Below, piece by piece: positions 1 through 64,000 of a stretch of DNA of 64,000 bases (the stretch's first letter is position 1; the number at the start of each line of letters is the position of its first letter). The notes under the pieces are model-generated. The model saw only the letters and a list, made by a program, of their open reading frames with translations. It did no database searches and was not told the DNA's origin. Position numbers and translations under genes: made by a program. Source of the stretch: Aureimonas populi (GTDB lineage: Bacteria; Pseudomonadota; Alphaproteobacteria; Rhizobiales; Rhizobiaceae); contig NZ_CP072611.1 in NCBI RefSeq assembly GCF_017815515.1, positions 434,001 to 498,000 on the forward strand, given 5' to 3'.

Positions 1-1063
1 CGAAGAGCCCGGGCGTCACCAGCCGCCCGCCCGCCACCACGTCCGACACGCGGCACGCCTCAAGGTCGTCCAGAAGCGCGATGTCGGCCCGCCAGCCGGG
101 CGCCAGCAGGCCGCGATCCTTCAGGCCGAAGATGCGCGCCGCCGAATGGCTCGCCGCCCGGTAGACGTGATGGAGGGGGCAGCCCTTCGCGACGAGCCGG
201 CGGATGGAGGAGTCGAGATGGCCCTCCTCGGCCGTGTCCAGCGGGTTGCGGTCGTCGGTGCACAGCGCCATGAAGCTCGACGTGTTCTCGTCCAGCACCT
301 CGGCCAGCGCGTCGAGATCCTTGGAGACGGACCCTTCGCGGATCAGGATCGCCATGCCCTTGGCCAGCTTCTCGCGTGCCTCGCCCGCACTCGTCGTCTC
401 GTGATCGGTGCGGATGCCGGCCGCCAGATAGGCGTTGAGGTCGCGCCCCGACAGGAGCGGCGCGTGCCCGTCTATATGCCCGTCCTGGAAGGCCGCCAGC
501 TTGGCGAGGAGGCCGGGATCGCGCGCGATGACGCCGGGAAAATTCATCACCTCGGCAAGGCCCAGCGCCTTGGGATGGGTGCGGAACGGCAGGAGGTCCT
601 CCACCTCCAGCGCCGCGCCCGACGTCTCGAAGGGCGTGGCCGGCACGCAGGAGGAGAGGTTCACGCGCACGTCCATCGCCGTGTGCCGCGCGCAGTCGAG
701 GAAATAGCGCAGCCCCTCGGCCCCCAGCACGTTGGCGATCTCGTGCGGATCGCAAAGGGCGGTGGTGACGCCGTGCGGCAGGACGCAGCGGTCGAACTCG
801 AAGGGGGTGAGCAGCGAGGATTCGATATGGAGATGGGTGTCGATGAAGCCCGGCACGGCGAAGCGGCCGCGCCCCTCGACCACCGTGCGCCCCTCGTAGC
901 GATCCAGCGTGCCCACGATCCGCTCGCCGACGACCGCGATGTCGCAGGCCGTCACGGCGCCGGTGACGACGTCGAGGAGGCGCACGTCGCGGATCACCAG
1001 ATCGGCCGGGGCCTCACCGCGCCCCGCCTCGATCATTCTTGCAAGCCCGGCGGCTCCCGGCAT
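1..1063 (-). CDS. ade: Adenine deaminase, 3' end cut by the window edge
   Basis: Reading back from the ATG at 1063 gives an open frame of about 354 residues that continues past base 1, so the C-terminal part lies outside the window. It belongs to the amidohydrolase superfamily, and the adenine deaminase family (adenine to hypoxanthine plus ammonia, purine salvage, cytosol) fits best. The N-terminal metal motif reads [12 protein letters not shown], followed by [18 protein letters not shown] and later EVMNFPGV and [11 protein letters not shown], all typical of Ade. It is transcribed away from the siderophore receptor gene, whose stop lies 87 bases upstream of this start. The family call is firm; the exact substrate is inferred from the family. 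Confidence 0.88.
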
Positions 1064-1149
1064 TGGACGATTCCTCTTCCTGACGGCGCCATTGTCGTGA
1101 GGCCGCGCCGCGCTGGCAAGGCCCCCCCGCCGGCCGGGAAGGCCCGGTT

Positions 1150-3309
1150 CTAGAACCGGTAGCGCAGCGAGCCGATGACGTTGCGGCCTTCCTCCTGGTA
1201 GCAATAGCCGCCGTTGCAGAGGGGCTTGCGGTCGTCGAAGATGTTCTTCGCGTTGATCTGCGCGCTGACGCCCTGAAGCTTCGGATCGATATGGCTGAAG
1301 TCGTAGGAGACGGCCGCGTCGATCAGCACCCGCGATTCGTTGCGGTAGGTGTTGGCGTTGTCCGCCCAGTTCGTTCCGATGAAGCGGGCGCCGAGGCCAA
1401 GGCCAAGGCCCTGCGCCGGCCCGCTCAACACGTCGTAATCGCCCCACAGCGAGAACTGGTGCTCAGGCGTGCCGGCCGGGACATTGCCCGCATCCTCGCC
1501 CGCGACGATCTCCATGTCGAGATAGGTGTAGGCCGCCGTCAGCTTGAACGCATCCGTCACGCCGGCCGTCGCCTGAAGCTCGAAGCCCTTCGATTCGACC
1601 TCCCCGAGCTGCACCTGGAACAGCGGGTTGAGGGGGTCGGGCGTCAGCACGTTGGTCTGGCGGATGCGGAAGAGCGCCGCGCCCACGGAGAGGTTGAGGT
1701 CGTCGGGCATGTAGCGCACGCCGATCTCCTCCTGCCTGCCCTCGGTGGGATCGTAGGGCGTGCCGTCGAAGGAGGCGCCCAGCGTCGGAGCGAAGGAGGT
1801 GGAGTAGCTCGCATAGGGCGAGATGCCGTTGTCGAAGAGATAGGCGAGCCCGATGCGGCCGGTGAACTGCTCGTCGTCGTGGTCGCGGCTCAGCGAGGGG
1901 GTGTCGAAGTTGACCGTCTCGGTGCCCAGCCAGTCGTAGCGCCCGCCCAGCGTGAGGACGAAGCGGTCGTACTCGCTCTGGCTCTGGAGGTAGAGGCCGA
2001 TCTGGTCCTGCTTCTGGTTCCGCTGCACGGGAACCGAGCCCACGGGCGTCACCGGCTGCCGGCCGTAGTTGAGGCTGACGAGGTCGAGGTCCGGCGCCAG
2101 GCCCGAGGCGAAGCCGTAGTCGGTGTCCACATAGGAATAGTCGAGCCCGCCCAGCAGCGTATGGGCGATCGCGCCCGTCTCGAAATTCCCCTGGAGCTGG
2201 TTGTCGACGGAAACGCCGCTCGCCTCGTCCAGGATGCGCCCGCTATAGCGCGAGGCGGTCAGGCCGTCGGGCGCGATGCCAAGGATGCTGACCCACTTCA
2301 TGTCGGTCTCGACATTCTGGTAGCGCAGGTTCTGGCGGAAGGTCAGCGCCTCGTCGAAGCGGTGCTCGAACTCGTAGCCGATCCGCCATTGCTGGCCGTC
2401 GAGATCGCGATAGGCCGGGTCGCCATGTTCGTAGGGGCTGATGCGCGCCTGCGGCGTGGTGTACCAGCCCACAGCGCCGGCCGAGGTCAGGTCGGTGAAC
2501 TCGCCCAGGAGGGTGAGCTGCGTGTTGCGATCGTCCGAGCGCAGGGTGAGCGCGGGGGCGATGGAGATCCGGTCGTCGCGGGCGGCGACGAACTGGGTGT
2601 CGGCCGAGCGCCAGAGGCCGGTCAGGCGGTAGAGGACGTTGTCGTTGCCGGCCAGCGGGCCGGAGGCATCGAAATTGGTCTGGAAGCGGTCGTAGGAGCC
2701 GACCTGCGCCTCGACCTCGCGGAAGGGCGCCTCCGTCGGGCGCTTGGAGATGACGTTCACGAGGCCGCCCGGCGAGCCGGCCCCGTAGAGCACGGAGCTG
2801 GGGCCCTTCAGGATGGTGACGCCCTGCAACGTGTAGGGCTCGTGCCGGAAGACCGAGAACGAGCCGCCGAGGCTGCGCAGCCCGTCGCGGTAGAAGCCGC
2901 TGTCGCCCACATTGAAGCCGCGCACGAACAAGGTGTCGAAGCGCGAATCGAAGCCGAACTGCCCGGCGCGCACGCCCGCCGTGTAGCGCGCCGCCTCCAC
3001 CAGCGACTGGACGTTGCGGTCCTCCAGCTCCTCGCGCGATACCGTTCCCACGGACTGCGGCACCTTGCGGATGTCGGTGTCCGTCTTGGTTCCCGTGGTG
3101 GTGGAGCGGGCCACATAGCCCTGGCTCGTCAGGCCGCCGCCGGCGCCCGTGCCGGCGGAGGACGCCGCCGTCCCGTCCCCCTCTACGACCACGGTCTCGA
3201 GTTCGACCACGCCCTGGGCGCTGGCGGCGACAGGGGCGAGAAGGCCCAGGCACGAGCAGCACAGAAGGCCGTGCCGCAGAACGGCCAGCGAGAGCGAGGT
3301 GGGGGACAT
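1150..3309 (-). CDS. TonB-dependent siderophore receptor, outer membrane
   Basis: This 719-residue protein is a ligand-gated outer-membrane beta-barrel that imports ferric siderophores using TonB energy. The first about 31 residues form a Sec signal peptide ending in ASA. A TonB-box-like stretch (ELETVVVEG) follows near residues 36-44. The plug domain starts around residue 75 ([17 protein letters not shown]), and the protein ends in the barrel signature LRYRF with a terminal Phe. Length and layout match the ferrichrome/ferrioxamine receptor family. It is divergent from fhuDBC, which supports a shared iron-regulated control region at 3310-3699. The ligand cannot be read from sequence, though the neighbouring Fhu-type importer favours a hydroxamate. 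Confidence 0.93.
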
Positions 3310-3699
3310 GCAAAGGGTTCCTGCAGCGGATGATGGCGGCGATCTACGAAAAGGCGAGTTTGATAGTCAACAATAGCCGGCCCCCGCCGAAAACCCTGGA
3401 TCGGCGCAGATTTCCATTCCGGTTCAACCACTTGGCGATCGGCTTAAAATCGCTCTAAGCCGCGAGCCGCGCGCATCTTAACGGGCCGTTGCCGCTTCGC
3501 CACAGACATCGCCCCGGCGGCGTCACCCGCGCGCAACGGTCGGCTCCGTTTTCCCCGGCCCGGCCCTCTCGTCCGATATAAACTTGACTTTATGGATCAT
3601 GATATTAGCGATCGGGTGTATCTGCCCTTCGTTCCCAAAGCCTCCCGAGTCCCGCGTGACCGTGCCCCTCTCCCCATACGAACCGGTCCCGCAGCGGCC
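3310..3699. promoter_or_regulatory. Divergent control region of the siderophore receptor and fhuDBC
   Basis: These 390 bases separate the receptor start (3309, minus) from the preferred fhuD start (3700, plus). The stretch is locally AT-rich in an otherwise very GC-rich window. It holds an IRO-box-like site at 3585-3599 and a short perfect inverted repeat TTGATAGTCAA at 3360-3370, about 50 bases before the receptor start. No further gene is visible in it. An iron-responsive repressor (RirA, Fur or Irr type) is inferred, not shown. Confidence 0.5.
3585..3599. promoter_or_regulatory. IRO-box-like motif (TGA-N9-TCA) upstream of fhuD
   Basis: The sequence TGACTTTATGGATCA fits the TGA-N9-TCA pattern of the iron-responsive operator bound by RirA in Rhizobiales. 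It sits about 100 bases before fhuD. The ATG inside it at 3592 opens the same frame as fhuD but would place translation start within the operator, so it is rejected as the gene start. The motif is short, so chance occurrence is possible. Confidence 0.4.
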
Positions 3700-4572
3700 A
3701 TGAAGCGGCGCAGCTTCCTCGGGATGCTGGCCGGCACGCCGCTGGCGTTCGGCGGCGCGGTTCCGGCGCGCGCGCGCGGCCTGCGGGTCGCCTCGCTCGA
3801 CTATGCGCTCGCGCAGACGCTGATCGCCCTTGGCGTGACGCCGGTCGGCATCACGGATGCGCGCGACTGGAACCTCTGGGTCGTGGAGCCCCCGCTTCCG
3901 GCCGAGACGGTGGATCTGGGCGCCAGCGTCTCGCCCAATCTGGAGCTTCTCGCCGCGCTTGAGCCCGACCTCGTGCTCACCACCGACTACACGGCCATGT
4001 CGGAGCCGCAGGTCGGCCGCATCGCGCCCGTGGAGCGCTTCTCCCTCTTCTCGGAAGGCGGCTCGCCGCTGCCCAAGGCCATGGAGGCGATGACGCGGAT
4101 CGGCGCCCTTGTCGGGCGCGAGCGGGAGGCGCGGCTCTATCTGGAGGAGACGGAGGCCGTCTTCGCCGAATGCGCCGCCCGCGCCGCGCCGTTCCGCGAG
4201 CGCCCGCTGCTGCTCATGTCCTTCCTCGACCCGCGCCATGTGCGCGTCTACGCCCGCCCCGGCCTTCACCAGGACGTTCTGGACCGTCTCGGCCTTCGCA
4301 ACGCATGGCAGGGCGGCGCGAATGTGTGGGGCTTTGCCAGCGTGGGCATAGAGCGCCTCGCCGAGGCGGGCGAGGCGCTCGCCATCGCAGACCACCTGCC
4401 GCCCGATGTCCGGGTGGTGCTGGAGGCGAGCCCGCTCTGGCGCTCGCTGCCGCTGCGCCGCGACCGGGGGCCGATCCCCGTCCTGCCTCCCGTCCTCTCC
4501 TTCGGGGGCGTTCCGGCGGCGCGGCGTCTGGCCGGGCTCCTCGTCGAAACGCTCGAAGGCCAGGCGGCATGA
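3700..4572 (+). CDS. fhuD: Iron-siderophore ABC transporter substrate-binding protein (FhuD-like)
   Basis: This 290-residue periplasmic binding protein captures ferric siderophore for the FhuBC importer. The chosen ATG at 3700 gives an immediate twin-arginine signal (KRRSFLG at residues 2-8, cleavage near residue 26), which is usual for FhuD homologues. The same frame extends upstream to 3592, but that start would lie in the iron operator and would bury the signal. The body shows the typical clam-shell features, such as SPNLELLAALEPDLVLTT near residues 80-97. Its stop overlaps the fhuB start by the ATGA arrangement, so translation is probably coupled. The hydroxamate preference is inferred from the family. 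Confidence 0.9.
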   Translation: MKRRSFLGMLAGTPLAFGGAVPARARGLRVASLDYALAQTLIALGVTPVGITDARDWNLWVVEPPLPAETVDLGASVSPNLELLAALEPDLVLTTDYTAMSEPQVGRIAPVERFSLFSEGGSPLPKAMEAMTRIGALVGREREARLYLEETEAVFAECAARAAPFRERPLLLMSFLDPRHVRVYARPGLHQDVLDRLGLRNAWQGGANVWGFASVGIERLAEAGEALAIADHLPPDVRVVLEASPLWRSLPLRRDRGPIPVLPPVLSFGGVPAARRLAGLLVETLEGQAA

Positions 4573-6575
4573 CCCTCGCACCCGGCCGCCCCTTTTCGGG
4601 GCGCTCGCGCGGCGCCGCGTGGCTCACCATCCTGCTCGGCCTCGCCGCGCTTCTCCTCGGCGGACTGCTTCTCGGCCCGGCGCTGCCGCTCCTCGCCCGC
4701 CCCGCCGACGCCTACGACATCGAGCGCATGGTGCTCGTCTATTCCACCCTGCCCCGGCTCGCGATGGCGATCCTGTGCGGGGGCGCGCTGGCGGCCTCCG
4801 GCGCGCTTCTCCAGCAGGCACTGCGCAACCCGCTGGCCTCGCCCACGACCCTCGGCATCGACGCGGGCGCGCGCCTTGCGCTGGCGATCGCCACCGTGTT
4901 CCTTCCCGCCCTGTTTGGCTGGGGGCGCGACCTCGTGGCGCTGGCCGGCTCGGGCCTTGCCGCCAGCCTCGTCTTCGCGCTCAGCCGCCGGCAGGACTTC
5001 TCCCCCGTGGCCGTGATCCTCTCCGGCCTCCTCGTCAGCCTCTATTGCGGGGCGCTGGCCGCCGCGCTGACCCTGGTGGAGAGCCGCTACCTCGCCAGCC
5101 TCTTCATCTGGGGCTCGGGCTCGCTCAGCCAGCAGAGCTGGCAGCCCACCATCGACCTGTCGCTGCGCCTCGCGCTTCTGGCCCCCTTCGCGCTCCTTCT
5201 CGTGCGGCCGCTGTCGCTGCTCGATCTGGGGGAGGAGACCGCCCGTTCGCTCGGCCTGCCGCTGGCTGCCCTGCGCCTTTGCGCGCTCGCGCTGGCGGTG
5301 CTGCTGGCGGCCTTCACCGCCAGCGCCGTCGGCGTCATCGGCTTCGTGGGGCTCGTCGCCCCCATCCTGGCGCAACTGGCGGGCGCGCGCTCCTTCCGCG
5401 CCCGGCTCTTCTTCGCCACCGCCATCGGCGCGCTCGTGCTGCTCGTCACCGATCTCGCGGTGCAGCTCCTGGCGGGCGCGGCGGCCGACTTCCTGCCCAC
5501 GGGCGCCGTCACCGCCCTCCTGGGCTCGCCCATCCTGCTGTGGCTGCTGCCGCGCGTGCGCACGCAACTGCGCGCCCGCTCTGCCATCCCGCCCGGCCGG
5601 GCTCTGTGGAGCAAGGGCCCGGGGCTGGCAGGGCGGCTGCCCCTCGTTCTAACGGCCGGGCTTGCCGCCCTCGTGCTTCTCGGCCTGTTCGTCGGCCGTG
5701 CGCCGGGCGGCGGCTGGCATGTTCTCACGCTTTCCGAAATGCCGGACATCCTGCCCTGGCGCTGGCCGCGCCTGTCGGCCGTGGCCGGGGCCGGCGTCCT
5801 TCTGGCCACCGCCGGTTTCCTGCTCCAGCGCCTGACCGGCAACGAGATGGCAAGCCCGGAGATCCTCGGCATCAGCGCCGGCGCGACCTTCGCGATGGCG
5901 ATCGCACTGTTCACCGTCGGCTCGGTCTCCACCGGCGGCGCGACGCTGGCCGCGCTCGGCGGTTCGGCGCTCGTCCTCGTCCTGATGCTGCTTCTGGCGC
6001 GCCGCACCGGCTTCCAGCCCGAGCGCCTGCTTCTGGCCGGCATCGCCCTCTCGGCGCTCCTCGACGCGTTGATCGGCGTCGTCTCGGCCGCGGGCGATCC
6101 GCGCGCCTTCCTGCTGCTGGCCTGGATGACGGGGGCGGTTCAGTCCGTGCAGCCCTCGGGCGCGATCCTCTCGCTCGTCCTCGCCGCCCTCGCCATCACC
6201 CTTGCCCTTTGCCTCACGCGGTGGCTCGACCTTCTGCCGCTGGGGGCGCAGGGCGCCGCCAGCCTCGGCGTGCCCCTGGGCGCGGCGCGCGCGATCCTCA
6301 TCCTCCTGGCGGCCACCGCCACGGCGGCGGCCACCGTCATCGTCGGGCCGATCACCTTCGTGGGCCTTCTGGCGCCCCATCTCGTGCGGCTCGCGGGCGT
6401 GCGCCATGCGGTGCCCTCGCTCCTGGGAAGCGCGCTGGCGGGCGCCGCGATCCTCGTTGCGGCCGACTGGCTGGCGCGCTCGGTCGCCTTTCCCTTCCAG
6501 CTCCCCACCGGGCTCGTCGCCTCGCTGGTCGGCGCACCCATCCTCCTCTGGCTCCTGCAAAGGCGAACGGCATGA
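4569..6575 (+). CDS. fhuB: Iron-siderophore ABC transporter permease, fused double module (FhuB-like)
   Basis: This 668-residue inner-membrane protein consists of two tandem BtuC/FecCD-type permease modules of about 330 residues each, the arrangement peculiar to FhuB. Each half carries a GA-rich helix with RNPLASPTTLGIDAGA (first half) or GNEMASPEILGISAGA (second half), and a VGxIxFVGLxAP motif (VGVIGFVGLVAP and VGPITFVGLLAP) near its end. About 20 membrane helices are expected. The ATG at 4569 overlaps the fhuD stop, and the gene ends overlapping the fhuC ATG, so the three genes form one coupled operon. Confidence 0.93.
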   Translation: MTLAPGRPFSGRSRGAAWLTILLGLAALLLGGLLLGPALPLLARPADAYDIERMVLVYSTLPRLAMAILCGGALAASGALLQQALRNPLASPTTLGIDAGARLALAIATVFLPALFGWGRDLVALAGSGLAASLVFALSRRQDFSPVAVILSGLLVSLYCGALAAALTLVESRYLASLFIWGSGSLSQQSWQPTIDLSLRLALLAPFALLLVRPLSLLDLGEETARSLGLPLAALRLCALALAVLLAAFTASAVGVIGFVGLVAPILAQLAGARSFRARLFFATAIGALVLLVTDLAVQLLAGAAADFLPTGAVTALLGSPILLWLLPRVRTQLRARSAIPPGRALWSKGPGLAGRLPLVLTAGLAALVLLGLFVGRAPGGGWHVLTLSEMPDILPWRWPRLSAVAGAGVLLATAGFLLQRLTGNEMASPEILGISAGATFAMAIALFTVGSVSTGGATLAALGGSALVLVLMLLLARRTGFQPERLLLAGIALSALLDALIGVVSAAGDPRAFLLLAWMTGAVQSVQPSGAILSLVLAALAITLALCLTRWLDLLPLGAQGAASLGVPLGAARAILILLAATATAAATVIVGPITFVGLLAPHLVRLAGVRHAVPSLLGSALAGAAILVAADWLARSVAFPFQLPTGLVASLVGAPILLWLLQRRTA

Positions 6576-7357
6576 GTGCCTGCGCGCAAGGCTTCGCGCT
6601 TCAGAATGTCGGCTACGAGATCGCCGGCACCCCCATCCTGCATCCTCTTTCCGTCGAGCTGGCGGGCGGCGAGGTGATCGGGCTGGTGGGCCAGAACGGC
6701 TCGGGCAAGTCCACGCTGGTCAAGCTTCTGGCGCGCCAGCTCACGCCCACGGGCGGCGAGCTGCGCTATCAGGGCAAGCCGCTGGAACGCTGGGCCTCGC
6801 GCGATCTGGCGCGCCGCATCGCCTATCTGCCGCAACACCCGGCCACCGGCACCGGGCTCTCGGCGCGCGAGGTGGTGGCGTTCGGCCGCTACCCCTGGCA
6901 CGGCCCGTTCGGCCGCTTCGGCACCGAGGACGGGGAGCGCGTGCGCGCGGCGATGGAGAGGACCGGCACGAGCGCGCTGGCCGAGCGCGACCTCGACACG
7001 CTTTCGGGCGGCGAGCGCCAGCGCGTCTGGCTGGCCATGCTCGTGGCGCAGGATGCGCAATGCCTCCTGCTCGACGAGCCCACCTCCGCGCTCGACATCG
7101 CCCACCAGATCGAGGTGCTGACGCTGGTGCGCAGCCTGAGCCGCGAGGGCGGGCGTTGCGTGGTGATCGTGCTTCACGACGTCAACATGGCCGCGCGCTT
7201 CTGCGACCGGATCGTGGCCCTTCGGGGCGGCAGGCTGGCCGTGGACGAGAGTGTCGGCCGGTTCATGACGCCGCAATCGCTGCGCGCCGTCTACGGGCTG
7301 GACATGCGGATTCTCGCCCATCCGCCCCACGATGTGGGCGTGGCCGTTCCGACCTGA
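6572..7357 (+). CDS. fhuC: Iron-siderophore ABC transporter ATP-binding protein (FhuC-like)
   Basis: This 261-residue ATPase powers ferric siderophore import together with FhuB. It shows Walker A GQNGSGKST near residue 40, the ABC signature LSGGERQRVW, Walker B CLLLDEPTSALD and the switch histidine in VIVLHDVNMA. Length is normal for FhuC. Its ATG overlaps the fhuB stop. It ends the operon, and the convergent regulator gene starts its 3' end about 160 bases further on. Confidence 0.93.
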   Translation: MSACAQGFALQNVGYEIAGTPILHPLSVELAGGEVIGLVGQNGSGKSTLVKLLARQLTPTGGELRYQGKPLERWASRDLARRIAYLPQHPATGTGLSAREVVAFGRYPWHGPFGRFGTEDGERVRAAMERTGTSALAERDLDTLSGGERQRVWLAMLVAQDAQCLLLDEPTSALDIAHQIEVLTLVRSLSREGGRCVVIVLHDVNMAARFCDRIVALRGGRLAVDESVGRFMTPQSLRAVYGLDMRILAHPPHDVGVAVPT

Positions 7358-7375
7358 GAGACCGTTTGAGAATTC
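7354..7375. repeat. Copy 1 of a 22-base element placed on the stop codon at a convergent junction
   Basis: The bases starting at the fhuC stop read TGAGAGACCGTTTGAGAATT. The same 22-base stretch with one change (T to C) lies at 55104-55125, and its first 12 bases recur at 35476-35487. All three overlap a TGA stop at the junction of two convergent genes. It contains a direct GAGA repeat and a GAATTC palindrome but no strong stem. Its function is unknown. Confidence 0.6.
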
Positions 7376-7514
7376 GGCGGCGGAGCGCCTGCGAGGAATT
7401 TTTCATCGTCCGTGACGCAGCGGCGGCGGAAAAGACCCGCAGGGCCGTCCCTCGCCGCAGCGATAAGTGCCCCGCCTCGACGCGCGGGCAATCCTTTCGG
7501 CCGCAGCTGGCCCC

Positions 7515-9395
7515 TCAGCCCCGGAACGTCCAGGGCTTGATGCCGAAGGTGCGGATGCGCGAGGCGAGGGTCGTGGGAGGAAGGCCGAGCAGCTCCGCGG
7601 CCCCGCCGGGGCCGGAGACCTTGCCGGCCGAGGCGCAGAGGGCGGACTCGATATCCCGCCGCTCGGCCGCCCGCCGGTCGGATTCGGTGCGGAGGCGCGC
7701 GGGGCGCGGCGGCGCCGCGGAGGGAACGGGAGGCGCGCCGGGAGGGGTCTGGTCGGGCATGTCGATCGTCAGCACCCCCTCCCGCGCCAGGATCACGGCC
7801 CGTTCCAGGACGTTCTGGAGCTCGCGGACATTGCCGGGCCAGTGATAGGCCATCAGCCGCTCCATGTCGCCCGAGCGCACCTGAAGCGCCGCCGAGGCGC
7901 CCTTGCGGCCGGGCCTGTCGAGGAAATGGCGCACCAGAAGGGGGATGTCCTCCCGGCGCTCGCGCAAGGGCGCGGAGTGGATCGGAAAGACGTTCAGCCG
8001 GAAATAGAGGTCGGAGCGGAAGCGGCCCGACGCCACGTCCCGTTCCAGATCCTGGTTGGTGGCGGCCACGATCCGCACGTCGGCATGGCGCGTGCGCTCC
8101 TCCCCCACGCGCTCGAACTGGCCTTCCTGCAGAATGCGCAGGAGCTTGGACTGAAGCTCGAGCGGGATCTCGCCCACCTCGTCCAGGAACAGCGTTCCCC
8201 CATCCGCCAGCTCGAACCGGCCGATGCGGTCGCGCAGCGCCCCGGTGAACGCGCCCCTGGCGTGGCCGAAGAACTCCGACTCGAACAGCTCGCGCGGCAC
8301 CGCCGCGCAGTTGACGCGGATGAGCGGCCGGTCCCCCCGCCCGCTCGCCTCATGGATGGCGCGGGCGACGAGCTCCTTGCCCGTGCCCGATTCGCCGGTG
8401 ACGAGAACGGCGGCGTCGGAGGGCGCGACGAGGCGGATGCGCTGGCGGATCGTCTCCACCGCCGGGCTCTTGCCCACGATGCCGTGGTCGCGAAACTCCA
8501 GGCGCATCTCCTCCTGGAGATAGGCATTCTCGCGCTCCAGCCGCTCGCGCAGCGCGTCGTTCTCGGCCAGCGCGCGGCGCAGCTCCTCCTCGGCGCGGCG
8601 GCGCTGGGTCACGTCGCGGAAGACGATGACGGCCCCCACCACCTCGCCGCGCTCGCGGATGGGCGTGGAGGTGTATTCCACCGGAAAGCACGTGCCGTCC
8701 TTGCGCCAGAACACCTCGTCGTCGACCGTGTGCACCGCGCCGTCGCGGAAGGCCGCGTAGATGGGGCAGGCCTCGTTGGGGTAGCGGCGCCCGTCCGCGT
8801 GATGGTGGTGGACGTTCTCGTGCATGTCGTGCCCCACCAGCTCCTCGGCGCGCCAGCCCAGCAGCTTCTCGCCGGCGGGGTTGAGAAAGGTGGTCTTGCC
8901 ATCGGCGTTGACGCCGTAGATGCCTTCGCCGGCGGCCCGCAGGATGAGCTGGTTCTCCCGCTCGATGTCGCGGAAGATGCGATCGACGCGCTGCCACTCC
9001 GCGATGCCCGAGGTCTGGAACCGGTTGGCCGCCGTATCGGTCGCGTGCCGCTCCTGCTCGGCCAGGTCGATGAGGGTGATAAGCAGGAGCGCCCGCCCGT
9101 CGGGCGCCTCGATCCGGTCGCCCCGATACTCGACCTTGAGGTCGACCTCGCCCGAATGGCGCGGGGTCAGGCCGCGCGTCCAGTAGCGCCCGAGCGACAG
9201 CACCGCTTCGGAGAACACGATCAGGGCGGGAAGCTGGCCGGGATGCAGAGCCGAGAAGCGGCGGCCCGCAAGGCTGCCTTCCGCCAGCCCGAGCAGGCCC
9301 TCGGCGGCACCGTTGGCGCCCACCACGCGGTCGGCGGCGGGATCGACGGCAAGGATGGCCAGCGAGGGAGGCGCGAGGGGAGGCAGGGCGTTCAT
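7515..9395 (-). CDS. Sigma-54-dependent transcriptional activator with two PAS domains
   Basis: This 626-residue bacterial enhancer-binding protein activates RNA polymerase carrying sigma-54. Two PAS sensor domains occupy about residues 10-110 and 145-265, the second with a His/Cys-rich insert ([16 protein letters not shown]). A coiled-coil linker (265-300) follows. The AAA+ domain (305-540) has Walker A GESGTGKE, the sigma-54 contact loop GAFTGA at 381-386 and Walker [11 protein letters not shown] Fis-type helix-turn-helix closes the protein (about 585-626). The ATG at 9395 was chosen because it opens the first PAS; the open frame extends to 9941 across the promoter region and is rejected there. 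It is divergent from the cyanate importer, whose promoter is of sigma-54 type, so it is the likely activator of that operon. Confidence 0.9.
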
Positions 9396-9416
9396 CTGCC
9401 GGGAAATAACGGAAAG

Positions 9417-9443
9417 TCGTGATTTTACGAAACGAAATCTCGT
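9417..9443. promoter_or_regulatory. Candidate upstream activator site for the sigma-54 promoter
   Basis: An imperfect inverted repeat with arms TCGTGATTT and AAATCTCGT (7 of 9 bases pair) separated by 9 bases lies just before the activator gene and about 75-100 bases upstream of the -24/-12 promoter. That distance suits an enhancer-binding-protein site. The motif is inferred from position and symmetry only. Confidence 0.35.
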
Positions 9444-9518
9444 GATCTGCGCCAGAGGGGCGGGAGGGTGTTTGACGCGAGCCCCGCCCCGCCGGCCCCG
9501 GCCCGGTTCGTGGCGAGT

Positions 9519-9534
9519 TGGCACGCCGCTTGCT
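9519..9534 (+). promoter_or_regulatory. Consensus sigma-54 (-24/-12) promoter of the cyanate operon
   Basis: The sequence TGGCACGCCGCTTGCT matches the sigma-54 consensus TGGCAC-N5-TTGC exactly, with the invariant GG at 9520-9521 and GC at 9532-9533. It lies about 43 bases before the substrate-binding-protein ATG. A PAS/AAA+ activator gene is divergent from it, which makes the assignment coherent. Confidence 0.85.
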
Positions 9535-9576
9535 GATGGGTGGATAGTCCCACCCTTGAACAGGACGGCCGCACCC

Positions 9577-10956
9577 ATGGGTCTCTTCGACAATCCCTTC
9601 CAAGCCGCGACGCGCCTTTCGGCCTGCTCCTGCGGGCGCCATGCGAGCCAGGGCGAGCACGAACGCGCCCTGCGCCTGGAGGCCACCGCCGTCGCCTCGC
9701 AGGAGGAGGCCCGCATCACGCGGGTGGTGGAAAACGGCCTGATGCGCGCGCTCTTCCCGCAGGACCGCTCGCGTCGCGCCTTCCTGAAGGCGGTGGGCGC
9801 CTCGACGGCGGCGGCCGCGCTGGCGCAGTTCCTGCCCGTGGGCATGATCTCGGAGGTGCTGGCGCAGGGCACCGGGCCGCTGGAGAAGACCGACCTGAAT
9901 GTCGGCTTCATCCCCATCACCTGCTCCACCCCGATCATCATGGCCCACCCGATGGGCTTCTACGAGCGGCAGGGACTCAATGTCAGCGTGGTGAAGACCG
10001 CCGGCTGGGCCGTGATCCGCGACATGACGCTGAACGACGAATACGACGCGGCGCAGATGCTGGTGCCCATGCCGCTGGCCATCTCCATGGGCGTGGGCTC
10101 CAGTCCGGTGCCGATGGCCATCCCCGCCATCCAGAACGTCAACGGCCAGGCGATCACTCTGGCGCTCAAGCATCAGGACCGGCGCGACCCGAAGGACTGG
10201 GCCGGGATGCGCTTCGCCGTGCCCTTCGACTATTCGATGCACAACTACCTCCTGCGCTACTATCTGGCCGAGGCGGGCATCGACCCGGACGCGGACGTCT
10301 CGATCCGCGCCGTGCCGCCGCCGGAGATGGTCGCCAATCTGCGCGCCGACAATATCGACGGCTTCCTGGCCCCGGACCCGATGAACCAGCGCGCGGTCTA
10401 TGACGGCGTCGGCTTCATCCACATGCTGTCCAAGGAGATGTGGGACGGCCATCCCTGCTGCGCCTTCACCGCCAAGGCCGCCTTCGCCCGCGAGGCGCCC
10501 AACACCTATGCCGCGCTCCTGCGGGCCATCCTGGAGGCCAGCGCCTACGCCTCGAACCTCGACAACCGCCCGGAGATCGCAGCCGCCATCGCGCCGAGCG
10601 AATATCTGAACCAGCCGGCGACGGTGGTGGAGCAGGTGCTGACCGGTACCTATGCCGACGGGCTGGGCCAGGTGCAGCGCGACCCGCACCGCATCGATTT
10701 CACCTCCTTCCCGTGGGAGAGCTTCGCGGTCTGGATCATGACGCAGATGAAGCGCTGGGGGCAGGTTTCCGGCGAAATCGACTACCAGCGCATCGCCCGC
10801 GAGGTCTATCTGGCCACCGACGCCCGGCGCCTGATGGAGGAGGCCGGGCTCGAGGCCCCGGCGGAAAACTCCCGGAGCTTCGAGGTGATGGGCAAGACCT
10901 TCGACCCGGCCGACCCGGAAGGCTACCTCTCCTCCTTCGCCATCCGCCGGAGCTGA
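9577..10956 (+). CDS. ABC transporter substrate-binding protein, nitrate/cyanate type (NrtA/CynA-like)
   Basis: This 459-residue binding protein delivers a small anion to the permease encoded next. A long N-terminal region ends in a twin-arginine signal ([12 protein letters not shown], Arg pair near residues 66-67), so the protein is probably exported folded. The mature part resembles the NrtA/CmpA family ([23 protein letters not shown] without break into two lobes). The ATG at 9577 lies directly downstream of the sigma-54 promoter; the longer frame from 9313 would cross it. Cyanate as ligand is inferred from cynS in the same operon; nitrate, bicarbonate or taurine are the family alternatives. 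Confidence 0.85.
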
Positions 10957-10959
10957 GCC

Positions 10960-11802
10960 GTGGCGGCCTCGCTGAACCTGAAGGCGGGCGCGCTGTCGCT
11001 CGCCATCCTGGCGGCCCTGCTTCTCGCCTGGCACTTCGCCGTCGGCGGCGGTGGGACGGGCGTGGAGGGGCTCGACCCCGAATATGCCGCTCTCATGGGC
11101 GCACAGGTGACGGAAGGCGCCTCGGCCATGCCGGGGCCGCTCGACCTGTTCGAGACGCTCACCGGCCATCTGTCCGATCCGTTCTACGACCGGGGACCGA
11201 ACTCCAAGGGCATCGGCCTCCAGCTCGCCTATTCGCTGGGGCGCGTGCTCCTGGGCTTCTCGCTTGCCTTCCTCGTCGCCGTGCCGCTCGGCTTCGCGAT
11301 CGGCATGTCGCCGCTTCTCTCCAGGGCGCTCAACCCCTTCATCCAGATCATGAAGCCGGTCTCGCCGCTGGCCTGGATGCCGCTGGCGCTCTACACGATC
11401 CAGGATTCCGCCACCTCGGCGATCTTCGTCATCTTCATCTGCTCCATCTGGCCGATGCTGGTGAACACGGCCTTCGGCGTGGCGAATGTGCGCAAGGAGT
11501 GGCTGAACGTGGCGCGCACGCTGGAAATCTCGTCCTTGAAGCGCGCCTTCACCGTCATCCTGCCGGCGGCCGCGCCCACCATCGTCACCGGCATGCGCAT
11601 TTCCATCGGCATCGCCTGGCTGGTGATCGTCGCGGCCGAGATGCTCGTGGGCGGCACCGGCATAGGCTATTTCGTGTGGAACGAGTGGAACAACCTCTCC
11701 ATCGTCAACGTGATCGTCGCGATCCTGGCCATCGGCACGATCGGCATGATCCTCGACCAGCTTCTGGCGGGCGCCGCGCGCCTCGTCACCTTCCCGGAAT
11801 GA
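10960..11802 (+). CDS. ABC transporter permease, nitrate/cyanate type
   Basis: This 280-residue inner-membrane protein of the NrtB/SsuC/TauC class begins with a GTG three bases after the preceding stop. It has a large periplasmic loop after the first helix (GTGVEGLDPEYAALMGAQ) and the permease EAA-type loop around residues 180-205 (VARTLEISSLKRAFTVILPA). A conserved WLVIVAAEMLVGGTGIGYF segment follows near residues 218-236. It completes the importer with its two neighbours and is cotranscribed with them. Confidence 0.9.
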   Translation: MAASLNLKAGALSLAILAALLLAWHFAVGGGGTGVEGLDPEYAALMGAQVTEGASAMPGPLDLFETLTGHLSDPFYDRGPNSKGIGLQLAYSLGRVLLGFSLAFLVAVPLGFAIGMSPLLSRALNPFIQIMKPVSPLAWMPLALYTIQDSATSAIFVIFICSIWPMLVNTAFGVANVRKEWLNVARTLEISSLKRAFTVILPAAAPTIVTGMRISIGIAWLVIVAAEMLVGGTGIGYFVWNEWNNLSIVNVIVAILAIGTIGMILDQLLAGAARLVTFPE

Positions 11803-11812
11803 GGCGGCGGCG

Positions 11813-12790
11813 ATGAGCAACGTCCTATCCCTGACGCGCCAGGCGCGCCCGAACGCCAACCGGACAGGAGCCCCCATGCCCGGCGACAGACTGATCTCCA
11901 TCGAAGGCATCGCCAGGCGCTATCCCCGCAAGGGGGAGGGCGAGCTGACGATCTTCGAGGATCTCTGGCTCTCCATCGACCGGGGCGAGTTCGTCTGCAT
12001 CATCGGCCATTCGGGCTGCGGCAAGACCACCGTCCTCAACATCCTCGCCGGGCTCGACACGCCCTCGGCCGGGGTGGTCATCGTGGACGGCAAGGAGATA
12101 GACGGTCCCTCGCTCGACCGCGCCGTCATCTTCCAGGGCCACGCGCTGCTGCCCTGGATGAGCGTTCTGGGCAATGTCGCCTACGCCGTCTCGGCACGAC
12201 ATCCGAAATGGAGCCGCGCGAAGGTGCGCGAGCACGCCATGCGCTTCATCGAGCTGGTGGGGCTTGGGGCTGCGGCGAACCGCCGGCCCGCCGAGCTTTC
12301 GGGCGGCATGAAGCAGCGCGTGGGCATCGCCCGCGCGCTGAGCCTGGAGCCCAAGACACTTCTGATGGACGAGCCCTTCTCCGCGCTCGACGCCCTGACG
12401 CGCGGCACGTTGCAGGACGAGGTGCGGCGCATCTGCGTGACCTCGGACCAGACCGTCCTGATGATCACCCACGATGTCGACGAGGCGATCTACCTCGCCG
12501 ACAAGATCGTGCTGATGACCAACGGGCCGGGCGCGCGTGTGGCGGAGGTGGTGAAGAACACGCTGCCGCGCGAGCGGTTGCGCGGCGAGCTGCACCGGCT
12601 GCCGGGCTATTACGAGCTGCGCAACCATCTGATGGACTTCCTCGTCACGCGCTCGGCGACCTTCGCGCAGGAGCTGGAAAACGGGCTCGAATGGGATGCC
12701 CGGTCCCCGCCGCTCGTCCAGCCGGTCTCGGACGCCGCGCCGGCGCTGGCCCAAGCCATCGAAACCGAGACCGGGCGCACCGCCTCCTGA
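11813..12790 (+). CDS. ABC transporter ATP-binding protein, nitrate/cyanate type
   Basis: This 325-residue ATPase drives the importer. Walker A is GHSGCGKTT, the signature is LSGGMKQRVG, Walker B is LLMDEPFSALD, and the switch region is MITHDVDEA. It carries an N-terminal extension of about 25 residues and a C-terminal tail of about 60 residues beyond the core; an inner ATG near 11877 could be an alternative start. Its position between the permease and cynS fits a cyanate uptake and detoxification operon. Confidence 0.9.
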   Translation: MSNVLSLTRQARPNANRTGAPMPGDRLISIEGIARRYPRKGEGELTIFEDLWLSIDRGEFVCIIGHSGCGKTTVLNILAGLDTPSAGVVIVDGKEIDGPSLDRAVIFQGHALLPWMSVLGNVAYAVSARHPKWSRAKVREHAMRFIELVGLGAAANRRPAELSGGMKQRVGIARALSLEPKTLLMDEPFSALDALTRGTLQDEVRRICVTSDQTVLMITHDVDEAIYLADKIVLMTNGPGARVAEVVKNTLPRERLRGELHRLPGYYELRNHLMDFLVTRSATFAQELENGLEWDARSPPLVQPVSDAAPALAQAIETETGRTAS

Positions 12791-12803
12791 CCTCCCCAAC
12801 CAT

Positions 12804-12826
12804 GGGGCGGCGAGGCGCGCCGCCCC
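12804..12826 (+). terminator. GC-rich stem-loop between the importer ATPase gene and cynS
   Basis: A 9-base-pair perfect stem (GGGGCGGCG / CGCCGCCCC) with a 5-base loop lies in the 66-base gap before cynS. It has no long T run, so it is more likely a partial terminator or an mRNA processing/stability element that sets the ratio of importer to cyanase than a full stop. Confidence 0.5.
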
Positions 12827-12856
12827 ACCCCTCTTTGCATCGAAAGGACCGTTCCC

Positions 12857-13345
12857 ATGAAACGCACCGAGCTCGTCGAGAAGATCTTCGACGTCAAGCG
12901 CGAGAAGAACCTCACCTGGAAGGCCATCGCGGAGGAGATCGGCGGCTATTCCCAGCTCTACCTCATGACCGCGCTGATGGGGCAGATGCGTCTGCCCAAG
13001 CCCCAGGCCGCCAAGGCCGCCGCCCTGTTCGGCCTCACCGAGAACGAGGAAAAGATGCTGGGCGAAGTGCCCTATCGCGGCGAGCAGAGCCTCGTGCCGC
13101 CCACCGACCCGACGCTCTACCGCTTCCACGAGGCGATGATGGTCTTCGGGCCGACCATGAAGGAATACATCCACGAGGAGTTCGGCGACGGCATCATGTC
13201 GGCCATCGACTTCGACCTCCAGATGGAGCGCGAGCCGAACGAGGCCGGCGACCGCGTGCGCATCACCATGTCCGGCAAGTTCCTGCCCTATCGCTACCAC
13301 CAGCCCGAAGGCAATTTCCCCGCCCTCGGCTACAAGGAGGACTGA
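12857..13345 (+). CDS. cynS: Cyanate hydratase (cyanase)
   Basis: This 162-residue enzyme converts cyanate and bicarbonate to ammonia and carbon dioxide in the cytosol, which both detoxifies cyanate and yields nitrogen. The N-terminal helix-turn-helix-like dimerisation domain (residues 1-75) is followed by the catalytic domain. The three catalytic residues known from the E. coli enzyme (Arg96, Glu99, Ser122) align to Arg89, Glu92 and Ser115 with identical spacing ([12 protein letters not shown] and GDGIMSAID). It closes the core of the importer operon downstream of the sigma-54 promoter, which suggests expression under nitrogen limitation. Confidence 0.96.
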
Positions 13346-13424
13346 TCGCCGCAATTCCGGCGGCCGAACGGGCCGGCGCGCGTCCTGCCGGGCCGGCCGC
13401 CCCCCTCGAACGCGACACGGGCCC

Positions 13425-13895
13425 ATGGCAGAGCACAGACCCCCGCTTCCGCCCTTCGACGCCCGGACGGCGGCGATCAAGGCCCGCAAGGCCGAGGATG
13501 CCTGGAACGGGCGCGATCCCCTCGCCGTCTCGCTGGCCTACACGCAGGACAGCGTCTGGCGAAACCGCTCGCAGTTCCTGTCCGGGCGCGAGGCCATCGT
13601 CGCGTTCCTGACGCACAAATGGGAGCGCGAGCTCGATTACCGGCTGATCAAGGAGGTGTGGGCCTTCCACGAGAACCGCATCGCCGCGCGCTTCGCCTAT
13701 GAATGGCACGACGCGCAGGGGCACTGGTTCCGCTCGCACGGCAACGAGCAGTGGGAGTTCGACGAGGCCGGGCTGATGCGCCGCCGCGAGGCCTCCATCA
13801 ACGACGTGCCGATCGCCGAAGGCGAGCGCAGGTTCCTGTGGGACGGGCCGGTGCGCCCGGCGGGCTTCCCCGGCCTGTCCGCGCTCGGTCTCTAG
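13425..13895 (+). CDS. DUF1348 family protein (NTF2/SnoaL-like fold)
   Basis: This 156-residue cytosolic protein matches the DUF1348 family, recognisable by [20 protein letters not shown], then [21 protein letters not shown], and an ending with [19 protein letters not shown]. The family has a cone-shaped NTF2-like fold; no activity is established. It lies 79 bases after cynS on the same strand and may be the last gene of the cyanate operon. Confidence 0.85.
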
Positions 13896-13907
13896 ACGCC
13901 GCCGGCC

Positions 13908-14894
13908 TCAGGCCTGCTTCTCCTGCACCGAGCGCAGCCCCGTCACCGCCTTCCAGAGCGGCGCGAGCAGCTTGCCGACGATGGGGATCAGGGCAAAGCC
14001 CGCCAGCAGGCCGACAATGCCCGAACCGATGGCCGTCACCAGCCATTCCACCGCCCCGGACGCGGCCGGAAGGGCGCCGCCGGCGGCCGCCGCGACAGCC
14101 TGGATCAGGTGCTCGGGGCCGGCGAGCCCGTAGCCGGCCAGACTGTGGACGATGATGCCGCCGCCGACCCAGACCATGGCCGCGGTGCCCAGGAGGGCCA
14201 ACCCCTTGAGGAAGCCGGGCATGCCGCGCACGAGCCCGCGCCCGAGGGCGGCCAGGGCGCCGCTGCCGCGCCTGGCGAGCGCCACACCCGCATCGTCCGC
14301 CTTCACGATCAGAGCCACGGCGCCGTAGACCGCCACGGTGATGCCGATGGCGACCACCGCCATGACGGCCGCCTGCATCCAGACCGTGTCGGCGGCGAGC
14401 CCCGAGAGGGTGATCGCCATGATCTCGGCCGAGAGGATGAAGTCGGTCTTGATGGCGCTCGCCACCCGCTCGTCCTCCAGCGTCTGCGCGTTCGGCGCGA
14501 CGGTTCCGATCTTGGCCTCATGCGCCTGCGCCTTGTGCGGCACGATCATCTCATAGACCTTCTCGGCGCCTTCATAGGCCAGATACAGGCCGCCGAGCAT
14601 GAGGAGGGGCGTGATCGCCCAGGGCGCGAAGCTGCTGAGCAGCAAGCCGCCCGGCAGGAGGAAGACCAGCTTGTTGATGAGCGAGCCGCGCGCGATGCGC
14701 CAGACGATGGGCAGCTCGCGGTCCGCCGTGAAGCCCACCACGTAGCGCGGCGTCACCGCCGCGTCGTCGATGACGACGCCCGCGGCCTTGGCGCCCGCCT
14801 TGGCGGCCTGCGCGGCCACATCGTCCAGCGAGGCCGCCGCGACCTTGGTCAGCGCGACGACATCGTCCAGAAGAGCGATCAGTCCGATGCTCAT
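13908..14894 (-). CDS. DUF808 family inner-membrane protein (YedI-like)
   Basis: This 328-residue protein belongs to the DUF808/YedI family of multi-spanning membrane proteins without known function. The start at 14894 gives the family N-terminus MSIGLIALLDDVVALTKVAA, and the motif NKLVFLLPGGLLLSSFAPWA near residues 85-105 is typical. About seven to eight hydrophobic segments are visible. It is convergent with the DUF1348 gene (12 bases between the stops). Confidence 0.88.
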   Translation of the reverse strand: MSIGLIALLDDVVALTKVAAASLDDVAAQAAKAGAKAAGVVIDDAAVTPRYVVGFTADRELPIVWRIARGSLINKLVFLLPGGLLLSSFAPWAITPLLMLGGLYLAYEGAEKVYEMIVPHKAQAHEAKIGTVAPNAQTLEDERVASAIKTDFILSAEIMAITLSGLAADTVWMQAAVMAVVAIGITVAVYGAVALIVKADDAGVALARRGSGALAALGRGLVRGMPGFLKGLALLGTAAMVWVGGGIIVHSLAGYGLAGPEHLIQAVAAAAGGALPAASGAVEWLVTAIGSGIVGLLAGFALIPIVGKLLAPLWKAVTGLRSVQEKQA

Positions 14895-15033
14895 GAGATT
14901 CTTCCGAGTTGAGGTCCGCGCCAGACATAGAGGCTGCCATGCCCCTTGGATAGGCCGGTCCCGCATCGCCCCGGCACAATCGCGGCGAGGGCCTTTCGTG
15001 GAGGCGGGCGATCCCGCCCCCACGGCCTCCCCC

Positions 15034-16119
15034 TCAGGCCGCCCGGGCGGCGTAGCGCTGGCCGAACCGGTTGGCGAGGAAGTCCTTGAGCGCGATCTCC
15101 TCCTGGCGAACGAACCCCGCCTGCGGCAGCGCGCCGGCGGCCAGGAGGTCGAGGACGGTGCAGATGCCGGCGGCGGTGGTGATCTGGATCGCGCTGTGCG
15201 GCAGGCCGGCGACGAGCCCGCTATAGATCTTGTGGGCGTGCGTCTCCTGCGTCAGCCGCCCGCCCTTCTGCCCCGTCACGGTGGCGAAGACGATGACGAC
15301 GTCCTGCGGGGTGGTGGGCAGGGAATGCTCCAGCAGGTCTTTCAGAACATCCCGGCGATGGCGCAGGCCCAGATCGTTGAGAAGCACCTTCATGATGGCG
15401 GCGTGGCCGGGATAGCGGATCGTCCGGTAGTTGAGCGTGCGCACGCGGCCCTCCAGCGTCTCGCACAGCGTGCCGAGGCCGCCAGAGGTGTTGAAGGCCT
15501 CGTAGGCGACGCCGTCCAGGGAAAACTCCTCGCGCTCCTCCATGGCCGGCACCTGCGTGAGGCGCCCGTCCACGATGGCCTCGCAGGGCTCGATATACTC
15601 GTTGATGACCCCGTCCGTGCTCCAGGTCAGATTGTAGTTCAGCGCGTTGGAGGGATATTGCGGCAGCGCCCCGACGCGCAGGCGCACCGTGTCGAGCGTG
15701 TCGAAACGGCTCGCCAGATCGCTGGCCATGATGGAGATGAAGCCGGGCGCAAGGCCGCATTGCGGGATGAGGGCCGAGCGGGACTCCCGGGCCAGTTCCT
15801 TCACCCGCCGCGTGGAGGCCACATCCTCGGTGAGGTCCAGATAATGCGTGCCGGTTTTCGCCGCGGCCTCGGCGATGGCGGTCGTCAGGTGGAAGGGCGC
15901 GGCGCTGAGCACCGCATAGGCCCCGGACAGGAGGTCGCGCAGCGCGCCTTCATCGGCGATGTCCACGGCACGGGTCGCAATGGCCTCGTGCTTCTCGGCG
16001 CGCTCGAGCTGCGCGGCGTCGCGGTCGGCCAGCACCACCGCGTAATCCCCCGTCTCCGCCAGCATGAGCGCGATCGTGCTTCCGATCTTCCCGGCGCCGA
16101 CGACTGCGATCTGTTTCAT
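15034..16119 (-). CDS. Saccharopine dehydrogenase-like / lysine 6-dehydrogenase-like oxidoreductase
   Basis: This 361-residue NAD(P)-dependent enzyme carries a Rossmann fold at its N-terminus (VGAGKIGSTIALMLAE, residues 6-21) and the saccharopine-dehydrogenase-type motif PQCGLAPGFISIMASDL near residue 125. The C-terminal domain resembles the lysine 6-dehydrogenase/saccharopine dehydrogenase group. It probably acts on an amino acid or imine, but the substrate is not readable. Divergent from an Lrp/AsnC-type regulator gene with about 120 bases between, it is the likely target of that regulator, as is common for amino-acid catabolic enzymes. Confidence 0.8.
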   Translation of the reverse strand: MKQIAVVGAGKIGSTIALMLAETGDYAVVLADRDAAQLERAEKHEAIATRAVDIADEGALRDLLSGAYAVLSAAPFHLTTAIAEAAAKTGTHYLDLTEDVASTRRVKELARESRSALIPQCGLAPGFISIMASDLASRFDTLDTVRLRVGALPQYPSNALNYNLTWSTDGVINEYIEPCEAIVDGRLTQVPAMEEREEFSLDGVAYEAFNTSGGLGTLCETLEGRVRTLNYRTIRYPGHAAIMKVLLNDLGLRHRRDVLKDLLEHSLPTTPQDVVIVFATVTGQKGGRLTQETHAHKIYSGLVAGLPHSAIQITTAAGICTVLDLLAAGALPQAGFVRQEEIALKDFLANRFGQRYAARAA

Positions 16120-16241
16120 TGGGAAAGCCCCTTCTCTGCAATGGAGCCGGGAGAAGGCCACGAACGGCTTTGCGCTTCAAACTGCGAATCTGGCAATATA
16201 CACTATCATCTTTGCACGAAACGACGAGGAAAATCGACGAA

Positions 16242-16673
16242 TTGTCCAGAACCGAAAAAGACGAGCTGCTGATCGCGCTTCTGGCGGAGAACGCACGCGC
16301 GCCCGTCGCGGAGCTGGCCCGCCGGCTCGGCCTTTCGCGAACCACGGTGCAGGCGCGCATCGAGCGGCTGGAGCGGGAGGGCGTGATCGCCGGCTATGCG
16401 GTGCGCATCAGCGAGGCGGCCGAGCGCGCCCTCATCCGCGCCCATATCCTGATGACGGTGAAGCCCAAGCACGCCGCCCGCACGATCGCGCAGCTCAAGG
16501 AGATGCGCGAGGTGCGCACGCTCCATTCGGTCAGCGGGGAGGTGGACCTGATCGCGATGGTGGCCGCCGGCTCGGTCGCCGCGCTCGACAGCGTGGTGGA
16601 CCGCATAGGAGAGCTGGACGGCGTGGAGCGGACGCAGACCTCCATCATCCTCGCCACCAAGATCGACCGGTAG
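16242..16673 (+). CDS. Lrp/AsnC family transcriptional regulator
   Basis: This protein of about 143 residues has an N-terminal helix-turn-helix (ARAPVAELARRLGLSRTTVQ) followed by the ligand-sensing RAM domain (HSVSGEVDLIAMVAAGSV). The frame is open back to an ATG at 16119, which abuts the divergent gene start and leaves no promoter. The TTG at 16242, preceded by a GAGG, gives the normal family N-terminus (SRTEKDELLIALLAENAR) and length, so it is preferred. It probably controls the divergent dehydrogenase gene and itself. Confidence 0.8.
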   Translation: MSRTEKDELLIALLAENARAPVAELARRLGLSRTTVQARIERLEREGVIAGYAVRISEAAERALIRAHILMTVKPKHAARTIAQLKEMREVRTLHSVSGEVDLIAMVAAGSVAALDSVVDRIGELDGVERTQTSIILATKIDR

Positions 16674-16740
16674 CGGGCGGCACCATCGCGCTCGGCCGCT
16701 CGCCACGCGCGACGCAGCGTCGTCGGCGAAGGGTGCCGGC

Positions 16741-17562
16741 CTACAGGTTGAGCTGGTAGCGCTTCAACGCGCGCACCGCCACCAGCCGCAGCAGGCGGTC
16801 GAAGGCGAAGCCGAGAAGGCCGAGGACGATGATCCCCCCGAAGACCCAGTCGGTGCGCGCGTAGTTGCGCGCGTTCCAGATCAGCGCGCCGAGGCCCACC
16901 TGCGCGGCGACGATCTCCGCCACGACGATGGTGAGGAACGAGTTGCCCATGGCGATGCGCGTGCCGGTGACGATGTAGGGCACCGCCGAGGGGACGATGA
17001 CGCTCGTCAGGATGGTCAGCGGCCCGGCCCCGAGCGAGGCGGCGGCGTGGATGCGCAATGGCGAGGTCGCCATCGTGCCCGCCATCGTGTTCAGCGTTAC
17101 GATGAACACGGTGGCGTAGAAGATCAGCGCGATCTTGGAGGCATCGCCGGGCCCCAGCCAGATGACGGCCAGCGTCACGAAGGCGGTGGGCGGCACGAAG
17201 CGGAAGAACTCGATATAGGGCTCGAACGCCTGGCGCACGGGGCGGAAGGTGCCCATCAGCAGGCCGAGCACGACCCCCACCGCCACGCCGGCCGCCCAGC
17301 CGATGAAGATGCGCCGGGCCGAGGCCAGGACGGAATCCACCAGCGTGCCGCTGCGCCACAGCGCCACCAGCGCCTCCAGGGTGCGCAAAGGCGAGGGCAG
17401 GAAAAGCGGCGTCGTCGTCATGCTGGCGAGCTGCCAGACGAGGAGGCCGGCCAGCACGGAGAGCGTCGGCACGGCGAAGCGCCGCGCCAGCGCCATCCCC
17501 CGGAGCCGGCCCGCGCCATCGCGCGCCCCGGCGCGCGGGAGGGGCGCGGCGTCCTCGCTCAT
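16741..17562 (-). CDS. ABC transporter permease, nitrate/sulfonate/taurine type (importer 2)
   Basis: This 273-residue inner-membrane permease is of the SsuC/TauC class. About six helices are visible, with the EAA-type loop AASLGAGPLTILTSVIVPSA near residues 165-185. Its start overlaps the stop of the ATPase gene upstream by four bases (ATGA), so translation is coupled. It is the third gene of a binding protein-ATPase-permease operon transcribed on the minus strand. Confidence 0.9.
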   Translation of the reverse strand: MSEDAAPLPRAGARDGAGRLRGMALARRFAVPTLSVLAGLLVWQLASMTTTPLFLPSPLRTLEALVALWRSGTLVDSVLASARRIFIGWAAGVAVGVVLGLLMGTFRPVRQAFEPYIEFFRFVPPTAFVTLAVIWLGPGDASKIALIFYATVFIVTLNTMAGTMATSPLRIHAAASLGAGPLTILTSVIVPSAVPYIVTGTRIAMGNSFLTIVVAEIVAAQVGLGALIWNARNYARTDWVFGGIIVLGLLGFAFDRLLRLVAVRALKRYQLNL

Positions 17563-18350
17563 GCGGCCGCTCCCGCCATGCCGGGCTGCTCGCCCATGGC
17601 GCGCCGCACCTCGTCGGCAATGATCTCGCGCAGCGCGCGCTGCACGCGCGCGAAGTCGGGCGAGGTCGGATCGCGCGGATGGGGAATGTCGATGGCCGTC
17701 ACGCTCTTGATGCCCGCCGCCGGGCCGGCGGTCATCGTCACCACGCGATCCGCCAGCAGGACGGCCTCGGCGATGTCGTGGGTCACGAAGAGAAATGTGG
17801 TGCGCGTCGCCTGCCAGATGCGCTGCACCTCGCGCTGGAGCACCTCGCGGGTCTGCGCGTCGAGCGCGCCGAACGGCTCGTCCATGAGCACGACCGCCGG
17901 CTCGTTGGCGAGCACGCGGGCGATCTGCACCCGCTGGCGCATTCCGCCCGAAAGCTGCGCGGGAAACTGCCCGGCCGCATGGGCCAGCCCGACCATGGAA
18001 AGGTAATGCGCGCAGATCTCCCTTTGCCGGGCCCGGGGCACCTTTCGCAGCTTCAGCCCGTAGGCGACGTTCTCCTCCACGCTCAGCCAGGGGAACAGGG
18101 CCTCGCTGCTCTGGAACACCACGCCCCGGTCGGGGCCGGGGCCGGCGACGGGCTTTCCATCCACCAGAAGCCGCCCCCCGGCCCGCATGAAACCGGCGAT
18201 GGCATTGAGGATGGTGGACTTGCCGCAGCCGCTCGGACCCAGCAGGCAGACGAATTCGCCGGCCTCGATCCGAAGGTCGATATCCGACACGATCCGCCGG
18301 CCGGGAACGTCGATGCTGGTGCGTTCCAGGGTGATCGAGGCCCCGCGCAT
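17559..18350 (-). CDS. ABC transporter ATP-binding protein, nitrate/sulfonate/taurine type (importer 2)
   Basis: This 263-residue ATPase of the SsuB/TauB class has Walker A GPSGCGKST, signature LSGGMRQRVQ, Walker B VVLMDEPFGALD and switch FVTHDIAEA. Four bases separate its start from the stop of the binding-protein gene. It energises import by the neighbouring permease. Confidence 0.92.
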   Translation of the reverse strand: MRGASITLERTSIDVPGRRIVSDIDLRIEAGEFVCLLGPSGCGKSTILNAIAGFMRAGGRLLVDGKPVAGPGPDRGVVFQSSEALFPWLSVEENVAYGLKLRKVPRARQREICAHYLSMVGLAHAAGQFPAQLSGGMRQRVQIARVLANEPAVVLMDEPFGALDAQTREVLQREVQRIWQATRTTFLFVTHDIAEAVLLADRVVTMTAGPAAGIKSVTAIDIPHPRDPTSPDFARVQRALREIIADEVRRAMGEQPGMAGAAA

Positions 18351-18354
18351 CGGC

Positions 18355-19281
18355 TCAGTTCCCGTCGGGGAAGATGACCGATCCGATGTCCAGCGGCTCG
18401 TCCGTCATGCCGTTCTCGGACAGGAAGGCGGCGATGCCCTCATAGCCCTCCACATCCTCGGGCGTGAAGTCGCGCACCGTCCAGCTATAGATGGCCAGCG
18501 TCTCGGCGACCTCGTCGGCGGGCAGCCCGGTCTGGGCCGCGATCGGCACGCTGGCGGCCTGCGGGTCCTCGGTGATCATCCGCGCAGCCTCCCGCACCAC
18601 GCCCAGAAGCGTCTCGGCCGCCTCGCCGTTGGCCTCGTACCAGGTGGGATTGGCGCTCAGCCACATATGCGAGAAGTAGCCCGCCTCGCCGCTGGTCAGG
18701 AGGCTCTTGCCGCCCGCCTCCACCCCCATGCTGGCCAGCGGCTCCCACACGAAATAGCCGTCGATATCCCCGCGCGCCAGCAAGGCGGGCAGCTCGGGCG
18801 CGCCGACGGAGACGAACTCGACGCCGGCCGCGTCCCGGCCGAAGGTCTTCAGCGCCGCGCGGGCGGCATATTCGCTGACCGACCCCGGTACGATGCCGAA
18901 GGTCTCGATATCCTCGAACCCCTTGATGTCCGCTCCCACGGTGAGCCGGATCGAGATGCCCGATTCATGGACCACGGCCAGCGGGACGAGCGGCGCGCGG
19001 GCGATGCGGATCATCGTCGTCATGTCGGCCGCGGCGGTCAGATCGACGACGCCCGTCAGCGCCGCGTCCACGCCCTCGCCCCCTTGCGCGAAGCGCACCA
19101 GCTCGACCTCCAGCCCGGCCTCCTCGAACAGGCCGAGCTCGTCGGCCAGATAATAGGCGCCATGGGCCGGATCGACGCCAAGGCCGATGCGCACGGCCTG
19201 CGCGGCGGCGGGGCCCGCCGGGGCGAACACGGCGAGAGCGGCGAGAGCCGCGGCGATGGAATGGGCTGTTGTCCGGGGCAC
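18355..19281 (-). CDS. ABC transporter substrate-binding protein, NMT1/SsuA type (importer 2)
   Basis: This 308-residue periplasmic protein opens the importer operon. A Sec signal peptide covers about residues 1-28 (AGPAAAQA). The mature part starts with VRIGLGVDPAHGAYYLADELGLFEEAGL without break into the family fold, and has the second-lobe motif ARGDIDGYFVWEPLASMG. The ligand is unknown; the family binds sulfonates, nitrate, pyrimidines or small aromatic acids. An NTF2-like gene lies just upstream on the same strand. Confidence 0.88.
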   Translation of the reverse strand: MPRTTAHSIAAALAALAVFAPAGPAAAQAVRIGLGVDPAHGAYYLADELGLFEEAGLEVELVRFAQGGEGVDAALTGVVDLTAAADMTTMIRIARAPLVPLAVVHESGISIRLTVGADIKGFEDIETFGIVPGSVSEYAARAALKTFGRDAAGVEFVSVGAPELPALLARGDIDGYFVWEPLASMGVEAGGKSLLTSGEAGYFSHMWLSANPTWYEANGEAAETLLGVVREAARMITEDPQAASVPIAAQTGLPADEVAETLAIYSWTVRDFTPEDVEGYEGIAAFLSENGMTDEPLDIGSVIFPDGN

Positions 19282-19324
19282 CGCTTATCTCCTTGTTCGT
19301 GGCTGTCGGTTCGTCTCGAAAATC

Positions 19325-19891
19325 TCAGGCGGCCGCCTCGCCGGGAGCGAAGAGGACGGATTTTTCGGGAATGCTGGACGCCCACCCCTCGGGCAGGTCG
19401 GCGATGAAGACGTTCTCGGTGCGGTAGCGCGACATCTTCCACACGCCGTCGACGCGCTTGAACGCGTTGAACAGCCGGCTGGAGCGCAGGAGCGAGCGGC
19501 CGTCGGCGAAGATCCAGGGCTGGAAATGCACCCAGCTTCCCTCGGCCTCATCGCCCCGCACCTCGATATGCTCCGAGGTGATGTAGTGGCAGTTGAGGAC
19601 GAGCTCGTTCTCCTTCGGCTCGAAGAAGGCGGTGAAGTGCGCGCGGATGGCATCCTTGCCGCGGCTCTTGCCGAACTGGTTGTCGTAGAACGACCCGACG
19701 CCCTCCCACGTGGCGTCCGCGGTGAACAGGTCCACGATCATCTCCACGCGCTCGCGCCATTGCGCCCGCGGAACGGGGAGCGGGGTGTCGCACAGATAGG
19801 CGTAGCGGGCGATCAGCCGGCGGATATCCGCCTCGGCGCGCAAGGCTGCAAGTTCGGTCGACAGCCGTGCGACGGTGGCCTCGAGGCTCAT
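19325..19891 (-). CDS. SnoaL/NTF2-like protein (SnoaL_4 type)
   Basis: This 188-residue protein has the SnoaL-like N-terminus (LRAEADIRRLIARYAYLCD) and the core strand pattern with HYITSEHIEV near residue 95, resembling polyketide cyclase, hydroxysteroid dehydratase and dioxygenase beta-subunit folds. It lies 43 bases upstream of importer 2 on the same strand and is probably its first gene. It could be a small hydrolase, dehydratase or binding protein for the imported compound. No activity can be assigned. Confidence 0.75.
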   Translation of the reverse strand: MSLEATVARLSTELAALRAEADIRRLIARYAYLCDTPLPVPRAQWRERVEMIVDLFTADATWEGVGSFYDNQFGKSRGKDAIRAHFTAFFEPKENELVLNCHYITSEHIEVRGDEAEGSWVHFQPWIFADGRSLLRSSRLFNAFKRVDGVWKMSRYRTENVFIADLPEGWASSIPEKSVLFAPGEAAA

Positions 19892-20010
19892 GGAGATCTA
19901 CCCTTCCGGAACGCGGGCGACCGGCGCCGGCGACAGGCCCCAAGGCTAGGACGGCCCCGAGCGAGGCTTCCAGCGCCCGAATATCCGTTCTGGAGAATTC
20001 GGCCCTTGCG

Positions 20011-21636
20011 TCAGGACGCGAGGCTGGGCTGCCGGTCCTTTGGCGAGGCGGCGAGGATCGCCTTGCAGGCCCCCGCGAGGACGACGCGTCCATCCGCCGC
20101 GCCCGCGCGCAGCGCCGCGTTGAGATGCTCGCCGAGGATGCGCGCGATGGCGACATCGCCGGGCGGCGGCAGGGGCGCGCGGGGGCCGAGCCGCTGCTCG
20201 CGCTCCAGCGAAAGCGCCAGCCGCCGGATCGGCGAGGTGCGCGCCCGCTCCGGATCGTGCGCGAGGCTGAAGAGGGGCGAGGTCCGCAAGCCGCGCTCGG
20301 GCTGGCGCGCCTCCATCCATTCGAGCACGCGCAGCGCCAGCGCCCGCCGGGGCTCCGGCAGGTTGGCCGGAACGGCGAGAAGGAACGCGTCGCAGGATAT
20401 GCGCCGCTTCGCCCCGCCGCCGGGAACGGGGCGATACAGGACACGCTGCTTGACGATGGAGGCCAGGTCCAGTTCGAAGCGCGAGGCCGCCAGCGAGGAG
20501 ACGAGGCACAGCGCCGCCCGCCCGGAGGCGAAGGCGGCAACCGCCTCCGCCTCGCCCGCTTCCAGCACGCCCGGCGCCGAATACGGCAGCAGCGCCCGAA
20601 GGCATTCGAAGGCGGCCAGCGCCTCGGGCGAGGAGAGCAGAGCCTCCACACCAGGTGCGGCGGCCAGGGGGCTGCGTGCGTCGAGGAGGCTGAGAAAGGT
20701 GCGGCCGAGGTCGCCCCCGCAGCGCCCGCTCCACGCGATGCCGCTGCGGCCGGCGCGCGGATCGTGCAGGCGGCGGGCCGCCTCCACCATCTCCGCCGCG
20801 CTTGCCGGGGGCGGCACGGACGCCTCCTCGCAGAGATCGCCCCGCACGGCCAGAAGATCGAGCGCGACATGGGCGGGCACGGCATGGCGCGTGCTGGCCG
20901 CCGAGGGCCACCGAGCCGCCCCCTCGGCCGCGCCCGGCGCGGCGCCGAGCGGAAGAAGCGCCCCGGCCTCGGCGAGCGGGGGCACCCATTCGGCCGGCAG
21001 CGCCACGATATCGAACTCCGACAAGGGCCGGGCGGCATTGCTCCACACCCGCTCGTGAAGCGCCGGCCGGGGCAGGAGGGTGAAGCGGCTGGAGCGGCCC
21101 AGCCGGCTGCGCAGATCGGTCCAGGCATGGCGCAGCGACAGGAAGTACCAGTCCTCGTGCAACAGGAAGCGCAGGTCGGAAACCTCGCCGATGGCGCGGA
21201 TTTCCTGGAGCTGGCGCTCGCTCAGGGCCTGCTTCTGGTGCAGGCCGCCGAGGAAGAAGTCGGCCTCCTCCACCCCCTGCCCCTCCCCCATGAGCATGGC
21301 GAGTTCGACCTTCACCCCTGCCGCGAAGCGAGAGAAGCGCTCCAGGAAGTCGCTTGTCGGATAATAGAGGAAGCGCTTGCCGCCCGCCCGCCTCAGCCGT
21401 CGTTCGAACAGGCCGAGGGCGAGCAGCCGCTGGATGTGCCGTGTCGCGGTGCCATAGGGCAGGCCGGACAGCGTAACGAGGCCCGACAGGGTGATCGGGC
21501 GCGACTGAACGTGGAGGCGCACGAGCGGGCTCAGAACGCGCCAGTCGTCCGGCTCGGCCTCCGGGAAGGCTTCGGCGAACCGCTGCCGCAGCCGGTCGAG
21601 AAGAGAAACGACCCGCATGAGCTCGTAGTCGTTCAT
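20011..21636 (-). CDS. Winged-helix regulator fused to a solute-binding-protein-like domain
   Basis: This 541-residue protein begins with a winged helix-turn-helix of MarR-like style (residues about 35-100, VTLSGLPYGTATRHIQRLLA) followed by a helical linker. From about residue 180 it looks like a type 1 extracellular solute-binding protein: FDIVALPAEWVPPLAEAG corresponds to the DIV.LD..WVPELA.AG segment, AFASGRAALCLVSSLAAS to the F.SGKAAM segment, and CDAFLLAVPANLPEPRRA to the lobe containing the G..AIPA.S motif. There is no signal peptide, so it would act in the cytosol as a one-component sensor. It is divergent from the panE-like gene, with a palindromic operator between them. Function is inferred from architecture. 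Confidence 0.65.
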   Translation of the reverse strand: MNDYELMRVVSLLDRLRQRFAEAFPEAEPDDWRVLSPLVRLHVQSRPITLSGLVTLSGLPYGTATRHIQRLLALGLFERRLRRAGGKRFLYYPTSDFLERFSRFAAGVKVELAMLMGEGQGVEEADFFLGGLHQKQALSERQLQEIRAIGEVSDLRFLLHEDWYFLSLRHAWTDLRSRLGRSSRFTLLPRPALHERVWSNAARPLSEFDIVALPAEWVPPLAEAGALLPLGAAPGAAEGAARWPSAASTRHAVPAHVALDLLAVRGDLCEEASVPPPASAAEMVEAARRLHDPRAGRSGIAWSGRCGGDLGRTFLSLLDARSPLAAAPGVEALLSSPEALAAFECLRALLPYSAPGVLEAGEAEAVAAFASGRAALCLVSSLAASRFELDLASIVKQRVLYRPVPGGGAKRRISCDAFLLAVPANLPEPRRALALRVLEWMEARQPERGLRTSPLFSLAHDPERARTSPIRRLALSLEREQRLGPRAPLPPPGDVAIARILGEHLNAALRAGAADGRVVLAGACKAILAASPKDRQPSLAS

Positions 21637-21735
21637 CCCGCCTCAGTCCCTTTCCCTATCGGCCCCGCCAGCCACCCGGCACGCTGCCTATTTATCAATC
21701 ACATTTTTATCTTGCCTCACAACTCGCCATCCCGA

Positions 21736-21755
21736 TACAGTAATATTCACGTATT
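21736..21755. promoter_or_regulatory. Operator copy 3 (IacR-like palindrome) between the fusion regulator and the panE-like operon
   Basis: The 20 bases TACAGTAATATTCACGTATT match the palindrome in front of the iac operon (41901-41920) at 16 of 20 positions, and the flanks CCGA / TCGG extend the symmetry. The site lies about 13 bases before the panE-like ATG, so binding there would block expression of that operon; the divergent fusion-regulator gene starts about 100 bases away. Confidence 0.6.
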
Positions 21756-21768
21756 CGGAGGCTTGGCC

Positions 21769-22770
21769 ATGTCCGACCCCGCCATCACGATCATCGGCGC
21801 CGGTGCGATCGGCTCGTTCCTGGCGACGCGGCTGGCAGAGGCCGGTCTCGCCACGACGCTGGTCGCGCGCGGCGCGAGGCTGGAACAGCTCCGGGCGCGG
21901 GCGCCGGCCCTGTGCGGCGGCGCGAAAGGGCACCGGGGCAGGATCGACCCCGCGCCCCGCGCCACCGGCCCCGCCGATATCCTTTTCCTGTGCGTGAAGG
22001 CGCATGCGCTGCGCGAGGCGCTGGCCGCCAACGGCGCGGCGAACGGCCCCGGCACCACGGTGGTGCCCCTCGTCAACGGCATCCCCTTCTGGCATTTCGC
22101 CGACAGGCCGGAGGGCGAGCGATCCGTGCCGGTCATCGACCCGGAGGGCGCGATTCTGGCGGCGGCGGGGCCCCATGCGGTGCTCGGCTGCGTGACCTAC
22201 ATCGCCGCCGAACTCACCGGGGACGGCGATGTCCTCTCCCCGACGGCGCCGCGCCTGGCGCTCGGCCCCGCCCGTGCCGGGGGGCCGGATGGGCGGGCGG
22301 TGGCCGCGCTGGCCGCGCGCGCCGGCATCGATGTCGAGCGGCCCCGAGACATCCGCTCCGCCGTCTGGCACAAGCTCGCCATCAACCTTGCCACCAACCC
22401 GCTTTCAGCGCTCACCGACACTTCAGTCGGCGAGATCGCGGCGAACGCGGAGCTTCTGGCGATCGCCGCCGACATCGCGGCCGAGGTTCGTGCCCTCGCC
22501 GCCGCCTACGGCTTCGACACCGGCCTCTCGGCCGAGGGCCTTGCCGAGACCATGGCCGCCGCCAACGACTTCTCCACCTCCATGCGCCAGGACGCGCGGG
22601 CCGGCCGGCCGCTGGAACTGGGCGCCATCTGCCATGCGCCGCTGGCGCTCGCGGCCCGCGCGGGCGTGGCCATGCCCGTCACGCGCAGCATCGTCCACCT
22701 CCTTGCCGCCAGCGCGCCCGGGAAGGTCCGGCCCGCCCCGGCGCCCAACCTGGAAAGGGAAGTCGCATGA
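21769..22770 (+). CDS. Ketopantoate reductase family oxidoreductase (PanE/ApbA-like)
   Basis: This 333-residue NAD(P)H-dependent dehydrogenase has the Rossmann motif IIGAGAIGSFLATRLAEAG at residues 7-25, and the family catalytic lysine is present in VWHKLAINLATNPLSALTD. Standard PanE works in pantothenate synthesis, but its place in a regulated catabolic operon, directly coupled to an aldolase, suggests a different 2-oxo or 2-hydroxy acid. The ATG at 21769 follows an AGG-rich site; the open frame extends far upstream as a shadow of the minus-strand gene. It overlaps the next gene by four bases. Confidence 0.85.
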   Translation: MSDPAITIIGAGAIGSFLATRLAEAGLATTLVARGARLEQLRARAPALCGGAKGHRGRIDPAPRATGPADILFLCVKAHALREALAANGAANGPGTTVVPLVNGIPFWHFADRPEGERSVPVIDPEGAILAAAGPHAVLGCVTYIAAELTGDGDVLSPTAPRLALGPARAGGPDGRAVAALAARAGIDVERPRDIRSAVWHKLAINLATNPLSALTDTSVGEIAANAELLAIAADIAAEVRALAAAYGFDTGLSAEGLAETMAAANDFSTSMRQDARAGRPLELGAICHAPLALAARAGVAMPVTRSIVHLLAASAPGKVRPAPAPNLEREVA

Positions 22771-23522
22771 CCATCCATCCGAACGCCGTGGAGGCCCCGA
22801 AGACGGAACGGGAGCTGCGGGCCGAGCTGGCCGACTTCTACCACCTCGTCAGCTATCTCGGCTGGACCGAGCTGATCTTCAACCACATCTCGCTGCGCGT
22901 GCCGGGCCCCGAGCACCACTATCTCGTCAACCCCTTCGGCCTGCATTACGACGAGATCACCCCGGACAATCTGATCAAGGTGGGGATCGACGGACGCAAG
23001 GTGGAGCCTTCCCCCTACGAGGCGAACCCGGCCGGCTTCGCGTTGCACGGCGTCATCCACGAGCACCGGCCCGATGTCGGCTGCGTGGCGCATACCCATA
23101 CGACGCCGATCTCGGCGGTGACGCTGAAGCAGGACGGTTTCGAGCACGACAGCTTCTACGGCGCCCAGCTCTTCGGCCGCATCGCCTACCACACCTTCGA
23201 GGGCATCACGCTCTATGACGAGGAGCGGGCGCGCATGCTGGCGAGCCTGGGCGAGAAGCATGTCCTCGTCCTGCGCAACCACGGCATCGCGGTGTGCGAG
23301 GCGAACGTGCCCAACACCTTCATGCTGCTCTGGACGGTGCAGCGCGCCGCCGAGATCCAGTGCGCCGCCGCGCCCATTCCCGGCGCCAACAATCCGCTGC
23401 CCGACGAGGTGCGCCAGAAATGCGCCGACGACGCACGCCGCCTCGTGGACGGCGCGCGCTTCTCGCAACTCCTGTTCGACGCCATGGTGCGCAAGATGAA
23501 GCGCGAGCGCCCGGAGTTCTGA
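22767..23522 (+). CDS. Class II aldolase/adducin family protein
   Basis: This 251-residue zinc-dependent aldolase-like protein has the adducin-type motifs LIFNHISLRVPG, YEANPAGFALHGVIHE and the metal-binding pair in VAHTHTTPISAV (near residues 111-122), with a third histidine in LVLRNHGIAVCE. Members cleave or decarboxylate sugar phosphates and hydroxy acids. The substrate is not readable. It is translationally coupled to the panE-like gene, so the pair probably performs sequential oxidation and carbon-carbon cleavage, or the reverse. Confidence 0.85.
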   Translation: MTIHPNAVEAPKTERELRAELADFYHLVSYLGWTELIFNHISLRVPGPEHHYLVNPFGLHYDEITPDNLIKVGIDGRKVEPSPYEANPAGFALHGVIHEHRPDVGCVAHTHTTPISAVTLKQDGFEHDSFYGAQLFGRIAYHTFEGITLYDEERARMLASLGEKHVLVLRNHGIAVCEANVPNTFMLLWTVQRAAEIQCAAAPIPGANNPLPDEVRQKCADDARRLVDGARFSQLLFDAMVRKMKRERPEF

Positions 23523-23537
23523 GGGAGAAGGCCCCTT

Positions 23538-23945
23538 CTACGGAATGACCGTCTCCTGCAGGAGAGCCCAGACCGGCGTCGGCCGGTCCGGGCGGTCGAC
23601 GAGGAGCGCCGTGGACCAGCGCTGCGTGGTGCCGCTGTCCTGCCGCTGCACCTCGCGATAGGTGATGAGGGCGCCGGCCTGCGACAGGGCCCGGAGCGTC
23701 ACGTCCTCGATCTCCATCACCAGCGTCGGCCGGCTGCCCCGCATACGCGGCAACGCCGCCGCCATGCCCTCGTGCGAGAGAAGGTTGCCCGCCGCGCCCA
23801 CCATGTGGAACGCCTCGTCGAAGCGCTCCATCACCTTTGCGGCGTCATCCCCGCCCTCGCCCCGGAACCAGGCCTGGAGCACGCGATGCAGGCCGTCGAT
23901 CTCGGCCAGCGCCCGCTCGGCGAAGGGAATCTCGTTTTCAGCCAT
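23538..23945 (-). CDS. SnoaL/NTF2-like small protein
   Basis: This 135-residue protein with an NTF2-like pattern contains AFHMVGAAGNLLSHEGMAA and a C-terminal strand pair TTQRWSTALLVDRPD then WALLQETVIP. It is the last gene of the minus-strand operon that begins with the importer at 29498, 37 bases after the hydroxyacyl-CoA-dehydrogenase-like gene. Members of this fold serve as small isomerases, dehydratases or binding proteins; IacI of indole-acetate pathways is also of this kind, but equivalence is not shown. Confidence 0.7.
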   Translation of the reverse strand: MAENEIPFAERALAEIDGLHRVLQAWFRGEGGDDAAKVMERFDEAFHMVGAAGNLLSHEGMAAALPRMRGSRPTLVMEIEDVTLRALSQAGALITYREVQRQDSGTTQRWSTALLVDRPDRPTPVWALLQETVIP

Positions 23946-23982
23946 CGGTCTTTCCTTGCAGTTGGTGTTCAGGGAGCGGCCT

Positions 23983-24987
23983 TCACAGGCGCGGCGGATA
24001 GGCGAGGCCCTGCGCGCGCAGGCGGTCCACGAAGGCGGCCAGGCGCTCCTGGCGATAGGCCGGCACGTCGCGGCCCTCATGGTCGAGGAAGCCGCGCCCG
24101 GCGGTGAGCCCGATCCGCCCCTCCTCCATGTTGCGCCGGACGATGGCGGGGGCGGCGTAGCGCTCGTCGCCCAGCGCGCCGGCCAGATAGCGGCTGGCAT
24201 GATACAGCGTGTCGCCCCCGCCCCAGTCGATGAACTCCAGCAGGCCGAGCACGGAGAAGCGCAGGCCGAAGCCGTAGCGCACGGCCTTCTCGATCTCCTC
24301 GACGGAGGCCACGCCCTCCTCCACCAGCCGCGCGGCCTCGTTCATCGCCACGGACTGGAGCCGCGGCACGATGTAGCCCGGGCTCGGCGCGCAGCGCACC
24401 GGCACCTTGCCGATCCGCTCCAGCACGGCGCACAGCCGGTCCACGACGGCCGGATCGGTGCCCGCGCCGGGCGCGATCTCGACCAGTGGCACCAGGAAGG
24501 CCGGGTTCAGCCAGTGCGCGTTGAGGAAGCGGCCGGGGCCGGCGACGGCCGGTGACAGATCGTCGACGAGGATCGTGGAGGTCGTGGAGGCGATGATCGC
24601 CTCCGGCCCGACCAGCGCCGAGGCCTCGGCCAGCGCCTCGCGCTTCAGCGCGACGATCTCGGGGAAGCCCTCGAAGACGATGTCGGCCGCACGAAGGGCC
24701 GGGGCCGCGTCGCCTCGGCTCACCAACGCCACCCGCCCGGCGATGGTCTCGACCGCGGGGCCGGGCGCAAAGAGGCCGAGCTCGGCGAGGAGGGCGAGCG
24801 TCTCGCGGACCTCCGCCTCCGCCTTGCGCGCCAGAGCGTCGAAATCCGGCGCGGGCCGGGCCTTGAAGTCGATGAGCGCGACTTCGTGCCCGGCATAGGC
24901 GAAGACGGTGGCGATGCCGCGCCCCATGCGCCCTGCGCCCAGAATGGCGATCTTCTCGCGAGGAGCCTCTGCCCGCTCGGCGCTCAT
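23983..24987 (-). CDS. 3-Hydroxyacyl-CoA dehydrogenase family protein
   Basis: This 334-residue NAD-binding enzyme has the Rossmann motif ILGAGRMGRGIATVFAYAG (residues 14-32), the family segment NAHWLNPAFLVPLVEIAPG near residue 155 and a C-terminal helical domain ending in TAGRGFLDHEGRDVPAY. It is the size of stand-alone 3-hydroxybutyryl-CoA or L-gulonate dehydrogenases and probably oxidises a beta-hydroxy acid. Its start overlaps the stop of the opine-dehydrogenase-like gene by four bases. Confidence 0.85.
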   Translation of the reverse strand: MSAERAEAPREKIAILGAGRMGRGIATVFAYAGHEVALIDFKARPAPDFDALARKAEAEVRETLALLAELGLFAPGPAVETIAGRVALVSRGDAAPALRAADIVFEGFPEIVALKREALAEASALVGPEAIIASTTSTILVDDLSPAVAGPGRFLNAHWLNPAFLVPLVEIAPGAGTDPAVVDRLCAVLERIGKVPVRCAPSPGYIVPRLQSVAMNEAARLVEEGVASVEEIEKAVRYGFGLRFSVLGLLEFIDWGGGDTLYHASRYLAGALGDERYAAPAIVRRNMEEGRIGLTAGRGFLDHEGRDVPAYRQERLAAFVDRLRAQGLAYPPRL

Positions 24988-26078
24988 GACGGGTAGCCCT
25001 CGGCAAGGAACGCCTGGAGTTCGGCGCGGTCCAGAGCCGCAAGACCCAGCTTCCCCAGCGGCCGGCCCTCCAGGGCGAAGTCCCGCCCCGCCATGATGGA
25101 GCCGAGAGCGAGCAGGCCCCGCGCCACCGGCACCTCGACGCCCGCCATGGCCGCGACCGAGCAGAGGAGCGACAGGCCGAGCCCGATATCCTCCAGGACG
25201 TAACGATGCTCGGTGAGCACGATCTTCTCGCGCCAGTCGCCCGAATCGGTCAGCTCGTCATGAGAGCCGCGCCCGTACATCCATTCCTCGCCCGTGCGCG
25301 AATAATGGTCCGCGAGCGGAAAATGCGGCGCCCCGTAGCCCAGCGCCTCGCGCAGCGCCATGCGCTCGGCGTCGAGCGCGTCCGTCACGCGCCGGATGGC
25401 CGGCTGAGTGCCCTCATTGTGGATGTCCCAGGCCTCGAAATGCTCCAGCGGCCCCGCATTCATCACGATCAGCGGCGGGTGGATCACCGGCCCGGCATTC
25501 ATCAGCGCGCCGGACAGAACGCCGCCGCAGGGCACGATGCAGCCCGGAAACGCCGCTTCGATGACGCCGAGCGCGTGGTCCGCGAGGCGTGAGGGGAAGA
25601 CGCCGGTCGGCAGGCGCGTCGCCCGGCCGCTGACGACGATCTCGGCAAAGCCGTGCTTTCGCACCAGCCAGGGCAGCGTGCCGGATTCGGCGAAGGCGAC
25701 CCCGGAGGCGGTGCCCGCCGCCTGCGCCGCCCGCGCGAAGACGAGCGTTCCGAGCGTTCCGGGCGGCAGATGCACGACCTGGCCGGGCCGCAGATGCGGC
25801 GCCAGCCTCTGCGCCAGTTCCTCATGCGTCGTCGCCGGCAGCGGCGCGATGATGTACCGCGCGCCGGACACGGCTGCTGCGATGTCGTCCGTCACGCGCG
25901 CCAGCACGGCCTCGCGCCGCCCCTTGCGGTCGCGCAGCACGATCCTGCGCCCCAGCGCCTCGTGCTCGGCCACCTCGCGCGCGCCTCGGCGCCAGAGCGT
26001 CACCTCGTGTCCGGCCAGCGAGAAATCCGCCGCCGCCGCGAACGAGCCGTTGCCTCCCCCCAGGACTGCGATGCGCAT
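24984..26078 (-). CDS. Opine/octopine dehydrogenase family NAD(P)-binding protein
   Basis: This 364-residue protein has an N-terminal Rossmann domain (VLGGGNGSFAAAADFSLAGH) and a C-terminal octopine-dehydrogenase-type domain with NAGPVIHPPLIVMNAG near residue 200, the conserved His-containing motif of that family. Opine dehydrogenases join an amino acid and a keto acid reductively; a catabolic oxidation is equally possible. The ATG at 26078 has GGGGAG eight bases before it and is preferred over a GTG nine bases upstream. It lies 45 bases after the permease genes and is coupled to the next gene. Confidence 0.82.
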   Translation of the reverse strand: MRIAVLGGGNGSFAAAADFSLAGHEVTLWRRGAREVAEHEALGRRIVLRDRKGRREAVLARVTDDIAAAVSGARYIIAPLPATTHEELAQRLAPHLRPGQVVHLPPGTLGTLVFARAAQAAGTASGVAFAESGTLPWLVRKHGFAEIVVSGRATRLPTGVFPSRLADHALGVIEAAFPGCIVPCGGVLSGALMNAGPVIHPPLIVMNAGPLEHFEAWDIHNEGTQPAIRRVTDALDAERMALREALGYGAPHFPLADHYSRTGEEWMYGRGSHDELTDSGDWREKIVLTEHRYVLEDIGLGLSLLCSVAAMAGVEVPVARGLLALGSIMAGRDFALEGRPLGKLGLAALDRAELQAFLAEGYPS

Positions 26079-26123
26079 TCCGAGCACTCCCCTGCTTGCT
26101 GTGATGTGGATGGAACGGACGGA

Positions 26124-26885
26124 TCAGGCGTCCGGATAGCCGACGAGAAGGCGCCGCCGCAGCATGTTGAAGCCGGCGCTCAGGAGAAGGCCGAGGGCGG
26201 AGATCAGGATGATCGGCGCGAACATGTCGATCATCCTGAAATTGCGCGCCGCGTCGATCAGCACGTAGCCCAGCCCCTCGGTGGAGGAGATCATCTCCGA
26301 CAGGAACACGACGATGCAGGAAATGATCATGGCCACCCGGCAGCCCGTGAGGATGGTGGGCAGCGCGGCCGGCACGCTGACGAAGAACAGCGCATGCAGC
26401 GGCGAGGCTCCGGCCGAGCGCGCCGCCCAGACGAGCTTCGTCTCCACGTTCCTCAGCCCCTGGAAGGCAGCGAGATAGATGGGAAAGGCCGCCTCGGCCG
26501 CCACGAGGGCGATCTTGGACGCATCGCCGAAGCCCATGACGAGGATGAGCATCGGATAGAGCGCGATCTTGGGGATCGGCGCGAGGAGCTGCACGAGCGC
26601 GGTGAGCAGCGCGCGGGCGCGCGCGTCCAGAACCGCCAGCAGCGCCAGCGCGAGGCCGACGGCAAGGCCGATGGCAAAGCCGCTCGCCAGGCGGAACAGG
26701 GTGGTGGCGATATGCATGCGGAACTCGGAATCGCCGAGCAGCGTGAGCGTGCGCGTGAAGACGGCGAGCGGCGAGGGCAGCAGCGCGCGCGGCAGCGTCC
26801 CGTAGGCGGCCAGCGCGGCCCAGATGCCGATGACGGCGGCGATGGGCAGGAGGCCGAGCACGAAGGGGGCGTAGCGCGACTTCAT
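26124..26885 (-). CDS. ABC transporter permease B, NMT1/SsuC type (importer 3)
   Basis: This 253-residue membrane protein has an EAA-type loop AARSAGASPLHALFFVSVPAAL near residues 165-185, written here with its centre RSAGASPLHALFF. The start at 26885 overlaps the preceding permease stop by ATGA. Together with the other permease gene it suggests a heterodimeric membrane part, which is less usual for this family, where a homodimer is the rule. Confidence 0.88.
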   Translation of the reverse strand: MKSRYAPFVLGLLPIAAVIGIWAALAAYGTLPRALLPSPLAVFTRTLTLLGDSEFRMHIATTLFRLASGFAIGLAVGLALALLAVLDARARALLTALVQLLAPIPKIALYPMLILVMGFGDASKIALVAAEAAFPIYLAAFQGLRNVETKLVWAARSAGASPLHALFFVSVPAALPTILTGCRVAMIISCIVVFLSEMISSTEGLGYVLIDAARNFRMIDMFAPIILISALGLLLSAGFNMLRRRLLVGYPDA

Positions 26886-27649
26886 CCGCCGGAGGCCCCC
26901 AGGCTCTGTTGGGCGGGCGACCAGCTCAGGAAGAAGGCGCGGACCCGGTCGAAGCCGAGGTCGAGAAAATAGCCCATGGCCGCGATCAGCACGATCGCAC
27001 CGAACATTCGGTCGTAGAGCGCCATGTCCAGCGAGTTGAAGAGCAGGTTGCCGATGCCGTCCGTGCGCGCCACGATCTCGCTCGTCACCATGGTGATCAG
27101 GGCAAGGACGAGGCCCGTGCGCAGGCCGATGAAGATCTCCGGCAGCGCGGAGGGAAGCACCACGCGCAGGAGCTGCCCGCCGCGCCCCATGCCCATCGCC
27201 GCCGCGCTCCACACCACCACCTCGTTCACCGAGCGCGCCCCTTGCATGGAATGGAAGATGACCGGCAGGCTGACCCCGAGGAAGATGACGAGGATCTTCG
27301 ACATGTCCCCGACGCCGAGCCAGATCATCAGGATCGGCATCAGCGCGCCCTTCGGCACCGGGTAGATCGTCATCAGCAACGGGTTGAGAAGATGGGCGAA
27401 GACCGCGCTGCGGCCCATCATCAGCCCCACGCAGATGCCGAAGACGGCGGCGAGCCCGTAGCCGATGGCCATGCGGCGCAGCGACTGGAAGATGTCGTTG
27501 AGCGAGGACGGCTCGCCGAGGATGACGGGTAGCTGCGCGAGCGCGGTGAACGGCCCCGGCAGCGCGGCCAGGCCCAGGCTGCGATGGGCGACCTCCCAGC
27601 ACAGGATGAGGAACGCGACGGCCAGAAGCGTGGAGGCGACCCGCTTCAT
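26882..27649 (-). CDS. ABC transporter permease A, NMT1/SsuC type (importer 3)
   Basis: This 255-residue membrane protein has about six helices and the coupling loop WSAAAMGMGRGGQLLRVVLP near residues 155-175. Its start at 27649 overlaps the ATPase stop (ATGA). It pairs with the second permease gene just downstream. The open frame continues upstream across the ATPase gene as a shadow, so the inner ATG is chosen. Confidence 0.88.
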   Translation of the reverse strand: MKRVASTLLAVAFLILCWEVAHRSLGLAALPGPFTALAQLPVILGEPSSLNDIFQSLRRMAIGYGLAAVFGICVGLMMGRSAVFAHLLNPLLMTIYPVPKGALMPILMIWLGVGDMSKILVIFLGVSLPVIFHSMQGARSVNEVVVWSAAAMGMGRGGQLLRVVLPSALPEIFIGLRTGLVLALITMVTSEIVARTDGIGNLLFNSLDMALYDRMFGAIVLIAAMGYFLDLGFDRVRAFFLSWSPAQQSLGASGG

Positions 27650-28416
27650 GCCGCGCCCGCCTCCACCGCGTCGATCATCCCCTCGATGCGTGCGACATAT
27701 TCCTGATAGCGCCGGTCCAGCACCAGCTCGGCCCGCTCGCGCGGGCGCTCCAGCTCGATCGTCACGATATCGACGATCCGGCCGGGCCCCGCGCCCATCA
27801 CCACCACGCGGTCGGAGAGGAACACCGCCTCGTCGACGCCGTGCGTGACGAAGAGCACGGTCTTTCGATCCTCCTCCCAGATGCGCAGGAGGTCGCGCTG
27901 GAGATGGGAGCGGGTGCGCGCGTCCAGCGCCCCGAAGGGCTCGTCCATCAAAAGGATTCCCGGATCGTAGGCCAGCGTCCGGGCGATGGCCACGCGCTGC
28001 TTCATGCCGCCCGACAGCTCCTTGGGATAGAAGGAGGCGAAGCGCTCCAGCCCCACCATGCGCAGGAGCTCGAAGGCCCGGGCTTCCGCCTCCGCCCTCG
28101 AGCGCCCCTTCAGCCGGACGCCGTAGGCCACGTTCTGGAGCACGGTCTTCCAGGCGAAGAGCGCGAATTCCTGGAACACCGGGCCACGGTCCGGCCCGGG
28201 CCCGCTCACGGGAACGCCGTCGACGCGCACCACACCCTCGCTCGCCTCCACGAAGCCGCCCACGATGTAGAGAAGGGTGGACTTGCCGCAGCCGGACGGC
28301 CCGATGATGGAGACGAACTCGCCCTCCGAAACGCTCAGCTCGATGCCGGACAGGGCCAGATGGCTTGCCCCGCCCGTGGTCTTGAACCGCTTGGAGATGT
28401 TCTCGATCGCGATCAT
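27646..28416 (-). CDS. ABC transporter ATP-binding protein (importer 3)
   Basis: This 256-residue ATPase of the SsuB/TauB/ThiZ class has Walker A GPSGCGKST, signature LSGGMKQRVA, Walker B ILLMDEPFGALD and switch FVTHGVDEA, where a glycine replaces the usual Asp after the histidine. It is separated from the binding-protein gene by 80 bases containing a strong stem-loop. Confidence 0.92.
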   Translation of the reverse strand: MIAIENISKRFKTTGGASHLALSGIELSVSEGEFVSIIGPSGCGKSTLLYIVGGFVEASEGVVRVDGVPVSGPGPDRGPVFQEFALFAWKTVLQNVAYGVRLKGRSRAEAEARAFELLRMVGLERFASFYPKELSGGMKQRVAIARTLAYDPGILLMDEPFGALDARTRSHLQRDLLRIWEEDRKTVLFVTHGVDEAVFLSDRVVVMGAGPGRIVDIVTIELERPRERAELVLDRRYQEYVARIEGMIDAVEAGAA

Positions 28417-28451
28417 CGCGAGGCTCCGGATTGTCGCGAGGCAAGGCGAAG

Positions 28452-28485
28452 GCCGCGCGGCCGGGGCGCGCCCGGGCCGCGCGGC
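28452..28485 (-). terminator. Strong GC stem-loop between binding-protein and ATPase genes (importer 3)
   Basis: An 11-base perfect inverted repeat (GCCGCGCGGCC / GGCCGCGCGGC) with a 12-base GC-rich loop follows the binding-protein stop. Without a T run it is better read as an mRNA-stabilising or attenuating hairpin that raises binding-protein output over the membrane parts. A similar hairpin follows the binding-protein gene at 58689. Confidence 0.55.
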
Positions 28486-28496
28486 ACGGGGCCGGC

Positions 28497-29498
28497 TCAG
28501 CGCAGCGGGGCGCTGAGCGTGGGATGGCGGAAGAGCTGCGCGTCGAGTTCCCCTTCGAGCATTCCGATCCGGGTGTAGAGATCGAACATGTCCTGCAGGG
28601 CGTCGAACTGGAAGGCGCCGCCCTCGTAGCGCTCGAAATCGTTCTCGGTCATGTAGTAGGCCTCAAGGACCGGAACGGGAATGTTGGTGACGCTCGCGGC
28701 CACCTCGATCGTCTGCGCCCGGTCGGCGAGGACGAGGTCCATCGCGCTCGTCAGGTCGCGCACATAGGCCTCGGCGACCTCCGGCTGCTCGTCCACGAAC
28801 GCCTTGCTGCAGACCTCGAAGATCTGCACCATGGTGGTCAGGACATCCTCGGTCGAAAACAGCTTGCGCACGCCGCCCGCCGATTCGGCGTTCCGGGCGA
28901 AGGGCTGGTTCATCACCGCCGCATCCACGCGCCCGCTGCGCAGCGCGTCCTCGGAGCCTGAAAAGCCCAGCTCCACCAGCCGGATATCGCGCCGAGGATC
29001 GAGGCCGCCCTCCTCCAGATACATGGTGAGCGGACCCATGAGGCCCGAGCCGAGCACGTTGATGCTGACGGTCTTGCCGCGCAGGTCGGCCACCTCGCGG
29101 ATGGGGTCGTCCTCGCGCACGGCCCAGTAGGGCGAGAAGTGCCCCGGCGTGCTGTCGACATGGGAGGCCACGACATAGGACTCGAGGCCGCCCTGGAGAT
29201 GGCCGTTGGCGAGCACCAGCGCGGACTGGGTCGAGCATTCCACGGCCCCGGCGATCATCGCCTGCGCCATCGGCGCGGTTCCCTGGAACTGCACCCATTC
29301 GATGTTGTACGCCGAGCCCAACGCGGGAAACAGTTCCGGGCGCTTCATCATCAGGTACTTGGTGTCCTCGGCGGGAATGGTCCAGCCGATGCGGATGGTC
29401 GGCACGTCCTGCGCGAGCGCCGGCCCCGTCGCCGCCGGGGCGCAGAGCGAGACGGCGGCCGCGCCGGCAAGAAGCACGCAATTCCTGAACAGACCCAT
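28497..29498 (-). CDS. ABC transporter substrate-binding protein, NMT1/THI5 type (importer 3)
   Basis: This 333-residue periplasmic protein has a Sec signal peptide of about 30 residues (GPALAQD). The mature start IRIGWTIPAEDTKYLMMKRP and the motif YNIEWVQFQGTAPMAQAMIA show the two-lobed NMT1/SsuA-like fold. The ATG at 29498 has GAGGGG seven bases before it and is chosen over an ATG six bases upstream. This is the first gene of a seven-gene operon, and an operator shared with the iac operon lies about 250 bases upstream. The ligand may therefore be an auxin-like or related aromatic acid; that is inference. Confidence 0.88.
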   Translation of the reverse strand: MGLFRNCVLLAGAAAVSLCAPAATGPALAQDVPTIRIGWTIPAEDTKYLMMKRPELFPALGSAYNIEWVQFQGTAPMAQAMIAGAVECSTQSALVLANGHLQGGLESYVVASHVDSTPGHFSPYWAVREDDPIREVADLRGKTVSINVLGSGLMGPLTMYLEEGGLDPRRDIRLVELGFSGSEDALRSGRVDAAVMNQPFARNAESAGGVRKLFSTEDVLTTMVQIFEVCSKAFVDEQPEVAEAYVRDLTSAMDLVLADRAQTIEVAASVTNIPVPVLEAYYMTENDFERYEGGAFQFDALQDMFDLYTRIGMLEGELDAQLFRHPTLSAPLR

Positions 29499-29881
29499 GA
29501 TCATCCCCTCTGACGACAAAATCCGGCCTATGCCGCGCGGCGGCCACCCCCGGGGCACGCTCGAACGGCGCCCCGCCATGCGCGGATGCCGAAGACAGGC
29601 ACCATCGCGACGAAAGACTTCGCAAGTCCCGGCCGGACCCCACGTCCCGGCCAGCCAGTATGGATCAAGCCACTATCCGCGCGGATACTTCGCATCCGTC
29701 TGCGCGCGACGCACGAACCCTGTCTCGACGTTTCGGTCCGCCCGCCTCTATTGCAGTAAAATTACCGTATTACGATAGGCCGTCAACCGAAATGTCCCGC
29801 TCTATCGGCTCAATTTTGTGCAGTCTCTGCCTGGATGGCAGCCGATTGCAAATCCGCTGCGCTTCGAGCGCGGCCGGGCGG
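29499..29881. promoter_or_regulatory. Control region of importer 3, including operator copy 2
   Basis: These 383 bases lie between the tctA stop and the importer 3 binding-protein gene. The only clear structure is the palindromic operator at 29752-29771, set in a locally AT-rich stretch (29740-29830). No gene with coding support is visible in it. Confidence 0.5.
29752..29771. promoter_or_regulatory. Operator copy 2 (IacR-like palindrome) upstream of importer 3
   Basis: The 20 bases TGCAGTAAAATTACCGTATT share 16 consecutive bases (GTAAAATTACCGTATT) with the perfect palindrome in front of the iac operon at 41901-41920, and match it at 18 of 20 positions. Such a long identity between two promoter regions 12 kb apart points to one regulator acting on both. 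Confidence 0.7.
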
Positions 29882-31384
29882 CTAGACAGGGACACCGCCT
29901 CTGAGCTTCATCCGCAGGAACCGGACGAGCGGGACCACCAGCGCCAGCATGGCGAGCGCGAGACAGGTCGCACTGATCGGGCGGGACAGGAACACGCCGA
30001 AATCGCCGCGCGCAAGCTGCATGGCACGCCTCAGATTTTCCTCCATCATCGGGCCGAGGATGAAGCCCATCAGGAAGGGCGCCGCCTCGAAGCCGCCGAT
30101 CCGCATGAGGTAGCCCAGGATGCCGACAGCAAGGACGACGAAGACGTCGAAGCTGGAGAGGGCCACGCTGTAGACCCCGACCGAAATCAGGCACACGATG
30201 ACCGGGAAGAGGTAGCGATACGGGATGTGGACGAGCCGGACCCAGAGGCCGACGAGCGGGATGTTCAGCACCAGCAGGAAGAGATTGCCGATCCAGAAGC
30301 TGGCGACGAGCGCCCAGAAGAGGTCGGCGTTGCGCGTCATGAGCTGCGGGCCTGGCGGAATGCCCTGGATCATCAGCGCGCCCAGCATCAGCGCCATGGT
30401 GGCGCTGCCGGGAATGCCGATGGCGAGGGTGGGGATGAAGCCGGTCTGCGCGGCCGCGTTGTTGGCGCTTTCCGGCGCCACCACGCCCTCGATGATGCCG
30501 GTGCCGAAGCGTTCGGGATGGCGCGAGATGCGCTTTTCCACCGAATAGGCGAGATAGGACGCGATGGTGGCGCCGGTGGCCGGAAGCACGCCGAGCAGGC
30601 TGCCCACCGCCGAGCCCCGGCCGATCGGCAGGATGGAGCGCCGCAGATCCTCGCGCGTGGGCAGCATGTCGCGAAGGCCGATCCGGTAGCGCACCCCCTC
30701 GCCCGCGCCGGTCTCGCGCGCGGTGGCGACCTCGGCCAGCCCGAACAGGCCCATGGCGAGCGCCACGAGGCTGATGCCGCCGATCAGCTCGTGAAAGCCC
30801 ATCGCATATCGCTGCACGCCGGTGCTGACATCGGTGCCCACCATGCCGGCGAGGATGCCGAAGACCACCGCGATCAGTGCCTTGAGCGCCGAGCCGTTGG
30901 TGATGGAGGCGGCCGCGATGAGGCCGAGCACCATGACGGCGAAATAGTCGGCCGAGGTGAAGGACAGGGCGAAGCGCCCGATGGCCGGCGAGAACAGCGT
31001 CATCAGGACGATGCCGATGGAACCGCCGATGAAGGAAGCCACCGCGGAGGCGAAGAGCGCCACCGCGCCGCGCCCCTGCCGGGCCATGCGGTTGCCGTCA
31101 AGGCAGGCGACGGCCGCCGAGGGCGTGCCGGGCACGTTGACCAGGATGGCGGTGATCGAGCCGCCATACTCGCCGCCGTAATAGATGCCGGCCAGCATGA
31201 TGATCGCCGCGTCCGGCGGCAGATGGAAGGTGAGCGGCAGGAGAAGCGCGATGCCGAGCATCGCCCCCAGCCCCGGCAGGACGCCGATGAAGGTGCCGAG
31301 CGCCACGCCCGCGAAGCAATAGAACAGGTTCTGCGGCGTCAGGACGGCCGCGAAGCCGCCTGCCAGAAGGGCGAGCACGTCCAT
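29882..31384 (-). CDS. tctA: Tripartite tricarboxylate transporter, large membrane subunit TctA
   Basis: This 500-residue inner-membrane protein has about 12 helices. The family signature GTFIGVLPGLGAMLGIALLL lies near residues 31-50 and its inverted-repeat counterpart GSLLGVLPATGATIASYLAY near 257-276. It forms the transport channel of a TctABC system that imports carboxylates with an ion gradient. Its start overlaps the tctB stop by one base. In this operon the solute is probably an organic acid such as a substituted malonate, given the decarboxylase homologue next to it. Confidence 0.93.
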   Translation of the reverse strand: MDVLALLAGGFAAVLTPQNLFYCFAGVALGTFIGVLPGLGAMLGIALLLPLTFHLPPDAAIIMLAGIYYGGEYGGSITAILVNVPGTPSAAVACLDGNRMARQGRGAVALFASAVASFIGGSIGIVLMTLFSPAIGRFALSFTSADYFAVMVLGLIAAASITNGSALKALIAVVFGILAGMVGTDVSTGVQRYAMGFHELIGGISLVALAMGLFGLAEVATARETGAGEGVRYRIGLRDMLPTREDLRRSILPIGRGSAVGSLLGVLPATGATIASYLAYSVEKRISRHPERFGTGIIEGVVAPESANNAAAQTGFIPTLAIGIPGSATMALMLGALMIQGIPPGPQLMTRNADLFWALVASFWIGNLFLLVLNIPLVGLWVRLVHIPYRYLFPVIVCLISVGVYSVALSSFDVFVVLAVGILGYLMRIGGFEAAPFLMGFILGPMMEENLRRAMQLARGDFGVFLSRPISATCLALAMLALVVPLVRFLRMKLRGGVPV

Positions 31385-31866
31385 CAGCGCGCCGCCGGCC
31401 AGAGAGGAATGGGCAGGCCGAGGAGAAGGACGAAGACGACCCAGACCGCAACCGCCAGCGCCGCGCCGAGGGCAAGGCTCTCCACGACCTTCGCGTCCCG
31501 GTGGGCGAGCGAGGCGATCAGCGTGGTGGCGACGAGGGTGACGAAAAGCCCCGCCGGCTCGATGCCGAGGCCGAAGACCAGGAAGGCGGCGCTCACGAAC
31601 AGGAACCGCCGCAGGTCGGGGCGCTCGAAGCCCGGCTCGGGGCGCAGCACCGATTTCGCCGCCAGGGCGGCGCCGAGCAGCCCGCCCAGCGCGCAGAGCG
31701 TCAGCGGGAAGAAGCCCGCCCCCATCTGCCGGGGCGTCCCGAAGCCGTAGCCGAGGGCGAGCACGCCGAAGAGGAACGAGAGGGCGATGACGACGAGGCC
31801 GGCGACGAGGTCGGGCCTGTCGATGCGCCGCCTTTGGCGAGGGGCGAGGAAATGGCCGTCTTGCAT
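31384..31866 (-). CDS. tctB: Tripartite tricarboxylate transporter, small membrane subunit TctB
   Basis: This 160-residue membrane protein has four helices, typical of TctB, with DLVAGLVVIALSFLFGVLAL near residues 19-38 and GYGFGTPRQMGAGFFPL after it. The ATG at 31866 has AAAGGTG five bases upstream and is preferred over an in-frame ATG 21 bases earlier. It is joined to tctA and follows the arylmalonate-decarboxylase-like gene by 38 bases. Confidence 0.88.
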   Translation of the reverse strand: MQDGHFLAPRQRRRIDRPDLVAGLVVIALSFLFGVLALGYGFGTPRQMGAGFFPLTLCALGGLLGAALAAKSVLRPEPGFERPDLRRFLFVSAAFLVFGLGIEPAGLFVTLVATTLIASLAHRDAKVVESLALGAALAVAVWVVFVLLLGLPIPLWPAAR

Positions 31867-31904
31867 CGCGTCACCTTTCACACGCATGGAATCGGGGCAG
31901 GTCG

Positions 31905-32645
31905 TCAGGCCGCGAGCGGCACCTCTCCGAGGCGGCCGAGGGCCTCGCTCTTCCCGCTGAGGCCGACGAGCCGCACGGCCGCCCAGGCGCCGGCCGTGGC
32001 GCTCGCGATCACCGGCTTGCCGATCACCGGCTCCACCTTACGGCTGAGCGAAAGGCTCTTCAGGCCGCCGCACGAGATGAGCACGGCGTCGGAAAGGCCG
32101 CCGGCATGGCTGTCGGCGGCAAGGGCGAGATTCGCGACCGCCCCCTCGCCGAGGCGCAGCACGGCCTGCGGATCGGTAAGGCCGAGGCCGTGCACATGCG
32201 CGATCTCGAACCCCGCCGATCGCAGGAACTGCGCGAGCTTGTCGTTCACCTCCTCGGCATAGGCCGTGCCCACCGCCACCCGGCGGGCGCCGACGGCCCG
32301 CAGGGCGTCGCGGATGGCGTTGCTCATCGTGGTGGCCGGCACCCCGGCCGCGCCCTGCATCACCTCGACCAGCTCCTCGTTGAACGCGCCGCCGCGAAAG
32401 AAGCTGAGCGAGGTGCCCATCAAGACGACGGCCCTGGCCCCCTCCTCCTCGCGCAGCCGGCGCGCGAGCGTGGCCACCCGGTCGATCACCCGGCCGTAGC
32501 CGGCGATGCTCAACTCGCCGAGGGCCAGGCTTCGCGCGGCGAACCGCACGCCGCGCGGATAGAGCCCCTCGGCTTCCGGCGGCACCGCATCGCCCGCCGG
32601 CGGCACGATCAATCCCACGGTGGGCCATTCGGCCGGCGGCGTCAT
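31905..32645 (-). CDS. Arylmalonate decarboxylase-like protein (Asp/Glu racemase superfamily)
   Basis: This 246-residue cytosolic enzyme is recalled to be close to bacterial arylmalonate decarboxylase (AMDase), which decarboxylates alpha-aryl malonates without cofactor. Its N-terminus TVGLIVPPAGDAVPPEAEGL, the oxyanion-pocket motif LMGTSLSFFRGGAFNEEL and the catalytic-cysteine motif LISCGGLKSL all follow the AMDase pattern. Gly77 stands where AMDase has Gly74 and racemases have a second cysteine; Cys192 stands for AMDase Cys188. The one-cysteine pattern favours decarboxylase over racemase. The ATG at 32645 has GGGAGAG nine bases before it. It sits inside a TctABC operon, so a disubstituted malonate or similar acid is the probable imported substrate. 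Confidence 0.8.
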   Translation of the reverse strand: MTPPAEWPTVGLIVPPAGDAVPPEAEGLYPRGVRFAARSLALGELSIAGYGRVIDRVATLARRLREEEGARAVVLMGTSLSFFRGGAFNEELVEVMQGAAGVPATTMSNAIRDALRAVGARRVAVGTAYAEEVNDKLAQFLRSAGFEIAHVHGLGLTDPQAVLRLGEGAVANLALAADSHAGGLSDAVLISCGGLKSLSLSRKVEPVIGKPVIASATAGAWAAVRLVGLSGKSEALGRLGEVPLAA

Positions 32646-32678
32646 CGGCAAGGTCTCTCCCATGTCGCGGCGCGGCGC

Positions 32679-33632
32679 TCAGGGCCGGTCGCGGATGTCG
32701 GCGGCGACCGCCATCCAGCGCTCCGCGCTCGCCGGCAGCTCGGCCGCAAGCTCGGCGGCCGGCTGGAAGGCGGGCACGAGCCCCGTGTCCTGGAGCTGGC
32801 GCCGCAGCCCCTCGTCGGCCAGCGCGGCCCCGATGGCGGTCGACAGCCGCTCGACCACCTCGACCGGCGTGCCCGCCGGAGCCAGGATGAACTGGCTCGG
32901 CATGGCCTCGAAATCCTCGACCACGGTGGCGATGGGGTCGATCTCCTCGAAACCCTCCACGCGGTCGGGGCCGGTGTGCCCGAGAATGACGAGATTGCCG
33001 CCCTCGGCCTGCGAAAGCGCGGCGCTGATGCTGACGATGCCGAAGGGCACCTCCCCCGCCACCACGGCGGCGACGGACGGCGAGCCGCCCTGGAACTGGA
33101 CCGCGTCCATCTCCAGCCCCGCCGCCTCCTTCAGCATCTCGCCGGCGAGGTAATGAAGCGTCGCCACGCCCGGAGCGGCATAGAAATACTCGCCCGGCGC
33201 CTCGCGAACGAGGTCGATGAACTCCGCAAGGGTCTCCACCTCCAGGGAAGGGCTGGCGACGAGCGCCTGCGGGGCCACCGCCACGCGGGCCACGGGCGCG
33301 AAGCTCTCCACGATGTCGTAGCCGACATCGCCCTGGAAGACCGGGCCGAGCGCTGCCGAGGTCTCCCCCGCATAAAGCGTGTAGCCGTCCGGCCGGGCGG
33401 CGGCGACATGCGCCGGCGCGATGGTGCCGCCTGCGCCCGGGCGATTCTCCACCACGACCGGCTGGCCGATCTCCCGCGACAGCCGCGCGCCCAGGAGGCG
33501 CGCCATCGTGTCCATCCCGCCGCCGGGCGCGAAGCCGACGACGAAGGTGACGGGCTGGGCGGGAAAGTCGCTCTGGGCATGGGCGGCGCCCATGGCGGAC
33601 GCGGCGAGGCAGGCAGCAATCAGCAGGCGCAT
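32679..33632 (-). CDS. tctC: Tripartite tricarboxylate transporter substrate-binding protein (TctC/Bug family)
   Basis: This 317-residue periplasmic protein has a Sec signal peptide ending near residue 19 (GAAHAQS). The Bug-family signature VTFVVGFAPGGGMDTMARLL lies near residues 28-47, followed by VVVENRPGAGGTIAPAHVA. It captures a carboxylate for TctAB. It is the first gene of the operon tctC, decarboxylase-like, tctB, tctA, and is divergent from an enolase-superfamily gene. Confidence 0.92.
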   Translation of the reverse strand: MRLLIAACLAASAMGAAHAQSDFPAQPVTFVVGFAPGGGMDTMARLLGARLSREIGQPVVVENRPGAGGTIAPAHVAAARPDGYTLYAGETSAALGPVFQGDVGYDIVESFAPVARVAVAPQALVASPSLEVETLAEFIDLVREAPGEYFYAAPGVATLHYLAGEMLKEAAGLEMDAVQFQGGSPSVAAVVAGEVPFGIVSISAALSQAEGGNLVILGHTGPDRVEGFEEIDPIATVVEDFEAMPSQFILAPAGTPVEVVERLSTAIGAALADEGLRRQLQDTGLVPAFQPAAELAAELPASAERWMAVAADIRDRP

Positions 33633-33657
33633 GGTCACTCCTTCGGCATGTTCAAAA

Positions 33658-33687
33658 ACTAGACTTCCGCAAAATCGTCTACTAGTC
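33658..33687. promoter_or_regulatory. Candidate operator between tctC and the enolase-superfamily gene
   Basis: An imperfect inverted repeat, ACTAGAC at 33658-33664 and GTCTACTAGT at 33677-33686, lies in the AT-rich part of the 134-base divergent gap. Its position suits control of both operons by the MarR regulator encoded at 34931-35479. It differs from the IacR-like palindrome. Support is symmetry and position only. Confidence 0.35.
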
Positions 33688-33766
33688 AACCATTTCTTTT
33701 GAAACTAATCTGACGCTGTGAAGCGGGCGCGTCGCGGCCCGGCGAGGCAGAAAAAAGGAGACCGGC

Positions 33767-34927
33767 ATGGATACGAGCATTCGCGAGGTGAAGGTCTTCC
33801 CGGCCTACATTCCCAACGAGATGCGCGTGGGCGCGGTCAGCGCCACCGCCTCGATCTCCTGCGTCGTGGTGGAGGTGACGACGGCGGACGGCATCACCGG
33901 CCATGGCATGACGTCGATTACGGACGAGGAGCCCGTCGTCGCCGCCCTCACCGAGGTCGTGGCGCCCAACATCCTTGGCCTCGACGCGCTCGACCGGGAG
34001 AGGATCGGCGAGGCGCTCTACTGGATTCTCACCCCGCGCGGCCAGACCGGCTATGCCACTCATGCGATCTCGGCCGTCGATCTCGCCCTGTGGGACATTC
34101 TGGGGAAGGCCACCGGCCTGCCGTGCTGGAGGCTCCTCGGCGGCGCGCGGGACACGGTGCCCCTCTACGTCACCTTCGGCTTCGGCGCATTCGACCGCGA
34201 CCAGTTGGGCGAGGCGGCGCGCACCCTGCGCTCGGAGGGGATCTCGCGCTTCAAGATGGTGGTGGGCCACCATGCGCTGGCCAGGCGCAACCAAGGCGCC
34301 GATGTCCGGGCCATCCTGAGGGAGGACGTGGCGCGCGTGCGCCTCGTGCGCGAGGCGATCGGCCCGCAGGGCGAGCTTTACATCGACGCCAATTGCAGCC
34401 TCGACGACGGATCGGCCCGTTATCTGGCCGGCGCCCTCGCGGAGCTGGGGGTCGGCTTCTTCGAGGAGCCGCTGCGCGACAACGACCCCCACCGCATGCG
34501 CGAGCTGCGCCATCGCACCGGGATGCGCGTGGCGGCGGGCCAGAACGAGGGCCAGCTCTGGCGCTTCGCCTCGCTGGTCGAGAACGATGCGGTGGACGTG
34601 CTCCAGCCGAACGCGGTCATCTGCGGCGGCTTCACCGGCGCCGCGAAGGTCGCCGCGCTCGCCGGGGCGCGCAACATCGACATCGCCAATGGCGGCGCCT
34701 TCCCCTTCCACAATTCCCACTTGCATGCGGGCCTTGCCAATGGCGGACTGGTGGAATGGCATCTGGCCGCGGTCGAGATGTGCCGCACCCTGTTCAAGGG
34801 CCTGCCCGACAAGGTAGGGGAAACGCTGGCGGCGCCGCGGCGGCCCGGCCTCGGCTTCGATCTCGACCATGACGCGCTGGCCGAGTTCGCCGGCCGCGCC
34901 GGGTCTCGCGGGCATGGCAAGGGCTGA
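33767..34927 (+). CDS. Mandelate racemase/muconate lactonizing enzyme family protein (enolase superfamily)
   Basis: This 386-residue protein has an N-terminal capping domain and a (beta/alpha)7-beta barrel that abstracts a proton alpha to a carboxylate. Likely metal ligands are Asp207 (LYIDANCSLDD), the Glu of FFEEPL near 233 and Glu261 (AAGQNEGQ). A general base pair can be seen as Asp277 (DVLQPN) with a His of PFHNSH (315 or 318). The strand that usually carries KxK reads RFKMVVG, so Lys163 is present and the second lysine is Val. This may mean one-sided chemistry (dehydration or epimerisation by His) rather than racemisation. A GGAG precedes the ATG. It is divergent from tctC. Confidence 0.85.
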   Translation: MDTSIREVKVFPAYIPNEMRVGAVSATASISCVVVEVTTADGITGHGMTSITDEEPVVAALTEVVAPNILGLDALDRERIGEALYWILTPRGQTGYATHAISAVDLALWDILGKATGLPCWRLLGGARDTVPLYVTFGFGAFDRDQLGEAARTLRSEGISRFKMVVGHHALARRNQGADVRAILREDVARVRLVREAIGPQGELYIDANCSLDDGSARYLAGALAELGVGFFEEPLRDNDPHRMRELRHRTGMRVAAGQNEGQLWRFASLVENDAVDVLQPNAVICGGFTGAAKVAALAGARNIDIANGGAFPFHNSHLHAGLANGGLVEWHLAAVEMCRTLFKGLPDKVGETLAAPRRPGLGFDLDHDALAEFAGRAGSRGHGKG

Positions 34928-34930
34928 CCC

Positions 34931-35479
34931 ATGCAATCGAGGGTCGTTGGAAGGCGGCAAGAGGGCCGGAGCGGGAGGAATGCCTTGAGAGACAGGGACG
35001 GCGACAATGGCGCGGAGCGCGCGCAGGAGGAGGCGGAGCCAGGCGAAGCGGTCGAGCTCGGCATCCTGGCCGGCCATCTCGGTTTCCACCTGCGGCTCGC
35101 CAACGACCGCACCTTCGAGACCTTCGCCGATCTCCTGGGCGCAGACCGGCTGAGGCCCGGATGCTTCACCATGCTCATCCTCATCGCCAACAATCCCGGC
35201 ATCACCCAGACGGGCATCTCGCGCGCCTGCGGGCGCGACAAGTCGAGCGTGGCCAAGGCGCTCCGCTACATGGAGGACGAGGGACTCATCCGGCGCGAGC
35301 GGGTGGAGGACGATCGCCGCTCCTCCGCCAGCTTCGTCACGCCGGCCGGCGCGCAAAGGGTCGAGCGGTTGCAGGAGAAGGCGCGCATCCAGAGCGCGCG
35401 GATATCCGCCGCGCTCGGCGAGGCGCGCGTGCAGGAGCTTCTGGCCACGTTGAAGGCGCTGATCGACAGGCTGTCCTGA
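34931..35479 (+). CDS. MarR family transcriptional regulator of the TctC/decarboxylase locus
   Basis: This protein of up to 182 residues has a winged helix-turn-helix with ISRACGRDKSSVAKALRYME near residues 97-116 and the wing RRERVEDDRRSSASFVTPAG. The first 40 residues are charged and probably include a mis-extended start; inner starts are possible. It follows the enolase-superfamily gene by three bases, so it is cotranscribed with it and is the natural regulator of the divergent promoter at 33633-33766. Confidence 0.82.
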   Translation: MQSRVVGRRQEGRSGRNALRDRDGDNGAERAQEEAEPGEAVELGILAGHLGFHLRLANDRTFETFADLLGADRLRPGCFTMLILIANNPGITQTGISRACGRDKSSVAKALRYMEDEGLIRRERVEDDRRSSASFVTPAGAQRVERLQEKARIQSARISAALGEARVQELLATLKALIDRLS

Positions 35480-35487
35480 GAGACCGT
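35476..35487. repeat. Copy 3 (short) of the post-stop element
   Basis: CTGAGAGACCGT overlaps the stop of the MarR gene and touches the stop of the convergent flavin reductase gene. It is identical to the first 12 bases of the elements at 7354 and 55104. As only 12 bases match, chance cannot be excluded. Confidence 0.35.
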
Positions 35488-35996
35488 CAGGGCGCGGCCG
35501 TGCCGGCAGGCGCGGCGGCCAGCGCGTGATAGGCGCGGTCGAACCAGATCAGCGTCTCGGCCGGCTCCTCGCCCACCCTGACGGCCTCCACGCGGGCATA
35601 GAAGACCGAATGCGTGCCCACCGCGCGCCGCTCCACGATGCGGCAGTCGAAGGCGACCACGGCATCGACCAGCACCGGCGCGCCGGTGGCCAGCGTCGTC
35701 CACGCGCCCTCCTCGAAGCGCTCCCCGGCCCCGCCGCGCCCGGCGAAGGCGTCCGACAGCGCCCGGTGCCGCCCCGCCAACACGTTGACGCACAGATTGC
35801 CGTTGCCGTTGAAGATGTCGTGCGAGCGATTGCCGCGATTGACGCAGACGAGCAGGGTCGGCGGATCGTCGGTGATGGAGCAGACGGCCGAGGCGGTCAT
35901 GCCGTGCCGCCCTTCCGGCCCACCGGAAGTGATGAGATTCACGGCCGCGCCGAGCCGGCTCATGCCCTGCCGAAAGTCGAGCGCCTGTTGTCGCAT
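35487..35996 (-). CDS. iacG: Flavin reductase (IacG-like)
   Basis: This 169-residue protein of the HpaC/NtaB flavin reductase family supplies reduced flavin to a partner monooxygenase. The family motif HGMTASAVCSITDDPPTLLV lies near residues 32-51, followed by CVNRGNRSHDIF. It is the last gene of the minus-strand iac-like operon, where it would serve the IacA-type flavin monooxygenase. It is seven bases from the convergent MarR gene. Confidence 0.88.
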   Translation of the reverse strand: MRQQALDFRQGMSRLGAAVNLITSGGPEGRHGMTASAVCSITDDPPTLLVCVNRGNRSHDIFNGNGNLCVNVLAGRHRALSDAFAGRGGAGERFEEGAWTTLATGAPVLVDAVVAFDCRIVERRAVGTHSVFYARVEAVRVGEEPAETLIWFDRAYHALAAAPAGTAAP

Positions 35997-36007
35997 GAGG
36001 CGATCCT

Positions 36008-36964
36008 TCAAATGTCCAGAACCAGCCTGGCGCTGAGCGCGCGAGAGCAGCACACCGTCATCTCGGCGTTCTCCGCCTTCTCCTCCGGCGTGAGGAACAC
36101 GTCGCGATGGTCGGGCAGCCCCTCCAGAACCGTCGTGAGGCAGGTGCCGCACACGCCTTCCTCGCACTTCACCTCCACCGCGATCCCCACGCGCTCCAGC
36201 GCCTTGGCGATGGTCTCGTCCGGCCCGACGGTGACGGTCACGCCCGAGGCGCGGGCCTCCACCTCGAAACTGTCGCCGGACAGCTCCACATCCGCGCTGA
36301 AATATTCGCGATGAATGCGCTCCGAAGGGTAGCCCGCGCGCTCGGCCGCCTCGATCAGCCAGTCCATGAAACCCTGCGGGCCGCACACATAGAGATGCGC
36401 GCCCTCCCCCGGCGCCGGCAGCGCGGCGGGATCGTAGAGCGTGCCCTCGTCGTCATGGTGGAAGCGGACCCGGTCCCGGAAGGGCGCCGCGTCGATCTCC
36501 TCCAGGAAGGCCGTCACGGCGCGCGAGCGGGTGCAGTAGTGCAGCTCGAAATCGCGGCCCAGCGCGTGCAGCCGGTGGGCCATCGCCAGCATGGGCGTCA
36601 CGCCGACGCCGCCTGCCAGGAGGATGGATCGCGGCGCCGCCTCCGCCAGCGCGAAATGGTTGCGCGGAGCGCTCGCCTCGATCACCGCGCCGGGGCGCGC
36701 GAGCGCGTGGAGGGCGCGCGAGCCGCCCCGGCTGGCCGGGTCCTTCAGGATGCCGAGGCGATAGGCTCCGCGCTCGCGCGGGTCGCCGCACAGCGAGTAC
36801 TGGCGCCAGAGATCGACGCCCTCGCCCGTCACGCGGATGTCGAGATGGGCCCCCGCCTCGAAAGGCGGAAGCTCGCGCCCGTCCGACGCCGCGAGCGTCA
36901 GGCGCAGGATGCCGCCGCGATCCTCGGCCCGCTCGGCCACCCGCAGGGACAGGTTGTCCTCCAT
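36008..36964 (-). CDS. iacF: Ferredoxin-NAD(P)H oxidoreductase of the ring-hydroxylating system (IacF/VanB-like)
   Basis: This 318-residue reductase of the phthalate dioxygenase reductase family has an FMN domain (WRQYSLCG near residue 55), an NAD(P)H domain (GGVGVTPMLAMAHRL near 112) and a C-terminal plant-type 2Fe-2S ferredoxin (CEEGVCGTC followed later by CC). It passes electrons to the Rieske dioxygenase. The ATG at 36964 has a G-rich ribosome site; an ATG at 36982 overlaps the SDR stop by ATGA and is an equally possible start. Confidence 0.88.
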   Translation of the reverse strand: MEDNLSLRVAERAEDRGGILRLTLAASDGRELPPFEAGAHLDIRVTGEGVDLWRQYSLCGDPRERGAYRLGILKDPASRGGSRALHALARPGAVIEASAPRNHFALAEAAPRSILLAGGVGVTPMLAMAHRLHALGRDFELHYCTRSRAVTAFLEEIDAAPFRDRVRFHHDDEGTLYDPAALPAPGEGAHLYVCGPQGFMDWLIEAAERAGYPSERIHREYFSADVELSGDSFEVEARASGVTVTVGPDETIAKALERVGIAVEVKCEEGVCGTCLTTVLEGLPDHRDVFLTPEEKAENAEMTVCCSRALSARLVLDI

Positions 36965-36978
36965 AGCCTCGCCCCCCT

Positions 36979-37740
36979 TCATCGCATGTAGAGGCCGCCA
37001 TTGACGTCCCAGCAGGCGCCGTTGACGAAGGCGGCCGCCGGGGCGGCGAGGAAGGCGACGAGATCGGCCACGAGCCCCGCGTCCCCGAGGCGCCGCACCG
37101 GGATCTGCGCGATCAGCGCGTCCATCGCCTCGCCCTGCACCAGCGAGCGGACCATGGGCGTGTCCATGGGGCCGGGCGAGATGGCGTTGACCGTGACGCC
37201 GAAGGGGCCGAGGTCGCGCGCGAAGACCTTGGTCAGGGCCAGGATCGCCCCCTTGGACGCGGCGTAGTGCGCGCCCGTCGCCGTGCCGCCGTTCTGCCCG
37301 GCGAGCGAGGCGAGGTTGACGATGCGCCCGTAGCCGCGCTCCTTGAAATGGCGCCCGAAGATGCGGCAGCCCGAGAAGGTGCCGCCCGCATTGATCGCCA
37401 TCACCTCGTCGAACTCGGCCGTCTCGATCTCCAGCACGGGCCGCGCGCGCGTGACCGCCGCGTTGTTGACCAGAACCTCGACCGAGCCCCAGCGGGCGAC
37501 GGTCTTCTCCAGAACGGCCGTGAAATCCTCCGGCCGGGCGATGTCGAGCCGGGCGGTGACGGCGGTCTCGGAGGCAAGGTCCAGCTCCTCGGCGAGGGCA
37601 TCGCAGGCCGCCTCGTCCTTGTCGGAAAGGATCACCCGGAAACCGGCCCGGTGCAGGGCGCGGGCGATCTGCGCGCCCACCCCCGACGCGGCCCCCGTGA
37701 CCACCGCCGTCTGCGTCTCGATGGGCAGAGGCGCGGGCAT
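36979..37740 (-). CDS. iacE: Short-chain dehydrogenase/reductase (IacE-like)
   Basis: This 253-residue SDR has the cofactor motif VTGAASGVGAQIARAL near residues 14-29, the NNA motif in LVNNAAVT, and the active-site Ser (VNLASLAG) with YAASKGA. In the iac pathway IacE is reported to act on the oxidised indole-acetate intermediate. One-base overlap with the dioxygenase beta-subunit gene and near overlap with iacF show one operon. Confidence 0.87.
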   Translation of the reverse strand: MPAPLPIETQTAVVTGAASGVGAQIARALHRAGFRVILSDKDEAACDALAEELDLASETAVTARLDIARPEDFTAVLEKTVARWGSVEVLVNNAAVTRARPVLEIETAEFDEVMAINAGGTFSGCRIFGRHFKERGYGRIVNLASLAGQNGGTATGAHYAASKGAILALTKVFARDLGPFGVTVNAISPGPMDTPMVRSLVQGEAMDALIAQIPVRRLGDAGLVADLVAFLAAPAAAFVNGACWDVNGGLYMR

Positions 37741-38249
37741 CAGAAGAGATAGCTGATCGAGGTCAGCACTCCGTCGGCGTTGATCATGCGCACCACCTTG
37801 TCGCGGATCATGAGGGCGCCGTCCCGCCGCACCAGCCGATGCTCGACATTGGCCACGAAGACGCGCTGGCGATCGAACTTGTCCTCGGTGAGGTGCATGG
37901 CCGAGCGCACGGCGATAAGGCCCGGCCCCGCCTCCATCGTCACGAAGCGCGAGGCGAGGCGGATGGTGCGCGCGGCGGGCGTGGCCGAGATGGCGAAGCC
38001 GCCGCTGAGCCGCTCCACCCGCATCCGCCGCATCTGCGCGTCGTCATAGACGATGTTCAGGGTGTTCTCGAAGTCGGTCGCCTCGGGCTTCAGCGGAATG
38101 ACATAGCGCCCCTCCGGCGCCCAGAGCGCGAGCCATGCCTCGTAGTCCGCCCGGTCGAGGATGTCCGCCTCCCGCCAGATGAACTCCTCCGCCTCGCGCA
38201 GCGAGATGTCGCCCTCGATCGGCCGTTCCATCACCTCCGCGCCGGTCAT
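37740..38249 (-). CDS. iacD: Ring-hydroxylating dioxygenase beta subunit (IacD-like)
   Basis: This 169-residue protein is the small subunit of a Rieske non-haem iron oxygenase with an NTF2-like fold, and the family stretches EAEEFIWREADILDRADYEA and VRMINADGVLTSISYLF mark it. The ATG at 38249 overlaps the alpha-subunit stop; the longer frame to 38591 is a shadow of the alpha gene. It supports the alpha subunit structurally. Confidence 0.9.
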   Translation of the reverse strand: MTGAEVMERPIEGDISLREAEEFIWREADILDRADYEAWLALWAPEGRYVIPLKPEATDFENTLNIVYDDAQMRRMRVERLSGGFAISATPAARTIRLASRFVTMEAGPGLIAVRSAMHLTEDKFDRQRVFVANVEHRLVRRDGALMIRDKVVRMINADGVLTSISYLF

Positions 38250-39517
38250 TGCGCCATCATCCTTTCCCACATGGCATAGGCGGCGCGCATGCCGGTCTCG
38301 GCGCTCACATCGCCGCGCGGCAGGCCGTGCAGCCCCTGTTTCTCCAGCCCCTCCCCACGATTGACGAGGATGTCGAGGTCCGGCCCGCCGGCCGTGCCGC
38401 GCTGGACGCGCTCCCACACCTCGGCGTCGTCCGGGCTGCCGAAGCCCATCGGGCCCTGGAAGTGCTCGTGCAGGCGCAGGCGCATCTGGTTGGCCTCGGG
38501 CGGCCCGCCCTCCATGCCGAGCGCGATGTGCCGGATATGCGTCTCGGTGGCGCTCACCGGGCGCAGGATGCGGAAGAAGGACAGCGAGCACGCCGCGTTG
38601 GGGAAGAGGTTGAGGTTGAAGCCCACCCCGCCCACCGCCTTCACGATGCGCCGCACCTGCTCCTCGTCGTAGCGCTCCCGCAACTGGTCGGCGAGGGCGG
38701 AGAAGCGCGCGGGAATCTGCCAGCCCTCGTCGGCGTCGAGGTCGATCAGCTCGGGCATCATGACCATCACGGAATGGCCGTTGCCCAGGTCCTGCACGAA
38801 GCCGTCATCCTCGCCGAGGAAGGAGAACATCTCCTCCGTCTGCGCGTCGAGCGACTGGAGGAAGGGCTTGTGGACGACCGGGAAGTGATAGGCGTCGGTG
38901 GTGTTCTCGAGCTGGATCTTCCAGTTGCCGGGGAAGGAGAACCGGTGCTCCCCCGCCGCCTTCACCGGAAAGCCGCCGCCCTGCTTCATGAACAGGTCGA
39001 TCCACACGCGGGCATGGCCGAGGAAATCCTCCAGCGGCTCGACCGCCTCGTTGAAGGAGGCGAAGATCATCCCGGCATAGGTGGCGACCTTCAGCCGGCG
39101 AAGGCCGAACTGCGACTTGTCGAAGCCCTCGCCGTAGCCCTCCGAATAGGGCACGCCGCGCAGCGAGCCGTCCAGCGCGTAGCCCCAGCCATGATAGGGG
39201 CACTGGAAGGAGCTGGTGCGGCCGCTGTCGTGCTCGCACACCGTGGCGGCGCGGTGCCGGCAGCGATTGACGAGGACGTGCAGCTCGCCCTTGCGATCGC
39301 GCGAGACGATCACCGGCTGCGTGCCGACCCAGGACCGCTTGAACGAGCCCTTCTCCGGCACCTCGGAGGTGTGGGCCACCCAAACCCAGGTCCGGCCGAA
39401 GATCTTCTCCATCTCGGTCTCGAAGAGGTCCGGGTCCGAGTAGATGGTGGTGCGCACGCGGTCTCCCCGGGAAAGGGCGGCGTAGTCGCGGTTCGGTTCG
39501 CTCGATACGGCAGACAT
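38246..39517 (-). CDS. iacC: Rieske aromatic ring-hydroxylating dioxygenase alpha subunit (IacC-like)
   Basis: This 423-residue catalytic subunit inserts dioxygen into an aromatic ring. The Rieske 2Fe-2S ligands are Cys86, His88, Cys106 and His109 (CRHR and CPYHG). The mononuclear iron site shows Asp208, His211 and His216 in ENTTDAYHFPVVH. Size and arrangement match anthranilate-type and IacC oxygenases. It is coupled to the beta subunit and follows the IacA-like gene by 45 bases. Confidence 0.92.
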   Translation of the reverse strand: MSAVSSEPNRDYAALSRGDRVRTTIYSDPDLFETEMEKIFGRTWVWVAHTSEVPEKGSFKRSWVGTQPVIVSRDRKGELHVLVNRCRHRAATVCEHDSGRTSSFQCPYHGWGYALDGSLRGVPYSEGYGEGFDKSQFGLRRLKVATYAGMIFASFNEAVEPLEDFLGHARVWIDLFMKQGGGFPVKAAGEHRFSFPGNWKIQLENTTDAYHFPVVHKPFLQSLDAQTEEMFSFLGEDDGFVQDLGNGHSVMVMMPELIDLDADEGWQIPARFSALADQLRERYDEEQVRRIVKAVGGVGFNLNLFPNAACSLSFFRILRPVSATETHIRHIALGMEGGPPEANQMRLRLHEHFQGPMGFGSPDDAEVWERVQRGTAGGPDLDILVNRGEGLEKQGLHGLPRGDVSAETGMRAAYAMWERMMAQ

Positions 39518-39562
39518 GGGTTCGCTTGGCTCCGGCAGGGGTGGAAGGGGACGCGGGAACGA

Positions 39563-40714
39563 TCAGGGATATCCGGGGGGCGTCTTCTCGCCGGCCAGGC
39601 CCGCGCCGGCCGAGGTGAAGGTGCCGAGCCCGAGAAAGGCGTGCTGCGCGACGGCGGCCGCGTCCAGCATGCAGCGCACCAGCGGATGCCCGCGCGCGAT
39701 GGCCGAGGCCCCGCCCAGGCGGAAGGCGGCGCGCGCCACCTCGGCGCTCTCGCTGGCGGCCTGCGTGGCGCAAAGCCGCAGCCGCACCCGCAGCGCCTGC
39801 CCCACCTCGTCGCCGGCCAGCACGCTCTCCCACGCCTCCCCCACCGTGTCGTAGAAGAAGGCGCGGGCGCCGCGCAGCCGCGCCTCGGCCCGGCCGATCT
39901 CGGCCTGGACATAGGCGCGCGCGCCGAGCGAGGGAGCGCCGGTGATCGAGGCGGCCCCGAGGGCCTCGCCATGGATGTGGTCCAGCGCCTCGCGCGCCGC
40001 GCCGAGCCCGACCACGGCCAGCACCTGCGCGGCGAGCGCCATGGAAGGGTAGCGGAAGATGGGCTCCTCCCTCTGCGAGGGCGCGCCGCGCACGAAGCTC
40101 CACGCCTCGTCCACCTCCACCCCGTCGGCCACGATGTCGTGGCTGCCGGTGGCCGCGAGGCCGACCGTGTCCCAGGTGTGCTTGATGGAGACGGCCGCGC
40201 GCGGCATCACCACCATGCGCGGCAGGCCGCCGCTGCCCGCCTCGTCCACCTTGATGCCCGCGCCGATCAGCGAGGCGCCCATGCAGCCGGAGCAGTAGGG
40301 CCAGCGCCCTCGCACGCGGAAGCCGGCGGGCGTGCGCTCGGCGGGCTGCGGGGGAAAGATCGCGCCCGCGAAGACCGTGTCGGGGTCGGCCCGGTAGATG
40401 TGCTCGAACGTCTCGCGCGGCAGCGCCGCCAGATAGGTGGAGGAGACGCCGAAGCTCGCCACCCAGCCCGTGGAGGCATCGGCCGCCGAGATCGCCTCGA
40501 TCAGTTCCATGAAGGCGGCCGGCGAAAGCGCGTCTCCCCCCAGCTCGCGCGGCACGAAGGCCCGGTAGACGCCGATGCGCTGGAGCTTGCCCACCATGTC
40601 GAGCGGCACATAGGTCAGCTTCTCGAAATCCTCGCGCCGGGCGCGGATCTCGTCCAGAAGCGCGGGCAAGTCGATCGGCGCCGGCGCCGGGCGGGCGAAG
40701 GGCGTGATGCTCAT
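39563..40714 (-). CDS. iacA: Acyl-CoA-dehydrogenase-fold flavin monooxygenase (IacA-like)
   Basis: This 383-residue protein belongs to the acyl-CoA dehydrogenase fold group that includes flavin-dependent oxygenases such as HpaB/HsaA and IacA. The segments GVYRAFVPRELGGDALSP near residues 48-65 and ADASTGWVASFGVSSTYLA near 82-100 are typical, as is DTVGLAATGSHDIV. IacA performs the first hydroxylation of indole-3-acetate using FADH2 from IacG. The start overlaps the amidase gene by four bases; the longer frame to 41344 is a shadow. Confidence 0.87.
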   Translation of the reverse strand: MSITPFARPAPAPIDLPALLDEIRARREDFEKLTYVPLDMVGKLQRIGVYRAFVPRELGGDALSPAAFMELIEAISAADASTGWVASFGVSSTYLAALPRETFEHIYRADPDTVFAGAIFPPQPAERTPAGFRVRGRWPYCSGCMGASLIGAGIKVDEAGSGGLPRMVVMPRAAVSIKHTWDTVGLAATGSHDIVADGVEVDEAWSFVRGAPSQREEPIFRYPSMALAAQVLAVVGLGAAREALDHIHGEALGAASITGAPSLGARAYVQAEIGRAEARLRGARAFFYDTVGEAWESVLAGDEVGQALRVRLRLCATQAASESAEVARAAFRLGGASAIARGHPLVRCMLDAAAVAQHAFLGLGTFTSAGAGLAGEKTPPGYP

Positions 40715-41874
40715 CGGTCCTGTCCTGGGAGATTGGCGGGCTCGCCCGCGATGCGGCGCGCGAGCCATTCGGCCACCGCGCAGAGCCTCTCGTCCTCGCC
40801 GTGGCGGCCCACGAGCTGGAGGCCGGCCGGCAGCCCCTCGGCGGTGCGCAGGGGCACCGTGAGCGCGGGGTGGCCGGACAGGTTGAAGGGCCGCAGGAGA
40901 GCCGTGAGGGGGATCAGGGCGCGCATGTCGCGCGCCTCCTCCAGCGTGGGCGGCACCACCGGCATGGTGGGCAGCACCAGCGCGTCGGCGCTCTCCAGCG
41001 CACGGTCCACCTCGGCCCGGAACGCCCGCCGCACCGCCTCGGCCCGCTCCAGCGCCCCCGGGGAGAAGGACTTCACCGCTTGCAGGATGCGCGCGCGCAC
41101 CGTCTCGTCCATCGGCGCGCCCGAGGCCGCGAGCGCGCCATAGGCGCGGCCCGCTTCCGCATCGATCACCACGAGGCCCGCCTCGTAGGCGGGGCGCATG
41201 CACGGAAGCAGGCCGGGGCGCGTGGCCACGCCGGCCAGCGCCCCCGCGAAGGCCGCCGCGACATCGCCGGCCGCCTCGGCCTCGATCCGCACGAGCTGGA
41301 ACGGTCCGGCGGCGTCGGCGCGCCGGAAGGTGGGGTCGAGGCACTCCATCGCGCGGGCCAGCATCCCCGCGCTGGCGGCGAGCGGGCCGATGCAGTCGAG
41401 CGAGCTTTCTGCAGGCAGGGTGCCTGTCCGGTCGATCCGCCCGAAGGTGGGCTTCAGGCCGAAGACGCCGCAGCAGCAGGCGGGCATGCGCACAGATCCG
41501 CCGGTGTCGGTGCCCACGGTGAAGTCGCAGGTGCCGGCGGCGACGAGCGCCGCCGAGCCGGAGGAGGAGCCGCCGGGAATGCGCGCGGGCCAGTTCGGAT
41601 TGACGGGCGTGCCGAGAAACGCGTTCACGCCCGTCACGCCGAAGGCCAGCTCATGCATGTTGGCGGTGCCGAGGATGGCGCAGCCGGCGGCGAGGAGGGC
41701 CTCCACCACGCGCGCATGAGCGGCCTGCGGCGGGCTGTCCTGCAAGGCGGGCGAGCCGCAGCGGGTCGGCAGGCCCGCGACCGCGATGCACTCCTTGACC
41801 GCCACGCGCAGCGAGCCGCTTCCCAGCGCGAGCGGGCGGGACAGGGCAACGGCGTGGGAGGGGATATCCAGCAT
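40711..41874 (-). CDS. iacH: Amidase signature family enzyme (IacH-like)
   Basis: This 387-residue amidase signature protein has the catalytic triad Lys27 (VAVKECIAVAG), cis-Ser in GGSSSGSAAL near residue 103 and nucleophile Ser127 in GTDTGGSVRM. In known iac clusters IacH is of this family and is thought to act on an oxidised indole-acetate intermediate. It is the first gene of the operon, and a perfect 18-base-arm palindrome lies just before its start. A slightly short C-terminus compared with full amidases is visible. Confidence 0.87.
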   Translation of the reverse strand: MLDIPSHAVALSRPLALGSGSLRVAVKECIAVAGLPTRCGSPALQDSPPQAAHARVVEALLAAGCAILGTANMHELAFGVTGVNAFLGTPVNPNWPARIPGGSSSGSAALVAAGTCDFTVGTDTGGSVRMPACCCGVFGLKPTFGRIDRTGTLPAESSLDCIGPLAASAGMLARAMECLDPTFRRADAAGPFQLVRIEAEAAGDVAAAFAGALAGVATRPGLLPCMRPAYEAGLVVIDAEAGRAYGALAASGAPMDETVRARILQAVKSFSPGALERAEAVRRAFRAEVDRALESADALVLPTMPVVPPTLEEARDMRALIPLTALLRPFNLSGHPALTVPLRTAEGLPAGLQLVGRHGEDERLCAVAEWLARRIAGEPANLPGQDR

Positions 41875-41890
41875 ACGGCGCGATCCGGGG

Positions 41891-41928
41891 CACGATCCAA
41901 TACGGTAAAATTACCGTATTGGATCGTG
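41891..41928. promoter_or_regulatory. Operator copy 1, perfect 38-base palindrome upstream of the iac operon
   Basis: Two 18-base arms (CACGATCCAATACGGTAA and its exact reverse complement) with a 2-base spacer lie 16 bases before the amidase start. The core TACGGTAAAATTACCGTATT recurs at 29752-29771 (18 of 20) and 21736-21755 (16 of 20). A dimeric regulator such as the MarR protein encoded at 41991-42575 would cover it. Binding here would directly block the iac promoter. Confidence 0.85.
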
Positions 41929-41990
41929 CTGGTCAATCGCCGTGCCTGCATAAGTTTAGAGCATCGAGAGGCCGGCGGGAGACAGGCGGC

Positions 41991-42575
41991 TCAAACCAGC
42001 CGGTCGAAGACCCGCTTCAGGAGCCCGTTGATCTGGGCGATCTCCGAGGGCTCGAAATCGGCGAAGCTGCGCTCGAAGACGATCCGGGCGGCATCGGCCG
42101 CGCGAAGCGCCATCTGCGCGCCCTGGGGCGTGAGCGTGACTTCCGTCACCCGCCCGTCGGAGCGGCTGGAGCGCGTTTCCACCAGCCCCTCGGCCACCAT
42201 GCGCTGCACGATCTTGGTCGTCGTGTTGAGCTTCAGGATACAGTATTCGGAGATTTCGGAGACGCCGAGCGTGCCGTGCTCGCGCAGCGAGGAGAGGACG
42301 CGCCAGCGCGAGATGTCCAGCCCGTCCTGCTTGAGCAGTTCCTCCATGCGCAGCAGGTAGCGGGCGTTGACGCGGGCGATCCAGTAATAGGGCCAGACGG
42401 CCTTGGAGGAGAAGCGTGCGGCCTCCTCCGGCGAGGGGTCTCCGACGCCCTCCACGCCGCCGCCGGCCGGGCGCCCGAGGTCCTGCGCGTCCTGCCCCGG
42501 CGATGCCAGGCGCCGCTGTCTCGATGAGGATGCCACGTCGACGCGCTCCGGATAAGGGAGGGGCGGATGTGCCAC
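41991..42575 (-). CDS. iacR: MarR family transcriptional regulator (IacR-like)
   Basis: This 194-residue winged-helix regulator has LGVSEISEYCILKLNTTTKI near residues 104-123 and the wing SSRSDGRVTEVTLTPQGAQM. The first 50 residues are poorly conserved looking, so an inner start is possible. It lies directly upstream of, and on the same strand as, the iac-like catabolic genes, as IacR does in known clusters. It is the prime candidate for binding the palindrome at 41891-41928, and the fusion regulator at 20011-21636 is the alternative. Confidence 0.83.
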   Translation of the reverse strand: MAHPPLPYPERVDVASSSRQRRLASPGQDAQDLGRPAGGGVEGVGDPSPEEAARFSSKAVWPYYWIARVNARYLLRMEELLKQDGLDISRWRVLSSLREHGTLGVSEISEYCILKLNTTTKIVQRMVAEGLVETRSSRSDGRVTEVTLTPQGAQMALRAADAARIVFERSFADFEPSEIAQINGLLKRVFDRLV

Positions 42576-42636
42576 GCGCCCCAGGCAGGGTCAACTCCCG
42601 CGCGAGGCGGCATCGGCCGGAGTGCCGGCGGCCGCC

Positions 42637-45600
42637 TCAGCCGGCCGGCACCGCCCGGCCCGCGGCTCTGGCCGCGCCACGCTCGCGCCGACGCCCGTCC
42701 CACGCCAGAAGGGTCGGGGTGAGGAGCATGGTGACGATGGTGGAGAAGACGAGCCCTCCCACGATGGCGGTGGAGAGTTGCACCCAGTACTGGCCCGAAG
42801 GCGCGCCGAAGAAGGCGTCCCGCGCCATGAAGTCGACGGTCAGGCCGATCACCATGGGGAAGAGCCCCGCCACGGTCGTGACGGCGGTCAGCAGCACCGG
42901 GCGGAAGCGCTCCGTGCCCGAGCGCCTGGCCGCCTCGTCGGGCGACAGCCCGTTGGCGCGGTGCTCGTTATAGGCGTCGATCAACACGATGTTGTTGTTG
43001 ATGACGATGCCCGCCGCAGCGATGATGCCGATGCCGCTCATGACGATGGCGAAGGGCTCCTGGCGCAGCACCAGCGCGAAGAGCACGCCGCCGATGGAGA
43101 AGAGGATGGCCGACAGCACCAGGAAGCTCTGGAAGAAGCTGTCGAACTGCGTGAGGAAGACGATGAACATGAGGAAGATCGCGACCACGAAGGCCACCAG
43201 GAGGAAGGTGCCGGCCTCCTCCTGATCCGCCAGCTCGCCGCCGAAGGTCACGTCCACCCCGTCGCCGAAATCGGCCTGAGCGATGGCCTGCTGCAGAATG
43301 GCGAGCTCGGCGGCCACCGTGGTGCCCTCGGCCACGTCGGCGGTGACGGTCTGGACGTTGCGCGAATCCACCCGGTTGATCACCGAGGTCGCCGGCCCCG
43401 CCTCGATGCGCACGAAGTTGGAGATGGGCACCATCTGCCCCTGCGCCGAGATCCTGAGATTGGCGAGCTGGGAGAAGTTTCGGTCCTCGACGGGGTAGCG
43501 GAGCGTGATGTCCACCTCCTCGTCGGCGAAGGAGGGCAGGAAGTTGCCGAGGACGACGCCGTCGGTCAGGAGCTGCACCGCCGCGCCGACCGAGGCCATG
43601 TCCACCCCGTAGCGCGCCGCCTGCTCGCGATCCACCAGGATACGCCCTTCCGGGTTCGGCTGGGGCACGTCGCTGGTCACGTCGACGAAGGTGCCCTGCC
43701 CGGCCATCAGCGCCTGGAGCTGCGCGGCGGCGGCCGGCAGCAGGCTGCGGTCCTGCGCCGAGATCTCGACCTCCACCGGCCGCCCGCTGCCCGGCCCGCC
43801 CTGCTGCTGCTCGATCTGCACGCCCACGCCCGGCACCGTGCCGGCGGCGGCGCGAAGCTCCTCCACGATGAGGGAGGCCTGCGGGCGGATGCGCCAGTCG
43901 AGGAAATCCACCTGCAACGTGCCGATGACGTCCGGCGGCAGGCTGGAGCGCAGGCGCGCCTCCACCGAGCCGATGGTGCGCGAATAGACGCGCTCCACCC
44001 CGGCCGTCCCGATGATCTCGTTCTCCACGAGGCGCACCAGCCGGTCGGCCTCCGCGACGGACAGGTTGCCGTCGGCGCTGACCTGGATCTGCGCGCGCTC
44101 CGGCTCGGTGGACGGGAAGAACTCGACGCCCCGATTGTAGCTGAGCGCGAAGAACAGCGAGCCGAGAAGGGCCAGCACGCTCAGGCCGAGCGCCAGCCCC
44201 GGCCGGGCGATGGTGGCGTCGAGCAGCCTGTCGTAGAAGGCCGGGCGCCTGCCGCCCTCGACCGGCGCGGCCGGCGTGCCCCCGCCCACGACCGAGCCCA
44301 TCACGGGCACGAAGACGAGCGCCATGGTCAGCGAGATGATCAGCGTGACGATCACCGTCGCGGGCAGGTAGATCATGAACTGCCCCGCGATGCCCGGCCA
44401 GAACAGGAGCGGGACGAAGACGAACACGGTGGTGGCCGTCGCCGAGAAGACCGGCCAGCACATGCGCTGGGCGGCGTTCAGGAACGCCTCGCGCCGCTCC
44501 ATCCCCTCGCTTCGATAGCGGTCCGCAAGCTCCACCACCACCATGGTGCCGTCGATGAGGAGGCCGACCACGAGGATGAGCCCGAACAGCACCACGATGT
44601 TGAGCGTGAAGCCGATCAGGTAGATCACCAGGATGCCGCCGAGGAACGAGCCGGGGATGGACAGGGCCACGAGCAGCGAGGGGCGGATGCCGAGGCCGAG
44701 CAGCGTGGTGAGCATGACGAGCAGAACGGCGGCGATGACGTTGTTCTCGAGGTCCCCGAGCAGCTCCTCGATGTCCTCCGCCTGGTTCTGGAGATAATCG
44801 ACGCGGATCGCCTCCGGCCAGTCGGCCCGCGATTCGTCCACTGCGTCCTGCACGGCGGCGATGGTCTGGATGATGTTGGCGCCCGTCGCGCGGCTGATGT
44901 CGAGGCCGATCGTGGCCTGCCCGTCGAGGCGCGCGAAGCTGGTGGCGTCCTCGAAGGTCTGGCGCACCTCAGCCACGTCCTGCACCCGGATCACCGTTCC
45001 CTCGTTCACCTGCACGGGGATGGAGAGCACGTCGGCGATGCCGGAGATGGTGCCCGGCACCGAAACGCCGATGCGCCCCGAACCGGTATCGAACGCACCC
45101 GCCGCGATGAGCTGGTTGTTGCTCTGGATGGCTTGGGAGATATCCTGGTGCGAGAGGTTGTAGGACTGCATGGCCAGCGGATTGACGATGATCTCCATCA
45201 GGTCCGCGCGCTCGCCCGTCAGTTCCACCTCCAGCACGCCCGAGATCCCCTCGAGCCTGTCGCGCAGCTCGCGGCCGATGCCGATGAGCTCGCGCTCCGG
45301 CACCGCGCCCGAAAGCGCCACCGTCAGGATCGGGAACTGCGACATGTCCACTTCGGTCACGACCGGCCGGTCGGCGCCGGGCGGCAGGTCCGGGATCGCC
45401 TGGTCCACCTCGTCCTTGATGTCCTGAAGCGCGGAGCGGTTGTCGGAGCCGGCTTCGAATTCCAGGATGATGGAGGCGAAGCCGTCGCTGGCCTGCGCGG
45501 TCATCTCGCGAAGGCCCGAGATCGACTGCAATCGCCGCTCCAGCGGCTGCACCATCAACCGCGCCGAATCCTCGGCCGAAACACCGGCATAGGTGACGGT

Positions 45601-45744
45601 GACGATGAAATAGGGAATCTCGACCTCCGGGTTGGCCTCCTTCGGGATCGAGACATAGGCGAACGCGCCCGCCAGCATGATGAGGACGAGCCCGAGGGCA
45701 ACCGTGCGGGCGCGGGTGAAGGACGCGGCGATGATGGCGTGCAT
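42637..45744 (-). CDS. RND family efflux transporter, inner-membrane pump (AcrB/MexB-like)
   Basis: This 1035-residue proton-driven pump has 12 membrane helices and two large periplasmic loops. The N-terminal helix (ARTVALGLVLIMLAGAFAYV) is followed by PNPEVEIPYF-like sequence, here EANPEVEIPYFIVTVTYAGV. The fourth-helix acidic residue is in LVVGLLIDGTMVVVELADRY, and the second half repeats the pattern (IVINNNIVLIDAYNEHRANG). Length is normal. It shares one base with the adaptor gene upstream. The cargo is unknown; it is next to the iac locus but separately transcribed in principle. Confidence 0.93.
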   Translation of the reverse strand: MHAIIAASFTRARTVALGLVLIMLAGAFAYVSIPKEANPEVEIPYFIVTVTYAGVSAEDSARLMVQPLERRLQSISGLREMTAQASDGFASIILEFEAGSDNRSALQDIKDEVDQAIPDLPPGADRPVVTEVDMSQFPILTVALSGAVPERELIGIGRELRDRLEGISGVLEVELTGERADLMEIIVNPLAMQSYNLSHQDISQAIQSNNQLIAAGAFDTGSGRIGVSVPGTISGIADVLSIPVQVNEGTVIRVQDVAEVRQTFEDATSFARLDGQATIGLDISRATGANIIQTIAAVQDAVDESRADWPEAIRVDYLQNQAEDIEELLGDLENNVIAAVLLVMLTTLLGLGIRPSLLVALSIPGSFLGGILVIYLIGFTLNIVVLFGLILVVGLLIDGTMVVVELADRYRSEGMERREAFLNAAQRMCWPVFSATATTVFVFVPLLFWPGIAGQFMIYLPATVIVTLIISLTMALVFVPVMGSVVGGGTPAAPVEGGRRPAFYDRLLDATIARPGLALGLSVLALLGSLFFALSYNRGVEFFPSTEPERAQIQVSADGNLSVAEADRLVRLVENEIIGTAGVERVYSRTIGSVEARLRSSLPPDVIGTLQVDFLDWRIRPQASLIVEELRAAAGTVPGVGVQIEQQQGGPGSGRPVEVEISAQDRSLLPAAAAQLQALMAGQGTFVDVTSDVPQPNPEGRILVDREQAARYGVDMASVGAAVQLLTDGVVLGNFLPSFADEEVDITLRYPVEDRNFSQLANLRISAQGQMVPISNFVRIEAGPATSVINRVDSRNVQTVTADVAEGTTVAAELAILQQAIAQADFGDGVDVTFGGELADQEEAGTFLLVAFVVAIFLMFIVFLTQFDSFFQSFLVLSAILFSIGGVLFALVLRQEPFAIVMSGIGIIAAAGIVINNNIVLIDAYNEHRANGLSPDEAARRSGTERFRPVLLTAVTTVAGLFPMVIGLTVDFMARDAFFGAPSGQYWVQLSTAIVGGLVFSTIVTMLLTPTLLAWDGRRRERGAARAAGRAVPAG

Positions 45745-46901
45745 CAGAGGTCGTCCTGCGGCACGGCCTCGGCGGCCTCGTCCGGCAGGGTCGCGGCCGC
45801 CGCCTCGTCCTCCTCGGCCGTCTCGCCGGTCAGGTAGCCCGCCGGCGTCTCCTGGACCTCCACCTCCTGGCCGGGCGAGAGCGCGCCCCGGCTGATCGTG
45901 ACGATCCTCGCGCCCTCTTCAAGCCCGTTCACCCAGATGCCGCCTGCATCCGCGTTGACGATCTGCATGGGCACGAACTGGATGCGGCTCTCCTCGTCGA
46001 CGACGTAGACGCCCATGCGCCCTTCGGCATCGAGGCGCGCGAGGGCGGGCGAAATGTAGTGCGCCATGACCGTGTCTACGGGAATGACGACTTCCGCGCT
46101 GATGCCCGAGGGCAGGTTGCCCTCGGGATTGGCCACCTCCACCTCGACGCGGAAGGTGCGCGTGGCCGCGTCCGCGAGCGGGGAGACGAAGCGGACCGTG
46201 CCCTCGCGCTGCTCGCCGCCGATGAAGGAGACCCGCGCCGGCATGCCACGGCGCACATGCGAGATGTCCCGCTGCTGGACGTTGACGACGGCGAGCAGCG
46301 GATCGTTGTCCACGATCTCGATGACCTCGCCCCCGGCCGAGACGAAGGCGCCGAGATCGGCGATGACGCGGTTGACGACGCCGGCGATGGGCGCGGTCAG
46401 CGCCGTGTTGGCGATCTCCAGCTCGATGGCCCGCAGCTCCGCGCGCGCCGCTTCCAGCTCGGCCCGCGTGCCCTGCACATTGGTTTCGGGGCCCACCCCG
46501 CGCTCGAAGAGCTGTACGGCGCCGTCGAAAGCCTGCAGGGCCTGCGCGACCTGCGCCTCGGCCCGCGCCTGCCGCGCGATGCGGTCGTCGGCCGAAAGCT
46601 GCGCCAGCGCATCACCCGCCTCCACATCGAGCCCCTGCGACACGATCTCCTCGATCACGCCGTCGGTGCGGGCGCGCACCGTGGCGATCTGCACCGGCTC
46701 GACATCGCCGTAGAGGAGCAGCTCGTTCGTCACCTCCCGCGCCCGGCTGGTGCTGGCGGCCACGCTCGGCCTCACCGCCGCCGCCCGCTCGGGCGCGGTC
46801 GGCGGGGCGCGCTCGATCATCCCGCTACCGATCCAGACCACGACGAGGACGACGATCGCCAGAAAGGTCGCCGTCGTCGCATTGAAGAACCTGCCGAGCA
46901 T
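45744..46901 (-). CDS. RND efflux periplasmic adaptor (membrane fusion protein)
   Basis: This 385-residue adaptor has one N-terminal membrane anchor (FLAIVVLVVVWIGSGMI, residues about 14-30), a split lipoyl domain around the helical hairpin (LAQLSADDRIARQARAEAQV) and a beta-barrel domain (VISFIGGEQREG-type strand near 225). It links the inner-membrane pump to an outer-membrane channel. The partner TolC gene directly upstream is broken. Confidence 0.9.
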   Translation of the reverse strand: MLGRFFNATTATFLAIVVLVVVWIGSGMIERAPPTAPERAAAVRPSVAASTSRAREVTNELLLYGDVEPVQIATVRARTDGVIEEIVSQGLDVEAGDALAQLSADDRIARQARAEAQVAQALQAFDGAVQLFERGVGPETNVQGTRAELEAARAELRAIELEIANTALTAPIAGVVNRVIADLGAFVSAGGEVIEIVDNDPLLAVVNVQQRDISHVRRGMPARVSFIGGEQREGTVRFVSPLADAATRTFRVEVEVANPEGNLPSGISAEVVIPVDTVMAHYISPALARLDAEGRMGVYVVDEESRIQFVPMQIVNADAGGIWVNGLEEGARIVTISRGALSPGQEVEVQETPAGYLTGETAEEDEAAAATLPDEAAEAVPQDDL

Positions 46902-47423
46902 CGCTGACGTCCGTTCGCGGGAGAAGGAGGAGATTTCAGGGTTTCGGATGCACGGCCTTCGGGCCGAATCCTTCGGCGGTCAGCGCCCGGCAGCGGAGCG
47001 CGGGCCCGGCCGCTCGACAGCCCCGTCGACGCCGCCGGCGCGCGGCGGCTCTCCGCGCCCGATGGCAGACGCACGCGCCTGCACGCTCGCGGACGGGCGC
47101 GCCCCGGCCCTTGCCTGAGGCACGCTCTCCTGCGTGGCGCGCAGTTCGGCCCGTGATGCGTTCAGCGATGGGTTGCCCGAATAGGCCCCGGCCAGCGCCT
47201 CGCGCAAATCGCCGGCGTGGGCGCTTCCGCACGATGCAAGAATGATGACCGCCAGCGCCAGAAAAAGTGCCGCCCCAAGATGGGCGAAACCATGCGCCTG
47301 GCCGGGAATATGAGCCGATCGACTGAACAAAGCTGCGAGGCCCTCGGTTTCTATTCTCCCTTGCCGATGACATGCCATCGCATGACAGTCAAACCGCGCC
47401 TCCTTGCTCCCGGCTTTCGCCGC
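46902..47423. other. Intergenic region holding the TolC remnant
   Basis: These 522 bases separate the adaptor gene from the AraC regulator. Apart from the TolC-like fragment the sequence shows only Arg/Pro/Gly-rich frames without coding character. A promoter for the adaptor-pump pair must lie here or inside the remnant, but no clear one is visible. Confidence 0.5.
46980..47290 (-). pseudogene. Remnant of a TolC-type outer-membrane efflux protein (N-terminal piece)
   Basis: The minus-strand frame running from 47378 to 46980 encodes a hydrophobic signal-like stretch (LGAALFLALAVIILAS) followed by GDLREALAGAYSGNPSLNAS and ELRATQESVPQARAGARPS. This is the typical beginning of TolC (a first helix of the kind DSLREALA.AY..NP.L...RA.LRATDE.V..A.AG.RP). 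After about 60 TolC-like residues the frame becomes unrelated Arg/Gly-rich sequence and stops; a full TolC has about 450 residues. No start with a good ribosome site is seen. It is therefore a deletion remnant of the third gene of the RND cassette, so the pump needs a TolC from elsewhere. Confidence 0.65.
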
Positions 47424-48380
47424 TCAGGCCGCGAGGGCTCTCAGCTTTCCCGGCGCGGTGCCGATGACGCGCTTGAAGGCGCGGCTGAACGAGGCCTCGG
47501 AATCGTAGCCGAGGCGATGGGCCGCCTCCGCGATGCGCATCCGGTCGCGCAGAATCCACTGCCGCGCCTGGTGCATCCGCACCTGCGTGACGTAGCGCGA
47601 GGGCGTTTCGCCGACGATGGCGGCGAACTTGGCCGCGAAGCCGGAGCGCGAAACACCCATCAGCTGGGCCAGCTCGGCGACCGTCCATTCCCGGTCCGGC
47701 TCGGCATGGATGGACGCCAGCACGCGGCCGACCTCCGGATTGCGCACGGCCGCGATCCACCCCGCCGCATCGCCGCAGCCATGCTCGACCCAGGAGCGGA
47801 TGATCTGCGCGGCCATTACATCCGCCAGGCGCGCCAGTATGCCGCTCGCGCCCACACGGTTCATGGCGCATTCGGATATCATGGCATCGAGCAGATGCGG
47901 GATCGCCGGCTCGCTCACCATCAGCTCCTGCGCCCGCATCAGATCGGGCATCATGCGCAGCAGAGGATGCAGGCCGTCGAGGTTGAAGCGCATGGAGCCG
48001 CAGAACAGCACGGAAACGTCGCCGCCCCCGGCGTCCGCCTCGCCGTAGTCCAGCACGTTCTCGCAGATGGCGCGGCAGTCGCGGCGCGGGAACGGGCGCG
48101 GCTCGAGGCCCGGAGCGCTGGCAAGGCCGTGCGCGGCCCCGCGCGGCACGAGCACGGCGTCGCCCGCCGTCAGCTCGCTCCATCGCCCGTCGGGCGCCAA
48201 CAGCCAGCAGCCCTTGCCGGAAACGAAGTGGAAATGGGCGTGTTCCTGCGCCGGATAGAAGAGGCTCCATGCGCCGGACATGCGGCACCTGGCATATTCC
48301 ACCCCATCGAGCCGCAGGCCGCGCAGCATATCGGTCAGCGGGTCGTGGGAGCGTTCAGATTTGGACGAACGGTCAAGCAT
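47424..48380 (-). CDS. AraC family transcriptional regulator with cupin N-terminal domain
   Basis: This 318-residue protein has an AraC_cupin-type sensor (residues 1-190, HAHFHFVSGKGCWLLAPDGR and GDAVLVPRGAAHGLA) and two C-terminal helix-turn-helix units (TVAELAQLMGVSRSGFAAKF and IAEAAHRLGYDSEASFSRAF). Such regulators usually control a divergent MFS exporter, and here the MFS gene starts 83 bases away on the other strand. The ATG at 48380 begins the cupin domain; the longer frame is a shadow of the MFS gene. Confidence 0.9.
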   Translation of the reverse strand: MLDRSSKSERSHDPLTDMLRGLRLDGVEYARCRMSGAWSLFYPAQEHAHFHFVSGKGCWLLAPDGRWSELTAGDAVLVPRGAAHGLASAPGLEPRPFPRRDCRAICENVLDYGEADAGGGDVSVLFCGSMRFNLDGLHPLLRMMPDLMRAQELMVSEPAIPHLLDAMISECAMNRVGASGILARLADVMAAQIIRSWVEHGCGDAAGWIAAVRNPEVGRVLASIHAEPDREWTVAELAQLMGVSRSGFAAKFAAIVGETPSRYVTQVRMHQARQWILRDRMRIAEAAHRLGYDSEASFSRAFKRVIGTAPGKLRALAA

Positions 48381-48462
48381 GACGGATTTTCTAGCATGGA
48401 AACGCCAGAAGGACGAGCCTAGCTTCGCCTCTCTTTCGCAGCGCACCATCAGGGCCCTTTCC

Positions 48463-49683
48463 ATGTCCGACCTCATCCGCTCTCCCGAACTGGCAGCACC
48501 CGCCGCCGACGCACAGTCCGAAACGCCGGCCGCGTGGGCGGCCGTCTTCTCCCTCGCCTTCGGCGTCTTCGGCCTTGTGACGGCGGAGTTCCTGCCGGTC
48601 AGCTTGCTGACCCCCATGGCGAGCGAGCTGGGCGTATCCAACGGCGCTGTCGGGCAGGCGATCACCGCCACGGCCGTGGTCGCCGCGATCGCCGGGCCGC
48701 TCCTCGTGCTCTTTTCGGGCCGGCTGGACCGGCAGAAGATCGTCTGGGGCCTGATGGCGATGCTGGTCGTCTCCGGCATCCTCTCGGCCTATGCATGGAA
48801 CATCACGGTGCTGCTCCTCGCCCGGGCGATGCTGGGCTTCGCGCTCGGCGGCTTCTGGGCCATGATGACGGCGCTCGCCCTGCGTCTCGTTCCCTCCGCC
48901 ATGGTCCCCCGGGCCATGTCCATCATCATCATGGGCGTTTCGCTCGCCACGGTCTTCGCCGCCCCGCTCGGCGCGTTTCTCGGCGAAGTGTGGGGCTGGC
49001 GGGCGACCTTCCTGGCCGCGTCCGGCATCGGCGCCCTCGCGCTTGCGCTCCAGATGGCGACCCTTCCCAGCCTCCCGGCGGCGGCCGCGCCGGGCATCGC
49101 CTCCTTCAGGGCGGCCCTTTCCCGGCGCGCCGTGCTGGTCGGCCTTGGAACCATCCTCCTCGTCATCTCCGGGCATTTCGCCGGCTTCACCTTCATCCGG
49201 CCGTTCCTGGAAGAGGTGCCCCGCCTGGAGATCTCCACCATCTCGCTCGCGCTCCTGGCCTTCGGCCTCGGCGGCTTCCTGGGCAATGTCGCCGGAGGCG
49301 CGGTCGCGGCGCGCAGCCCCGCCTGGGCCGTGGCCGGCTGCTCGCTCCTCATCGCCGCCGCCGCTCTCGCCCTCGTCCTCTTCGGCACGGTGGCCAGCCT
49401 CGCCTTCGCCGCCACCGCCATCTGGGGCCTGGCCTTCGGCGCCTTTCCCGTCTCGGCCTCCATCTGGAACGCGCGCGCGGCGCCCGACCATGCCGAAAGC
49501 GCGGGCGCGCTCCTGTCCTCCAGCTTCCAGGTCGCCATCGCCACCGGCGCGATCCTCGGCGGCCTCCTCATCGACGGCTTCGGCCCCACGGGCGCGATCG
49601 TCTATTCGTCCCTCGCCGTCCTCACCGGCGCCCTCGTGATGCTCACCCTCGGCCGGGCGGTGGAACGGCAGGGGGCGGCATGA
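48463..49683 (+). CDS. MFS efflux transporter (NepI/AraJ-like, DHA1 type)
   Basis: This 406-residue inner-membrane protein has 12 helices. The family motif VTAEFLPVSLLTPMASELGV near residues 38-57 marks the sugar/purine efflux group, and motif A is FSGRLDRQKIVW. It probably exports a drug-like or nucleoside compound. It is divergent from an AraC regulator. The ATG at 48463 is chosen because earlier starts lie inside the regulator promoter or coding start. Confidence 0.88.
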   Translation: MSDLIRSPELAAPAADAQSETPAAWAAVFSLAFGVFGLVTAEFLPVSLLTPMASELGVSNGAVGQAITATAVVAAIAGPLLVLFSGRLDRQKIVWGLMAMLVVSGILSAYAWNITVLLLARAMLGFALGGFWAMMTALALRLVPSAMVPRAMSIIIMGVSLATVFAAPLGAFLGEVWGWRATFLAASGIGALALALQMATLPSLPAAAAPGIASFRAALSRRAVLVGLGTILLVISGHFAGFTFIRPFLEEVPRLEISTISLALLAFGLGGFLGNVAGGAVAARSPAWAVAGCSLLIAAAALALVLFGTVASLAFAATAIWGLAFGAFPVSASIWNARAAPDHAESAGALLSSSFQVAIATGAILGGLLIDGFGPTGAIVYSSLAVLTGALVMLTLGRAVERQGAA

Positions 49684-49820
49684 CCGCCTGCCGAGGGCTG
49701 GAGCCGGCCGCCCCCTTGCCGCCGGCAAACGCGGCCCTTCGGCGCTTCGCCGCTTGTCTTCCCGTCCCTGTCCCCTTCATAAGTCCGGCTGAGAGCATCG
49801 GGCGATCGGAGCGAGCCGAA

Positions 49821-51326
49821 GTGGACAGGTATCCGGGCGCGGACAGCGCGGGCCGTTCCGGCACGGCCTTCATGGCGGCGGGCGGCCTCATGGGGGCGCA
49901 GATGCGCGAGAAGGACTGGGCGGCGACGCCTCTCGGCCCGCCGGAGGGCTGGCCCGAGGTCCTGAAGGCCAATCTAGCCACGATGCTATCCTCCCCGCAG
50001 CCCATGTTCATCGCCTGGGGAGCCTGGGGGACGGACCTCCCCTTCTTCTTCAACGACAGCTACCACCCGCTTCTAGGCGCGAAGGCCGCGGGCGCGCTCG
50101 GCCGGCCCTTCGCCGAGCTCTGGTCCGACATCTGGGACGACATCTCGCCCATCGCCAGGCGTGCGCTCGAGGGCGAGGGATCGCGCTTCGACAAGATGCC
50201 GCTCACCATGATGCGAAACGGCTTTCCCGAGGAGACCTGGTGGTCCTTCGCCTACATGCCGCTGCGCGAGGCATCCGGCGATGTGGTGGGCCTGCTCTGC
50301 GTCACGAGCGATGCGTCCGAGCGCGTCCGCTCCACCGCCGCCCTGATGGCCGAGCGCGAACGGCTGACGCAGCTCTTCGAGAAGGCGCCGAGCTTCATGG
50401 CCGTGCTGCGCGGCCCCGACCACGTCTTCGAACTCGCCAACCCCGCCTATCAGAAGCTGATCGGCCATCGCGAGGTGCTGGGCAGGAGCGTCGCCGAGGC
50501 GCTTCCCGATGCGGCGGCTCAAGGCTATGTCGAACTTCTCGACCGCGTCTACCGCACCGGGCAGGCCTTCGCCTCGACCGGCGCCCAATACGCCGTCCAG
50601 GTCACGCAGGGCGGCCCGGTGGACGAGCGCTATGTCGATTTCGTCTACCAGCCCATCATCGACACGGACGGCACGATCGCCGGCGTCTTCGTGGACGGCG
50701 TGGACGTGACCGAGCGCAAGCAGAGCGAAACCCATCTGCGGCTGATGATCAACGAGCTCAACCACCGCGTGAAGAACTCGCTGGCCACGGTCCAGGCCAT
50801 CGCCAGCCAGACCTTTCGCGACCCGGAGCGTTTCGAAGCCTCGCGGCTGGCCTTCTCCGCCCGGCTCGTGGCCCTCGCCAAGGCCCATGACATCCTCACC
50901 GAGACGAGCTGGTCGAGAGCCGACCTGCGCATGGTCATGGAGAGGGTCGTACAGCCTCACCACGCCGAGGGTGACACGCGCTTCCGCCTCGAAGGGCCGG
51001 GCGTCTCGCTCGATCCGAAGACGGCGCTCGCCCTGTCGATGGCCATCCACGAGCTTTGCACCAATGCGGTGAAATACGGCGCCCTGTCCGCGGACGGGGG
51101 AACCGTGGACATCACCTGGACGATCGAGGAAGGGCGCGATTCCAGCCGGTTGCGCTTCCGGTGGCAGGAGAAGGGCGGGCCGGCGGTCGCGCCGCCGCAA
51201 CGCAAGGGCTTCGGCTCGCGGCTGATCGAGCGCAGCCTGGCCTCCGAACTCGATGGCGAGGTCCTGATCCGCTACGAGCCCGCCGGCGTCGTCTGCACGA
51301 TCGACATCCTCGTCCCCCCTGCCTGA
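49821..51326 (+). CDS. PAS-containing HWE-family sensor histidine kinase
   Basis: This kinase of about 501 residues has a GAF/PAS-like N-terminal sensor (DWAATPLGPPEGWPEVLKAN start), a second PAS near residues 190-305 and a C-terminal HWE kinase core. The phospho-accepting histidine is in INELNHRVKNSLATVQAIAS, the N-box is AIHELCTNAVKYGALS, and the HWE-type W-x-E is in RWQEKGGP. No membrane helix is visible, so it is probably cytosolic. The GTG at 49821 has a GGAG site; ATG at 49872 (shorter) and ATG at 49680 (overlapping the MFS stop) are alternatives. No response regulator gene is adjacent. Confidence 0.85.
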   Translation: MDRYPGADSAGRSGTAFMAAGGLMGAQMREKDWAATPLGPPEGWPEVLKANLATMLSSPQPMFIAWGAWGTDLPFFFNDSYHPLLGAKAAGALGRPFAELWSDIWDDISPIARRALEGEGSRFDKMPLTMMRNGFPEETWWSFAYMPLREASGDVVGLLCVTSDASERVRSTAALMAERERLTQLFEKAPSFMAVLRGPDHVFELANPAYQKLIGHREVLGRSVAEALPDAAAQGYVELLDRVYRTGQAFASTGAQYAVQVTQGGPVDERYVDFVYQPIIDTDGTIAGVFVDGVDVTERKQSETHLRLMINELNHRVKNSLATVQAIASQTFRDPERFEASRLAFSARLVALAKAHDILTETSWSRADLRMVMERVVQPHHAEGDTRFRLEGPGVSLDPKTALALSMAIHELCTNAVKYGALSADGGTVDITWTIEEGRDSSRLRFRWQEKGGPAVAPPQRKGFGSRLIERSLASELDGEVLIRYEPAGVVCTIDILVPPA

Positions 51327-51385
51327 AAAACCGTCCCCATGCGGACGAACCGGCCCTGCCGATGCCGACGCGACGGGTGGCGCAA

Positions 51386-51416
51386 AGGCCCCGGCGGATT
51401 GACCCGGCCGGGGCCT
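51386..51416. terminator. Bidirectional stem-loop terminator candidate
   Basis: A 9-base perfect stem (AGGCCCCGG / CCGGGGCCT) with a 13-base loop lies in the 101-base gap between the convergent kinase gene and the importer 4 binding-protein gene. It lacks a T run. Location between two stops supports termination for both directions. Confidence 0.5.
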
Positions 51417-51427
51417 CGGGCGCAGGC

Positions 51428-52450
51428 TCAGTTGGCCTCGTAGACCAGCTCGCGCTCCTCGCGGGCCGGCAGGAACTGCCGCGTGAAGACCTGCGAGACC
51501 TCCGGGGTCGTCTCCAGCTCGTAGCCCTCCACCACGATGTCGATGGCGCGCGCGAGGCGCTCGTCGTCGAGGTCGCCGATGCCCAGTTCCGCCGTCTCCT
51601 CCGAGACGATGAGGGTCTCGTAGGCAAAGCGCAGGCGCCGCATCTCCATGTCGCGGCTGACGAGGTTGTCATAGGCCATGATGGCGTCGCCGCCGGCCTC
51701 CTGGTCGAGGCCGATCTCCACGGCCGCCTTGTTGATGGCGCGCACGAGCCCGGCCACCGCCTCCGGATTGTCGCGGATCATGGCCTGCGAGACCATGACG
51801 CCGTTGGAATAGAGGTCCAGCCCGTAATCGCCGAAGTTCAGCCAGTTATAGTCCGCGTCCGGGTCCTGCCGGTTGAGGAGGAGGTTGAAATAGCTGGTGA
51901 TGTTGAAGACCATCGCGCCGTCGATGTCGCCGCGGATCAGCATCGGCTCCTGAAGGTTCGGGGCCATGTTGTCGATGCGGATGGCGTCGAGATCGATGTC
52001 GTTGCTGCGCGCGAAGACGGGCAGGAGGCGCGTCGTGGGCGTGCCCTGCGCGCCGCCCAGCGTCTTGCCGGCAAGGTCGTCCGGGCTCTCGATGCCCGTC
52101 TCCTTCCTGGAAACGATGGTGAAGGGCGGGTTGCTCCACATGTTGTAGACCATCACCGGCGCCTCGTCCGGGCGCGCCGAGGCATTCTGGATGATGGCGT
52201 TGATGTCGCCGAACCCCGCGTCGTAGGTGCCCGACATGATGCGGGTGACGGTCGCGCCCGACCCCTCGCCCTGATCGATGGTCACGTTCAGCCCTTCCTC
52301 GGCGAAATAGCCCTTCTCCTGCGCGAGCAGCATGGCCGCGTCCGAGCCTTGCGTCTTCCAGCCGAGGGTGAAGCGGATATTCGTCTCGGCCAGGGCGGCG
52401 CTGGACGACAGAAGCGTGAGGGCGAGGGCGAAAAGGCCTGTCTTGCGCAT
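51428..52450 (-). CDS. ABC transporter substrate-binding protein, NMT1/THI5 type (importer 4)
   Basis: This 340-residue periplasmic protein has a Sec signal peptide of about 21 residues (SSAALAET). The mature protein begins with NIRFTLGWKTQGSDAAMLLA and continues with FAEEGLNVTIDQGEGSGATV, typical for NMT1/THI5 pyrimidine-precursor-like binding proteins. In this operon it is the last gene on the minus strand, after ATPase and permease. The GntR-linked boxes upstream of the ATPase gene suggest joint control with the amidohydrolase locus, so a nitrogen heterocycle is a possible ligand. Confidence 0.88.
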   Translation of the reverse strand: MRKTGLFALALTLLSSSAALAETNIRFTLGWKTQGSDAAMLLAQEKGYFAEEGLNVTIDQGEGSGATVTRIMSGTYDAGFGDINAIIQNASARPDEAPVMVYNMWSNPPFTIVSRKETGIESPDDLAGKTLGGAQGTPTTRLLPVFARSNDIDLDAIRIDNMAPNLQEPMLIRGDIDGAMVFNITSYFNLLLNRQDPDADYNWLNFGDYGLDLYSNGVMVSQAMIRDNPEAVAGLVRAINKAAVEIGLDQEAGGDAIMAYDNLVSRDMEMRRLRFAYETLIVSEETAELGIGDLDDERLARAIDIVVEGYELETTPEVSQVFTRQFLPAREERELVYEAN

Positions 52451-52484
52451 GGGGAAGGCTCCTTGGGCTTGAGGTTGCGGGATG

Positions 52485-53258
52485 TCAGGCGGCGGAAGGG
52501 TCGGCGCGGCGGGTGGCCCAGCCGGCGACGCGCCCCTCGATGAGGGAGAAGACGACGTAGAGGGCGACGCCCAGGGCCGAGAGGATGAAGAGGCCGGCGA
52601 AGACGAGCGGCACGTCGAAATTCGACGAGGCGCTCATCATCACGTTCCCGATGCCCCGATTGGAGGCCACCGTCTCGGCCAGAACCGTGCCGACGAAGGC
52701 GAAGGTCACGGCGATCTTCAGTGAGGCGAAGAAGAAGGGCATGGTGCGCGGCAGGCCCACATTCCACAATATGTCCAGCTTGCTCGCCCCCAGCGCCTTA
52801 AGCACGTCCTCCAGCTCCGGCTCGGTGGTGGCGAGGCCGGTGGCGATGTTGACCACGATGGGGAAGAAGCACATGGCCAGCGCGGTGAGCACCGCCGGCA
52901 CCGTGCCCGCGCCGAACCACAGGACGAAGATCGGCACCACCGCCACCTTCGGGATGGACGAGAAGCCGATGAGCAGCGGATAGGCCGTATCGTAGGCGGT
53001 GCGCGACACGCCGATCACCGCGCCGATGGACACGCCCACCACGACGCCCAGCGCGAAGCCCAGCATGGTGGTGTAGACTGTCTGGAGAATATGCGGCCAC
53101 AGGACGGGGAAGCGCGCGACGAGGGTCTCCACCACCTGGCTCGGGCGCGGCAGGACGAGGTCGGACACGTTCAGGAGGATGCACAGCACCTCCCAGGCCA
53201 CGAAGAAGCCGAGGATGAGGAGGCCGGCCGAGAGGCGGCGGCGAATCTCGTAGCTCAT
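52485..53258 (-). CDS. ABC transporter permease, NMT1/SsuC type (importer 4)
   Basis: This 257-residue inner-membrane protein has about six helices and an EAA-type loop VLKALGASKLDILWNVGLPR near residues 155-174, followed by KIAVTFAFVGTVLAETVAS. Its start overlaps the ATPase stop by ATGA. It forms the membrane part of importer 4. Confidence 0.9.
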   Translation of the reverse strand: MSYEIRRRLSAGLLILGFFVAWEVLCILLNVSDLVLPRPSQVVETLVARFPVLWPHILQTVYTTMLGFALGVVVGVSIGAVIGVSRTAYDTAYPLLIGFSSIPKVAVVPIFVLWFGAGTVPAVLTALAMCFFPIVVNIATGLATTEPELEDVLKALGASKLDILWNVGLPRTMPFFFASLKIAVTFAFVGTVLAETVASNRGIGNVMMSASSNFDVPLVFAGLFILSALGVALYVVFSLIEGRVAGWATRRADPSAA

Positions 53259-54118
53259 GGGGCTTCTCCTTCCGTCGCGTTCGTGCGCGCTTCCTCGATC
53301 AGCCCGCGCAGGCGCTGGTTCAGCGCCACGAAATCGGGCTCGAAGGTCATCGGCACGGTGCGCGGGCGGGCGAACTCGACCGGGCTGTCGCTGATGATGC
53401 GGCCCGGCCGCGCGCTCATCACGCAGATGCGCGAGGCCAGATAGCCCGCCTCCTTCAGATCATGGGTGACGAGGAGAACGGTGGGCCGCATCTTCATCCA
53501 CAGCGCCTGGAGCGCGCCCCACAATTCCTCGCGGGTGAACTGGTCGAGCGCGCCGAAGGGCTCGTCCAGAAGCAGGAGGCGCGGCTCGTGGACGAGCGCG
53601 CGGCACAGATTGGCGCGTTGCAGCATGCCGCCCGAAAGCTGCCAGGGATAGTGCCCGGCAAAGCGCGAGAGGCCGACTTCGGCGAGCAGCGCATGGACGC
53701 GATCGCGGAACTCGCCCTTCCGCTTGGCGCGGAACTGCGACCTGTAGGGCTGCACGATCTTCAGGGGCAGCATCACGTTGCGCTCGATGGTGAGCCAAGG
53801 CAGCATGGTGGGGTTCTGGAAGGCCATGCCGATGCGCAGCGCCTTGGCGCCCACCTCGCGCCCGCCCACCAGCACCACGCCCTCCGAGGGGTTCAGGAGC
53901 CCGCTCGCCAGCTTCAGTATGGTGGACTTGCCGCAGCCGGACGGCCCGACCAGCGCCACGAACTCGCCCTCCGCGATGCGCAGGTCCGTGGGCTGGAGCG
54001 CCGTGACGCGCTTGTCGCCCCGGCCGAAGGCCACCCCGGCGCGCGACAGCTCGATCGCCGACGGCATGCCGGGCGCGGCCGAACCGGGTTCGGGGGGCGG
54101 AGGGCCTTGATCAAGCAT
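53255..54118 (-). CDS. ABC transporter ATP-binding protein (importer 4)
   Basis: This 287-residue ATPase has Walker A GPSGCGKST, signature LSGGMLQRAN, Walker B LLLLDEPFGALD and switch LVTHDLKEA. A Pro-rich N-terminal extension of about 20 residues precedes the core. It is the first gene of importer 4, about 40 bases from a TGTATGCA box and divergent from the GntR gene. Confidence 0.9.
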   Translation of the reverse strand: MLDQGPPPPEPGSAAPGMPSAIELSRAGVAFGRGDKRVTALQPTDLRIAEGEFVALVGPSGCGKSTILKLASGLLNPSEGVVLVGGREVGAKALRIGMAFQNPTMLPWLTIERNVMLPLKIVQPYRSQFRAKRKGEFRDRVHALLAEVGLSRFAGHYPWQLSGGMLQRANLCRALVHEPRLLLLDEPFGALDQFTREELWGALQALWMKMRPTVLLVTHDLKEAGYLASRICVMSARPGRIISDSPVEFARPRTVPMTFEPDFVALNQRLRGLIEEARTNATEGEAP

Positions 54119-54155
54119 TGGGCAATGAGTTCCTGCATGCTGTTCTGTACAAAAC

Positions 54156-54163
54156 TGTATGCA
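54156..54163. promoter_or_regulatory. TGTATGCA box 1 (candidate GntR operator)
   Basis: TGTATGCA in the context CTGTATGCAAT lies between importer 4 (minus) and the GntR gene (plus). It resembles the TTGTATACAA-type sites of FCD-class GntR proteins. Three more copies occur near the following genes. Control of importer 4 and autoregulation are inferred. Confidence 0.55.
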
Positions 54164-54369
54164 ATATAGATGCCAGATGACCCGGCATCCCGGAAATGCG
54201 GGCCCGGCCTCGCCCGCCATCATCCGGCAGGCGCAGGCGCCGCCCGGCCACTGCCCACGGGATGGGCGACATGCCTGAAATGCGCGCTCGCCGGTGCGCA
54301 CTGTATGCGTTGCGTGCGGGGGCCGGCGGGTTTATCGCCATCGGGGAAACGGGGCGCGGAGACGAGGGC

Positions 54370-55107
54370 ATGGACGCCGACCAGGGTCAGGGCGACAGGG
54401 CGCGCATCATCTGCGAGGCGATCCGGCGCGCGGTGATCGAGCGCGCGCTGGCGCCCGGCGACCGGCTGCCCGAGGATGCGCTGGGCGAGCGCTTCGGCGT
54501 GAGCCGCACCATCGCGCGACACGCCCTCGGCCAGCTCGCGGCGGAAGGGCTGGTGGACTTGCGGCGCAACCGCATCGCGGTGGTCGCCACGCCCTCCTTC
54601 GAGGATGCGCGCGACATCTTCGACGTGCGCGTGGAGCTGGAACGGCTGGTGATGCGCCATCTGGCCGGGCGGCTGACGGCCGCGCAGGTGGCCGAGCTGC
54701 GCGCCATGGTGCGCCAGGAGGACGAGGCCCGGCACGGCGCGGCGGGCAACGCCATCCGCCTTGCCACCGCCTTCCACGTGCGGCTCGCCGAGATGACCGG
54801 GCGCCCCATCCTCATCCGCTACGTCTCGGAAATCTCCTACCGCGCCGGGCTTTCGCTTTCCACCTTCGGGCGTCCGCACTCCTCCGAATGCGCGGTGAAC
54901 GAGCATCTGGCGCTGATCGACGCGCTGGTGGAAGGCGACGCGGCCAAGGCCGCCGAGCTGATGGCGACGCATCTGGAGGCCGTCGCCGAACGCGCGCTCC
55001 TCCAGGCCCCCGGCAGTTCGGGCCGCGACCTCATGGAAATCCTGGCGCCCTACGCAGCACCCCCTGCCCCGCCGCCCCCCAGACGGCGGCGGGCGAAAGA
55101 GGCCTGA
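54370..55107 (+). CDS. GntR family transcriptional regulator, FCD subclass
   Basis: This 245-residue regulator has an N-terminal winged helix (GDRLPEDALGERFGVSRTIA near residues 33-52, then LAAEGLVDLRRNRIAVVATP) and an all-helical FCD ligand-binding domain (DARDIFDVRVELERLVMRHL, FHVRLAEMTGRP, HLALIDALVEGDAAKAAELM). The tail is Pro/Arg-rich. The ATG at 54370 has GGAG nine bases upstream; longer starts lie in the promoter. Its likely sites are the four TGTATGCA boxes flanking importer 4, the amidohydrolase and the dipeptide-type operon. Confidence 0.9.
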   Translation: MDADQGQGDRARIICEAIRRAVIERALAPGDRLPEDALGERFGVSRTIARHALGQLAAEGLVDLRRNRIAVVATPSFEDARDIFDVRVELERLVMRHLAGRLTAAQVAELRAMVRQEDEARHGAAGNAIRLATAFHVRLAEMTGRPILIRYVSEISYRAGLSLSTFGRPHSSECAVNEHLALIDALVEGDAAKAAELMATHLEAVAERALLQAPGSSGRDLMEILAPYAAPPAPPPPRRRRAKEA

Positions 55108-55125
55108 GAGACCGTTCGAGAATTC
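55104..55125. repeat. Copy 2 of the 22-base post-stop element
   Basis: Starting on the GntR stop the bases read TGAGAGACCGTTCGAGAATT, one change from the copy at 7354-7375. The element reaches the stop codon of the convergent NTF2-like gene. It supports the view that the element marks convergent gene junctions. Confidence 0.6.
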
Positions 55126-55534
55126 AGGCGGCGGCCATCCGCTCCTGCTGGCAGGCCGGATCGAGAATCCACTCCGCGCTGTCGTTCCACACGTCCGTCT
55201 CCAGGATCAGCCCGTCGCGCACCACGAAGCGGTCGACATAGCGATTGCCTTCGAAGGGCGTGCCGTCCGGCCATTCGCCATGGAGCGTGCCGAGGCTGTA
55301 GACGATCGTCTCGCCCCCCTCGCCGGGCACCACGTCGTAGCGCTCGATACGCTTCTTCACCCAGCGATAGCGGGCGGCATTGAAGCTCGTCGGCCCTTCC
55401 GGCGTGCGGAACACCCGCCCGCCGGTGAAGCGCACCGTGAAGCCGGGCGCCACGTGCCGCGCGGCGCGCACCGGATCGGGCGCCATGGTGGCGTCGAGAT
55501 AGGCCTTCACCGCTTCGAGGTCGCGATCGCTCAT
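55124..55534 (-). CDS. SnoaL/NTF2-like protein
   Basis: This 136-residue protein has NTF2-like strand pattern (AARHVAPGFTVRFTGGRVFR and NRYVDRFVVRDGLILETDVW). It is divergent from the amidohydrolase gene, with a GntR-type box between. Start at 55534 is preferred; ATG at 55549 is possible. The fold serves for small hydrolases and isomerases; nothing in it fixes the reaction. Confidence 0.75.
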   Translation of the reverse strand: MSDRDLEAVKAYLDATMAPDPVRAARHVAPGFTVRFTGGRVFRTPEGPTSFNAARYRWVKKRIERYDVVPGEGGETIVYSLGTLHGEWPDGTPFEGNRYVDRFVVRDGLILETDVWNDSAEWILDPACQQERMAAA

Positions 55535-55574
55535 CGCCCGTCCATCCATGCCGTTCACAATTGAATGCAGTTAT

Positions 55575-55582
55575 TGTATGCA
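55575..55582. promoter_or_regulatory. TGTATGCA box 2 (candidate GntR operator)
   Basis: TGTATGCA in the context ATTGTATGCACTG lies between the divergent NTF2-like and amidohydrolase genes, about 40 bases from each start. Identical core to boxes 1 and 4. Confidence 0.55.
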
Positions 55583-55623
55583 CTGCGCCTCGACACGCAA
55601 GAGGCTTTCGCCCCAGGATCGCC

Positions 55624-56859
55624 GTGACCGACACCGCCCCCTTCGATCTCGTCCTTCGCCGCGCCGCGCTCACAGGGCGCCCCGGCCTCCATGCCGTCGG
55701 CGTGAAGGACGGGCGCATCGCCGCGATCGGGGCCGAGCTTCCGGCCGGGCGGGCGGAGGAGGACGCCGGCGGGCGGCTCGTCATTCCCGGCTTCGTGGAC
55801 AGCCATGTCCATCTCGACAAGTCCTGCCTGATGGGCTGCGCCTGCGGGGCCGGCGGGCTGAAGGGGGCGATCGCCGCGGTCGCGGCCGCCAAGCGCGGCT
55901 TCACGGTGGAGGATGTGCGGACGCGGGGGGCCGGCACCCTGGAGCGGGCGATCCTGCACGGCACCACCCACATGCGCACCCATCTGGAGGTCGACCCGCG
56001 CGTCGAGCTGCGCTCCTTCGAGGCGATCATGGCGCTGAAGCGCGACTATGCCTTCGCCATCGACCTGTCCGTCTGCGTCTTCCCGCAGGAAGGGCTGACC
56101 AACGATCCGGGCACCGAAGCGCTTCTCCTGCGGGCGCTGGACGCGGGCGCCGACCTCCTGGGCGGCTGCCCCTACACCGACACGGACCCGCACGCCCAGA
56201 TCGAGCGGCTGTTCGCCATCGCGCAGGAGCGCGATCTCGACCTCGACTTCCATCTCGACTTCGACATCGACCCGCAAGGCGCGCTGCTCTTCGAGATCTG
56301 CCGCCAGAGCGAGCGGCGCGGCCGGCAGGGGCGCGTGGCCATCGGCCATGCGACGAAGCTTTCGGCCATGGACGAGACGTCCTTCGCGCAGGCCGCGCGG
56401 TGTCTTGCGGAGGCCGGCGTCGCCGTCACCGCCCTGCCCGCGACCGACCTTTATCTCAACGGGCGCGAGCGGCGCTTCGACACGCCGCGCGGCATCGCCC
56501 CGGTGCACCGCCTGGCCGCCGGGCACGGGGTGCTCGCCTCGCTGGCCACCAACAACGTGCTGAACCCCTTCACCCCGTTCGGTGACGGCTCGCTCCTGCG
56601 CATCGCCAATCTCTATGCCAACGCGCTGCATGTGGAGCCGGACGAATTCCCGCGCTGCCTCGACCTCGTCACCCGCCTTCCGGCGAGGTTGATGGGCCTT
56701 GCCGATTACGGGATCGACATCGGCAAGCCCGCCGACCTCGTGCTCCTCGACGCGCCGGACGAAACCGCCGCCCTGGCCACGATCGCCCCCGCCCTCCTCG
56801 CCTACAAGCGCGGGCGCCTCTCCTTCCGGCGCCAGATCCCGGCGCTGCTGCACCCCTGA
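55624..56859 (+). CDS. Amidohydrolase, cytosine-deaminase/AtzC-like group
   Basis: This 411-residue amidohydrolase superfamily protein is cytosolic, starting with GTG at 55624 behind an AGGA site; a TTG at 55561 lies inside the operator region. Metal-binding histidines are visible at 61 and 63 (VDSHVHLDK), 210 (DLDFHLDFDID) and 242 (IGHATKLSAMD). Against E. coli cytosine deaminase from memory, the catalytic Glu after the His210 motif is replaced by Phe213, and the metal Asp of the last strand by Asn310 (ATNNVLNPFTPFG). It may therefore belong to a subfamily with altered chemistry. Nitrogen-ring deamination or hydrolysis is the family expectation. GntR-type boxes flank the gene. Confidence 0.8.
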   Translation: MTDTAPFDLVLRRAALTGRPGLHAVGVKDGRIAAIGAELPAGRAEEDAGGRLVIPGFVDSHVHLDKSCLMGCACGAGGLKGAIAAVAAAKRGFTVEDVRTRGAGTLERAILHGTTHMRTHLEVDPRVELRSFEAIMALKRDYAFAIDLSVCVFPQEGLTNDPGTEALLLRALDAGADLLGGCPYTDTDPHAQIERLFAIAQERDLDLDFHLDFDIDPQGALLFEICRQSERRGRQGRVAIGHATKLSAMDETSFAQAARCLAEAGVAVTALPATDLYLNGRERRFDTPRGIAPVHRLAAGHGVLASLATNNVLNPFTPFGDGSLLRIANLYANALHVEPDEFPRCLDLVTRLPARLMGLADYGIDIGKPADLVLLDAPDETAALATIAPALLAYKRGRLSFRRQIPALLHP

Positions 56860-56861
56860 TC

Positions 56862-56869
56862 TGCATACA
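56862..56869. promoter_or_regulatory. TGCATACA box 3 (candidate GntR operator)
   Basis: TGCATACA, the inverse of boxes 1, 2 and 4, begins three bases after the amidohydrolase stop and 34 bases before box 4. The pair could hold two dimers upstream of the dipeptide-type operon. Confidence 0.5.
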
Positions 56870-56895
56870 CTCGCAGATACGCGTTCCAATCATCC

Positions 56896-56903
56896 TGTAT
56901 GCA
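56896..56903. promoter_or_regulatory. TGTATGCA box 4 (candidate GntR operator)
   Basis: TGTATGCA in the context CTGTATGCAAG lies about 90 bases upstream of the sigma-54 promoter at 56989. With box 3 it forms an inverted pair. GntR control of a sigma-54 operon would be an unusual combination. Confidence 0.55.
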
Positions 56904-56988
56904 AGATTATTGGGCAATCTGCACAGAGACAGTAGGCAAACGCCCGCTTTCCACGCCTTGGGAGGGCGCAAACCGGGCTTTCCGCAAC

Positions 56989-57004
56989 TGGCACGTTCGT
57001 TGCT
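56989..57004 (+). promoter_or_regulatory. Consensus sigma-54 (-24/-12) promoter of the dipeptide-type ABC/amidase operon
   Basis: TGGCACGTTCGTTGCT matches TGGCAC-N5-TTGC exactly, with GG at 56990-56991 and GC at 57002-57003. It lies 42 bases before the ATG of the binding-protein gene, the same distance as in the cyanate operon. No sigma-54 activator gene is adjacent, so NtrC or the activator at 7515-9395 may act. Confidence 0.82.
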
Positions 57005-57045
57005 TGGAACGTTTCCAGCAAGACCGCCATGAGAGGGAACCGCCA

Positions 57046-58689
57046 ATGCCCAAGTTTAACCCATCCCTGCTGCGAGGCGCGGCGCTGGCCGTCCTGATGC
57101 TCGGCTCGTCCGCCGCCAGCGCCGAGACGGTCCTGCGCATCGCGATGACGGCCGCCGACATCCCGCGCACGCTCGGCCAGCCGGACCAGGGGTTCGAGGG
57201 CAACCGCTTCACCGGCCTCACCATGTACGACGCGCTGACCATGTGGGACCTCTCCTCCTCCGACGAGGCCTCGACGCTGATCCCGGGCCTGGCCACGGAA
57301 TGGGCGGTCGACCCGCAGGACAACACGCGCTGGACCTTCACGCTGCGCGAGGGCGTGACCTTCCACGACGGATCGCCCTTCAATGCCGAGGCCGTGGTCT
57401 GGAACGTGGAGAAGGTGCTGAACGAGGACGCGCCGCATTTCGACGCCAGCCAGGTGGGCGTCACCGCCTCGCGCATGCCCACGCTGCGCTCGGCCGAGGC
57501 GCTGGACGAATATACGGTGGTGCTCGTCACGTCCGAGCCGGACTCGTTCCTGCCCATCAACCTCACCAACCTCTTCATGGCGAGCCCGGCGCACTGGCAG
57601 TCGATTTACGACGCGCTGCCCGAGGGCGAGGCTCGCGCCGCGCAGGCCTGGGAGCGCTTCGCGGCCGACGCCTCAGGCACCGGGCCCTGGAAGATGGACG
57701 CCTTCGTGCCGCGCGAGCGGCTGGAGCTGGTGCGCAACGAGGAGTACTGGAACGCCGACCGCGTGCCGGGCGTCGAGCGGATGGTGCTGCTGCCCATGCC
57801 CGAGGCCAATGCGCGCACCGCCGCGCTCCTCTCCGGCCAGGTGGACTGGATCGAGGCGCCCGCGCCCGACTCCATCCCGCAGATCGAGGCGCGCGGCTTC
57901 GTGATCGAGGCCACGGAGCAGCCGCATATCTGGCCCTGGCAGTTCTCCCGCCTGGAGGGCTCGCCCTGGAACGACATCAACGTGCGCAAGGCCGCCAATC
58001 TGTGCATCGACCGCGAGGGCCTGCGCGACGGGCTTCTGGGCGGGCTGATGGTGCCGGCCACGGGCTTCGTGGAGGAGGGCCATCCCTGGCGCGGCAATCC
58101 CGAGTTCCAGATCACCTACGACCCGGACGAGGCGCGCCGGCTGATGGAGGAGAGCGGCTTTTCGGCCACCAACCGCCTGCGCGTGAAGACGCAGACCTCG
58201 GCCTCGGGCTCCGGCCAGATGCAGCCGCTGCCGATGAACGAGTACATGCAGCAGGCGCTGGCGGAGTGCTATTTCGACGTCGAGCTGGACGTGATCGAGT
58301 GGAACACGCTCTTCACCAACTGGCGGCTGGGCGCCGACGCGCCGACGGCCAACGGCGCGCACGCCACCAATGTGACGGCGGCCACCATGGACCCGTTCTT
58401 CGCCATGGTCCGCTTCCTCCACTCCGAGATGGCCCCGCCCGTGTCCAACAACTGGGGCTACATCAACGAGCCGCTGTTCGACGAGTTGGCGGACCGGGCG
58501 CGCACCGCCTTCGAGCCCGAGGCGCGCGACGCGGCGCTGGCCGAGCTGCACCAGGCGGCGGTGGACGAGGCGTCCTTCCTCTTCGTGGCGCATGATGTGG
58601 GCCCGCGCGCGCTGGCGCCGAAGATCAAGGGCTTCGTCCAGCCGCAGAGCTGGTTCGTCGACTTCTCGCCCATCACCATAGAGGAGTGA
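57046..58689 (+). CDS. ABC transporter substrate-binding protein, dipeptide/oligopeptide type
   Basis: This 547-residue periplasmic protein of the SBP_bac_5 family (DppA/OppA-like) has a Sec signal peptide of about 26 residues (SSAASAET). The family start LRIAMTAADIPRTLGQPDQG and the motifs YDALTMWDLSSSD and WTFTLREGVTFHDGSPFNAE are clear. The ATG at 57046 follows a GAGAGGG site. Members carry peptides, but also opines, nickel and small amides; the amidase pair downstream points to an amide or heterocycle-derived solute. Confidence 0.92.
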   Translation: MPKFNPSLLRGAALAVLMLGSSAASAETVLRIAMTAADIPRTLGQPDQGFEGNRFTGLTMYDALTMWDLSSSDEASTLIPGLATEWAVDPQDNTRWTFTLREGVTFHDGSPFNAEAVVWNVEKVLNEDAPHFDASQVGVTASRMPTLRSAEALDEYTVVLVTSEPDSFLPINLTNLFMASPAHWQSIYDALPEGEARAAQAWERFAADASGTGPWKMDAFVPRERLELVRNEEYWNADRVPGVERMVLLPMPEANARTAALLSGQVDWIEAPAPDSIPQIEARGFVIEATEQPHIWPWQFSRLEGSPWNDINVRKAANLCIDREGLRDGLLGGLMVPATGFVEEGHPWRGNPEFQITYDPDEARRLMEESGFSATNRLRVKTQTSASGSGQMQPLPMNEYMQQALAECYFDVELDVIEWNTLFTNWRLGADAPTANGAHATNVTAATMDPFFAMVRFLHSEMAPPVSNNWGYINEPLFDELADRARTAFEPEARDAALAELHQAAVDEASFLFVAHDVGPRALAPKIKGFVQPQSWFVDFSPITIEE

Positions 58690-58695
58690 CGAACC

Positions 58696-58719
58696 GGGGC
58701 CGGCTCGTCCGCCGGCCCC
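58696..58719 (+). terminator. Stem-loop between binding-protein and permease genes
   Basis: A 9-base perfect stem (GGGGCCGGC / GCCGGCCCC) with a 6-base loop follows the binding-protein stop by about six bases; the tail is C/T-rich (TCTCCTTCCCC). It probably attenuates transcription or protects the binding-protein mRNA, as in many importer operons. Confidence 0.55.
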
Positions 58720-58759
58720 TCTCCTTCCCCGACCCCGTCCGCCGAACCGGAGCCGGCCC

Positions 58760-59704
58760 TTGATCTCCTATGTCCTGAAGCGCCTCGTCTACGTCGTTCC
58801 CATCGTCTTCTTCGTGGCGCTGGTCTGCTTCCTCCTGGTCCACATCGCGCCGGGCGACCCGCTCGTCTCGATCCTGCCGCCCGACGCCTCGGTGGCGCTG
58901 CAGGAGCAGCTCCGGACCGCCTACGGCTTCGACCGGCCGCTGCCGGTGCAGTTCGGCCTGTGGATCATGAAGGCGCTGGGCGGGGATCTGGGCACCTCCA
59001 TCGCCACGGGCCGCCCGGTGCTGACGGAGGTGATGCGCGCGGTCGGCAACACGCTGCTGCTGGCGGGCGTGGCCGCCTTCCTGGGCTTCCTCGCCGGCGT
59101 CGCGCTCGGGCTTCTGGCCGGCTATTTCCGCGACACATGGGTGGACCGGCTCGCCACGGGCCTGGCCATCGCCGGCGTCTCGGTGCCCCATTACTGGCTC
59201 GGCATGGTGCTCGTCATCGTCTTCTCCGTGCAGCTCGGCTGGCTGCCGGCGGTGGGCGCCGGCTCGGGAAGCTGGCGCTTCACCTGGGACCATATCCAGT
59301 ATCTGGTGCTCCCCGCCGCCACCATGGCGGTGATCCCGATGGGCATCGTCACGCGCACCGTGCGCGCGCTCGTCGGCGATATCCTCAACCAGGATTTCGT
59401 GGAGGCGCTGCGCGCCAAGGGCCTGGGCGAGGGCCGCATCTTCGCCCATGTCATCAAGAACGCCGCGCCCACCGCCATCGCGGTGATGGGCCTCCAGCTC
59501 GGCTACCTCATGGGCGGCTCCATCCTCATCGAGACCGTGTTTTCCTGGCCCGGCACCGGCTTCCTGCTCAACTCGGCCATCTTCCAGCGCGACCTGCCGC
59601 TGCTCCAGGGCACGATCCTCGTTCTGGCGCTCTTCTTCGTGTTCCTGAACCTCCTGGTCGACGTGGCGCAGGCCGCCATCGACCCGCGCATCAAGCGGAG
59701 CTGA
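58760..59704 (+). CDS. ABC transporter permease, DppB/OppB-like
   Basis: This 314-residue inner-membrane permease of the DppB family begins with TTG. The family N-terminus ISYVLKRLVYVVPIVFFVAL and FLLVHIAPGDPL are clear, and the EAA loop is ALRAKGLGEGRIFAHVIKNA near residues 215-234. It pairs with the DppC-like permease that starts five bases after its stop. Confidence 0.92.
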   Translation: MISYVLKRLVYVVPIVFFVALVCFLLVHIAPGDPLVSILPPDASVALQEQLRTAYGFDRPLPVQFGLWIMKALGGDLGTSIATGRPVLTEVMRAVGNTLLLAGVAAFLGFLAGVALGLLAGYFRDTWVDRLATGLAIAGVSVPHYWLGMVLVIVFSVQLGWLPAVGAGSGSWRFTWDHIQYLVLPAATMAVIPMGIVTRTVRALVGDILNQDFVEALRAKGLGEGRIFAHVIKNAAPTAIAVMGLQLGYLMGGSILIETVFSWPGTGFLLNSAIFQRDLPLLQGTILVLALFFVFLNLLVDVAQAAIDPRIKRS

Positions 59705-59709
59705 GCACC

Positions 59710-60597
59710 ATGGCGATCGCGACCGAAGCCCTCGTGCCGCTGGCCCGGCAGGAGAAGCCGCGCGGCTACTGGCGCACCGTCGGCGGCCGGCTGGCGGCCA
59801 ACAGGCTCGCCATGGCGTGCCTCGGCATTCTCGCCCTCATCATCCTGTCGGCCCTCTTCGCGCCCTGGCTGGGGCTGGCCGACCCCTATCAGGGCTCGAT
59901 GATCCGCCGCCTGCGGCCCATAGGCACGGAAGGGCATATCCTCGGCACGGACGAGCTGGGCCGCGACATGCTCTCGCGCCTCGTCTACGGGGGCCGGCTC
60001 TCGCTGCTGATCGGCCTCCTGCCGGTCTTCAACGCCTTCGTGGTGGGCACCGTGCTCGGCGTGCTGGCCGGCTATGCCGGCGGCTGGACGAACTCGGCCA
60101 TCATGCGCACGATCGACGTGTTCTACGCCTTCCCCTCCGTGCTCCTGGCCATCGCCATCTCCGGCGCGCTCGGCGCGGGCGTGCTCAATTCGGTGGTCTC
60201 GCTGACCGTCGTCTTCATCCCGCCCATCGCGCGCGTGGCCGAGAGCGTGACGACGAGCGTGCGCTCGCTCGACTTCATCGACGCGGCGCGCGCCAGCGGG
60301 GCCGGGGCGCTCACCATCATGCGCGTCCACGTGCTCGGCAACGTGCTGGGGCCCATCTTCATCTACGCCACCAGCCTCGTCTCGGTGTCGATGATCCTGG
60401 CCGCCGGCCTCTCCTTCCTCGGCCTCGGCACGCGCCCGCCGGAGCCCGAATGGGGGCTGATGCTCAACACGCTGCGCACGGCGATCTACTCCCAGCCGCT
60501 CATCGCCGCGCTGCCGGGGGTGATGATCTTCGCCGTCTCCATCTGCTTCAACATGCTGAGCGACGGGCTGCGCTCGGCCATGGACATCAGGAACTGA
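59710..60597 (+). CDS. ABC transporter permease, DppC/OppC-like
   Basis: This 295-residue permease has an N-terminal cytosolic stretch, the family motif [20 protein letters not shown] near residues 77-96 and the EAA loop [20 protein letters not shown] near 194-213. The ATG at 59710 follows the DppB-like stop immediately. It forms the membrane heterodimer with the previous gene product. Confidence 0.92.
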
Positions 60598-60599
60598 CG

Positions 60600-61658
60600 A
60601 TGAGCGAGACCACCATCCTTGCCTCGGCCCTGCCCCCGGCCGAGGATTTGGGCGGCGCGCGCCAGCCGCTCCTCTCCGTCAAAGGCCTGACCAAGCATTT
60701 CCCCGTGGGCGGCGCCCTGTTCGAGAAGAAGCGCGTGGTGCGCGCGGTGGACGGCATCTCCTTCGACATCGCCAAGGGCGAGACGGTCGGCGTCGTGGGC
60801 GAGTCGGGCTGCGGCAAGTCCACCACGGCGCGGCTGCTCATGCATCTCATGCCGCCGGATTCGGGCGAGATGATCTATGACGGGCAGAAGGTGGGGCGCG
60901 ACCTGCCCCTGCGCGAGCTGCGCCGGCGCATGCAGATGGTGTTCCAGGACAGCTACGCATCGCTCAACCCGCGCCTGACCATCGAGGATTCGGTGGCCTT
61001 CGGCCCCAAGGTGCACGGGGTGAGGGACGCGGACGCGCGCCGCCTCTCGCGCGAGCTTCTGGCCAAGGTCGGACTCAACCCGCAGACCTTCGCCAACCGC
61101 TATCCGCACGAATTGTCCGGCGGCCAGCGCCAGCGCGTCAACATCGCCCGCGCGCTCGCCCTCTCGCCGCGCCTCGTGCTTCTGGACGAGGCGGTCTCGG
61201 CGCTCGACAAGTCGGTGGAGGCGCAGGTTCTCAACCTGCTGAATGACCTGAAGGCCGAGTTCGGCCTCACCTATCTCTTCATCTCCCACGACCTCAACGT
61301 GGTTCGCTACATCTCCGACCGCGTGCTGGTGATGTATCTCGGCGAAGTGGTGGAGATCGGGCCGGTCGAGGAGCTGTGGAACAATCCTCGCCACCCCTAT
61401 ACGCGCGCCCTCTTCGCCGCCATGCCGACGCTCGACCCGGACCGGCGCACCATGGAGGCCCCCATCGCCGGCGATCCGCCCAACCCCATCGACCCGCCGC
61501 CCGGCTGCCGCTTCCACACCCGCTGCCCCTTCGCGGAGGATGTCTGCTCGGCGCGGAGCCCGGCGCTCGTCACGGTCGGCGCCGGCCACGGCGCCGCCTG
61601 CCACATGGCGATTCCCGGCTCCGGCCATTCCAGGGCGCAGGGAGCGCTTGCCGCGTGA
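60600..61658 (+). CDS. ABC transporter ATP-binding protein, DppF/OppF-like
   Basis: This 352-residue ATPase has Walker [10 protein letters not shown], signature [10 protein letters not shown], Walker [13 protein letters not shown] (Ala in place of the usual Pro after Glu) and switch FISHDLNVV. The C-terminal oligopeptide-transporter extension holds a cysteine cluster ([14 protein letters not shown]), typical of DppF/OppF proteins. Its stop overlaps the GTG of the small downstream gene. Confidence 0.92.
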
Positions 61659-61858
61659 AACGCATGATCGATCAGGACACGGCCGCCGCCATGGCGGCGC
61701 TCGCGGGCCACACGCTGGAGGAGGCCGTAGCCGCGCGCGTGGCCGCCGCCATCGGCCCGGCCCTTGCGGCCTTCGCAGAACTGGAGGGTACCTTGCCCTT
61801 CGAGGCCGAGCCCTCCGGCTTCCAGAAGGCCCAGTCCAAGACGGGCGAGAGCGCATGA
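61655..61858 (+). CDS. AtzG-like small amidase subunit (DUF4089)
   Basis: This protein of 67 residues starts with a GTG overlapping the ATPase stop; an ATG at 61664 gives 64 residues. The pattern (Glu/Ala-rich helices, then LPFEAEPSGFQ) fits DUF4089, the AtzG family, which stabilises the AtzE amidase of cyanuric acid degradation in a complex. The amidase gene follows with a four-base overlap, the same order as atzG-atzE. The family match is by pattern and context. Confidence 0.75.
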   Translation: MKRMIDQDTAAAMAALAGHTLEEAVAARVAAAIGPALAAFAELEGTLPFEAEPSGFQKAQSKTGESA

Positions 61859-63285
61859 GCCTGCCCGCCGACCCCGCCCTGATGGAGCTGTGCGAGCTGG
61901 CGGATGCCATCGCGCGCAAGCGCGTTTCCTCGCGCGAGGCGACGCTGGCCTGCCTCGAGCGCATCGAGGCCTGGCAGCCCCATCTCAACGCCTTCGTGGC
62001 CATCGAGCCGGAAGAGGCCCTCGGCCTTGCGGCGGCGGCCGACGCGCGCCTTGCCAAGGGCGAGCCCTCGGGCCCGCTCGACGGCGTGCCCTTCGCCCAC
62101 AAGGACATGTTCTACGCCAGGGGCAAGGTTTCCACCTGCGGTTCCCTGATCCGCCGGGACTGGGTGGCGAGCGAGGATTCCACCGCCCTTGCCCGCCTGA
62201 CGCGCGCCGGCGCGCTTCGCCTCGGCACGCTGCACATGGCCGAGTTCGCCTACGGGCCCACGGGGCACAACGCCCATCTCGGCCACGCGCGCAACCCGTG
62301 GAACGGGGCGCATGTGACGGGCGGCTCCTCCTCGGGCTCGGGCGCGGCGGTCGCCGCGCGCCTGACGCCCGCCGCGCTCGGCTCCGACACCGGCGGCTCC
62401 ATCCGCATGCCCGCCAATTTCTGCGGCGTCACGGGCCTCAAGACCACGGTCGGCCGCGTCAGCCGCTTCGGGGCGATGCCGCTCTCCCATTCGCTCGACA
62501 CGATCGGCCCGCTCGCCCGCTCGGCGGCCGACTGCGCCCTGGTGCTGCAACTGATCGCCGGCCCCGACCCCGCCGACCCGACCACCGCGCACATCCCCGT
62601 GCCGGACTATCGCGCGGCCTGCGAACGGCCGGTCCGGGGCATGCGCCTCGGCGTGCCTGAGCGCTTCTACACCGAGGGCCTGCACGCGGAGACCGAGCGC
62701 GTGTTCGGGCAAGCGCTCGACCTTTTCCGCGCCGAGGGCGTCGAGATCGTCCCGCTGGCCCTGCCCGACCAGGCACGCCTTTCGGCGGCGGGCCAGATCC
62801 TGCTCGCAGTGGAGGCCGCCGCCTTCCACCGCCAATGGCTGAAGGAGCGGCCGCAGGACTATGGCGCGCAGGTGCGCGCGCGGCTGGAGAACGGCCTTGC
62901 CGTGCCGGCCGTCACCTATCTGGAGGCCCTGCGCTGGCGCGGCCTCGCGCTGGCGGAGCACATCCGCGCCGTCTCCGGCGTCGACGCCTTCATCGCGCCC
63001 GTCAGCGCCACGCCCTCCCCCACCATCGCCGAGAGCGACGTGGGTGGGGCGCCCGGCGCGGAAGCGGTGATCCAGGCCGTCACGCGCTTCATGCGCCCGG
63101 TCAACTATCTCGGCCTGCCCGCGCTCGCCCTGCCCGCCGGCTTCACCGGCGCCGGCCTGCCCGTCGGTGTCCAGATCGTCGGGCGCCCGTTCGAGGAAGA
63201 CACCATCCTGGCGCTGGGCGCAGGCTTCCAGCGCGCCAGCGACCACCACAAGGCCCTTCCCCCGCTCCCCGGAGGCACCGCATGA
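61855..63285 (+). CDS. Amidase signature enzyme, AtzE-like
   Basis: This 476-residue amidase has the triad Lys83 (GVPFAHKDMF), cis-Ser near 158 (VTGGSSSGSG) and nucleophile Ser182 (SDTGGSIRMPA). AtzE hydrolyses 1-carboxybiuret; similar enzymes split other carboxylated ureas or amides. The partner subunit gene is directly upstream and overlaps. Being placed between two ATPase genes of an importer, it probably hydrolyses the imported solute in the cytosol. Confidence 0.88.
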   Translation: MSLPADPALMELCELADAIARKRVSSREATLACLERIEAWQPHLNAFVAIEPEEALGLAAAADARLAKGEPSGPLDGVPFAHKDMFYARGKVSTCGSLIRRDWVASEDSTALARLTRAGALRLGTLHMAEFAYGPTGHNAHLGHARNPWNGAHVTGGSSSGSGAAVAARLTPAALGSDTGGSIRMPANFCGVTGLKTTVGRVSRFGAMPLSHSLDTIGPLARSAADCALVLQLIAGPDPADPTTAHIPVPDYRAACERPVRGMRLGVPERFYTEGLHAETERVFGQALDLFRAEGVEIVPLALPDQARLSAAGQILLAVEAAAFHRQWLKERPQDYGAQVRARLENGLAVPAVTYLEALRWRGLALAEHIRAVSGVDAFIAPVSATPSPTIAESDVGGAPGAEAVIQAVTRFMRPVNYLGLPALALPAGFTGAGLPVGVQIVGRPFEEDTILALGAGFQRASDHHKALPPLPGGTA

Positions 63286-64000
63286 CCCCCGCCATCGAGG
63301 TGAACAACCTGAAGGTCCGCTTTTCGGGCAGCCGCACGGTTCACGCGGTCAACGACGTGTCGCTGACCGTGGGCCAGGGCGAGGTGCTGGGGCTTCTGGG
63401 CGAAAGCGGCTCGGGCAAGAGCGTGACCCTGCGCGCCCTGATGCGCCTCCTGCCCAAGCGGCGCACGACCATCTCCGGCACCGTGCGCGTGGGCGGCGAG
63501 GACGTGATGGCGATGGACGACACCGCGCTGTCCGCCTTTCGCGGCAAGGCCGTCTCCATGATCTTCCAGGAGCCCATGCTGGCGCTCGACCCGGTCTATC
63601 GGATCGGCGACCAGATCGCCGAATCCGTGGTGCGCCACGAGGGCGTCTCCCGCGCGGAAGGGCGCAGCCGCGCGCTCGAGATGCTGGAGCGGGTGCGCAT
63701 CCCCTCGCCGAAGAGCCGGCTGGAGGCCTACCCGCACGAAATGTCCGGCGGAATGCGCCAGCGTGCGATGATCGCGCTGGCGCTCGCGTGCCGGCCCAAG
63801 GTGCTGCTGGCCGACGAGCCCACCACGGCGCTCGACGCCACGGTGCAGATCCAGATCCTGCTGCTCCTGCGCGAGCTCCAGGCCGAGTTCGGCATGTCGA
63901 TGATCTTCGTCACCCACGATATCGGCGTGGCGGTGGAGATCTGCGACCGCATCTCGGTGATGTATGCGGGCGAGGTGATCGAGAGCGGCTCCCTGCGGGA
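63282..64000 (+). CDS. ABC transporter ATP-binding protein, DppD/OppD-like, 3' end cut by the window edge
   Basis: The visible 239 residues show Walker A GESGSGKSV, signature MSGGMRQRAM, Walker B VLLADEPTTALD and switch FVTHDIGVA, with the stretch FQEPMLALDPVYRIGDQIAE typical of DppD. The ATG overlaps the amidase stop by four bases. The C-terminus lies beyond 64000. It forms the second ATPase of the importer. Confidence 0.92.
   Translation, partial: MTPAIEVNNLKVRFSGSRTVHAVNDVSLTVGQGEVLGLLGESGSGKSVTLRALMRLLPKRRTTISGTVRVGGEDVMAMDDTALSAFRGKAVSMIFQEPMLALDPVYRIGDQIAESVVRHEGVSRAEGRSRALEMLERVRIPSPKSRLEAYPHEMSGGMRQRAMIALALACRPKVLLADEPTTALDATVQIQILLLLRELQAEFGMSMIFVTHDIGVAVEICDRISVMYAGEVIESGSLR

Follow-up and report, generated by a model that had tools for sequence, protein, structure and literature searches.

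Three copies of one palindromic site in the 64 kb stretch of DNA analysed here (the window) are, with high probability, operators of the repressor IacR that lie on −10 boxes, are released by indole-3-acetic acid (IAA, an auxin) and co-control three operons, an assessment that leaves aside the substrate of the importer encoded by one of them. The three gene blocks are the iac (indole-3-acetate catabolism) operon, a seven-gene ABC-importer operon and a panE-like/aldolase pair, and their control by IacR is very probable because the same repressor-type site precedes each.

Operators and gene blocks

The operators and the genes that they precede are as follows.

Operator 1, 20 bp core: 41900–41919, minus strand; before the iac operon, inside a perfect palindrome (41890–41929); centre TAATTT
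Operator 2: 29751–29770, minus strand; before the seven-gene ABC-importer operon, ∼250 nt ahead of sbp1; centre TAATTT
Operator 3: 21735–21754, plus strand; followed immediately by GGAGG and then the ATG that starts the panE-like gene; centre TAATAT
iacR: 41991–42575, minus strand; MarR-family regulator (true start probably nearer codon 50)
iacH: 40711–41874, minus strand; amidase
iacA: 39563–40714, minus strand; acyl-CoA-dehydrogenase-like monooxygenase (start approximate)
iacC: 38246–39517, minus strand; Rieske dioxygenase large subunit
iacD: 37740–38240, minus strand; dioxygenase small subunit (start approximate)
iacE: 36979–37740, minus strand; short-chain dehydrogenase
iacF: 36008–36982, minus strand; ferredoxin/reductase
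iacG: 35487–36000, minus strand; flavin reductase (start approximate)
sbp1: 28497–29498, minus strand; SsuA/NMT1-type substrate-binding protein (SBP) of the importer
atp1: 27646–28416, minus strand; ABC ATPase
perm1: 26882–27643, minus strand; ABC permease (74% to Rhizobium sp. RU36D; start approximate)
perm2: 26124–26888, minus strand; ABC permease
odh: 24984–26087, minus strand; octopine/nopaline-dehydrogenase-like
hcdh: 23983–24987, minus strand; 3-hydroxyacyl-CoA-dehydrogenase-like
DUF4440-like small protein: 23538–23936, minus strand (Pfam score 23.3, cut-off 25.2; start approximate)
panE-like gene: 21769–22770, plus strand; ketopantoate reductase family
Aldolase gene: 22767–23522, plus strand; class II aldolase/adducin family protein

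The iac operon contains iacA, iacC, iacD, iacE, iacF, iacG and iacH, and the 45 bp gap between iacA and iacC leaves no room for iacB. A SnoaL_4 gene (19325–19891) encodes a protein with 32% identity to the one that occupies the IacI position in Thioclava. Operators 2 and 3 sit ∼12 and 20 kb from operator 1. The palindrome at operator 1, previously described as 38 bases with 18-base arms, is indeed present and is longer, spanning 40 bp with 19-base arms and a 2-base centre; no other inverted repeat in the window combines perfect arms of more than 10 bases with a loop of 0–4 bases. The core matches given in the initial annotation were reproduced in its own register (18 of 20 at 29752–29771, with 16 consecutive, and 16 of 20 at 21736–21755), as was the placement in AT-rich promoter gaps of a GC-rich genome: the 81–89 bp surrounding the three operators have a GC content of 45–51% and the window one of 70%. 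The proposed regulon size of at least 17 genes is reached only if iacR is included, the structural genes numbering 16 (seven iac, seven in the importer operon and two in the panE-like/aldolase pair). Neither the stretch ahead of iacR (42417–42637; best matrix score −23.1) nor that ahead of the second ABC importer and the SnoaL gene (best matrix score −20.4) contains an operator, and an Rfam search of 21500–42700 gave no match.

Derivation and specificity of the motif

A matrix built earlier from 16 sites picked by their resemblance to operator 1 was partly circular and was set aside; for this reason, the motif was learned de novo from the iac upstream regions of 16 relatives, with the window sequence excluded. 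Around relatives of IacR, 20 loci were gathered (12 from genome searches and eight of 17 plasmid matches). Loci L057, L058 and L111 were left out as they lack a neighbouring iacA (L111 carries an iacH-like gene) and L109 was left out as its operon starts beyond the stretch; none of these four has an operator site of at least 17 bits. L106 was replaced by the longer L117 from the same record, resulting in 16 loci, several of which are closely related to each other. The motif search was started from 1500 of 9776 possible sequence windows and 15 of 15 refined runs converged on one likelihood.

Over the 64 kb window, the three top scores of this motif were operators 1, 2 and 3 (30.3, 27.2 and 26.6 bits, respectively), with the fourth at −2.7. 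The maximum third match among 500 column-permuted matrices was 12.2 bits and their maximum single match was 24.5 bits. No match of 20 bits or more was found in 463 kb of odh- or aldolase-based loci without iac, a comparison set of 17 family loci and three plasmids each for odh and aldolase, from which G354 and the Thioclava and Acinetobacter plasmids, all iac-bearing, were excluded. The odh gene has a match in 24 other genomes of the family, for 18 of which the locus was retrieved; one non-iac locus (L092) has a weak MarR match (30%).

A degenerate 20-base pattern with up to three mismatches finds only the three operators in the window (five strand matches) and nothing in 100 shuffles. The whole genome (3.82 Mb in one contig, 99.6% complete) was scanned by patterns, the matrix being applied within the window. 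With up to three mismatches, one pattern finds operators 1 and 2, another finds all three and neither finds anything elsewhere, with reversed controls at zero; a third, looser pattern adds G000:C1:997370–997391 (three mismatches), and its reversed control likewise gives one match. The initial annotation had named many equally good genomic matches outside promoters as the result that would speak against a regulon; the whole-genome pattern searches produced this one weak extra match. Across the family, a pattern with up to two mismatches matches 32 of 297 genomes and its reversed control 37 of 297, so that it is uninformative outside iac loci.

The importer and gene linkage in relatives

The product of sbp1 is an SsuA/NMT1-type SBP by fold and family, and the nearest solved relatives are sulfonate binders. 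In Rhizobium sp. RU36D (L037), an orthologous importer operon comes directly after iacA-iacE-iacG and is preceded by a weaker version of the operator, which at 17.0 bits is the weakest linked one (the null maximum is 12.8 bits in 2 Mb). Between the two leaders of the importer operons (255 and 213 nt), no long similarity is seen. RU36D is the one other genome with an sbp1 orthologue in an iac context: no other of the 394 family genomes matches sbp1 at E ≤ 1e-45, no plasmid matches at 1e-30 and a search of nine genomes of the genus of G319, run without a positive control, found none. G354 has a TRAP importer with an operator at 27.5 bits, and its odh-hcdh genes follow iacG. The panE-like and aldolase genes close the iac gene run in Thioclava and lie beside iac genes on an Acinetobacter plasmid. 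The IacR of this plasmid is only 32% identical, no palindrome is common to its iacR–iacH gap and its porin-importer-panE operon, and the operator matrix is uninformative in the AT-rich DNA there. The proposal that a shared operator ties iac to two distant operons is thus supported from two sides, as a motif learned without the window picks out all three sites and both the importer and the panE-like/aldolase genes adjoin iac elsewhere.

The shared operator suggests an auxin importer of a type new to bacteria, and the chance that this candidate imports IAA or a closely related indolic acid appears to be about even. The sulfonate-binding relatives of its SBP count against auxin as the substrate, as does an SBP class other than the one reported to bind IAA. 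A more far-reaching proposal is a dispersed auxin regulon with IacR operators as −10 boxes, in which the seven-gene operon encodes an SsuA/NMT1-class importer of auxin or an auxin precursor, unlike the IAA-binding SBP IadK2 of Variovorax, and odh, hcdh and the panE-like and aldolase genes feed further plant indolic acids to the Iac pathway; we regard this as plausible at somewhat under an even chance. Comparably tentative is the possibility that IacR governs all three operons and that the importer and odh/hcdh serve another compound that accompanies auxin, with co-induction in place of auxin import. An aryl or indolyl hydroxy acid, or an auxin precursor or conjugate, would be a candidate, which is compatible with the operators as described and competes only over the importer. 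Consistent with such a compound, TRAP importer genes come after odh-hcdh on three plasmids whose displayed stretches contain no iac set, odh-hcdh adjoin other ring-hydroxylating dioxygenases in 14 of the 17 non-iac family loci retrieved, and the SBP fold is closest to SsuA. However, the one further sbp1 operon whose surroundings were seen is that behind iacA-iacE-iacG, the gene is otherwise missing from the family genomes at the threshold given above, and odh-hcdh come after iacG in G354.

The probable regulator

The product of 41991–42575 is, as judged from its sequence, an IacR-type MarR protein and a candidate IAA-responsive repressor. It scores above the cut-off for Pfam MarR_2 and MarR, and its best solved relatives are IacR structures (7KUA, P. 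putida IacR, 2.8e-33; 7L19, 1.3e-27; 7L1I, 3.1e-19), with the IadR structure 7KFO at 1.4e-10 only. Trp91 and Arg92 align with Trp45 and Arg46 of MarR_73, a Trp-Arg pair in the IAA pocket, and Tyr73 aligns with a residue that appears, via the tag offset, to correspond to P. putida Tyr44. The Trp-Arg pair and the tyrosine at the Tyr73 position, the pocket residues that were checked, are invariant in eight aligned IacRs. The genome holds one IacR, the next relative at E ≤ 1e-6 being 26% identical.

The initial annotation had named this protein and that encoded by 20011–21636 as the regulators; the first is likely and the second is not. Assignment of operators 2 and 3 to the latter, a winged-helix/SBP protein divergent from the panE-like gene, or to a second MarR protein (34931–35479) is improbable. 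The 20011–21636 gene abuts operator 3 and has a predicted N-terminal winged helix, the only usable part of a predicted structure with a mean pLDDT of 42 from four sequences, and the second MarR gene is placed between iac and the importer. Yet, in 25 relatives' loci, mostly retrieved through IacR and in many cases carrying this operator, 20011–21636 has no match at E ≤ 1e-4 and the second MarR has one weak match, in L111, where it overlaps the IacR homologue.

Predicted promoter overlap and proposed repression mechanism

The centre of the operator is a predicted −10 box, which in operators 1 and 2 is at the correct distance from a −35 element. The TAATTT centre of operator 1 has TTGACC 17 bp upstream and that of operator 2 has TTGACG 16 bp upstream; at operator 3 no −35 is recognizable at 16–17 bp, as in seven of 22 relatives' operators. 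In 17 of 25 operators, including operators 1 and 2, a TTGAC-type −35 (at least five of six matches) occurs at a spacing of 16 or 17; no other spacing in the range 5–35 is seen in more than one of the 25.

An IacR dimer would thus occupy a dyad whose centre doubles as the −10 box, and RNA polymerase would therefore be shut out. IAA would release IacR from the operators, as reported for other IacR/IadR proteins, and this release would turn on the iac operon, the operon of the importer and two dehydrogenases and the panE-like/aldolase pair together. RNA polymerase is probably blocked by IacR until IAA frees the operator. Read directly from the sequences are the operator and its conservation, the −10-like box within it at a suitable distance from the −35 of operators 1 and 2, and the linkage of genes in relatives; we infer both operator binding by this IacR and the role of IAA as inducer.

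That the operator 1 palindrome acts mainly as an RNA hairpin, a terminator or attenuator behind iacR, is more improbable still. It is flanked by iacR and iacH, with which it shares a strand as transcript, and a 136 nt stretch of this transcript folds very stably (−59.5 kcal/mol, z −6.95), but no T run follows it and the 20 bp core is repeated at promoters while its outer arms are not; these arms may add a hairpin role to that of the operator. Chance likeness of promoter sequence that is AT-rich within a 70% GC genome is extremely improbable, as the null and permuted-matrix controls and the genome pattern searches yield nothing comparable.

Comparison with known systems

According to the available parts of the reports, IAA lifts repression of the IacR-controlled iac operons of P. 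putida 1290, Enterobacter soli LF7 and Acinetobacter baumannii (PMC9613470, PMC11753152), and the IacR operator has already been employed as a part (PMC8242030). As in those systems, so far as these sources describe them, a MarR-type repressor here accompanies iac genes. Unlike them, the operator is repeated ∼12 and 20 kb off, before the importer operon and the panE-like/aldolase pair, and iacB was not found, one IacB query against the genome giving no match in a search without a positive control. In Variovorax, the iad degradation genes are preceded by a 24 bp site for the MarR repressor IadR (MarR_73; PMC9613470), which belongs to a different regulator group from the IacR described here (7KFO, 1.4e-10). 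The IAA-binding SBP IadK2 of that locus is of class B-III in the available part of its report (PMC10374108), and this reported class sets it apart from the SsuA/NMT1-like SBP of the window. In the portion available of the report on Marinomonas sp. NFXS50, iacR lies beside genes for a class II aldolase, a 2-dehydropantoate reductase and an ABC transporter, followed by iacABICDEFG, and the authors describe the aldolase, reductase and transporter genes as of unknown function (PMC11373566). As described there, that cluster is single and contiguous with a branched-chain-amino-acid-type transporter, whereas the genes in the window are dispersed and the transporter is of SsuA/NMT1 type. The whole RU36D locus is also contiguous, and iacH, iacC, iacD and iacF were not found in its 20 kb stretch; like the window, it has iacR, two operators, iacA-iacE-iacG, and an operator before the orthologous importer-odh-hcdh operon.

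With the proposed regulon, an importer and four enzymes that had no assigned role become members of an auxin response that can be tested. The mechanism that it offers, a repressor clamped on the −10 box, is simple, and the sharp operator matrix allows IacR regulons to be mapped in alphaproteobacteria. In the literature covered, as far as its available parts extend, no IAA-binding SBP other than IadK2 is described for a degradation locus; an auxin importer of another class, if true, would broaden views on bacterial auxin uptake. IacR control of iac genes is already known, and what is new is a dispersed regulon with an SsuA/NMT1-type importer.

Operator copies and gene organization

One operator occurs in three copies in the window, all intergenic: site 1 (within 41890–41929) upstream of iacH, site 2 (29751–29770) upstream of the importer binding-protein gene (sbp1) and site 3 (21735–21754) upstream of a panE-like gene, immediately 5' of its ribosome-binding site. 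The neighbouring genes are as follows.

41991–42575, minus strand: iacR, encoding a MarR-family regulator, upstream of the iac operon and in the same orientation
41874 to 35487, minus strand: iac (indole-3-acetate catabolism) operon, in the order iacH, A, C, D, E, F, G
29882–35479, between the iac and importer operons: TctCBA transporter/arylmalonate decarboxylase block, mandelate-racemase-like gene and second MarR gene
29498 to 23538, minus strand: importer operon, encoding a binding protein (sbp1, 28497–29498), an ATPase, two permeases, octopine-dehydrogenase-like (odh) and 3-hydroxyacyl-CoA-dehydrogenase-like (hcdh) proteins and, last, a DUF4440-like protein (score slightly under its cut-off)
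21769–23522, plus strand: panE-like gene and class II aldolase gene

From strand and spacing, we infer that each gene run is a single operon; iacB and iacI are absent from the iac operon. With up to three mismatches, the operator pattern is found in the 64 kb window at the three sites alone, and none of 100 shuffles matches. The initial annotation held that many equal genomic hits outside promoters would speak against a shared operator; in the 3.82 Mb genome, two pattern searches returned no match beyond the three sites, and a looser third pattern added one weak place, its reversed control likewise giving one match. The perfect repeat reported before the iac operon is present, at 40 bp with 19-base arms (41890–41929) instead of 38 bases with 18-base arms. 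Its outer arm bases fall outside the conserved operator, and the transcribed repeat would fold into a highly stable hairpin in the iacR–iacH gap.

Scanning with the motif derived from relatives (see below) revealed no operator in the 29882–35479 block, which resembles a separate aryl-acid block. A second NMT1-type ABC importer (16741–19891), headed by a SnoaL_4 gene, is without an operator in the window; other genomes carry relatives of this SnoaL_4 gene (53–58%) in the vicinity of iacH, iacA or iacR. The 541-residue protein encoded at 20011–21636 joins an SBP_bac_1 domain to a winged helix predicted at its N-terminus (block pLDDT up to 83). Its relatives, found on rhizobial, Phaeobacter and other plasmids with 26–36% identity among the 25 matches listed, are solute-binding proteins where annotated; these proteins may form a family of one-component regulators that sense through a binding-protein domain.

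An independent motif and its probable regulator

Searches for IacR-like genes gave 12 of 394 family genomes, counting A. populi (E ≤ 1e-25), as well as Rhizobium sp. RU36D and 17 plasmids (E ≤ 1e-20). A palindromic motif was sought de novo, with the window sequence excluded, in 630 bases reaching upstream from iacH or iacA at each of 16 fetched loci; the search converged on TTACGGTAATATTACCGTAA, the best site per region scoring 22.1–32.0 bits. Scanned over the window, this motif ranked 41900 (30.3 bits), 21735 (27.2 bits) and 29751 (26.6 bits) first, the fourth hit scoring −2.7; among 500 column-permuted motifs, the top third hit was 12.2 and the top single hit 24.5. The proposal of one operator common to three promoter gaps is thus upheld, as the pattern search and the relatives' motif both select all three. 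The loci fetched for odh or aldolase, iac-bearing ones excluded, amounted to 463 kb and contained no site of at least 20 bits. The site 3 half ATTCACGTAT seems mismatched against site 1 but represents a regular variant, since the iac operators of relatives carry ACATTCACGTAA (four family members) or TTTTCACGTAA (two Azospirillum plasmids and Martelella) in its place.

The segment LNTTTKIVQRM, which we take to be the place of the DNA-reading helix in MarR proteins, is near-identical across eight aligned IacRs. IacR is single-copy in the genome (next relative 26% identical at E ≤ 1e-6); it retains the Trp-Arg pair of the IAA pocket and has Tyr at the position that our own matching assigns to P. 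putida Tyr44. On these sequence grounds, the three sites are probably operators of the window's IacR.

Promoter overlap

When each operator is oriented with its downstream gene, the central bases of the dyad mostly read TAANNT, a −10-like box. Among 25 operators chosen by downstream gene (three from the window and 22 from relatives, several of them close), a match of at least 5/6 to TTGACA lies 16 (13 cases) or 17 (four cases) bases upstream, and any other spacing from 5 to 35 gives at most one case; the remaining eight, window site 3 included, lack the hexamer at 16/17. The complete −35/−10 arrangement is found at window sites 1 and 2, as well as at two RU36D operators, the one nearer iacA and that of the importer. 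IacR bound at the dyad is predicted to hide the −10 box, and IAA would free it and allow transcription, by analogy with relatives in which IAA is reported to free IadR from DNA and to relieve IacR repression (PMC9613470 and PMC11753152).

Linkage in other bacteria

The RU36D order is iacR, two operators, iacA-iacE-iacG, a third operator and sbp-atp-perm-perm-odh-hcdh, the importer-operon proteins being 61–78% identical to those of the window; the third operator is weaker (17.0 bits, against a null maximum of 12.8 in 2 Mb). In family genome G354, odh-hcdh lies downstream of iacG, and a TRAP importer is preceded by a 27.5-bit operator with TTGACA 16 bp upstream. A TRAP importer, panE (43%) and aldolase (73%) continue the iac run of Thioclava sp. 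GXIMD2076, and ∼31 kb of an Acinetobacter plasmid holds odh-hcdh, a MarR gene (product 32% to the window IacR), iac genes, a DUF4440 gene, cat genes and an importer-panE-aldolase block. These gene orders, together with that of Marinomonas (see below), add linkage by neighbourhood to the linkage of the blocks by operator.

Another genome (G245) has an operator upstream of an aldehyde dehydrogenase gene. In relatives, a SnoaL gene transcribed divergently from iacH or iacA is preceded by a second, well conserved operator-like site, TTACGTGAATATTACCGC (25.5 bits; fetched stretches L052:17301, L053:17291, L107:18599 and L110:19510). Weaker sites of 19–21 bits precede iacR in some relatives (L110:11828, L112:11864 and L060:10282), which suggests iacR autoregulation there; the window has no operator before iacR.

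Importer substrate

The sbp1 protein gives a confident structure prediction (mean pLDDT 91.3) and is SsuA/NMT1-like. At 1e-45, sbp1 is present in one of 394 family genomes, A. populi itself; nearer relatives (57–83% identity) come from Paracoccus, Rhizobium sp. ACO-34A, metagenome and other sources. Co-regulation, like the gene order in RU36D, speaks for IAA or a related indolic acid, and we put the chance that the cargo is IAA or a close indolic acid at about even. Elsewhere, the odh-hcdh pair accompanies TRAP importers or other dioxygenases, so the cargo may instead be a different aromatic hydroxy acid.

Comparison with known systems

Repression of iac genes by IacR is already known, and an IacR operator has served as a part before (PMC8242030). 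The literature covered, mainly open-access, describes no IacR regulon over several operons, no alphaproteobacterial IacR operator and no SsuA/NMT1-type auxin importer. In the Variovorax iad locus, IAA is bound by IadK2, a protein of class B-III (PMC10374108), whereas the window binding protein is of another class. In the published Marinomonas cluster (PMC11373566), iacR adjoins an aldolase, a reductase and an ABC transporter; the aldolase and reductase beside iacR resemble the window's panE-like/aldolase pair, which shares the iac operator.
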